Below are positions 1 to 24,016 of a DNA stretch of 24,016 bases, piece after piece. A model generated the notes under the pieces. The model saw nothing but the letters and a program-made list of their open reading frames with translations, had not been told where the DNA came from and ran no database searches. Within the stretch, counting starts at the first letter, position 1. Each line of letters starts with the position of its first letter. The stretch lies in IMG/VR virus record IMGVR_UViG_3300042868_013043, positions 1-24,016 of that record. One strand, 5' to 3'. Position numbers and translations under genes: made by a program. Origin of the DNA: a virus.

Positions 1-414
1 ATTGAAAATTTAGTTATTGAAACTGTAGATGGTGATGAAACGGTTGAAGATGCTGGTCAAACAGTTACTCTACACGTTAAATTGGAAACAATAAATCGAA
101 TATTAGATACGATTAAAGATGGCGGGCTAGCTAAAGAATCAATCGGAGAGACAAAAGTAACTTTTACTAAATCTGTTGCTGCATCCACTCCTGAGCAAGT
201 TGCACAAGAAATAGAAGAGCCTATTGAAAATATGCCAAATGAATCAGCAAATAAAGAAATATTAAGCTTTAATCAATTTATAAATGAGAAAAAAGGTGAT
301 TGGGTTGCTGATATGTTTAATGAGATTACTTCATTCGGTTCAATAAAGAAGACTCCGACTAAAACAAAAAAAGTGGCAAAAAAGCCAGTACATAATAAGA
401 GGGCTAAAAAATGA
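1..414 (+). CDS. Partial protein with internal FINE-type capsid-targeting-like motif
   Basis: The reading frame is open from the first base, so the true start lies upstream; an apparent TTG start at 82 is not needed. At least 137 residues are visible. The body has low complexity, with an acidic middle and a strongly basic Lys-rich end (about the last 25 residues). Bases 259-288 encode ILSFNQFINE followed by K, matching the motif repeated across this window and resembling the T4 capsid-targeting sequence cut by the gp21 protease after (L/I)-x-E. The stop overlaps the next start (ATGA at 411), so the two genes are probably translationally coupled. No enzymatic domain is recognised. By inference it is a virion or prohead-associated protein. 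Confidence 0.75.
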   Translation: MENLVIETVDGDETVEDAGQTVTLHVKLETINRILDTIKDGGLAKESIGETKVTFTKSVAASTPEQVAQEIEEPIENMPNESANKEILSFNQFINEKKGDWVADMFNEITSFGSIKKTPTKTKKVAKKPVHNKRAKK

Positions 415-1577
415 TAGAAGTAGCTTCAAAAAACGCGATTATTTCAATTCCTAAAAAAGGTTTTGGTCAAACTATGGTGAGCGTTCTGGTATTTTATCCA
501 GGAATACCAATTAAAGGTAAAATAGGAAGGGATTATATGCCACTGTTAATACGAAAGGCCGTACCTGATTGGTTTGATAAGTATGTAATCGTTATTCCAA
601 ATACTCACACTACTGATTGGAATATGGTTGAGACAGATTATAAAAAAGCAATGTCTGAATCTGGATTAAAACAAAGTGATTTAAGTATAGGATGTTTTTC
701 TGGATCTGGAAACTCTAATTCATCAATTCAAATGAATTTAAATCGGATTAAAGTAAATAATTTATTTTTAATGGACCCCGTTTCAACTGGATCAATTGTA
801 AAAAATACTGGACTTTTAAAATCAAGAGGAACCTCAATATATTTAATGTATAACCCAAATAATTGGAAATCTAAATATCCAATGGTCGCCGCTGGTTTTT
901 CTAATCTTGAACAGGTGGCTGGAGAGAATTCAATAAATACAATGTCTAAAACGTATGACCATGATAAGATACCTGGAAAATTATTAATTGAATGGAAAAG
1001 AGATATTGAGTCGTCTTTAATAAAATACAAAGAAATGACTGTTTCAAATATGGTAAATACAACATATTACGGGGATAGTAAAATTAAAGAAAATAATGGA
1101 GTTAATATGAAAATTAATGAATGTTCATGTGGATGTGGAGGAAGTTCAAATAACTGTACTGCGTCAAATCAGTCAGATGTAAACTATATGTTTTTTGGAA
1201 ACCTTGAAACAATAAAAAGAAACATTGAAGAATTATTATCAATGGACCAAGAAAGAGTTGACTCAATCTTAAAGAACGGTCATGAATGGGCAGTTGACCA
1301 TATTGCATCTTCAATGGATGATATCCAAGAAGTATATAATTTTTTAAAGAATGGAATATCTACTTCTGATCATAGAAAAAAGAATCCTTTTGCGGAAAGG
1401 GATATTTTTATAAAGACGTTTGAGAGTTATGTAAATGAGGCTAAGAAAACTTCTAAAAAGAAAAAGGATCACGACGGTGACGAAGATTTTGCAGATGCTA
1501 AAGTTGCTCAATATACAGCCGGCAGTATGCATAAAGGCCAAGCCATTGCCAAATCTCGTAAATTTAATAAAAAATAA
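411..1577 (+). CDS. Two-domain protein: alpha/beta-hydrolase-like N-terminus, Cys cluster, helical domain, motif-bearing basic tail
   Basis: 388 residues. Residues 1-215 read like an alpha/beta fold: strand-like VSVLVFYP, then YVIVIPN, a Ser/Gly-rich elbow GCFSGSGNSNSS, a strand ending LFLMDPVS, and later DHDKIPG, which could supply a late His. It is not a perfect GxSxG, so hydrolase is only a suggestion. A cysteine cluster follows (C238, C240, C242, C249), then a helical domain around residues 255-317 containing HEWAVDHIASS. Residues 334-343 are IKTFESYVNE followed by A, the motif seen in many neighbours, and the protein ends in a Lys/Arg-rich tail. The start overlaps the preceding stop (ATGA). 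An in-frame ATG at 1107, just before the Cys cluster and behind GGAG at 1098-1101, could start a shorter product. A terminator follows at once. Confidence 0.8.
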   Translation: MIEVASKNAIISIPKKGFGQTMVSVLVFYPGIPIKGKIGRDYMPLLIRKAVPDWFDKYVIVIPNTHTTDWNMVETDYKKAMSESGLKQSDLSIGCFSGSGNSNSSIQMNLNRIKVNNLFLMDPVSTGSIVKNTGLLKSRGTSIYLMYNPNNWKSKYPMVAAGFSNLEQVAGENSINTMSKTYDHDKIPGKLLIEWKRDIESSLIKYKEMTVSNMVNTTYYGDSKIKENNGVNMKINECSCGCGGSSNNCTASNQSDVNYMFFGNLETIKRNIEELLSMDQERVDSILKNGHEWAVDHIASSMDDIQEVYNFLKNGISTSDHRKKNPFAERDIFIKTFESYVNEAKKTSKKKKDHDGDEDFADAKVAQYTAGSMHKGQAIAKSRKFNKK

Positions 1578-1607
1578 AAAAAGCGACTCTCTGAGTCGCT
1601 TTTTTTA
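1576..1607. terminator. Bidirectional Rho-independent terminator
   Basis: A perfect 9-bp stem (1581-1589 with 1593-1601) closes a 3-base loop. It is flanked by a run of seven A on the left and seven T on the right, so it can stop transcripts from the + gene ending at 1577 and from the - gene ending at 1605. It lies between convergent genes. Confidence 0.9.
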
Positions 1608-1883
1608 TATAAGATCAAATTTTGTGCCTAGTCTATTTTCTAATTCTTCTAGAGAATATTTTTTAAATGCACTAGACAATAATTGTAACTTCTCATTTTT
1701 AATATAAGTACCATCTGTACTTTTAAAAGTTACATATTCATTGACTGGAAAGCTAACATTTCGCATAGCAGTCTTTATTATTTCAAGGTCGTCCTTATCT
1801 GCATAGTTTTCTATAAAATCAACTACACTACCTACCTTAATTTCTACATCGACTTCTGTCCATTGTATAAACCTACCTCCCAT
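1605..1883 (-). CDS. Small hypothetical phage protein (92 aa)
   Basis: 92 residues from ATG at 1883, one base after the stop of the gene upstream (TGA at 1887-1885), so it is very likely in one operon with 1885-2277 and 2287-2490. The sequence mixes beta and helical character with conserved-looking stretches such as VGSVVDFIENYADKDDLE and a helical C-terminus (LSSAFKKYSLEELENRLG). There is no signal peptide or membrane segment. The family is not recognised. It ends in the right arm of the shared terminator region. Early or middle small genes of unknown role are common in T4-type genomes. Confidence 0.75.
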   Translation of the reverse strand: MGGRFIQWTEVDVEIKVGSVVDFIENYADKDDLEIIKTAMRNVSFPVNEYVTFKSTDGTYIKNEKLQLLSSAFKKYSLEELENRLGTKFDLI

Positions 1884-1884
1884 A

Positions 1885-2277
1885 TCATTTGCTTTTAAAA
1901 ATTTCTAATAATTTACTTAAATGAGCAGTTGTCGAATCAGTAAACTGCTTTATTTTCAATTGGTATGCAAAAATATCCTTATTTGGAGGAGCAATATGCA
2001 TACGATCAATAATTGTTTTTACTTGTATGCTATTCGGTTTAACATATTCCCAAAAAATGTTTTCATGAGTCGGTGTCGCAAATATCCATTTACCATCAAA
2101 ATAAGTTGAGATATGGATAATTACTTTATTAGTAACGTCTTCAATGGAGACGTCAATTGAGGATCTATTTGTCCCACGATAATCAAAGCTTCTCTTAAAA
2201 AATAAGAACATTCCATCCTTTAATTCTATTGAATCCTCATAATACGAGTCTAATAACTCTTCGATTTTAGTCGCCAT
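1885..2277 (-). CDS. Hypothetical protein (130 aa)
   Basis: 130 residues from ATG at 2277. The leader CAATAAAAAATAAAT has no Shine-Dalgarno. The N-terminal part looks like a beta sheet (strands around GMFLFFKRSF, SIDVSIEDV, KVIIHISTYF, KWIFATP). The C-terminal third is helical (KQFTDSTTAHLSKLLEIF). No catalytic motif, signal or membrane segment is visible and the family is not recognised. It sits in the middle of a three-gene minus-strand operon (2490 to 1605) with gaps of only 9 and 1 bases. Length and complexity support a real gene; overlapping ORFs on the other strand are shadows. Confidence 0.75.
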   Translation of the reverse strand: MATKIEELLDSYYEDSIELKDGMFLFFKRSFDYRGTNRSSIDVSIEDVTNKVIIHISTYFDGKWIFATPTHENIFWEYVKPNSIQVKTIIDRMHIAPPNKDIFAYQLKIKQFTDSTTAHLSKLLEIFKSK

Positions 2278-2286
2278 ATTTATTTT

Positions 2287-2490
2287 TTATTGATTACGTT
2301 TCCACTTAAGCTCACTGCCTACCCATATTTCTATGACACGATTGTCTTTTTTCATTTTTGCTGAATATGCATCAACGTTTTTAACTTTATCATAGGAATA
2401 TTTTTTACCGTTTTCCATTACGACTGTTACAATAACTCCGCCTGGTTCAAGACTAAGTTCATTTTTTCTAAATGCGTCATTTACTAACAT
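2287..2490 (-). CDS. Small hypothetical protein (67 aa)
   Basis: 67 residues from ATG at 2490, the first gene of a three-gene minus-strand operon. It is a compact, lysine-rich beta-type sequence (GGVIVTVVMENGKKYSYDKV then VIEIWVGSELKWKR), perhaps an SH3-like or small binding fold, but no family is recognised. The 78-base gap to the divergent gene at 2569 must hold its promoter; no clear (G/A)ATAAATAA element faces it, so it may belong to a different expression class from the + genes. The leader is A/T-rich with no ribosome-binding site. Confidence 0.65.
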   Translation of the reverse strand: MLVNDAFRKNELSLEPGGVIVTVVMENGKKYSYDKVKNVDAYSAKMKKDNRVIEIWVGSELKWKRNQ

Positions 2491-2541
2491 AATTGATTGA
2501 TTATTTTTTAAGGTTACTAGTCTAAACGAACTTGCTGTTAA

Positions 2542-2550
2542 GATAAATAA
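2542..2550 (+). promoter_or_regulatory. Candidate late promoter, GATAAATAA
   Basis: GATAAATAA lies 18 bases before the ATG at 2569, in a divergent intergenic gap. It resembles the T4 late -10 element TATAAATA and recurs at a similar distance before seven other genes in this window. Function is inferred from recurrence only. Confidence 0.55.
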
Positions 2551-2568
2551 CTAAAATAATAATACACA

Positions 2569-3249
2569 ATGCCAGGTAGAGTTTTAAATTTTTTAGAGTT
2601 TTCTGATAAATATTCAGGAGGCGAAGGCAATGAATTTAGTTTAGATGATATGAAGAATGCTTCTTCTAATTTTGAAGAAGGATTTGATGATGAAACATAT
2701 GACCTTCCAGAAATAGGAGCAAATAGACCAGTATCTGGTAGTGACATGGGAATGGCTACACCGGCTTCGCCAGGAGAAGAAGGTGCTCCTGATTTTTCAA
2801 CAGATTTATCACAAGGAATGAGTGCACCATCTGATGAGGAACCGATTGAAGGTGAAGAATCAATAGAAGATGAAGATGCTGCAACACAAGCAGTTTCAGA
2901 CTCAGGTGATGATGAGGACGAAGATGAAGAAGACGAATCAATTGAAGGAGAAGAAGAGGAAACTGATGATGAGGAAGAACTAGAAGAAGGTAATCCAGAA
3001 TCTGGAGCAAATCCTAAGAAAAAAGTAGACGAATCGATCACTTTGGTTAAAGGATTTAGCCAATTCATTAATGAAAATTATTTTGATGATGAATATTCAG
3101 AAGAGTATCCAGAAGATGAATATCCTGAAGATGAATATTCTGAGGATGAATATGGAATGTACCCTAACGATGAAGAAGAAGTATGTGATTCTTGTGGAGA
3201 AGCACCTCTTTCGAATGAATATGGATATTCTTGCGGATGTAATATGTAA
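2569..3249 (+). CDS. Acidic, low-complexity protein with FINE motif, Tyr/Asp/Glu repeats and C-terminal Cys cluster
   Basis: 226 residues, very rich in Asp/Glu. Near the N-terminus is VLNFLEFSDK (residues 5-14), a loose version of the window's recurring motif. A full copy, VKGFSQFINE followed by N, is at residues 160-169. After it comes a tandem EDEY(P/S) repeat and then a CxxC...CGC tail (C206, C209, C222, C224) that could bind a metal. Cleavage after FINE would release the acidic N-terminal 169 residues from a C-terminal peptide. Strong acidity recalls T4 prohead-core proteins such as gp67, but homology is not claimed. A candidate late promoter lies just upstream. The long serine-rich ORF on the opposite strand is a composition artefact. 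Confidence 0.8.
   Translation: MPGRVLNFLEFSDKYSGGEGNEFSLDDMKNASSNFEEGFDDETYDLPEIGANRPVSGSDMGMATPASPGEEGAPDFSTDLSQGMSAPSDEEPIEGEESIEDEDAATQAVSDSGDDEDEDEEDESIEGEEEETDDEEELEEGNPESGANPKKKVDESITLVKGFSQFINENYFDDEYSEEYPEDEYPEDEYSEDEYGMYPNDEEEVCDSCGEAPLSNEYGYSCGCNM
3088..3153 (+). repeat. Tandem coding repeat (GA[AG]GATGAATAT, 12-15 bp units)
   Basis: Imperfect units of 12-15 bases built on GAAGATGAATATYCT, encoding EDEYP / EDEYS / EDEYG after a first DEYSEEYP. The reading frame is kept. This kind of repeat can vary in copy number between relatives. Confidence 0.7.
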
Positions 3250-3266
3250 AAAAAATAATTACTGCC

Positions 3267-3872
3267 TTGGAATCAATTTCGCCAATATTAATTGCTTTTA
3301 TCACAGGAGTATTTGGACCAATCTTAATTATTGTTATTAAAAATAAATTAGAAAAGTCTAAGCCTGCACCTGATATGTTAGCTGATGCACTTAGAATAGG
3401 AGAAAGAGTGACATCAAAAATTGATCAAATTAGAGAAGAGTTTAAAGCTGATCGAGTATGGATTACACAATTTCATAATGGAGGACATTTCTATCCTACT
3501 GGAAAATCAATTGCTAAATTTAGCGTAATTTATGAAACAGTCTCATTAAATACAAGTTCAATTCAATCCAATTTTCAAAATATACCTGTTAATTTATTTG
3601 CAAAATCAATGAATCAATTACTTGAAAAAGATTTAATTATTATTCCTGATTTTACGGATGATTCAGTTGCAACATATGGATTAAAATATATTGCAGAAGA
3701 CACTAAATGTCGATCAGGGTATTTATTTGCTATAAAAACGATTGATGATAAGTTTATTGGAGTTCTAGGATTAGACTATACAAAAAGAAAAACCAAATTA
3801 GATCAGGAAGATATAAATCATATTACTAATCATGCAGCAGCATTAGGTGGGGTTTTAATAAGTACTCACTAA
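3267..3872 (+). CDS. Membrane-anchored GAF-like domain protein
   Basis: 201 residues if started at TTG 3267; the frame upstream contains ATT at 3258 and then a stop at 3240, and no ATG precedes the hydrophobic segment, so a non-ATG start is forced. Residues 4-25 form a strongly hydrophobic helix (SPILIAFITGVFGPILIIVI) followed by KNKLEKSK, typical of an N-terminal membrane anchor with its body in the cytoplasm. The body (about 40-200) resembles GAF domains: VWITQFHNGGHF, a central variable loop, SGYLFAIKTIDDKFIGVLGLDY, then a helix ending in GGVL. GAF domains bind small ligands or mediate dimerisation; no output domain is attached. It follows the acidic protein by 17 bases. Confidence 0.7.
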   Translation: MESISPILIAFITGVFGPILIIVIKNKLEKSKPAPDMLADALRIGERVTSKIDQIREEFKADRVWITQFHNGGHFYPTGKSIAKFSVIYETVSLNTSSIQSNFQNIPVNLFAKSMNQLLEKDLIIIPDFTDDSVATYGLKYIAEDTKCRSGYLFAIKTIDDKFIGVLGLDYTKRKTKLDQEDINHITNHAAALGGVLISTH

Positions 3873-3883
3873 TTATAATAGTA

Positions 3884-4132
3884 TTAATCATCGTCTTCTA
3901 AGTCATCGTCTTCATGAAATGAGAGTCTAGGATCAATCGAGTCGTACTCCCAGTTAAGCAAGACATCATCTAGCTCATCATCAATCATAATTAACATTTG
4001 ATAATAAGATGAGCTAGTAGAACCTTTTTGAAGGGAAACGGATTCTTTAATTACTTCTAATTTTTTAAGTATTGATTGCCTAAGTTCTTCTTCAAGAGCA
4101 ATAGATGTTGCCTTTATTTCTTTTTCTTTCAT
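3884..4132 (-). CDS. Small acidic hypothetical protein (82 aa)
   Basis: 82 residues from ATG at 4132, convergent with the GAF-like gene. The first half is a charged amphipathic helix (EEELRQSILKKLEVIKESV). The second half is acidic and ends HEDDDLEDDD. No motif or family is recognised. Its leader (minus strand: AAGATATAAAAAAC before ATG) is A/T-rich without a Shine-Dalgarno. It stands alone, between two + strand blocks, and shares a divergent promoter region with the gene at 4201. The acidic tail is of the kind seen in DNA mimics and in small modulators, but nothing here proves either. Confidence 0.65.
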   Translation of the reverse strand: MKEKEIKATSIALEEELRQSILKKLEVIKESVSLQKGSTSSSYYQMLIMIDDELDDVLLNWEYDSIDPRLSFHEDDDLEDDD

Positions 4133-4167
4133 GTTTTTTATATCTTAAAACGTATGCTCGGTTTCAG

Positions 4168-4176
4168 GATAAATAA
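4168..4176 (+). promoter_or_regulatory. Candidate late promoter, GATAAATAA
   Basis: GATAAATAA 24 bases before the ATG at 4201, in the divergent gap 4133-4200. Same element as at 2542, 4902, 13150, 17527(-) and 23020. It would drive the block of motif-bearing small genes starting at 4201. Confidence 0.5.
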
Positions 4177-4200
4177 TACTATAAAAATAAATTAAAGAAA

Positions 4201-4638
4201 ATGCAAAAGACTTCTATTAAAAGATTATATGAAGCGGATGATATTCAACAGCCTGCTCCTTTAATGCAAGCACCAGTTGTTCAACAACCGCCACAAGCAA
4301 TGCCAACTGAGGCGCCGATTGCTGAGATTCCAAGCTTTGATCAATTTCAAAACCAAGAACAACCACAAGCGGCATTGCCTCAACCTGATGTTATGTCACT
4401 ATCTGTTCAAGAATTAATGGATCGATGTCAACAAGTAAACCCACTTATTTGCATGGGACTTCAACAGTTCATTGATGCAAATAAAGATCAAATATTATCA
4501 ATTCCATCTGGAGCAGAGAATCAAGAAGTATCTGATGAACCTGGAGAAGAAGATATTAATTTTTCAAAACAAATGGAACCACAAGCTCCTGAATTTTCAC
4601 TAGATAATCAAGAAGGTTTAGAATTTCCACAAGAATAA
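4201..4638 (+). CDS. Gln/Pro-rich protein with N-terminal RLYE motif
   Basis: 145 residues, rich in Gln, Pro and Ala, probably largely disordered. The N-terminus SIKRLYE (residues 5-11) followed by A matches the L-x-E pattern cut by T4-type gp21 prohead protease. A degenerate copy of the second motif, IPSFDQFQNQ, sits at residues 43-52 but lacks the final Glu. A more ordered stretch with two Cys (about residues 70-95: ELMDRCQQVNPLICMGLQQF) may be the folded core. The stop overlaps the next ATG (TAATG at 4636-4640), implying coupled translation. By inference it is a virion-packaged or prohead-core protein; no family is recognised. Confidence 0.75.
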   Translation: MQKTSIKRLYEADDIQQPAPLMQAPVVQQPPQAMPTEAPIAEIPSFDQFQNQEQPQAALPQPDVMSLSVQELMDRCQQVNPLICMGLQQFIDANKDQILSIPSGAENQEVSDEPGEEDINFSKQMEPQAPEFSLDNQEGLEFPQE

Positions 4639-4910
4639 TGAAACTAAAAAGATTATATGAGAGCATTGGGGAAACTTCTATTGAGTTAGATAATACTGAG
4701 AGGCTCCTTCAACCCGACGTTAAACGAGCAAATGCAATGTCGTTTTATGGAGGATCTGCTGGAACTGTGCCTGCTCATTGGAGTAATTCAACATTTCTTA
4801 GTGGAGGAAAATTAACTAGTACATTTGGAGCAAACCCAACAAATAAAAAGTTTAGGATCATGTCTTATCAAGAATTTATAGATGCCTCAAATAAATCTGG
4901 AGATAAATAA
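4638..4910 (+). CDS. Small protein with RLYE N-terminus and C-terminal FIDA motif
   Basis: 90 residues. It begins MKLKRLYES, nearly identical to the start of the preceding protein, and ends with IMSYQEFIDA (residues 74-83), a variant of the window-wide motif and very close to T4 MKTYQEFIAE in its core YQEFI. The middle is Gly/Ser/Thr-rich. The start is fixed by TAATG overlap with the gene upstream. The last codons (GGA GAT AAA TAA) themselves form the GATAAATAA element that may drive the next gene. The role is unknown; a virion-associated protein is the likely reading. Confidence 0.7.
   Translation: MKLKRLYESIGETSIELDNTERLLQPDVKRANAMSFYGGSAGTVPAHWSNSTFLSGGKLTSTFGANPTNKKFRIMSYQEFIDASNKSGDK
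4902..4910 (+). promoter_or_regulatory. Candidate late promoter, GATAAATAA, overlapping a stop codon
   Basis: GATAAATAA made of the last codons and stop of the gene ending at 4910, 15 bases before ATG 4926. Because Gly-Asp-Lys-stop produces this string by itself, chance is possible; the spacing fits the other sites. Confidence 0.4.
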
Positions 4911-4925
4911 AAAAAAGAATAATTG

Positions 4926-5285
4926 ATGTCGTACGTTAAAAGTTTTAAGAGCTTTCAAAATGCTGAAAAGAAAGCAGCTGACGAAGTAAAGGCTGGGGCA
5001 AATCCTACTGTTGCTGAACAGGCAACTGCTACTCAACCAGCAACTCAACAAAATACTCAGAATCAGACGACTCAGCCAGCTCCAACTCAACCAGTAGTTG
5101 AGGCAGACCCTGAAGTACAGGCTGCTCGAAAAGCATTAGCTGACGCATCAGCTACTCGTGATAGAGTAGTCGCAGCTAAAAAGACTGAACTTGAAAGATT
5201 AATAGCTGATCAGGATGCAATAGTAAACCGATCAAATGTTAGTTTAAATACTGCTCTACAAAAAGCGGCTGCCCCTAAACCTTAA
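4926..5285 (+). CDS. Small Ala/Gln/Thr-rich protein with N-terminal targeting-like motif
   Basis: 119 residues from ATG at 4926, preferred over the TTG three bases earlier. The N-terminus VKSFKSFQNA followed by E (residues 4-13) has the spacing of the recurring motif but without the last Glu in place. The middle is a disordered Thr/Gln/Pro/Ala tract (TATQPATQQNTQNQTTQPAP). The C-terminal half is a charged amphipathic helix (AARKALADASATRDRVVAAKK), likely coiled coil. The stop TAA overlaps the next ATG (TAATG at 5283-5287). It is probably a head-associated or core protein, by position and motif only. Confidence 0.7.
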   Translation: MSYVKSFKSFQNAEKKAADEVKAGANPTVAEQATATQPATQQNTQNQTTQPAPTQPVVEADPEVQAARKALADASATRDRVVAAKKTELERLIADQDAIVNRSNVSLNTALQKAAAPKP

Positions 5286-5728
5286 TGGAACGAAATATAA
5301 AAACATATCAACAATTCATCAATGAATCAACTAAGGAAGTTGTATACCCTACTAATTTTACGGGTATGGTGCAAAGCGCACTTGGCGGACTATATACTTC
5401 GGTTATTGCAATAGCTAGAGAATTAGCAAACGAAAAAGCAGCTAGGAACCCCAGTAGATATAGCGGCGAGATACAAGAAGTTGACATAACTCGAGCAATG
5501 AATATGATTTTTCATAGTGATTGGAAAAAGAAAATGAAATCTCAAGCATTAGATCAAGTAATGAGACCATCTATCGAAAGAGCAGGAAAACAGGATGCCG
5601 TTGTTGCTAAAAAGAATCAACGTGCTATGGGAAGAATGATGGGAGATAAAGAGTTCAATGTAAATATCGATAAATCTAGTGTACGTTTTAGTGATAAAAA
5701 AGGAGGAGGAACTGGTTCAAATCAATAA
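5285..5728 (+). CDS. Virion-associated candidate with canonical capsid-targeting-like N-terminus
   Basis: 147 residues. The N-terminus IKTYQQFINE followed by S (residues 5-14) is the closest match in the window to the T4 internal-protein targeting sequence MKTYQEFIAE, where gp21 protease cuts after the Glu. The rest is helical and basic, with a hydrophobic helix around residues 28-50 (MVQSALGGLYTSVIAIAREL) and a Lys/Gly-rich end, reminiscent in charge of injected DNA-binding internal proteins. The start is fixed by a TAATG overlap. It is the last of four small motif-bearing genes before two probable structural genes. Confidence 0.75.
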   Translation: MERNIKTYQQFINESTKEVVYPTNFTGMVQSALGGLYTSVIAIARELANEKAARNPSRYSGEIQEVDITRAMNMIFHSDWKKKMKSQALDQVMRPSIERAGKQDAVVAKKNQRAMGRMMGDKEFNVNIDKSSVRFSDKKGGGTGSNQ

Positions 5729-5735
5729 TTAGAAT

Positions 5736-6470
5736 ATGACAGAAGTAGAATTAATACAGGATATAAATGATGAGATTACTTTTTCAGGAGCTTTACCATA
5801 TGCTCTTCCTGAAAAAGAGATTAAACGTATTATATTAAACGATTGTAAATTCTTTTGGGATAACTGGAAGTATGCTGTTGAGAGTAGATATTTGTTATTG
5901 CCTCAAGAGCTGTTTACTAATTCTACGTTTACAAAGTTTAGACAGATTCAATTACCCGATTGTGTACAATTCGTAGTTGATTTCAAAGAAGCTAAAGGAG
6001 GTTCTATATTTGCAACGCTTGACCGAGATTTTGCTGAACAAAAGTTTATCGGTTCTGAAATATTTTTAACTCCTTTCTTGGGAGAAAGTATTATGTATAG
6101 AACAGTAATGTTTTCTTTCCTAGATCTTACTAAATCTATGATGATTGACAGTATTGCATACGATTATAACAAGAATACTAAATTATTGGGAGTCTTGGGA
6201 AGAACTCCTAAGACAGCAGCAGTATTACGAGTATTTAAAAAGATTGAACCTGAAAAGTTATATGAGGATGAATTATTTCAAAGATATGTAAGGGCTCATG
6301 CAAAAGTAAGACTCGCTCATATGTTACAAACATTTGATTACACTCTACCCGGAGGAGTAAAGGTTAACTATCAAAACGTAGTTGCCGCTGCTGAAAAGGA
6401 AATGGAAGACGTTAAGACCATGATGAAAGGTGAAAATACCACAGATTGGATGTTCTTAGCTCATTATTAA
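5736..6470 (+). CDS. Probable virion structural protein (neck/connector or tail), 244 aa
   Basis: 244 residues, well-folded composition. The N-terminal region is helical (TEVELIQDINDEITFSG...LPEKEIKRIILNDCKFFWDNW) and a mixed alpha/beta body follows. The C-terminal helices carry LYEDELFQRYVRAHAKVRLAHML and LPGGVKVNYQNVVAAAEKEMEDV, a pattern I associate with large-phage virion proteins of neck or connector type, but I cannot assign a T4 gene number. It lies 7 bases after the motif-bearing block and 15 bases before the gp25-like gene, supporting a late structural operon. No membrane segment or signal. It lacks the FINE or RLYE peptides, unlike the genes before it. Confidence 0.75.
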   Translation: MTEVELIQDINDEITFSGALPYALPEKEIKRIILNDCKFFWDNWKYAVESRYLLLPQELFTNSTFTKFRQIQLPDCVQFVVDFKEAKGGSIFATLDRDFAEQKFIGSEIFLTPFLGESIMYRTVMFSFLDLTKSMMIDSIAYDYNKNTKLLGVLGRTPKTAAVLRVFKKIEPEKLYEDELFQRYVRAHAKVRLAHMLQTFDYTLPGGVKVNYQNVVAAAEKEMEDVKTMMKGENTTDWMFLAHY

Positions 6471-6485
6471 TTTAATCTTATTATT

Positions 6486-6863
6486 ATGGCAAGCCTTAGA
6501 GATTTTTACACTAGACCACCAGAAGATCCTAAATATTTGGATGACATGGTAGAACTATCCAATGATATAGAAGAAGCTATTCAACAGGTAAAGATGACAC
6601 TATTTACTAAAAAAGGAGAAGTATTAGGTGAACCTGATTTTGGATTAGATTTAGATTCATATTTATTTGAATATGATGTTGATCCATTTGCATTAAGTTC
6701 AGAAGCAATGCTTCAAGTAAACAAGTATGTCTCTGAATCTAAAAAGAGACAGATAACTGTCGCTCCATCAGTTTACCCAGATGATAAATCAAATAGAGAC
6801 ATACTTGTTCTTTTAGTTGATATACCTGAAGCAAATGGTCAATTTGCGTTATTCTACGATTAA
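6486..6863 (+). CDS. 25: Baseplate wedge subunit, gp25-like
   Basis: 125 residues, close to T4 gp25 (132). The diagnostic stretch is at residues 39-63: LFTKKGEVLGEPDFGLDLDSYLFE, as in the GPW/gp25 family, preceded by a helix (ELSNDIEEAIQQVKM). gp25-like proteins form the conserved wedge core of contractile-tail baseplates, joining the sheath-initiation region, and are shared with type VI secretion TssE. It is the last gene of the + block and its stop overlaps by four bases the stop of the convergent gene at 6860. The leader has no Shine-Dalgarno. This gene is the clearest sign that the phage has a contractile tail. Confidence 0.88.
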   Translation: MASLRDFYTRPPEDPKYLDDMVELSNDIEEAIQQVKMTLFTKKGEVLGEPDFGLDLDSYLFEYDVDPFALSSEAMLQVNKYVSESKKRQITVAPSVYPDDKSNRDILVLLVDIPEANGQFALFYD

Positions 6864-7246
6864 TCAATATCCGCATTACTTGTCATATAAGCAACTAGAG
6901 TTCTTAAGTTTCTCTGATAATTGCTTAAGTTTTCAATTCCTATTTTTACCTTTTGAATTCTTTTTTGAATATCGTTATGATCTAAATACAGAGAAGGCAA
7001 TAGGATATCATTTTTAGAATCTGAAATAAACGCAGCTTCTCTTAATTCAGCATTTGAATAAAGTTTCTTGCCATTATCATCTAACGCATTATTGATAATT
7101 GTTTTAATCTCAGAAGTGCGTTCAGATATTTCATTATCTACTTTCTGTAATTCATCATTGAATTCAATCAGGGACTCCTGTAATGTAGCGATTTCAGTAG
7201 GTAGACCCAATAGTCTTTCTGAAAATTCTTTTATTTTTTCTTTCAT
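6860..7246 (-). CDS. Coiled-coil protein (128 aa), possible recombination accessory
   Basis: 128 residues, almost entirely helical. The first 50 residues have heptad-like spacing (LLGLPTEIATLQESLIEF then ELQKVDNEISERTSEI), a central segment has LYSNAELREAAF, and a second long helix ends NLSNYQRNLRTLVAYM. That layout (helix, NaelReaa, helix ending in an LR-type tail) is one I have seen in small phage proteins near single-strand annealing or recombination genes, but this is recollection, not a firm assignment. The start ATG at 7246 lies only three bases after the T-run of a terminator hairpin, so how it is transcribed is unclear. It overlaps the gp25 stop by four bases. Confidence 0.7.
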   Translation of the reverse strand: MKEKIKEFSERLLGLPTEIATLQESLIEFNDELQKVDNEISERTSEIKTIINNALDDNGKKLYSNAELREAAFISDSKNDILLPSLYLDHNDIQKRIQKVKIGIENLSNYQRNLRTLVAYMTSNADID

Positions 7247-7249
7247 AAT

Positions 7250-7284
7250 AAAAAAGGTTTAGTACTAAAATACTAAACCTTTTT
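7250..7284. terminator. Bidirectional terminator after the portal gene
   Basis: 9-bp perfect stem (7256-7264 with 7271-7279), 6-base loop, six A before and five T after. In the minus direction it follows the portal stop at 7308 and its T-run ends three bases before the start codon of the next gene. Confidence 0.85.
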
Positions 7285-7307
7285 CTATAATTAAATTATA
7301 TTGGATA

Positions 7308-9026
7308 TTATAATCCGCCTTCTCCTTTAGTTTCACCACCATCAATGGTTTCACTACCACCGCCTTCAGCTGGTGCTGCTTCTCCAGCTGGTGCGGCTGC
7401 TCCTCCAGCAGCAGGGGCACCACCAGCAGCAGGGGCTCCTCCAGCGCCAGCCGCTTCTTCAGCTTCATCAGCTTCTTGATCAAACCATTTCTTATTAGAT
7501 TCAATATCTGCTTCATTCATCTTAAGCTCTTCTCTAATTAAATACTCAGTAGCAAAGTATGGAGTTCCATCATCTTTCATTACTCCTTTCTTAGCTTGGA
7601 ATGATGCAATTCGTTTAGCTTCTATTTCATTTTTCTTCATCTCTTCAAAGACGTTGTCATTATTGTATTTTACACCAATAGCATTATTAAATTTATGGTC
7701 ATCTGCTAAATCTGGAAAATCCAAACACATTTGTAAATACCAAGGTTTAACAATAAGTTCAGAAAAAGCTGATCGTAAACGATTGACAAATTTTTGATAA
7801 CGTACCTCTTCCCTAGTTATACCCTCAGCGTTAAGAGTAAATGCTCCCATTCCAGATTGGCCTTCCCAACGTGAATATGGAATCTTAGAGTCCATTTTTA
7901 ATTTTTTATAAAAATAATTAAGCAATTCAGAACCAGAAAGATTTGGGCCAGGTGTTGCAAGAGGCTCTATTTTTACTTGCTGATTCTGGTCATTTATTGG
8001 AGTAACATAATTCTTATAAAATAAGATATTTGGTTTTCCATCTACTTGAAGCTCTCCAGTATCTCCATTAAAGTAAATGTCTTCTTTAAATAAGTTTAAA
8101 AATTCTCGAACATCTTCCTGCCCTTTTTGAAAACTTTTACTTCCGATCGGAACTGTTGTAGTTAAACGGATTGGCGCATTCATAACGTGCCAAATAACTT
8201 TACTGTGTTCGATTATTCTAAGTAAGTTGAATGATCTAATTAATCGCTCAACAAATGAGATTCTTTTTGTTCTAAAATGATTTGAATATGAAATATAAAT
8301 TACTTGAGAATCATTTAATACTCTAGTTGAGCCCGTAGCTTGATCATATTGTAACCATTGCATAAAGATCTTACCTTTATTGTCTTTTTGTAATTGAGGT
8401 GCAATACTCGCTGGGTCAAGCTCCTTAAATCCTATAATTTCCTTAGGCTTTTCTAAATCATCATATATGATCTCAAAACTAAGGTGTCCTTCAATTAAGA
8501 ATTGAAATGCATATTGCCATGCTGCGATTCCTTCTGCAAATCCCCAAGCAGTATACATTTTTTCAAAGTTATCATTATATTTCCTAACTACTTTTTCTTG
8601 AAAGTTTAAACGTTCTTCTTTAGTATCCCCACGATAAAGTATTTTACCAGTAAGATCCTTTGGGTATATAAATCGATTTTCGTCATCATATACAATCATA
8701 TCATCGACGATTGTTTCCAATACAAATTCAATTTCACCATTTGATGCAACGTCTCGTAATCGTTCTCTTTTTACAACATAATCTAATTGGAAAAAAGCAA
8801 GAGCCTTTGTTCTTAATTGAGACGTTGTATCTGAGATGGCCATTGAAAACTTCATCAAATCGTCATTCATAGTAGATCGACCGGCCCTAGCCTGAAGTTG
8901 ACTCTCGATAAAACCTATCGCTTGTGAGTTTTTAAGCAAAAGGTCCTCATGTCGAGTACCAAACTTACTTAGGTTAGAAAGAGCACTTCCTACTCTTGAA
9001 CCTGATGTATTTAAAAATCCTGCCAT
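7308..9026 (-). CDS. 20: Portal (head-tail connector) protein, gp20-like
   Basis: 572 residues, somewhat longer than T4 gp20 (524). The T4-type portal core is clear: VLETIVDDMIVYDDENRF (about 102-119), a region around LDPASIAPQ, then RISFVERLIRSFNLLRIIEHSKVIWHVMNAPIR, and GITREEVRYQKFVNRLRSAFSELI, corresponding to the T4 [24 protein letters not shown] region. The dodecameric portal sits at the unique vertex, nucleates prohead assembly and passes DNA. The C-terminal 50 residues are an Ala/Gly/Pro/Glu low-complexity tail with PAAGGA repeats not found in T4. The start (TAAAATG) directly follows the upstream gene's stop. A terminator follows. Confidence 0.93.
   Translation of the reverse strand: MAGFLNTSGSRVGSALSNLSKFGTRHEDLLLKNSQAIGFIESQLQARAGRSTMNDDLMKFSMAISDTTSQLRTKALAFFQLDYVVKRERLRDVASNGEIEFVLETIVDDMIVYDDENRFIYPKDLTGKILYRGDTKEERLNFQEKVVRKYNDNFEKMYTAWGFAEGIAAWQYAFQFLIEGHLSFEIIYDDLEKPKEIIGFKELDPASIAPQLQKDNKGKIFMQWLQYDQATGSTRVLNDSQVIYISYSNHFRTKRISFVERLIRSFNLLRIIEHSKVIWHVMNAPIRLTTTVPIGSKSFQKGQEDVREFLNLFKEDIYFNGDTGELQVDGKPNILFYKNYVTPINDQNQQVKIEPLATPGPNLSGSELLNYFYKKLKMDSKIPYSRWEGQSGMGAFTLNAEGITREEVRYQKFVNRLRSAFSELIVKPWYLQMCLDFPDLADDHKFNNAIGVKYNNDNVFEEMKKNEIEAKRIASFQAKKGVMKDDGTPYFATEYLIREELKMNEADIESNKKWFDQEADEAEEAAGAGGAPAAGGAPAAGGAAAPAGEAAPAEGGGSETIDGGETKGEGGL
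7363..7446 (-). repeat. GC-richer coding repeat in portal tail (18-bp units)
   Basis: Two adjacent 18-base units (7405-7422 and 7423-7440) share CCAGCAGCAGGGGC, flanked by diverged copies. They encode PAAGGA repeats. The local G+C is much higher than the surrounding sequence, which suggests recent repeat expansion. Confidence 0.7.
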
Positions 9027-9027
9027 T

Positions 9028-9648
9028 TTATGATAATGTATTTGTTAAAAATTCTTCGTAGACTCTAGGCAGATTTATTGGATCTGGAAAAAGTCCGTAT
9101 GTTGATGCTAGTGGAGCAACCAATTGACCAAAATTATCCCAGTCTATTAGTTTAGCCTCAACTACTGCATCCATGTCATAGTTATTTATTGCATAATTTA
9201 AGTTATTTACTCCAAGATATGTACTAAGAGCACTAGGAGTAATAAGATAAAATCGATGATCGATTAATCGTCTTTCATTTAAATCAATTAAATTACCTTC
9301 TTTATTAAATAAGTGTTGTAATCCGTTTTGCATTGAAAAATTCCAGTATGCTTCAAGTATCTTAGATTGAATTTTTGCTGGAATAATCTTAAGATTTAAA
9401 AAAAGAGCGACTTCCTTCCAATTATCATGAAAAAGAAGAAGACCAGTCGGATTAAGATCTAAATACGCTTTGCCTGTTTTTTGATACACATATGATTCAG
9501 TGATCGATGGAGTATCTGGTTGTATTTTAAATGAATAAAATCTTCCTGGTATTACTTGACCTCGGTTTTGAGGTATCCCAAACTGGTTTGCCACTTCTGG
9601 TAAAGGAAGCGTCCCTTCATTTTTTGGTAAATCTTTAAATAAAATCAT
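9028..9648 (-). CDS. Conserved-looking virion assembly protein candidate (206 aa)
   Basis: 206 residues, starting at ATG 9648 and ending one base before the portal start. It contains VIPGRFYSFKIQPDTPS (about 33-49), DLNPTGLLLFHDNWKEVALFLNLKIIPAKIQSKIL, then a helical C-terminal half. PGxFYsFkY-type sequences occur in phage structural proteins next to head and neck genes, but I cannot name the family. It is sandwiched between the gp4-like and portal genes, so a role in head completion or the head-tail joint is likely by context. In T4 the neighbour of gene 4 is the baseplate gene 53, of similar length; the sequence does not convincingly match gp53. Confidence 0.75.
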   Translation of the reverse strand: MILFKDLPKNEGTLPLPEVANQFGIPQNRGQVIPGRFYSFKIQPDTPSITESYVYQKTGKAYLDLNPTGLLLFHDNWKEVALFLNLKIIPAKIQSKILEAYWNFSMQNGLQHLFNKEGNLIDLNERRLIDHRFYLITPSALSTYLGVNNLNYAINNYDMDAVVEAKLIDWDNFGQLVAPLASTYGLFPDPINLPRVYEEFLTNTLS

Positions 9649-9656
9649 GTATTATT

Positions 9657-10160
9657 TTACACTTTATTAAATAGAAAGTTTTCAGTTATTATTCCGAATC
9701 TCATATTATTCTTTTTAGCATACACTTTTGCTGCTTTAAATTTAGCGTCATTTATGATGTATGCTTTGGCATGACGAGCATAATTAAGAGTTGCTTTTTC
9801 AGTAAGACGATTTGGAGGAGAAGGTGGAGTAAGATACTTATTGGGTTTTACTTCAATTATCCACTTAGTTACATTGCCTTCTGGCGACTTGGTCGCCATA
9901 TAACAATCAACCCAATATGTAGATTCCTTTTTAAGTATAGGATTCCAGTATGGGATCCCAGTAGGTTCAGATGCATATTCAATAACTAAATCATTATTAT
10001 CACAGTATGTTAAAAACTTAAGCTCCCAACTAGATCTATAAATGATTTTTGAAATATCGCCCTTATATTTTTCAGGATTTTGTGGAATAAAATATCCCTG
10101 CTTTACCTTTCCTCTTTGGGGCTTAAGAAAGTCGTGTATATCACGTTCTGGTTTCTTCAT
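9657..10160 (-). CDS. 4: Head completion nuclease, gp4-like
   Basis: 167 residues (T4 gp4 is 150). KYKGDISKIIYRSSWELKFL at residues 31-50 aligns with T4 KYAGDYTNIIYRSSWEFKFM almost word for word. It is followed by EYASEP, a WVDCYM strand with D85, and IIEVKP with E103 and K105, a PD-(D/E)xK-like nuclease arrangement, then NYARHAKAYIINDAKFKAA and GIITENFLF. T4 gp4 acts in head completion, acting on heads filled with DNA before tail joining. It sits 8 bases upstream of the 206-aa gene and in the same operon as the portal. Confidence 0.93.
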   Translation of the reverse strand: MKKPERDIHDFLKPQRGKVKQGYFIPQNPEKYKGDISKIIYRSSWELKFLTYCDNNDLVIEYASEPTGIPYWNPILKKESTYWVDCYMATKSPEGNVTKWIIEVKPNKYLTPPSPPNRLTEKATLNYARHAKAYIINDAKFKAAKVYAKKNNMRFGIITENFLFNKV

Positions 10161-10175
10161 GTGATATTAAAGTGA

Positions 10176-10481
10176 TTAGCTTAAATATTTTTCAAGAAAT
10201 CTATTTGCATCTTCTGATGATATTTTACCTTCTTCTACTAATTTAACAAATAATGCAGCAAGTGCAAGGTTTTCAGGAACGTCTTCATCAGTAACGTCGA
10301 CTTCTCCCTTTTGTGCAGCGTCTTCAAGATCAGCATATGCAGCAGCCGCAGCTGATTCAATCTCTTCTTCCGATCCTACTAATTCAACTAATTCATCAAG
10401 TAGAGATTCATCCATTTCAAATGGCATTCCCTCTTCCATCTCATTTAATCTATATTCTTCCAACGATAATATTCTTCTCAT
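10176..10481 (-). CDS. Small acidic protein with targeting-like N-terminus
   Basis: 101 residues. The N-terminus ILSLEEYRLNE (residues 4-14) fits the window-wide pattern and ends with L-N-E, a T4 gp21-type cleavage site. The remainder is strongly acidic, with an Ala run (IESAAAAAYADLEDAAQ) and a helical C-terminus (NLALAALFVKLVEEGKISSEDANRFLEKYL). Small, very acidic head proteins cut by the prohead protease include T4 gp67 and gp68, so a prohead-core role is plausible, without sequence proof. It is followed by the gp4-like and portal genes and preceded by a candidate late promoter that overlaps the primase stop. Confidence 0.72.
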   Translation of the reverse strand: MRRILSLEEYRLNEMEEGMPFEMDESLLDELVELVGSEEEIESAAAAAYADLEDAAQKGEVDVTDEDVPENLALAALFVKLVEEGKISSEDANRFLEKYLS

Positions 10482-10497
10482 GGGTTTTTATTTTTTA

Positions 10498-10506
10498 TTA
10501 TTTATT
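10498..10506 (-). promoter_or_regulatory. Candidate late promoter, AATAAATAA (minus strand)
   Basis: On the minus strand AATAAATAA ends 16 bases before ATG 10481, within GTAAATAAATAATAA that also includes the primase stop codon. It would separate late head genes from the replication pair upstream. Confidence 0.45.
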
Positions 10507-11645
10507 TACACCCAAATCAAATCGAACGGAGATTCAGAAAAGTACTGAAGGAGAAATAAATTAAATGATTCTTGATCTAGTTCTGGTTCAAACGGCCTCA
10601 TAAATAGAAAAAGATCATTTACGTCCTTTATTATAAAACGAGCAGTTGCTTGTTTTATTTTATATTTTTTAGACAGATCATTAAATACTCGATTCCATAA
10701 AAATACACGGTATCCTTTTTTAATTAGATCAATCGACTGCGTTTTACCTGCTGAATCACTATCAAATAAGATTAGAGTATTTGATAGTGATAATAGATTC
10801 TCAAGAAGAAGGCGACTTTTTGAAATTCCAGTAGTGGCAATTGAATTTATTAAGAACATTGCATCAATTTGTCCTTCAGTCACCATTATTGGTTTTGAAA
10901 AATCAACATTTAATACATTGAAATAATTATTAAGGTTATCTATATCTGAGAGTAGGTCATCAGGCAGCGTTCGAACTAGGCCATTCTTCTTTAGCTCTGA
11001 ATAATTTTTAATTAAGTATTTTGGCCCTTCTTCATTATTGAGTCGTCTTACTGCAAAACCTAATACTTTTCCTGATCGATTATCTAGATTAAACAAATAA
11101 ATCTTATCATCTCGAGTATCAAAATAGCTGCATTCATTAAATGCTGGAATATTGGCAAGACCCCTTTTTGCGATAAACTTTCCTACATTAGATAAAGGAT
11201 CGGCTTCATCACAAGGAACAAGGGAAAATCGCTCAGCTAAATAATCAATCCTAAGTAAATGATCAGTTGCATTTTTATTAATTAATAATTCAATTAATGA
11301 CCCTCTCTTCTTTTTAGTGGTCTCAGCGACCCACTTTACTTCAGTTGACTTGATGTCAGGTACACCTAAAGAATATTTTAATGAATAATTAGAAATGAAT
11401 TTTTCAGTAGAAACTTTTACTGAACATCCATCATTATAGCATCGATAGAAACCTCTATTTGGATAAAGATTACCTCTCTTCTTTTTAGGATCATGTGCTG
11501 AGTCTCCACAATATGGACATGCAAAATTTAATTTATCACCAGATTCATATACTTCCTGTTTTAACCGATTGTCGGGGAACCTCTTTTTTAAGAGGTCCTT
11601 AACAAAAGTTAATATCGAGTACCCAGTTAATAAATCAAACTGCAT
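10506..11645 (-). CDS. 61: DNA primase, DnaG/gp61-like
   Basis: 379 residues (T4 gp61 is 342). An N-terminal zinc-binding domain is visible: C43, C46, C69 and C74 (CPYC and a later C-x4-C), with FYRCYNDGC. A Toprim domain follows: KPIMVTEGQIDAMF with catalytic E257, a short spacer, and LILFDSDSAGK with D295 and D297. Primases of this class make RNA primers on the lagging strand and work with a replicative helicase, absent from this window. The start ATG lies inside the end of the polymerase gene (11-base overlap), so primase and polymerase are probably made together. No late-type promoter lies upstream. Confidence 0.92.
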   Translation of the reverse strand: MQFDLLTGYSILTFVKDLLKKRFPDNRLKQEVYESGDKLNFACPYCGDSAHDPKKKRGNLYPNRGFYRCYNDGCSVKVSTEKFISNYSLKYSLGVPDIKSTEVKWVAETTKKKRGSLIELLINKNATDHLLRIDYLAERFSLVPCDEADPLSNVGKFIAKRGLANIPAFNECSYFDTRDDKIYLFNLDNRSGKVLGFAVRRLNNEEGPKYLIKNYSELKKNGLVRTLPDDLLSDIDNLNNYFNVLNVDFSKPIMVTEGQIDAMFLINSIATTGISKSRLLLENLLSLSNTLILFDSDSAGKTQSIDLIKKGYRVFLWNRVFNDLSKKYKIKQATARFIIKDVNDLFLFMRPFEPELDQESFNLFLLQYFSESPFDLIWV

Positions 11646-13068
11646 CTTCTTCTAATTGAGGAACTGGGTTAGCTTTTTCTTTTTTCTTAGTCAGCCGCTT
11701 TAAATATTTTTCTAATTCCGGTTTAGGAACAATTGTTGTATTTAAGCCATATTTTGTGATTATTCCTAAATATTCATGAAAGTCTGTTTCGGGTACATCC
11801 GCTTCAGGATTACCGATAACCTTCCAAAACTTTTCAGGAACTTCTACGTAGTCTAAACTGTCTTGATCAACTACATATAGCGGGTAGATGTCAGCACCAG
11901 TAAGTACTTTTTTGCTTTTTACTGTAATTACCTCAACTGCTCTTTTTAAGTTAATATCAAGAGAACTAATCTTCATTGCGGTTAACAACCTATTTACTGG
12001 TTCAACAATTAAAGAAAAGAATTGAGCATCAATATCCATTAAAAGAGCAATCTCATCAGGGTATGTTCCAGGAGAATAAGCAAATACATCATGTCCTCCT
12101 TCATTCTTTTCAGGATTACAGTAATAGAATTTTATTTTATCTTTTTCTCTAATCTTAGGATACTTTCCAACTAAATCATTTTTAATAAGGATATGATTGT
12201 AAATAGCAGCAGCTCTTGGAAAGATTGAGATTCCTTTTCTAAGCTCAAGCTTAGCTTCATTTGCTACATACTTATTATAGATCCTAATGTTAAAGTTAAA
12301 TGCCAATTCATCTGGATGCATTGAAACAGCCTCAGCCTTTAAGTCAGTAAGCTTTGGAATAATATCTCTTTCTAAATCAAGACGTTTGCCTCTATCCATT
12401 ATGAATGATGTAAGTTCAGTTAATTTATTTCTAGCCCAAATCGGATATGACCCTTTTACTGGTTCTAGACCTTTAATAATTAGATACCTCTTATCTTGTG
12501 GTTCAAGTTCATACGTTGGATTAGGCTCATACGCTACTCGAATCGCATAGTTTTTCTTTTTAAGCCAAATACCTGTCTCAGAAAGGTTTTCTAACTTAAA
12601 TTTTAATCGATTCTTAGTATTAAAAACTTTTCCATATTTTTCAAAACACTGGTCAAAATAATTAGAGAGTCGATATCTGTCAATATTAATACAGATATTT
12701 AATGCTTCATCTTTTGTAAAATCAGCGCCAATGATAGAATCAAGAGCGGAATCAAATTGGACATAAATAGAGTCAGTATCAGTATAAATCGCAGCCTCAT
12801 CTTCAATTTTATTAATCGTGTATTGATCGATTCCTAAAAGTTTATGTAACTCAACGTCAGTATGCCATTTTTCTAAAAAATAATGGTTTACCGCTTTAAT
12901 CGAAAACTTGATCAAGTCTTGTCCCTGAAGGGTAATTGACTGAGCGATGTCAGGATTATAAAAATAAAACCATTTGTTACCAAATGCTCCATAAATTGAG
13001 TTAATTAAGATCTTTATTGCATTCTGCTTTAGATCAAGTTTTTTGATGTTTTTCGCTTTATCTTCCAT
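11635..13068 (-). CDS. 43: Family B DNA polymerase, C-terminal fragment of a split gp43
   Basis: 477 residues holding only the second half of a T4-type polymerase. Motif B is right at the start (KILINSIYGAFG, NSIYG at 23-27), and motif C YTDTDSIYV has D97 and D99, equivalent to the paired catalytic aspartates of RB69 (621/623). Next come LENLSETGIWLKKKNYAIRV, where T4 has GFWKAKKRYALNV, and a thumb-like C-terminus. The N-terminal exonuclease domain and motif A (DxxSLYP) are missing. A stop codon lies two codons before ATG 13068 and the gene upstream runs the other way, so the other half must be encoded elsewhere. The C-terminus also looks longer than the matching part of T4 gp43. Confidence 0.9.
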   Translation of the reverse strand: MEDKAKNIKKLDLKQNAIKILINSIYGAFGNKWFYFYNPDIAQSITLQGQDLIKFSIKAVNHYFLEKWHTDVELHKLLGIDQYTINKIEDEAAIYTDTDSIYVQFDSALDSIIGADFTKDEALNICINIDRYRLSNYFDQCFEKYGKVFNTKNRLKFKLENLSETGIWLKKKNYAIRVAYEPNPTYELEPQDKRYLIIKGLEPVKGSYPIWARNKLTELTSFIMDRGKRLDLERDIIPKLTDLKAEAVSMHPDELAFNFNIRIYNKYVANEAKLELRKGISIFPRAAAIYNHILIKNDLVGKYPKIREKDKIKFYYCNPEKNEGGHDVFAYSPGTYPDEIALLMDIDAQFFSLIVEPVNRLLTAMKISSLDINLKRAVEVITVKSKKVLTGADIYPLYVVDQDSLDYVEVPEKFWKVIGNPEADVPETDFHEYLGIITKYGLNTTIVPKPELEKYLKRLTKKKEKANPVPQLEEDAV

Positions 13069-13079
13069 ATAAATTTATA

Positions 13080-13096
13080 CTTGTTAACACAACAAG
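13080..13096. other. Small inverted repeat in the divergent gap 13069-13174
   Basis: CTTGTT and AACAAG separated by five bases, between the divergent polymerase fragment and the gene at 13175. It could be an operator or a weak hairpin in the polymerase leader. Short enough to arise by chance. The rest of the gap holds the GATAAATAA site at 13150. Confidence 0.3.
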
Positions 13097-13149
13097 AGTT
13101 TTTCATAATAATATTACTAAATCTAGAGAGGACTTGAAAATATATTTGA

Positions 13150-13158
13150 GATAAATAA
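13150..13158 (+). promoter_or_regulatory. Candidate late promoter, GATAAATAA
   Basis: GATAAATAA 16 bases before ATG 13175. Directly upstream is TATATTTG (13141-13148), which matches the Bacteroidota -7 element TAnnTTTG, but no TTTG-type -33 element is seen 19-21 bases before it, so the phage-type late element is preferred. Confidence 0.5.
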
Positions 13159-13174
13159 ACAAAAGAGATTTAGT

Positions 13175-13801
13175 ATGAGTGGACAAGACCAAGAAGAGCC
13201 TAGAGACAAGACAGCCGAGCTTAACAAAGTTATTCCATTCATGTCAGAATTTCCATTTAAAGAGTATGATATAAGACTTATTGAAAGGGGCGATGATTTT
13301 ATTCAACTTGGGATTTCTCCAATGTTGATTGATGAATTTGGAGATACTGGGAAGAATGAAAGTCTTAATTTTTATTATATTGAAGGAGGATCAGATGTAT
13401 CTATTTCAATAAATAAATATGATGTTGAATGGATTGCTGATCAGTCGCCTCTTGTAAAAAAGTTAGATTCAATTAGAGAATCATTAGATAATGGATTAAG
13501 TAGTGAAAGTCTATTCGATAAAGCAAAATCAATTAAAATAGGAAAAAAATTTACGAAATTGATTGGTTGTGATAACACAATGATTATTGATTTTAATGAG
13601 TTATTATCTGAGTTTATACAACTCTACGATACTGCACTTAATTCAAAAATAAAATTGGGTTTGCAGAGATTAAGCGAAGCGACACTAAAATCCACTGAAT
13701 TTTCAGAACGTCAATATAAAGCAGTGTCAGCTTTCTTTAACTTTCAAATCCATTATATAAAGATCCTACTTGGGATCGTAATTGCCGCTAAAATATATTG
13801 A
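13175..13801 (+). CDS. Hypothetical protein upstream of phoH (208 aa)
   Basis: 208 residues starting MSGQDQEEPRD. The N-terminal half reads as a beta-rich domain (YDIRLIERGDDFIQLGIS, LNFYYIEGGSDVSISINKYD). The centre has a helical hairpin and a second strand region (CDNTMIIDFNELLSEF). The C-terminus is a longer helix ending in a hydrophobic stretch (IKILLGIVIAAKIY) that could be buried or touch a membrane. No family is recognised and no FINE/RLYE peptide is present. The stop is two bases before the phoH ATG, so they form an operon. The start is supported by a candidate late promoter 16 bases upstream. Confidence 0.75.
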   Translation: MSGQDQEEPRDKTAELNKVIPFMSEFPFKEYDIRLIERGDDFIQLGISPMLIDEFGDTGKNESLNFYYIEGGSDVSISINKYDVEWIADQSPLVKKLDSIRESLDNGLSSESLFDKAKSIKIGKKFTKLIGCDNTMIIDFNELLSEFIQLYDTALNSKIKLGLQRLSEATLKSTEFSERQYKAVSAFFNFQIHYIKILLGIVIAAKIY

Positions 13802-13803
13802 TT

Positions 13804-14568
13804 ATGGCTAGAAAAACAAGTAAATTAGGAAAAGATGCAATTGAGGATCTTGAAAATTGGGAAAGAGATCGTGAGATCCTTGAAAATACTAAAGTATTTA
13901 AGACTGGCATCGATATTAAATGCAAATCCAAAGCGCAAAAGGATGCATTAAACGCTATTGAAAACCACGATATTTCTATTGTAACTGGTCCTCCAGGAAC
14001 AGGTAAGACCTATCTTTCTTGTGCAAGAGCTCTAAAATACATAAAGGATGATCCTGGAACATATCGAAAGATTGTTTTAATAAAATCAGTTAATGTTCCT
14101 AAAGATGAGGAGATAGGTTATCTAAAAGGTACGATGGAAGAGAAGATGGAAATGTACATGTATCCATTCATCTCAAACTTCCATAAAGTAATAGGTAAAC
14201 CTGCAACCGAGGCGCTAAAAGCAAATGGCACAATTGAGATTTTACCAATCAAGTTTGCATTAGGGGTAACATTAGATGAATCGATTATATTAATTGATGA
14301 AGCTCAACAAATAGGTAAAGACCATCTACATACATTAATGACTAGAATAGGTACAAATTCTAAGATGGTATTCTTAGGAGATATAAAACAAAAATCAGTA
14401 AACAAAGGTCAAAAGAGTGCATTAGAAGTTTTAATTGATTATTTTGGAGAAATAGAAGAGATTGGAATAGCTCAATTGACAAAAGATGATATCGTTAGAC
14501 ACCCTATTATTAAGAAGCTAGAAGAGATATTTGAAAAAATTGAAAATGCAGAGAAATTAAATAAATAA
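13804..14568 (+). CDS. phoH: PhoH-like P-loop ATPase
   Basis: 254 residues from ATG 13804; the TTG at 13798 is less likely because it overlaps the previous stop. Walker A GPPGTGKT is at 62-69, Walker B IILIDEAQ at 161-168, then MVFLGDIKQKS (sensor) and a final NAEKLNK. The stretch KSVNVPKDEEIGYLKGTMEEKME is typical of PhoH. PhoH proteins are ATPases related to superfamily 1 helicases, common in large and marine phages; the cellular role in phage is unsettled, with RNA or nucleotide metabolism proposed. It is the middle gene of a three-gene operon, overlapping the next start by one base (TAATG). Confidence 0.92.
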   Translation: MARKTSKLGKDAIEDLENWERDREILENTKVFKTGIDIKCKSKAQKDALNAIENHDISIVTGPPGTGKTYLSCARALKYIKDDPGTYRKIVLIKSVNVPKDEEIGYLKGTMEEKMEMYMYPFISNFHKVIGKPATEALKANGTIEILPIKFALGVTLDESIILIDEAQQIGKDHLHTLMTRIGTNSKMVFLGDIKQKSVNKGQKSALEVLIDYFGEIEEIGIAQLTKDDIVRHPIIKKLEEIFEKIENAEKLNK

Positions 14569-14999
14569 TGAATATGCTAAAGGACTTTAATGATTTCATA
14601 AATGAAAATTTATCAATTGATTTAGAATCAATGGGAAGTGACTTAAGATTTGCAAATACTGCAAGTAAAAATACAATGAATATTAAAAAGAACACGAATT
14701 ATCTAAAAAACGGTCGAGCTATAAATAGCGTAGTTACTGTGACTACTCAAGGAAAACAATATAATTATCAAGTATACATAATGGGAAAACCATTTAACTT
14801 AAAATCGTTGGAGCCTACTGCAAATGATTCAGTTAAAATCACATATTATACAGGTGAAATGGCTAAGTCAAACTCTAAGAAATATGAAACTAAAACAGTT
14901 GTAAAATCACTAGATATGCTTAAAGATTATGTTGACGACTTGAAAAAAGGAGTAAATATTGATCCTCTACTTGTCCCATTCAAATTAATTAGAGTATAA
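14568..14999 (+). CDS. Targeting-motif protein downstream of phoH
   Basis: 143 residues. The N-terminus LKDFNDFINE followed by N (residues 4-13) is a clean copy of the recurring motif and ends in I-N-E. The rest is a beta-rich domain (INSVVTVTTQGKQYNYQVYIMG, VKITYYTGEM) with a C-terminal helix and a short tail. No family is recognised. The first ATG, coupled to phoH by TAATG, is chosen; a second ATG is two codons later at 14574. The gene is followed at once by a terminator. By the motif it should be packaged into the prohead, even though its operon partner PhoH is an intracellular enzyme. Confidence 0.75.
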   Translation: MNMLKDFNDFINENLSIDLESMGSDLRFANTASKNTMNIKKNTNYLKNGRAINSVVTVTTQGKQYNYQVYIMGKPFNLKSLEPTANDSVKITYYTGEMAKSNSKKYETKTVVKSLDMLKDYVDDLKKGVNIDPLLVPFKLIRV

Positions 15000-15025
15000 A
15001 GCGGTAATTATTTACCGCTTTTTTG
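14999..15025 (+). terminator. Rho-independent terminator between convergent genes
   Basis: 9-bp stem (14999-15007 with 15012-15020), 4-base loop, then a T-run. It ends the + operon 13175-14999. The right arm lies inside the last codons and stop of the uvsW-like gene on the other strand. Confidence 0.85.
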
Positions 15026-16580
15026 TTAAATCAACAGTTTGATCCGATACTTCAAATTTTTGTTCTTTATAAATTTCTCTTCTTACTTTTGAGTGACGTA
15101 TAGAATATCCATCTAATAAATCAATTAGGTCAATTACAAGAACCTTTGTCTTATTTGCTAGTTTTCTCATTCCTCTACCAATGGCTTGACGTAGTGTCAC
15201 TTCAGCTTTAATAGATTCTGCTAATATGATATAGTGAAGATTTTTAGAATCAATTCCGGTTGCAAATGTTCCATATGAAGCGACCATTATCACATCATCT
15301 TGGGATTCAAGTACTTCTTTAAATTTATCACGTTCTTTAGAATCAACTTCACCATCTATATAAAAAGTATTTGGATTCCACTCCAATAATTTAGACTGGA
15401 TTATCTTGCCATATCCATTTTTTACGTCTGAAAATAAGATAAGAGAGTTTTTACCAAACTTCTTAACAATGTCGTTTATAAAGTCAAGTCTCTCCTTACT
15501 TTCAAAAATTATTCCTTTTTCAATGGCTAACATGTCTCTACCGAAGTCTTTAGCATTATTGTACATCTCCTTACCATGTTCCTTAAGATGCAAGTATTTT
15601 TGGATTTGAGGATCAGTATCATCATATTTAAGACCGACCATTTTTATCTTAATGTTTGGAGAATATCCATTATCGATTAAATGTTTTGCTGATAGTACCA
15701 TTACTAGAGGACCAACATTTTCTTGAACTCTAAAGAAATCAGAAAATTGTTCATCTAGTTTAACGGTACCGGATAAACCTAATCTATATTCCCAATTTAT
15801 GCAAGAGAGAAGTATCTCCCTAATTGAATCCCCTTTTGATTTATGAACTTCATCGACTTGTACAACTGAGAAGCTTTTAAATACTTCAACTGGTAAATTG
15901 ATTAAGCTTTGATAAGTGGAAATTACAATTTCAGCAGAATCAAATCTTTCTTGTGTGAACTTATCTTTTCCTCCAATCGTACACACATTCCATTCTTTTC
16001 CTGGCTTGGCATACATCTCGAATTTCTCAGCAGTTTGCCCAACCAGTGATACATTTGGGACAATTATTAGTGACTTGCGATCTTTCGAAATCTTTCCACC
16101 ATCTCTTAAAAAAGAGTTATAGATAAAAAAGATTAGAGTTTTACCAGCAGAAGTTGCAAGTTCTTGAGTACAAAACTTATATTTTACTGCTCTAAAAGCT
16201 CCTTCAATTTGATAATCTCTTGGAACTATTGGAAATCCTCGCTCATCAACTATTCCATCCAACAAATCATTTACGTACTTTAAATATTTGTCTCGACTTA
16301 ATGAATTATTGACAAAACCTTCTGCTCCTTCAATCTCCACTTCATGTCCATACTTTTCAGAAAAATTATAGATCTCTTTCCATAGTCCAACTGCAATATT
16401 GCCGTCTTTTGTTATAAAAGAGTCAAGACCGTCCCATACTCCACGATCTACTAATACATTGAATGCTGCCTTCTTTGATTTACGTTTAAAGAACTTATGT
16501 AAACTGTTCTTTTCGTAATTTAGAGTATATTCTGTGAGTTTTATGAATCTCTTATCCTGTGTTACTTTAAATTTTAGCAC
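15012..16580 (-). CDS. uvsW: UvsW-like SF2 DNA helicase
   Basis: 522 residues, in the size range of T4 UvsW. Helicase motifs in order: PRDYQ (120-124), Walker A TSAGKT (143-148, as in T4 PTSAGK), LIIVPNVSLVGQ, STYQS, DEVH box (243-246), LGLSGT (267-272), and a C-terminal QAIGRGMRK arginine-finger motif. UvsW unwinds branched recombination intermediates and R-loops and helps switch from origin to recombination-dependent replication. The start is GTG at 16580, because a stop lies six codons upstream and the ATG overlapping it is in another frame. It lies 15 bases after the UvsY-like gene and shares its end with a terminator. Confidence 0.92.
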   Translation of the reverse strand: MLKFKVTQDKRFIKLTEYTLNYEKNSLHKFFKRKSKKAAFNVLVDRGVWDGLDSFITKDGNIAVGLWKEIYNFSEKYGHEVEIEGAEGFVNNSLSRDKYLKYVNDLLDGIVDERGFPIVPRDYQIEGAFRAVKYKFCTQELATSAGKTLIFFIYNSFLRDGGKISKDRKSLIIVPNVSLVGQTAEKFEMYAKPGKEWNVCTIGGKDKFTQERFDSAEIVISTYQSLINLPVEVFKSFSVVQVDEVHKSKGDSIREILLSCINWEYRLGLSGTVKLDEQFSDFFRVQENVGPLVMVLSAKHLIDNGYSPNIKIKMVGLKYDDTDPQIQKYLHLKEHGKEMYNNAKDFGRDMLAIEKGIIFESKERLDFINDIVKKFGKNSLILFSDVKNGYGKIIQSKLLEWNPNTFYIDGEVDSKERDKFKEVLESQDDVIMVASYGTFATGIDSKNLHYIILAESIKAEVTLRQAIGRGMRKLANKTKVLVIDLIDLLDGYSIRHSKVRREIYKEQKFEVSDQTVDLTKKR

Positions 16581-16595
16581 ATGGCGTCCATTTTT

Positions 16596-16970
16596 TTATA
16601 GGCCCAGAGTCTTTTCAATGTCAATCCTGGTCTTGATTCCAAAGATGATGTTATCAATTGTCTTGATTGATTCTGTAAAAAAAGAAACTGTTTTTTCATT
16701 TGCCTGGTACCTAATTTGCAGGTTCCTAGAAAGATTTTCCATTTCAATTGAACGATCATCTCTGTATTTCTTACGAAGCGCAGTTAAGTGTTCAAATATA
16801 GTATGGTTATCTTCAAGTAACCTTTGTCGAAGAGATAGCATGTTCACTTGAGCCTCTTTCAAGGTCTTAAGATTAGATAACTTTTCAATATTTGAATATA
16901 TTTCCTTAGATACTTCTGATCTGCGTTCTTGAAACTTCTTAGTGATCTTTGCTTTTACTTCGTCGTTCAT
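16596..16970 (-). CDS. Helical protein, possible UvsY-like recombination mediator
   Basis: 124 residues, almost all helix and strongly charged, with a C-terminal segment TESIKTIDNIIFGIKTRIDIEKTLG. UvsY-type proteins of T4 and its marine relatives are 130-150 residue helical proteins that end in a similar pattern (a helix, then IK.R...I...) and help load UvsX recombinase onto single-stranded DNA coated with gp32. In T4 uvsY lies close to uvsW; here this gene is directly upstream of uvsW, 15 bases away. Sequence identity is too low to be certain, and a generic coiled-coil protein is the alternative. ATG at 16970 follows an A-rich leader without a Shine-Dalgarno. Confidence 0.65.
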   Translation of the reverse strand: MNDEVKAKITKKFQERRSEVSKEIYSNIEKLSNLKTLKEAQVNMLSLRQRLLEDNHTIFEHLTALRKKYRDDRSIEMENLSRNLQIRYQANEKTVSFFTESIKTIDNIIFGIKTRIDIEKTLGL

Positions 16971-17013
16971 TTACAATTTTTTTGTATACTTATACTAATA
17001 CCCAAGAATAGGT

Positions 17014-17508
17014 TTACCTAGTAAAGTCAACGAATTTATAGTAAGTTGATGCAATTTTAAAATGTTCGTCATTTTCCATCTCAGTTGGATTGTTTGATGA
17101 TATTACTTCATTACCTACTGGTGATGAACTTCCATCACCAGAATAGAAATCAGCATATTCTTCACCCTGCTTACCTAAGATTAATGATTTGATTTTAAAT
17201 TTCTCAAATATTTGTGGTATATTATCTTTAAATTCAGTGTCATCGTTAAGCACTATGAAGATCGATGGATACTCTTTAAGTTCTTCATCATGGCTCATGT
17301 ATGCAGACTGTTTGATATAGTCATATTCTTTAAAGTAGGTAGTTAGCGCAGATTGCTGAGACTCACTATTTTTAAAAACGATAATTGTGAAAGGAATTTT
17401 AGTTTGAATTGCATCCCTAACTTCAGACCAAGTATGACTAGTTTCTGAAGTCTGAGCCTTAATTTCTTGAGTATAATCTTCGTATAATCGTATGTGTTTT
17501 AGAGCCAC
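17014..17508 (-). CDS. RLYE-type protein with alpha/beta body (164 aa)
   Basis: 164 residues from GTG at 17508. No earlier start exists after the stop, and the resulting N-terminus MALKHIRLYEDY matches the RLYE starts at 4201 and 4638. Residues 22-115 look like an alternating alpha/beta fold (PFTIIVFKNS, YPSIFIVLNDD, IKSLILGKQG), possibly Rossmann- or thioredoxin-like, without a recognisable catalytic motif. The C-terminal part is Ser/Gly/Asn-rich. A 9-bp inverted repeat (17118-17141) lies within the gene. A minus-strand GATAAATAA sits 18 bases before the start. Motif and promoter both point to a late, possibly packaged protein. It leads the three-gene block that ends with uvsW. Confidence 0.75.
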   Translation of the reverse strand: MALKHIRLYEDYTQEIKAQTSETSHTWSEVRDAIQTKIPFTIIVFKNSESQQSALTTYFKEYDYIKQSAYMSHDEELKEYPSIFIVLNDDTEFKDNIPQIFEKFKIKSLILGKQGEEYADFYSGDGSSSPVGNEVISSNNPTEMENDEHFKIASTYYKFVDFTR

Positions 17509-17526
17509 TTGAAGTAAAACTTTTTA

Positions 17527-17535
17527 TTATTTATC
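17527..17535 (-). promoter_or_regulatory. Candidate late promoter, GATAAATAA (minus strand)
   Basis: Minus-strand GATAAATAA ends 18 bases before GTG 17508, in the 43-base gap to the divergent HAD gene. The + gene at 17552 has no such element on its own strand, which suggests the two sides are expressed differently. Confidence 0.5.
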
Positions 17536-17551
17536 AATAGAATATAATATT

Positions 17552-18139
17552 ATGAAGAAGATAAAGGAACTTTATGTATTTGACTTAGATGAAACCTTTT
17601 TGAGGGTTCCGAGCTATACAACTAAAAAGCTAATTGAGGAGAAACATCCTTACATAGAGTTTAAGGACCCATATGAATTCTACGATAATCATTTGTCTCT
17701 ATGTGACGATATGAACCATATTCAATTAATAGAGCCGGTATTTAGAGAATGGGAAATTGCAAATGCTGATTTAAGTTGTGCACATGCATTAATTACGCAC
17801 CGAGTAAAATCACTAAAGGATGTCATTCTTTCACTATTAAAGAAAAAAGGAGTATCATTTGATCATAACTATTTTTTAGGACGAGTTAGTGAAAAAGTTT
17901 TAATTATTGATCACTTATTAAAAACTGAGTATGATCCAACGTTAATACAAACAATTAAGATATTTGAGGATTCGATTGATCAAATTTATCGATATCAAAA
18001 GTGGTTTGCAGATAGTCTAAATAATTTAGAAATAGACTATTCAAAAATTGATATACAATATTGGATAGTAGATAAAGCTAGGATGTTTAGGATAAATGAA
18101 ATAGAATTAAGTGACAAACGACGAATAACTTTAATTTAA
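17552..18139 (+). CDS. HAD-superfamily phosphatase-like protein, RNA-repair (SAK) type
   Basis: 195 residues. The HAD motif I is near the start: YVFDLDETFLRVP with D11 and D13. A motif II-like strand follows (CAHALITHRVKSLKDVI), then LLKKKGVSFDHNYFLGR, a Lys (E/K-K after LGR) and motif IV IKIFEDSIDQIYRYQKWF. The layout (L-TxR, then gv.FD, then I.IFED....Y..F) resembles the HAD domains found in Swiss-army-knife RNA repair proteins. HAD enzymes use the first Asp as nucleophile to remove phosphates, which would fit a 3'-phosphatase. The next gene starts one base after its stop. Substrate is not known. Confidence 0.75.
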   Translation: MKKIKELYVFDLDETFLRVPSYTTKKLIEEKHPYIEFKDPYEFYDNHLSLCDDMNHIQLIEPVFREWEIANADLSCAHALITHRVKSLKDVILSLLKKKGVSFDHNYFLGRVSEKVLIIDHLLKTEYDPTLIQTIKIFEDSIDQIYRYQKWFADSLNNLEIDYSKIDIQYWIVDKARMFRINEIELSDKRRITLI

Positions 18140-18140
18140 T

Positions 18141-18749
18141 ATGCCATTAATACTTATAGAAGGTCATCGACATAGCGGTAAGACATATCTTATTGAAAAA
18201 TTTATAGAACAAAATAAAGATCCTAGAGTTCACTATTATAAATTTCAATTTGCTAAATATATTGATGAATTAGGAATGAGAGATCAGGATACTGGCGCAG
18301 GCGTTCACTATTTTAGTATTGCAAATGTTCTTACTATACTTGAACTAAATCAAAGTTTAATGTCAGATAAGATCTTAATATTTGATCGCTGTATATTTTC
18401 AGCATATGTGTGGTCAATTTATAGAGAACGAATGGACACATACCGACTATTGGATGAATTTAAAAGGATACTCAATAGTCCTCTTTATCAAAATGTAAAA
18501 GTAGTATATGTTAATCGAAATGAAGAAATTAATGTAGATAAGAGAGAAAAGGACTATTTTAGCAATTTTGAAAATGCGGATAAAGAAAAAGAATTATTTG
18601 AAAGGATATTTTCAGAATTTATGCCACAGATCATAGATTTAGACAAAAATAACGAATTTAATAGAATAACTAATCATTTTAATGAAGAGAGTTCTGTTCA
18701 ATTTAATCAAATACTAACCGGACTAATAAATAGTACGCCGATTTCTTAA
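18141..18749 (+). CDS. P-loop kinase, thymidylate/deoxynucleoside-kinase-like
   Basis: 202 residues. Walker A GHRHSGKT is at residues 8-15, right at the N-terminus. ILIFDRCIFSAYVWS in the middle gives the DR-x3-S signature of thymidylate and deoxynucleoside kinases, followed by VKVVYVNRNEE and a LID-like region DKREKDYFSNFE. These kinases phosphorylate nucleotides or nucleosides; a polynucleotide 5'-kinase is the alternative, suggested by the adjacent HAD phosphatase, since T4 Pnkp joins those two activities. The ATG follows the HAD stop by one base, so the two proteins are made together. The end of the gene overlaps the candidate promoter of the next. Confidence 0.8.
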   Translation: MPLILIEGHRHSGKTYLIEKFIEQNKDPRVHYYKFQFAKYIDELGMRDQDTGAGVHYFSIANVLTILELNQSLMSDKILIFDRCIFSAYVWSIYRERMDTYRLLDEFKRILNSPLYQNVKVVYVNRNEEINVDKREKDYFSNFENADKEKELFERIFSEFMPQIIDLDKNNEFNRITNHFNEESSVQFNQILTGLINSTPIS

Positions 18750-18756
18750 TAAATAA
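18748..18756 (+). promoter_or_regulatory. Candidate late promoter, AATAAATAA
   Basis: AATAAATAA in TTAATAAATAATAAA, overlapping the stop of the kinase gene and 16 bases before ATG 18773. It fits the spacing of the other sites and precedes a motif-bearing gene. Confidence 0.45.
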
Positions 18757-18772
18757 TAAAAAATGTTTTAGA

Positions 18773-19336
18773 ATGGCATCTAAATATACACTAAACTATT
18801 TACAGTATATTAATGAATCTGAGGACGCTAGTCCATTAAAAGGATATCCGGCAGGACAGATAATAAGTCGAATTGAAGAGCTTATGGAAGTAATATCTGA
18901 TAAAATACGATTTGGAGTACCATCTGACAACTTAGGAAGAGCAACTACTTATAGAGATGCAAATGGGGCTATACAAAGAATTAAAGATATTTTACATTAT
19001 TATAATAGTAAAAATGAAAAGGTTAGATTTTATTGCTGGTCAGTAAGTTATGCTGGAAGCTGGAAAGCTACCAAAACTCTTAAAGATAAGATAAATTCAG
19101 CTGGAGGATTTGGTGAATCTTCAACTGAAGATAGCACTTCATTAAACATAAACTTGAAAAAATTAATTGATTACTTTACTGAAAACCCAGAAGATTCTGA
19201 TAATTTACAAAGTATATCAATTAGTATTGATTCTCCAAGTATTAGAAAAGCAATGTCTGCACCAGATAAAGATTTAGAAATGACTGATGAACCTCAGCAG
19301 ACTGAACAAAAACCAGAAGCGTCAACTGAAGAATAA
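18773..19336 (+). CDS. Targeting-motif protein (187 aa)
   Basis: 187 residues. The N-terminus TLNYLQYINE followed by S (residues 6-15) is a clear copy of the recurring motif ending in I-N-E. The body is helical at first (GQIISRIEELMEVISDKI), then beta-like (EKVRFYCWSVSYAGSW), and ends in an acidic, Gln/Glu/Pro-rich disordered tail. No family is recognised. It sits between the kinase and the ligase-NMNAT fusion; the 16-base gap to the latter suggests they are co-expressed. If the motif is cut, mature protein would start at Ser16. Confidence 0.75.
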   Translation: MASKYTLNYLQYINESEDASPLKGYPAGQIISRIEELMEVISDKIRFGVPSDNLGRATTYRDANGAIQRIKDILHYYNSKNEKVRFYCWSVSYAGSWKATKTLKDKINSAGGFGESSTEDSTSLNINLKKLIDYFTENPEDSDNLQSISISIDSPSIRKAMSAPDKDLEMTDEPQQTEQKPEASTEE

Positions 19337-19352
19337 ATTTAAAAGCTAAACG

Positions 19353-21221
19353 ATGGCAGGAATAAACAATTTACGTGAAGTCTATGAAAAAAAGGGTGAA
19401 TCATTCTTAACTGGACTTCTAAATAACTATGTCATAATCAACGAAAAAGTTGATGGTGCATTCTTTGGTGTAAAAAAGACACAAGAAGACACATTTAAAT
19501 ATTTTAAGAAATCTGGCGAAATTACATATGTTGATCAGGTTTTAATGAAATATTATAATCCAGCATTGACTCACTTTAATAATATGCCTGAAGAAAAAAG
19601 GCAACGTATTCCTGCGGATTTTTTCTTTGGCTTTGAATATTTTACTAGAGGAGACTCTAAGTCAGTAAAAAGAAGCGAACTTCCTAAAAACGGACTAATT
19701 CTTTCATACATACAACGGCTAGACGCGAGCGGTAAACCCACTGAAACTCTACAATCAAAGGAGGAACTTACTAGATGGGCAAACTATTTAGATGTTGAAG
19801 CTCCGCCGATTATATTTGAGGGCAAGTTAGATGATGAACAAAAGAGTAAAATCTTGGAATTTGTATATACTGAGTCATCAAACCTTGAAGAAAAATTTAA
19901 GACTACTTCTTTTACTAAATATATTATTTCAATACTTTGCCCAGAAGATAAAACAGAAGATATAACAAATTCTGAGTTAGATACTATTATTTTTAGGTTT
20001 TATGGAGGAGACAATAGCGAAGCATTTTTAGCAAAACTAGTAGATCCGATATTTCAACAAAGGACTAGTGAAAACAAACCAAAAGTAAATTCATCACAAG
20101 ATTATATTTGGTTAATCGTAATTGACTTAATGAATCATTTTGAAATGTATGACATTGATCAATTACGAGAGATGATAGATGAAGATGGTACATTTGAAGA
20201 AAAATATATTGATTTAATCAATAAAATATTTAAAGACTTTTTAAAAGACTATTTTGTAAAATACGACGGTCTTGCACTTGAGGTACCTGAATATTTAAAA
20301 CGTCCAGAATTTGAATTAGACTTAAATTTAGTTAGAGATCCTGAAACAGTTGACCTTATTGGAAAGAATGAAACAAATACTGAAATCTATAAGATATTAC
20401 TTAACTTCTTTAGAAAAGTAAGAAAAAAGTCTAGTGCAGGATTCTTTACCCCTGATATGGTATCGCAATTAAATTTAATTGTAAGTAAGATTAAGAACAT
20501 AATAATGGGTGATGCGGTATATGAAGGTCTTTTTCCAAGTTTTAGCCAATTTATAGGATCTCCTAGCGATTATTTTGCATTAAGCGAAGTTGAATATGCA
20601 AAGAAAGCAGAAGAGATTAAGGACCCAGTAAAAGTTAATATATTAATTGGTTCATTTCAACCTGTAACGCTAGGCCATATTAAAGCAGCGGAAGCTCTTA
20701 AAAAGAAAAATGGAAACAAGACAGTTTTTGTTGCAATTAAAGGCGAAGGCCAATCTAAAAAGTCACCATTTACGTTAGCAACAACTAAAGTAATGCTAAA
20801 TAAAGTTCAACAGGAATATTCAACCTTAATAGAAGGAATTAGGATTATCCCTAGTGGGCAGTTGGCTGAAATTATTAAGTCATTACGTCCAGACTATGAA
20901 CCTATCTTATGGGGAACAACTGATAGGCGAATGAAGGATTACGCAATTCAAATGGATTACATTAAAAAGAGAGATGTGCCTTTAAGAATATCAAAGGATT
21001 TTAAATTAGTTGAATTACCAAGTTTTGTTAAATCAGAAGAAATAATTGATTTAATTAAAGGTTCTGAGTTTGAACAGTTTAAGAAAATGGTTCCTGAAAC
21101 AATCGTATCTGAATTTTTCAATTTACAAAAGGAGGTTGGAAAAATAGGATCAGTTAAGGAGTCGTTATCTGATTCTAGATTAATTGAAACTGATCTAGAT
21201 AAGAGAGACGATATTATATAA
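19353..21221 (+). CDS. Fusion: ligase-like nucleotidyltransferase + NMN-adenylyltransferase-like domain
   Basis: 622 residues. The N-terminal domain has IINEKVDGAFFGVK with K32-V-D-G35, the KxDG motif I of ATP/NAD-dependent DNA and RNA ligases where the Lys is adenylated; FGFEYF (92-97) resembles motif III and KLVDPIF later may be motif V, while motif IV is weak. Residues 433-442, GSFQPVTLGH, are the HxGH-type signature of nucleotidylyltransferases such as NMNAT and cytidylyltransferases, followed by VFVAIKGEGQSKKSPFTLA. The linker holds LFPSFSQFIGS (393-403), a variant of the window's recurring motif without the last Glu. It might join or repair nucleic acid and handle NAD or another nucleotide cofactor. 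Co-occurrence in one chain is unusual; exact substrates are not deducible. Confidence 0.82.
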   Translation: MAGINNLREVYEKKGESFLTGLLNNYVIINEKVDGAFFGVKKTQEDTFKYFKKSGEITYVDQVLMKYYNPALTHFNNMPEEKRQRIPADFFFGFEYFTRGDSKSVKRSELPKNGLILSYIQRLDASGKPTETLQSKEELTRWANYLDVEAPPIIFEGKLDDEQKSKILEFVYTESSNLEEKFKTTSFTKYIISILCPEDKTEDITNSELDTIIFRFYGGDNSEAFLAKLVDPIFQQRTSENKPKVNSSQDYIWLIVIDLMNHFEMYDIDQLREMIDEDGTFEEKYIDLINKIFKDFLKDYFVKYDGLALEVPEYLKRPEFELDLNLVRDPETVDLIGKNETNTEIYKILLNFFRKVRKKSSAGFFTPDMVSQLNLIVSKIKNIIMGDAVYEGLFPSFSQFIGSPSDYFALSEVEYAKKAEEIKDPVKVNILIGSFQPVTLGHIKAAEALKKKNGNKTVFVAIKGEGQSKKSPFTLATTKVMLNKVQQEYSTLIEGIRIIPSGQLAEIIKSLRPDYEPILWGTTDRRMKDYAIQMDYIKKRDVPLRISKDFKLVELPSFVKSEEIIDLIKGSEFEQFKKMVPETIVSEFFNLQKEVGKIGSVKESLSDSRLIETDLDKRDDII

Positions 21222-21267
21222 AACTTATTCGGTTTCTCCAATATAATATAGAAAACTTATACTTAAT

Positions 21268-22827
21268 ATGAGGTTTAATGAATTGGACGAAACCGACAAA
21301 ATCCTAATAAGCGAGACTTATAATAATAAAGAACTTTCATGGGACTATCGAATCAGCTCGCTAGCTGAAAGATTTGAATGTTCAAACCGCACAATCGAAA
21401 ACTGGATATCTAAATTAGGACTAACTAGCAAAACGCTAGAAGAGTCTCCGCAATTTAAGATTGCACAGGCAAAGGAGTATAATAAAAAATCAAAGCGATT
21501 TATTATTACTTGGGCTCAAAACAACACTCCTATTCATAAAAACTTTCTAGAAAATATCAAGTCATATGCGGATTTCATTAATGCTGAGATCCATGTGATA
21601 GCTGGAAGATATAGAAATCCAACGAGTATTTGGACTGCAAATCAAGAGAATGAAGATACTTGGGCAGAGGAGGTACTAGGATATCTTGACGCAAATCGAC
21701 ATGACATTCATAAATATGTTTCTATAATGTCAGATGTTAAGATACAACCAACTGCGGTAAATCCAATGACTGGCTTAGAAGGGCTTAGTGGAATTAATTC
21801 ATGTATATTCGGATCGCCAAAGGTTCAATTAGAAACAATACCAGTATTGGAAGGAAATGCTCCAAAAATGATGGTAACTACTGGTGCATGCACAGTAAAA
21901 AATTATACTGATTCAAAATCTGGTAAAAAGGGAGAGTTTCATCATACTTTAGGCTTTACGATTGTTGAAATTAAAAATTCAGAAATCTTCTTTATGAGAA
22001 ACGTAACAGCTACTGATGATGGAGAATTCACAGACCTTTTTTATAGAGTTATAGATGGAGAAGTAAGCCGAATTGAAAGAGTATCTGCGATAGTTTGGGG
22101 AGATCTCCACTATGGTTGTCATGATAAAAAAGTATTTAATAAGACTCTTGAATTGATGGAGGATATCCGACCTGATCATGTTATTTTACACGATGTGTTT
22201 GATGGAAAATCAATAAGCCATCATGAAGAAAAGGATCCTTTCTTACAATATCAAAAGGAACTTGATGGAACTAATTCATTAAAGAGAGAAATAGATGATC
22301 TTTTAAATGGACTTGATGAATTTAAAGAATATAATACAGTTATTGTTAGGAGTAATCATGATGATTTTATTGACAGATGGTTAAAAAATACTGATTGGAG
22401 AAAAACAGTTACTCCAAAAAACTCATTAGAATACATGCAGTTTTCTTCTGCTATCCTAAGTGGTGATGCACCAAATGGAATTATTCCATGGGTGATAAAT
22501 AATAAATATCCACACTTTATAACGTTAGGAAGAAGCGATAGCTATATTGTTAATGGGTGGGAACTAGGCCAACATGGAGATATCGGTTCAAATGGAAGTA
22601 GGGGATCTATTCAACAATTTAGAAAGCTTAATCGCAAGATTGTTGTTGGACATTATCACTCACCAGGAAGAAAAGATGGAGCACTAGCAGTAGGTACTTC
22701 CACATCATTAAGAGTAGGTTATAACATAGGAGCTAGTGCATGGTTGCAATCGCATGTAATAATACATGAAGATTCTAAAGCGCAACATATTAACTTTATA
22801 AATGGTGAGTATACTACTTTAAAATAA
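21268..22827 (+). CDS. HTH-fused calcineurin-like metallophosphoesterase
   Basis: 519 residues. An N-terminal helix-turn-helix (about 24-52, ISSLAERFECSNRTIENWIS) is followed by a central beta-rich domain. The C-terminal phosphoesterase has the metal-binding set: WGDLHYG (D279, H281), HDVFDG (D309, D312), RSNHDD (N363, H364), GQHGD (H436) and GHYH (H462, H464). Enzymes of this fold include nucleases such as Mre11/SbcD and phosphodiesterases. Fusion to a DNA-binding HTH suggests a nucleic-acid substrate. A similar role has been discussed for the T5 A1 protein, also a large phage metallophosphatase; I suspect but cannot show homology. The leader CTTATACTTAAT has no Shine-Dalgarno. Confidence 0.85.
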   Translation: MRFNELDETDKILISETYNNKELSWDYRISSLAERFECSNRTIENWISKLGLTSKTLEESPQFKIAQAKEYNKKSKRFIITWAQNNTPIHKNFLENIKSYADFINAEIHVIAGRYRNPTSIWTANQENEDTWAEEVLGYLDANRHDIHKYVSIMSDVKIQPTAVNPMTGLEGLSGINSCIFGSPKVQLETIPVLEGNAPKMMVTTGACTVKNYTDSKSGKKGEFHHTLGFTIVEIKNSEIFFMRNVTATDDGEFTDLFYRVIDGEVSRIERVSAIVWGDLHYGCHDKKVFNKTLELMEDIRPDHVILHDVFDGKSISHHEEKDPFLQYQKELDGTNSLKREIDDLLNGLDEFKEYNTVIVRSNHDDFIDRWLKNTDWRKTVTPKNSLEYMQFSSAILSGDAPNGIIPWVINNKYPHFITLGRSDSYIVNGWELGQHGDIGSNGSRGSIQQFRKLNRKIVVGHYHSPGRKDGALAVGTSTSLRVGYNIGASAWLQSHVIIHEDSKAQHINFINGEYTTLK

Positions 22828-22836
22828 TCTAATGAT

Positions 22837-23028
22837 GTGTCAAAGAAGAACAATAGTCAACAAAACTTTGAGGACTACCGGAAAGGTAAAGCTAAACTAG
22901 AAAATGCTGTGCTTCAGCATCCAGAAGAGAGTAAAGGCGGAAAGTCAGTATATGACTTTATGAAAGGTGAGGTTCAACGCAATATATGGGTGATTCCATA
23001 TGAGCAATTTAAAAAGAGAGATAAATAA
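22837..23028 (+). CDS. Small hypothetical protein (63 aa), GTG start
   Basis: 63 residues from GTG at 22837; the two ATGs just before it (22832, 22835) are in other frames and quickly reach a stop. Sequence is Lys/Glu-rich with QNFEDYRKGKAKLENAV and SVYDFMKGEV, ending IPYEQFKKRDK. No family is recognised. Nine bases separate it from the metallophosphoesterase stop. Its last codons and stop (GAT AAA TAA) lie within the GATAAATAA element before the following gene, as at 4902, so the gene end is shared with a possible promoter. Moderate confidence because it is short and uses GTG. Confidence 0.6.
   Translation: MSKKNNSQQNFEDYRKGKAKLENAVLQHPEESKGGKSVYDFMKGEVQRNIWVIPYEQFKKRDK
23020..23028 (+). 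promoter_or_regulatory. Candidate late promoter, GATAAATAA
   Basis: GATAAATAACTAAAAT, 19 bases before ATG 23048. The stretch GATAAATAACTAAAAT is also found at 2542-2557, giving a 16-base match between two promoters. Confidence 0.5.
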
Positions 23029-23047
23029 CTAAAATCAATCACCTTAC

Positions 23048-24016
23048 ATGAGCTTTGAAGCATACTTAAAACAGTGGATGGGAAATTATAAACCCATTAA
23101 TGAGGCAAAGAAGCAGGATCCTGAACAATTCAATGAATTGAGAAGCATAATTGACTCTGGAATAGGCGGGGATACTAAAGATCCTGTCGCTAGAACTACT
23201 TCAATTGGCTCAATTGATAAGATCTTGGACTCATTAGACACATCAGCTTTACAAAAAGTAAAGTCAAATTCAGAATTACAAAAAATACTTCTTTATTTAG
23301 TATCTCCTGGAAAAGTTGAGTGGTTGGGTGAATACTTAAATCGCTCAAAGAAAAATATTAGTGCACTAGGGTCAAATAAAAGAAAAATTAATTCAGTTAA
23401 TAATTTTAGTGATTTTGCAAAGATTACAGTTAAAGAAGCAGAAATTAAGGCAAACATTTATAAAATGTATTTGATTTTTAAATATGCTGAATCAATTCCG
23501 GATATCGATGCTGAAACTAATATTCTTTCATATTTAAAAAATGAAGGTATTGAATTACTTTCTTCTACTGAGGAAGGAGCACCTAAATATAAAATTGGAA
23601 AGATTGGTCTTATTGATAACTCAGTTGCAAGTAATGAATTTGAGGTAATTAATGATGCTGGCGAATCCAAAGTTATTTTAAAAGAAGAGTTAAAGAATTT
23701 ACTTGAAATTAACCCTGAAATCGCCGAAAAGGCAAAGGTAGTGAGTTCAGAAGGATATAGAAAAAGAATCGACAAGCTTTCAAGTAGAATCGAGGAAACT
23801 ATTAAAAAGGATGTAGCTAAATCGATTGATTATAACAGAGAAGTAATTTCTGAACTTCCTAATACTGAAGATACTATGGAGAGACTTCAAGTAGATTGGA
23901 AGCCATTGATTGATGCATTAGGATATGCTAAATTCTATGAGAAACCAATCAAAGAAAAGGAGCAGAAGATCACAGTTACTGAAAAACCAAGTTTAAGAAA
24001 AAAGAATAGAATTCGT
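23048..24016 (+). CDS. Motif-bearing protein, 3' end beyond the window
   Basis: The frame is open from ATG 23048 to the last base (323 codons), so the C-terminus is missing. The N-terminus MSFEAYLKQWMGNYKPINE (1-19) followed by A is a longer form of the recurring peptide: SFEAYL as the aromatic part and I-N-E at the end as a possible protease site. The rest is mostly helical and charged, with a small beta-rich stretch (GAPKYKIGKIGLIDNSV, NEFEVINDAGESKVILKEE) and a helical segment RKRIDKLSSRIEETIKK. No enzyme motif is seen. A candidate late promoter lies 19 bases before the ATG. It is probably a virion or prohead protein. Confidence 0.8.
   Translation, partial: MSFEAYLKQWMGNYKPINEAKKQDPEQFNELRSIIDSGIGGDTKDPVARTTSIGSIDKILDSLDTSALQKVKSNSELQKILLYLVSPGKVEWLGEYLNRSKKNISALGSNKRKINSVNNFSDFAKITVKEAEIKANIYKMYLIFKYAESIPDIDAETNILSYLKNEGIELLSSTEEGAPKYKIGKIGLIDNSVASNEFEVINDAGESKVILKEELKNLLEINPEIAEKAKVVSSEGYRKRIDKLSSRIEETIKKDVAKSIDYNREVISELPNTEDTMERLQVDWKPLIDALGYAKFYEKPIKEKEQKITVTEKPSLRKKNRIR

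Follow-up and report, generated by a model that had tools for sequence, protein, structure and literature searches.

Candidate capsid-targeting peptides in huge T4-type phages share their core with the repeats of a protease-scaffold fusion

The window, the whole stretch of 24,016 nucleotides of viral DNA that we analysed, is a fragment of a huge, T4-type phage. Its portal gene, of the T4 gp20 type, lies on the minus strand (7308-9026) and served as the query to find relatives; Pfam detected no S77 protease gene within the 24 kb, and one is present in relatives. An earlier note had listed ten short peptides of F/Y-x-x-F/Y-I-N-E character, each of which translates exactly at the place and on the strand given for it. 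Seven are strict matches to [FY]xx[FY][IV][ND][EA] (in g01, g02, g06, g10, g12, g24 and g30), while three are looser: VKSFKSFQNA (g11), ILSLEEYRLNE (g19) and MSFEAYL..PINE (g34). The excess over shuffled proteins on which the note had made its reading depend was found, since the strict motif occurs nine times, in 9 of the 34 window genes counted (7,752 residues), against 0.14 on average, and never more than 2, in 2,000 shuffles, and [FY]xx[FY]INE occurs five times against 0.02. PHROGs gave no common family among the ten carriers (best E 0.03), in agreement with the claim that they are otherwise unrelated. The two remaining strict matches were rejected as tags: FAKYIDE of g29 is single and mid-protein, and YADFINA of g32 is kept within a conserved protein that by eye is metallophosphatase-like. 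Both are probably incidental, and as single weak copies may be due to chance. A linker conserved between the two enzyme domains of g31 (FPSFSQFIG) but without Glu was likewise rejected.

Eight copies are clear. Four of them (g11, g12, g24 and g30) are short N-terminal peptides like the T4-type capsid targeting sequence (CTS), whereas those of g01, g02 and g06 are internal and that of g10 is C-terminal. Six (g01, g02, g06, g12, g24 and g30) have F/Y, F/Y, I/V and E at positions 4, 7, 8 and 10, respectively. The core codons vary synonymously among the eight copies listed, which places the signal in the protein. The tag of g12 (IKTYQQFINE, 5297-5326, plus strand; ORF 5285-5728) was kept in all relatives aligned (15 aligned of 18) and was also present in G005, with a GTG start. 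That of g24 (LKDFNDFINE, 14577-14606, plus strand; ORF 14568-14999) lies in the PhoH-UvsW slot, where tagged genes were found in 5 of 6 phages; the contents of this slot turn over between phages while the g12 orthologues aligned keep their tag. The tag of g30 (TLNYLQYINE, 18788-18817, plus strand; ORF 18773-19336) has YIKE or YLKE in four relatives.

The copies of g10 and g11 are without the Glu needed for cutting. The N-terminal tag of g11 (VKSFKSFQNA, 4935-4964, plus strand; ORF 4923 or 4926-5285) keeps the aromatic pair, and all 4 orthologues listed conserve this tag, none with Glu at position 10, Glu coming at position 11. The C-terminal, tag-like IMSYQEFIDA of g10 (4857-4886, plus strand; ORF 4638-4910) has no Glu at the cut position, and its 5 listed orthologues all have SY[QRE]EF[IV], none with Glu at position 10. 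From these letters, g10 and g11 are predicted to be targeted yet uncut. Two N-terminal copies are atypical: ILSLEEYRLNE of g19 (10440-10472, minus strand; ORF 10176-10481), with E-Y-[KR]-[LIV]-N-E in 4 of 5 orthologues, and MSFEAYL...PINE of g34 (23048-23104, plus strand; ORF from 23048 to the window end), with MSFEAYL in both of its 2 orthologues. A second type of N-terminal tag was seen in g27 (MALKHIRLYE/DYTQE, 17464-17508, minus strand; ORF 17014-17508), where 4 of 4 listed orthologues have [IV]KL[YF]ED. By eye, it is possibly also present in g09 (..KRLYE/AD, 4201-4242, plus strand; ORF 4201-4638; KRLYEAD in 4 of 5 orthologues) and at the start of g10 (MKLKRLYE/S, 4638-4670, plus strand; mostly RLVEG in relatives).

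A weak, low-confidence structure model of g12 (pLDDT 59.9) placed the tag in a helix of the domain. When g12 was compared with prokaryotic phage histones (histone fold plus C-terminal helix), the best Foldseek E of this weak model was 0.22, and the structure rows of a second look gave Z of 5.4-6.1, below the tool's safe level; Pfam assigned g12 to no histone family, and the PDB gave no sequence hit.

The earlier note had suggested that copies inside proteins could be domain-separating cut sites. In g01 (ILSFNQFINE, 259-288, plus strand; ORF 1-414, open at the left window edge), the relatives have a conserved N-part, while the part behind the tag belongs to four families. In g02 (IKTFESYVNE, 1410-1439, plus strand; ORF 411-1577), the exchangeable cargo part behind the tag (1440-1574, plus strand) has its match in relative G007 in a gene of its own, which bears an N-terminal tag (69% over 36 aa, E 4e-10). 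This protein has an extra N-terminal domain of 232 aa (411-1106, plus strand) that is missing in the orthologues of five relatives, which start at residue 233; its GCFSGSG suggests, by eye, a hydrolase, Pfam being silent. The internal tag of g06 (VKGFSQFINE, 3046-3075, plus strand; ORF 2569-3249) is retained by all 5 orthologues that were aligned, G007 having FISE, with insertions of varying length between the tag and the conserved C-end. Compared across relatives, the suggestion is supported for g01 and g02, whose copies are junctions: the downstream part varies from phage to phage, and that of g02 is also found in genes of its own that carry a tag. In g06 and one other internal-tag family, the part behind the tag is mostly shared (23 of 23 and 12 of 14 members, respectively).

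We then counted tags in related huge phages with a scoring profile built from close relatives (five contigs, the training set), from which W01, W03, W04 and T4 were held out; a first profile, trained on all genomes, had scored its own training data and was dropped for the held-out one. The held-out profile found 20 N-terminal tags in the 705 ORFs of W01 (462 kb) and 23 in the 952 ORFs of W03 (636 kb), against 1.4 and 2.0 in shuffles, respectively. The 51 tags in the 1060 ORFs of W04 (735 kb), against 1.7, had been predicted beforehand from the W04 scaffold, and the training contigs have 5-13 tags each. The expectation of more carriers than the handful of T4 was thus borne out in three related huge genomes. 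The 145 carriers fall into 111 families, and enzyme domains occur among them (Pfam). Of the 145 tags, 89% have Glu at position 10 and 90% have I/L/V at position 8, letters favoured by the profile with which the tags were chosen. In eight genomes, with the protease-scaffolds left out, 89 of 114 matches to [FY]xx[FY][ILV]NE begin within residue 15, against 8.5 expected. The tagged share is 4-10% at every conservation level, so that variable genes are not the sole place of tags.

A gp21-like protease, which the earlier note had proposed to seek elsewhere in the genome, is present in relatives. Of 8 relative records, 6 contain the S77 family (PF03420), the same phage accounting for two of the 6; the family had no match in 14 control genomes. 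Comparison of the relatives' protease with T4 gp21 (PDB 5jbl) gave a Foldseek E of 2e-9 and a profile E of 5.8e-6; the two have family, fold and His and Ser sites in common, and in W01 the gene lies between the portal and major capsid genes, as does that of T4 gp21. D80-H81-P82 and S136-S137-R138-A139 are invariant in 6 of 6 aligned fusions, found by Pfam without using these sites, whose His and Ser we take to be catalytic. In a larger alignment of 42 rows, invariance there is no test since rows were picked by the DHP/SSR letters (89 of 96 loci). T4 gp21 has 212 aa, whereas the fusions read in relatives have 632-807 aa, their protease being joined to a long helical scaffold whose 14-residue repeats carry the core Y-x-x-Y-[LIV]-x-E, as in the tag. 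The upstream hydrophobic residue lies at -2 in the repeat and at -3 in the tag, so that the common part is the 7-residue core only. Each of 48 clusters has 6-16 core matches in the scaffold, while W01 has only 4; the scaffold is the protein richest in the core in 5 of 6 genomes and is tied in W01. A second motif-rich protein of W04, tape-measure-like and with membrane character, was taken as coincidence. A related protease occurs in 1,485 records; of the 40 listed, all that cover the repeats are from uncultured phages. In the capsid proteins, the last [ILMV]xE within the first 110 residues falls at residue 43-58 in 42 of 42.

The DNA-level search, which is independent of gene calls, gave 130 hits (123 distinct ends) against 7 in the control for the 16 records of the repeat lineage, and 2 against 3 for five other records. 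The flanks of 44 clusters with enough ORFs gave 21 profile hits in 852 ORFs. No cluster of the 48 had fewer than six repeats, and the contrast between tag and repeat was therefore drawn against other lineages, which are few (G002, PTm1, Lak, PAU and T4); these five genomes lack such repeats, and none of them has more than three profile hits. In G010 and G011, whose scaffolds have 13 and 8 repeats, the DNA-level search nevertheless gave one hit each. The 'prohead core scaffolding protein and protease' of Tenacibaculum phage PTm1 is a fusion of the same type, but has no aromatic 14-mer repeats, and PTm1 has no tag over the cut-off. Protease searches for the G002-like and PTm1-like forms returned the query contigs only.

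In T4, IPI-IPIII bear a CTS (Mullaney and Black 1996, via excerpts of PMC9026906 and PMC3012670), in which residues 4 and 7 target and residues 8 and 10 process (PMC9026906, excerpt), and the internal proteins counter host defences as soon as infection begins (PMC9391042, excerpt). The excerpts of these reviews do not state the partner of the CTS on the T4 core. The tags described here share with the CTS of IPI-IPIII a 10-residue N-terminal peptide with aromatics at positions 4 and 7, I/L at 8 and Glu at 10, and unrelated proteins behind it; the profile from these phages, run on T4, placed 3 of 276 ORFs over the cut-off (ipII, ipIII and 61.1). The T4 targeting peptide has long been in use to load foreign proteins. 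T4 has a handful of tags, whereas the three huge genomes have 20-51 each, with internal and C-terminal copies, known here from sequence alone. The prohead protease of SPN3US and phiKZ also cuts many head proteins after Glu, but the propeptides there are mostly much longer than the CTS, with an S/A-x-E motif in phiKZ, and the excerpts of PMC5694885 and PMC9026906 describe no short shared tag.

We think it probable that the peptide is a targeting sequence of the T4 kind at a much larger scale, which copies the scaffold repeat, loads cargo and is cut off; the head-packaging and processing signal proposed in the earlier note is supported by these comparisons. We infer docking, packaging, cutting and delivery as follows. 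The prohead would be built on the protease-scaffold fusion, whose long helix has about 4-16 tandem 14-residue repeats (Y-S-E-Y-[LIV]-A-E). Cargo bearing one copy of the core (aromatic-x-x-aromatic-[ILV]-x-E), usually at its N-terminus, would dock on the helical core as one more repeat, and the shell would close round core and cargo. The gp21-type protease would then cut after [ILV]-x-E in the scaffold, the cargo tags and the major capsid protein, so that the scaffold is broken into pieces and the cargo, freed within the head, enters the host together with the DNA. Internal copies would be cut sites between a carrier protein and a cargo domain that can be exchanged, and the copies without Glu (g10 and g11) would dock and not be cut. 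The repeat-copy step itself is evenly poised; its standing was lowered because T4 has the tag, with a gp22 scaffold that has no such aromatic repeat, and mimicry of a repeat is therefore not needed in T4.

If the peptide docked to the head or core and was no cut site, the carriers would be permanent structural parts of the virion, as the aromatic pair kept without Glu in the listed orthologues of g10 and g11 and the constant tag of g12 would allow. We consider this rather unlikely, since positions 8 and 10 of the profile-selected tags are what the protease needs, the protease exists in relatives, and the sequence downstream of the internal tag can be exchanged in g01 and g02. An N-terminal address for a site in the infected cell other than the head (host membrane, host protein or phage factory) would suit carriers of which 49 of the 60 scanned had no Pfam hit over the cut-off. 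It is improbable, however, because the core is common to the scaffold repeats, to T4 IPII and IPIII and to FGSFLTE, which ends at residue 65 of gp23, and because tags co-occur with repeat scaffolds.

Small paralogous groups (7 in W01) are what one would expect if the carriers descended from a single gene family that had expanded, or had arisen by gene shuffling at a conserved DNA end, the peptide being inherited without function. The number of families, the unrelated Pfam domains where known, the synonymous variation of the core codons and the retention of the g12 tag beside a slot of changing content make this very improbable. Chance or composition is more improbable still: codons for F, Y, I, N and E abound in AT-rich genomes, and the raw DNA pattern, when no start codon was demanded, matched 6 times in W01 against 5 in the control, but chance is refuted for the set by the shuffles, the internal controls and the reversed-pattern controls.

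The scale, the scaffold match and the swappable junctions are new. A wider reading of the targeting sequence, which we put marginally below an even chance, is that huge T4-type phages have an addressing code readable in the genome, in which a peptide that copies one unit of the scaffold repeat would load as many as about 50-70 unrelated proteins, some of them enzymes, into the head to be delivered alongside the DNA, tag and scaffold would change together between lineages, and internal copies would be swappable cassettes. The scaffold match would give a direct, testable answer for what the tag recognises in these phages. The tag would let sequence alone list the proteins that probably enter the host with uncultured huge phages at the very start of infection, turning genes of obscure role into a ranked list of candidate injected proteins.

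De novo fishing for N-terminal motifs gave 17 members even in PTm1, G002 and T4, and 30 in PAU and 24 in Lak; with 17 as the baseline, only PAU and Lak were carried forward. Among the papers listed, none bore on Lak virion proteomics. In PAU, cutting at the [LI]xE site would leave 521 residues of mature capsid protein, while the table gives 520, which taken literally is a cut after Asn. The candidate tag forms differ between lineages: MKT[IL]xxL[YF]E in PAU, LYES and ESLFDD in Lak, and FxxFINE in the lineage of the window.

The earlier note had listed ten capsid-targeting-like peptides, and all ten translate at the positions claimed for them. The strict form [FY]xx[FY][IV][ND][EA] gave 9 matches in the 34 genes of the window, against a mean of 0.14 over 2,000 shuffles; for [FY]xx[FY]INE the figures were 5 and 0.02. 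Both bear out a frequency above chance. Looser forms are found in three of the ten (g11, g19 and g34), and strict matches in g29 and g32, which look incidental, were rejected as tags. Nor did the searches reveal a family common to the carriers: all ten against PHROGs gave no match better than E 0.03, and Pfam gave none at E 0.001 for the two scanned, g02 and g06.

The virus record consists of these 24,016 bases and nothing beyond. Its portal protein matches 1,912 phage records, every one at less than 60% identity. The best matches are uncultured huge phages, including LR756500 (462 kb, 38%), LR756504 (636 kb, 34%) and LR756501 (735 kb, 33%), followed by Lak phages and Tenacibaculum phage PTm1, and these matches mark the window as a fragment of a huge phage of T4 type. 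Portal relatives are encoded at 38 loci of viral contigs, most at 78-91% identity.

We then counted the tag genome-wide, as the earlier note had suggested, in LR756500 and the related contigs G001 (176 kb), G002 (208 kb), G003 (128 kb), G004 (125 kb), G005 (71 kb) and G007 (66 kb). ORFs were called by a simple longest-first rule and their first 26 residues scored at a fixed cut-off of 8 with a profile trained on 31 strict N-terminal tags from the window, G001, G003, G004, G005 and G007; LR756500, LR756504, T4 and others were held out. The profile retained 20 of 705 ORFs in LR756500 (shuffled 1.36) and 23 of 952 in LR756504 (shuffled 1.96). LR756501, whose tag richness was predicted beforehand from its scaffold, gave 51 of 1,060 (shuffled 1.70; 68 with a looser union) and 2 of 825 at control residues 41-66. 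The same control gave 0-2 matches per genome in a set including LR756500, LR756504, T4, PTm1, Lak-B5 and G002. T4 gave 3 of 276 (shuffled 0.42), namely ipII, ipIII and gene 61.1, while ipI (start MKTFKEFTST) was missed at this cut-off. No ORF passed in PTm1 (0/323) or PAU (0/296), one of 988 passed in Lak-B5 (2/661 with TAG read) and three of 229 in G002, one of them convincing. The tag is strongly N-terminal: in eight genomes, their protease-scaffold proteins excluded from the count, 89 of 114 [FY]xx[FY][ILV]NE matches begin at most 15 residues from the start (8.5 expected). Another form at the N-terminus, [ILVMF]x[LIM][FYW]E, occurs in the window (17464-17508) and its relatives, and in 20 proteins of LR756504 and 12 of LR756501 (1 and 3 at control residues 41-60).

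According to PMC9026906, residues 4 and 7 of the T4 IPIII targeting peptide serve targeting and residues 8 and 10 processing, and Asp at position 10 stops cutting while targeting is unaffected. The window peptides likewise have F/Y at 4 and 7, I/V at 8 and Glu at 10. In the T4 record, MKTYQEFIAE starts both IPII and IPIII, and FGSFLTE of the capsid protein gp23 ends at residue 65, the propeptide length given in PMC5694885. On this sequence evidence the peptide is probably a T4-like head-targeting and processing signal. The tags of g11 (FKSFQNA) and the g10 C-terminus (SYQEFIDA) keep the aromatic pair and are without Glu at position 10 in all listed orthologues; if the rules of T4 apply, they would dock but escape cutting. 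Rao and Black (PMC3012670) describe T-even internal proteins as diverse defence proteins with nothing conserved but a targeting sequence, which directs them into the scaffolding core, so this kind of system is already known. Our search, mainly of openly available literature, found no report of such tags in huge T4-type phages or of a scaffold repeat with the core of the tag. T4 gene 61.1 (NC_000866, 18966-19130, minus strand; 54 aa, hypothetical) starts MKTFKEFIKE, scores similarly to IPII and IPIII, and is a candidate further internal protein of T4.

A gp21-like protease, which the earlier note had proposed to seek elsewhere, was found as Peptidase_S77 in six of eight relative records (G006 repeats part of G001) and in six of six further records including T4, four of them over the cut-off. 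It forms part of a fusion about 580-810 residues long in the relatives, PTm1 and Lak-B5, and is a short, separate protein in PAU and T4. The PTm1 record annotates its fusion as 'prohead core scaffolding protein and protease'. In LR756500 the gene is flanked by the portal and major capsid genes. All six fusions found by Pfam keep D-H-P and S-S-R-A unchanged; the protease profile matched T4 gp21 (5jbl) at E 5.8e-6, and a protease-scaffold model matched 5jbl at E 2e-9 (TM 0.70 by target). That model has a mean pLDDT of 62.9 and a pTM of 0.29 overall, with 63-84 in the protease domain, and its residues 289-443 form a single continuous helix (pLDDT 50-69). By eye, a gene for a J-domain (DnaJ-like) protein in G001 (54455-55462; L049:14455-15462) immediately precedes the gene of the protease-scaffold.

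The long helix of the scaffold bears 14-residue tandem repeats (484 copies in 43 scaffolds), successive copies being spaced by exactly 14 in 388 of 441 cases. Comparison of the repeat consensus (K-N-I-x-Y-S-E-Y-L-A-E-N-L-D) with that of the tag (I-K-x-[FY]-x-Q-F-[ILV]-N-E-[AS]) showed a common core, aromatic-x-x-aromatic-[ILV]-x-E. In five of six repeat-bearing genomes no other protein has as many matches to this core as the scaffold (8 vs 1, 8 vs 2, 7 vs 1, 11 vs 3 and 14 vs 7), with a tie at 2 in LR756500. Each of the 48 scaffold clusters, built from 89 protease ORFs, contains 6-16 matches. A DNA pattern of start codon plus tag, independent of gene calls and with frame unchecked, gave 130 matches (123 distinct end points; a few are internal tags) vs 7 for a control with the pattern reversed, across 16 repeat-lineage records (4.24 Mb), where G003, a contig without the protease, was placed by kinship. 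Five records without repeats (G002, Lak-B5, PTm1, PAU and T4; 1.36 Mb) gave 2 vs 3, the pattern requiring N-E and therefore missing the I-A-E tags of T4. Counter-cases are G010 and G011, where repeats go with a single DNA match per record, and T4, which lacks the scaffold repeats and yet has the tag. We give an even chance to the proposal, drawn from these sequences, that the tag acts as a copy of a scaffold repeat.

A candidate major capsid protein could be identified at 41 of 43 loci; in these and that of LR756500 (42 of 42), the [ILMV]-x-E furthest along within the first 110 residues lies at residues 43-58. For the PAU protein, N-terminal sequencing put the mature form at 520 of 585 residues (PMC5646251); its L-M-E site predicts 521, with a calculated mass of 56.1 kDa vs 56.2 published. 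PAU, a cultured phage whose tag differs from that of the window, has its own N-terminal MKT[IL]xxL[YF]E on 15 proteins, 12 of them at 100-121 kb (NC_019521) and most near head genes. Lak-B5 (MK250024) has recurring starts KKxLYESIMKSVSK...LNE and MNKxIKxL[VM]ESLFDD on several dispersed proteins. The words of both phages possibly end in an [ILMV]-x-E cut site.

The suggestion that internal copies could be domain-separating cut sites fits g01 and g02. In orthologues of both, the stretch up to the tag and the tag itself are conserved and the downstream part differs, with four families after the tag in g01 (some loci repeating one contig) and three in g02 (window; G001/G003/L037; G004). G007 has the g02 tail of the window as a gene of its own, tagged at the N-terminus (69% over 36 aa, E 4e-10). 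The G001/G003 tail likewise stands alone in G004, again as a gene with a tag (39-41% over 153-162 aa, E 3e-35 and 8e-38). The junction reading does not extend to all internal copies, since the conserved C-end of g06 is separated from its tag by variable insertions and, in another family, the part after the tag is common to 12 of 14 members. The slot between PhoH and UvsW is occupied in five of six phages, by nine genes in total, seven of them tagged and in six families, and in G007 it is empty. Such domain exchange and slot contents are what a cassette system predicts. By eye, the g10 orthologue of G001 (25454-26191; L048:5454-6191) is fused behind a domain resembling the cyanophycin synthetase N-terminus.

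Clustered by BLAST with their first 20 residues trimmed off, 145 carriers fell into 111 families: 51 in 42 for LR756501, 23 in 21 for LR756504, 20 in 17 for LR756500, and 51 in 28 for the window with G001, G003, G004, G005 and G007. It is a toss-up whether phages like LR756501 would package about 50 proteins or more. Among 60 carriers scanned with Pfam, mostly the longer of 179 listed (111 plus 68 from the LR756501 listing), 49 had no domain over the curated cut-off and 11 did, several barely: NUDIX, CHAP, LRR, DUF2201 metallopeptidase/VWA, PNK3P phosphatase, PPK2, nucleotidyltransferase, zinc ribbon (L37ae), DUF7919, methyltransferase and UPF0227. The tagged DUF2201 metallopeptidase/VWA pair (L091:318-1793), polynucleotide 3'-phosphatase (L096:17088-17720) and polyphosphate kinase 2 (L220:12222-13436) are candidate delivered enzymes. 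The model of the conserved tagged protein g12 (5285-5728) is all-helical and weak (pLDDT 59.9), and histone folds made up most of its best matches in the PDB (Foldseek E 0.22, weak). Its superposition on archaeal HMfA/HMfB covered 62 residues at 2.7 A (Z 5.6-5.8), with a C-terminal helix added to the histone-like part, as for the 'phage histones' in PMC11390915; judged by this model, g12 is possibly a packaged histone-like protein. In g31 (19353-21221), a cytidylyltransferase-like domain over the cut-off is preceded by a weak RNA-ligase-like match below it, and the linker FPSF[SG][EQ]F[IV]G is conserved.

Follow-up and report, generated by a model that had tools for sequence, protein, structure and literature searches.

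A conserved phage protein joining an RNA ligase 2-like fold to an NMN adenylyltransferase-like fold beside candidate RNA-repair genes

The 24,016-nucleotide stretch of viral DNA analyzed here (the window) encodes a protein in which a module resembling T4 RNA ligase 2 (Rnl2) is fused to a module resembling NMN adenylyltransferases (NMNATs) (Table 1). The pairing of an Rnl2 fold with an NMNAT fold in one protein is real and conserved, and it is apparently undescribed, with no description of an Rnl2-NMNAT fusion found in the open-licence literature. Judged from the residues retained, the active sites of the fusion are partly degraded. We tentatively favor, at somewhat under an even chance, a role in a phage RNA-repair operon, where the protein would bind RNA and seal it, with the NMNAT-like module serving to bind a nucleotide.

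Domain architecture

The sequence-only reading had proposed this two-domain arrangement from two motifs, EKVDG (residues 31-35) and GSFQPVTLGH (residues 433-442). Both lie at these positions of the 622-residue open reading frame, and the proposal held, with the Rnl2 and NMNAT folds matched by the predicted structures. A KxDG motif alone is weak evidence, since 21% of shuffled versions of the window protein contain one (the protein itself has a second at residue 303). The GxFxPx[TH]xGH signature was seen in a fraction of 5e-6 of shuffles and is thus not a chance occurrence. Pfam CTP_transf_like matched residues 430-562 above its cut-off (E 4.5e-8), and Pfam RNA_ligase (PF09414) matched residues 26-176 below its own (E 6.7e-4; 20.3 bits against a cut-off of 27). 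In a profile-profile comparison, residues 27-162 aligned to T4 Rnl2 with an E-value of 0.0022 and an HH-suite probability of only 13%. At the level of sequence comparison, the family evidence from Pfam and from the profile match was confirmed to exceed chance. Searched against the sequences of solved structures, the single window protein gave no significant match, and the family profile gave weak NMNAT matches only (best E 0.0025).

An AlphaFold2 model was built with 51 relatives. Its mean pLDDT was 78 overall and 84 over residues 1-402; the mutual placement of the two domains is unreliable (pTM 0.54, linker pLDDT below 50).

Table 1. Features of the fusion gene and its neighbors in the window
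Feature	Residues	Position in the window	Strand	Remarks
HAD phosphatase, "Swiss army knife RNA repair" type		17552..18139	+	DxDET, THR and EDS motifs
P-loop kinase, thymidylate-kinase type		18141..18749	+	Walker A GHRHSGKT, FDR; phrog_761 E 3.5e-6
Gene directly upstream of the fusion		18773..19336	+	N-terminal capsid-targeting-like YLQYINE; conserved with the fusion in group A
Two-domain gene, Rnl2-like ligase module and NMNAT-like module	622 aa	19353..21221	+	
Rnl2-type covalent-nucleotidyltransferase domain (predicted)	about 1-240	19353..20072	+	VIA Z 11.2
Motif I, EKVDG	31-35	19443..19457	+	Lys32 = T4 Rnl2 Lys35
Motif V region, LAKLVDP	226-232	20028..20048	+	Lys228 = T4 Lys225, Val230 = Lys227
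Helical domain (predicted)	241-385	20073..20507	+	From model secondary structure; appears to stand where Rnl2 has its C-terminal domain
Low-confidence linker	386-424	20508..20624	+	Conserved FPSFxxF(I/V/L)G element
NMNAT/NadD/PPAT-fold domain	425-597	20625..21143	+	VIA Z 16.1; Pfam CTP_transf_like
GSFQPVTLGH, (T/H)xGH signature	433-442	20649..20678	+	Ser434 at the NMNAT Arg position
VKSEEII	559-565	21027..21047	+	Ile565 at the catalytic Arg position
Calcineurin-like phosphoesterase, N-terminal HTH		21268..22827	+	phrog_1745 E 2e-153

Family distribution and selection

More than 70 related proteins on other phage contigs show the same arrangement or parts of it. All members found came from viral collections, their carriers being large tailed phages; when 84,980 genomes of bacteria and archaea were scanned by pattern, no cellular relative was confirmed. 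Four groups can be told apart. Group A, to which the window protein belongs, comprises fused proteins of about 600-650 amino acids, the exception being L017 with 866 amino acids and a C-terminal extension; the more distant group B is also fused (about 600-690 amino acids). The ligase-like domain of group C (L074-L081) starts an open reading frame of 945-1078 amino acids and the NMNAT-like domain lies in the next gene, an adjacency of separate halves that argues for a shared task. Two fused proteins, L080 and L024 (from the 462-kb phage LR756500), fall on the group-C side of the tree. Group D consists of the ligase-like half alone, about 450 amino acids long, in phages of 635-735 kb and on many contigs. 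That group D might be a paralogue of the DNA-ligase-like genes of about 438 amino acids was considered and rejected, as the family profile does not match those ligases. The extension of L017 (gene at 6001-8598) measures about 240 amino acids and looks hydrophobic, and the NMNAT signature of this protein is altered at both GxF and GH (DDFQPITLAH).

Comparison of the window protein with its relatives gave pN of 0.13-0.19 and pS of 0.57-0.91 in both domains. Where dS was unsaturated, dN/dS was 0.07-0.09 for the ligase half and 0.14-0.18 for the NMNAT half; these low values mean that both halves are maintained under strong purifying selection.

The ligase half

The nucleotidyltransferase ligase fold expected for the N-terminal half is the one that the AlphaFold2 model matches, T4 Rnl2 being the top hit. 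VIA aligned the ligase half (residues 1-237) to T4 Rnl2 (2hvq) over 194 residues at 4.0 Å. T4 Rnl2 was followed in the structural-aligner list by Naegleria Rnl, fungal Trl1, trypanosome REL1 and Rnl1; DNA ligases and a capping enzyme ranked lower. Foldseek, run with residues 1-402, likewise returned T4 Rnl2 first (E 8e-8), and all 12 matches at E ≤0.001 were RNA ligases; the alignment to full-length Rnl2, part of the evidence for the helical domain, spans about 350 columns.

Residues were mapped onto T4 Rnl2 by profile alignment for motifs I to IIIa and by eye in the family alignment for motifs IV and V. By this mapping, the window protein appears to keep most of the Rnl2 pocket residues, namely Lys32, Lys53 (Arg55 in T4 Rnl2), Glu95 (Glu99), Asp210 (Glu204) and Lys228, and Gly35 corresponds to Gly38. 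Two residues are lost: the motif IIIa Asp120 is replaced by Tyr119 and the second motif-V lysine, Lys227, by Val230. Among group-A proteins Lys52, Lys53, Lys228, Asp231 and Pro232 are invariant, while Lys32 is present in only 24 of 28, being replaced by Arg in L012, by Asn in L052 and L053 and by Val in L056. Across the family, the loss of the motif-I lysine takes at least five changes on the tree (three of them inside group A), a tree whose root and some long-branch positions are unsure; the rest of the ligase domain is conserved where Lys32 is lost. Group D has Asp (in one case Asn) at the motif-I position, and its motif V lacks the lysine and mostly carries Glu.

The expectation of a ligase with its catalytic residues in place was therefore borne out in part: the fold matches, and Lys32 is gone in at least five lineages. 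Adenylation of Lys32 thus cannot be a family-wide function, nor can sealing be essential across the family. Some archaeal RNA ligases naturally have another residue at the second motif-V lysine, with Val in Pab1020 and Thr in MthRnl, and the motif-I lysine mutants MthRnl K97A and T4 Rnl2 K35A still seal pre-adenylated RNA (PMC3514331). By analogy with these enzymes, the window ligase site could be active, and the relatives without the lysine are not necessarily inert.

The NMNAT half

VIA aligned residues 425-597 to NMNAT and NadD structures over 150-156 residues, with NMNAT, NadD and PPAT all scoring Z 14-16; the PDB matches include the M. thermoautotrophicum NMNAT mutants R11A, R136A and H19A. 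His442 is invariant in all fused relatives. Two signature arginines matter for NMNAT catalysis. The position of the GRFQP arginine is taken by varied residues in group A (Arg in 1 of 27) and by Lys in group B, and the ISxTxVR arginine is absent from both groups. Where the window protein has VKSEEII, NMNATs have ISAS(x)VR; the latter is kept, together with the full GRFQPFTLGH, in L024 (as ISASVVR), in L080 and in group C (as ISASxVR). Since both arginines are missing in the window's group, conversion of NMN to NAD by the window protein is doubtful, as judged from its residues. The window NMNAT half scores below every NCBIfam equivalog cut-off, and NMNAT models lead those matches. The histidine of the T/HxGH motif (His19) is documented for E. 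coli NadD (PMC1249556).

The gene neighborhood

The fusion stands in a same-strand run consisting of a HAD-like gene, a P-loop kinase, a small gene, the fusion itself and a calcineurin-like phosphoesterase, with 1 to 46 nt between neighbors. The HAD gene was assigned through relatives in which PF10307 exceeds its cut-off (L016, E 1.4e-9; L011, E 1.5e-7); the diverged copy in the window stays below it (E 0.074). Genome-wide searches placed a PF10307 HAD gene adjoining the fusion in G001-G004. Pfam matches of the P-loop kinase are weak, and the gene is conserved beside the fusion. The phosphoesterase belongs to the T5 A1-like "DNA transfer protein" family and is the conserved next gene in group A. 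No remaining neighbor in groups A to D had a Pfam match above cut-off.

Repair of damaged RNA had been one of the roles proposed from the sequence, and it gained support from this neighborhood, as the HAD and kinase genes adjoin the fusion upstream in nearly all group-A loci (the L057 locus is truncated where its contig stops). The L052-L054 lineage lacks the HAD gene, and the two distinct proteins aligned from it, L052 and L053, have no Lys32 either; as this is a single lineage, the joint loss is only suggestive. HAD or kinase partners were not found beside the family gene in groups B, C and D.

A scan for late promoters (TATAAATA) gave 1 match against 5.3 expected and does not tell early from late expression; sigma-70 and terminator scans remained at chance level.

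Elsewhere in the window, the DNA polymerase open reading frame (11635-13068, minus strand) matches phrog_262 only at positions 500-840 of 856, and it also matches a 382-residue profile of its own, phrog_1918. Given this C-terminal-only match to full-length phage profiles, two genes probably encode the polymerase between them.

Capsid-targeting motifs

FxxFINE-type motifs number 8 in the open reading frames of the window, where shuffled proteins would give 0.6, and across groups A to C they cluster at N termini. A T4-type prohead protease is encoded in 11 of 12 related records. The window genes with a [FY]xx[FY]INE motif, mostly near the N terminus, lie at 232-414, 411-1577, 2569-3249, 5285-5728, 14568-14999 and 18773-19336.

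The fusion protein of the window lacks an N-terminal FxxFINE-type signal with cleavage at IxE/LxE. Its linker carries only FSQFIG (residues 397-402), an element that is conserved in group A and resembles the phage's capsid-targeting motif minus the Glu. The split NMNAT gene of group C begins with the capsid-targeting-like MENINDLNNFLNEKK, and such a start was present in 4 of the 4 loci read. Packaging therefore seems plausible for group C and is unproven for the window protein. From its sequence, the group-C NMNAT-like protein looks as if it were a polyprotein processed by the prohead protease. The second gene of group C (L074-L081; for example L079 8231-9556) has several INE/LNE sites, at its start, just before the domain and after it. 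Standalone NMNAT/cytidyltransferase-like genes also lie in or beside baseplate clusters (L110, L111 and L112), in Agrobacterium phage Atu_ph07, Stenotrophomonas phage Marzo and Xanthomonas phage X1.

NAD metabolism and other ligases in related genomes

Twelve related records, most of them probably fragments, were searched for genes of NAD metabolism and for further ligases. NadV-type genes were found in 5 of the 12 and none was seen in the other 7; W01 and G008, both with NadV, look like versions of one phage. The group-A records with NadV are G002 and G003, where the fusion is the sole CTP_transf_like gene found. Both of these NadV genes have a PRPP-synthetase-like gene nearby, an arrangement shared with the NARP1 pathway, in which NAD synthesis requires no NMNAT (PMC12774641).

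In two gene rows (L149 580-3633 and L150 3241-6664 (-)), PRPP-synthetase-like, small and NadV/Nampt-like genes follow one another; the L150 row also has a macro-domain-like gene. Either a NARP1-type NAD reconstitution operon or classical NMN salvage is possible for them. In LR756500, the CTP_transf_like match other than the fusion L024 is CoaD-like; this gene (L151 1354-2511, minus strand) encodes a CoaD-like domain followed by another, possibly of HD type by eye, and lies about 9 kb from NadV.

An NAD-dependent DNA ligase is encoded in 3 of the 12 records and in 0 of the 5 group-A records, which are partial genomes. The idea that the fusion serves as the replication ligase was rejected, as a distinct DNA-ligase-like gene with a KLDG motif is present in two group-A records.

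Functional interpretation

In the reading that we favor, a host defence would cut RNA, the HAD phosphatase and P-loop kinase encoded upstream would make the RNA ends ligatable, and the Rnl2-fold half would bind the RNA end. In lineages with Lys32 and Lys228, including that of the window, the ligase half would be adenylylated by ATP and would then seal. The NMNAT-fold half would bind an adenine nucleotide. As the complete signature is retained in relatives, its ancestor probably converted NMN and ATP to NAD; in the window lineage, where both signature arginines are lost, a poorly active enzyme or a module for nucleotide sensing or docking is more likely. We infer RNA as the substrate, the cooperation of the upstream genes and every catalytic step; the label "RNA ligase" is given with moderate confidence, from predicted fold and context. 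The main reason for preferring RNA repair is that SAK-type HAD phosphatases and kinases occur with Rnl1/Rnl2 ligases in the RNA-repair equipment of jumbo phages, as set out by Iyer and colleagues (PMC7824862), and the same kinds of neighbors stand here. The reading is weakened by Tyr119 and Val230 at the two altered ligase positions, by the loss of Lys32 in at least five lineages, by the window HAD copy falling below the PF10307 cut-off, by a kinase that is thymidylate-kinase-like rather than polynucleotide-kinase-like, and by the lack of HAD and kinase neighbors in groups B, C and D. The capsid-targeting motif of the upstream neighbor and the presence of the T5 A1-like gene could equally point to a virion or ejection locus. 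Defining residues of both activities were tested and are in part absent, so the protein is neither a proven RNA ligase nor a proven NMNAT.

The virion setting bears on a rather unlikely alternative, namely that the fusion is a retired enzyme whose two nucleotide-binding folds now serve binding or structure, possibly after packaging in the head and ejection into the host. Incomplete active sites in both halves, the repeated loss of the motif-I lysine and the acidic replacements in group D all agree with such a fate, as do the prohead protease, the excess of FxxFINE motifs, the capsid-targeting-like start in group C, the FxxF(I/V/L)G element of the linker and the distant NMNAT-like genes that adjoin baseplate genes in three phages. 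Against it, the window linker is without the INE cleavage signal, and the invariance of His442, Lys52, Lys53, Lys228, Asp231 and Pro232 in group A goes beyond structural need. We consider it unlikely that the protein is primarily an NAD-salvage enzyme, its C-terminal half adenylylating the NMN made by phage NadV and its ligase-like half being an accessory nucleotide-binding domain. The co-occurrence with NadV in G002 and G003, the lead of NMNAT models among the equivalog matches and the full signature of L024, next to which LR756500 has only the CoaD-like match, speak for salvage; the missing arginines in groups A and B tell against it, as do the 7 of 12 records, themselves fragments, with no NadV in view, and the PRPP-synthetase-like neighbor of NadV, whose NARP1 arrangement needs no NMNAT.

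The remaining alternatives couple the two halves chemically. The sequence-only reading had suggested regeneration of NAD from the NMN that an NAD-dependent ligase sets free. For such recycling within one chain, the protein does contain the two types of domain. The Rnl2 type is an ATP-dependent family, however, only 30 residues precede motif I, which appears to leave no room for an Ia domain (no NMN-binding Ia domain was reported by Pfam for the window protein), and the five group-A records searched, all partial genomes, had no NAD-dependent DNA ligase; the suggestion is therefore not supported, and self-recycling is scarcely credible. It is improbable that the NMNAT-like half acts on RNA 5' ends, giving AppRNA or NAD-capping pppA-RNA with NMN, and passes them to the ligase half. 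Sealing of pre-adenylated RNA by Rnl enzymes without the lysine (PMC3514331) would explain both the loss of Lys32 and the fusion, and the signature arginines missing in groups A and B weigh against it. In its most explicit version, which is quite improbable, the HIGH half would use AMP or NMN to activate or cap the 5' end, leaving the Rnl2 half to bind and seal it, and the ligase lysine would become dispensable. We know of no HIGH-superfamily enzyme that adenylylates or NAD-caps RNA 5' ends, and, if true, lysine-independent sealing or NAD-capping through the HIGH half would be a route not known so far; the missing arginines disfavor it in the window's group.

In large phages, RNA repair and NAD rebuilding are separate enzymatic responses to host defence. 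One conserved protein that joins both folds beside end-healing enzymes suggests that the two may be physically coupled, and the fact that the ligase lysine was lost several times, under otherwise strong selection, raises the question of what role an Rnl2 fold plays when it cannot charge itself with AMP.

Comparison with known systems

A named protein that clearly belongs to the family is UniProt A0A6J5NWC5 from an uncultured Caudovirales phage, with 623 amino acids and 67% identity over the full length; its name, "Cytidyltransferase-like domain-containing protein", covers the C-terminal half only. The cyanophage "cytidyltransferase" families phrog_395 (E 5e-5 with the window protein) and phrog_3041 (E 1e-15 to 1e-14 with L080 and group C) contain a homologous NMNAT-like domain; in the members examined it stands alone or has other partners, and the Rnl2-like half was not seen. 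The RNA-repair sets of jumbo phages (PMC7824862) likewise bring a HAD-SAK phosphatase, a P-loop kinase and an Rnl2-fold gene together in an operon; the window differs in having a thymidylate-kinase-like kinase and a ligase with an NMNAT-like domain, and the portion of that account available to us describes no fusion with an NMNAT.

T4 RNA ligase 2 (Rnl2/gp24.1) shares with the window protein the fold, the motif order I, Ia, III, IV and V followed by a helical domain, and, in corresponding places, Lys32, Gly35, Glu95, Lys228 and an acidic residue 210. The two differ in sequence (about 13% identity), in the Tyr for the IIIa Asp and the Val for the second motif-V Lys, and in that the window family is fused to an NMNAT fold and has no conserved motif-I lysine. 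To the NMNATs (archaeal NMNAT, NadM, NadR and NadD) the window protein is alike in fold (Z about 16) and in the TxGH signature, but it has neither signature arginine and stays below all NCBIfam equivalog cut-offs. The partner domain differs as well, being a ligase fold in the window protein, a Nudix domain in NadM and a kinase in NadR.
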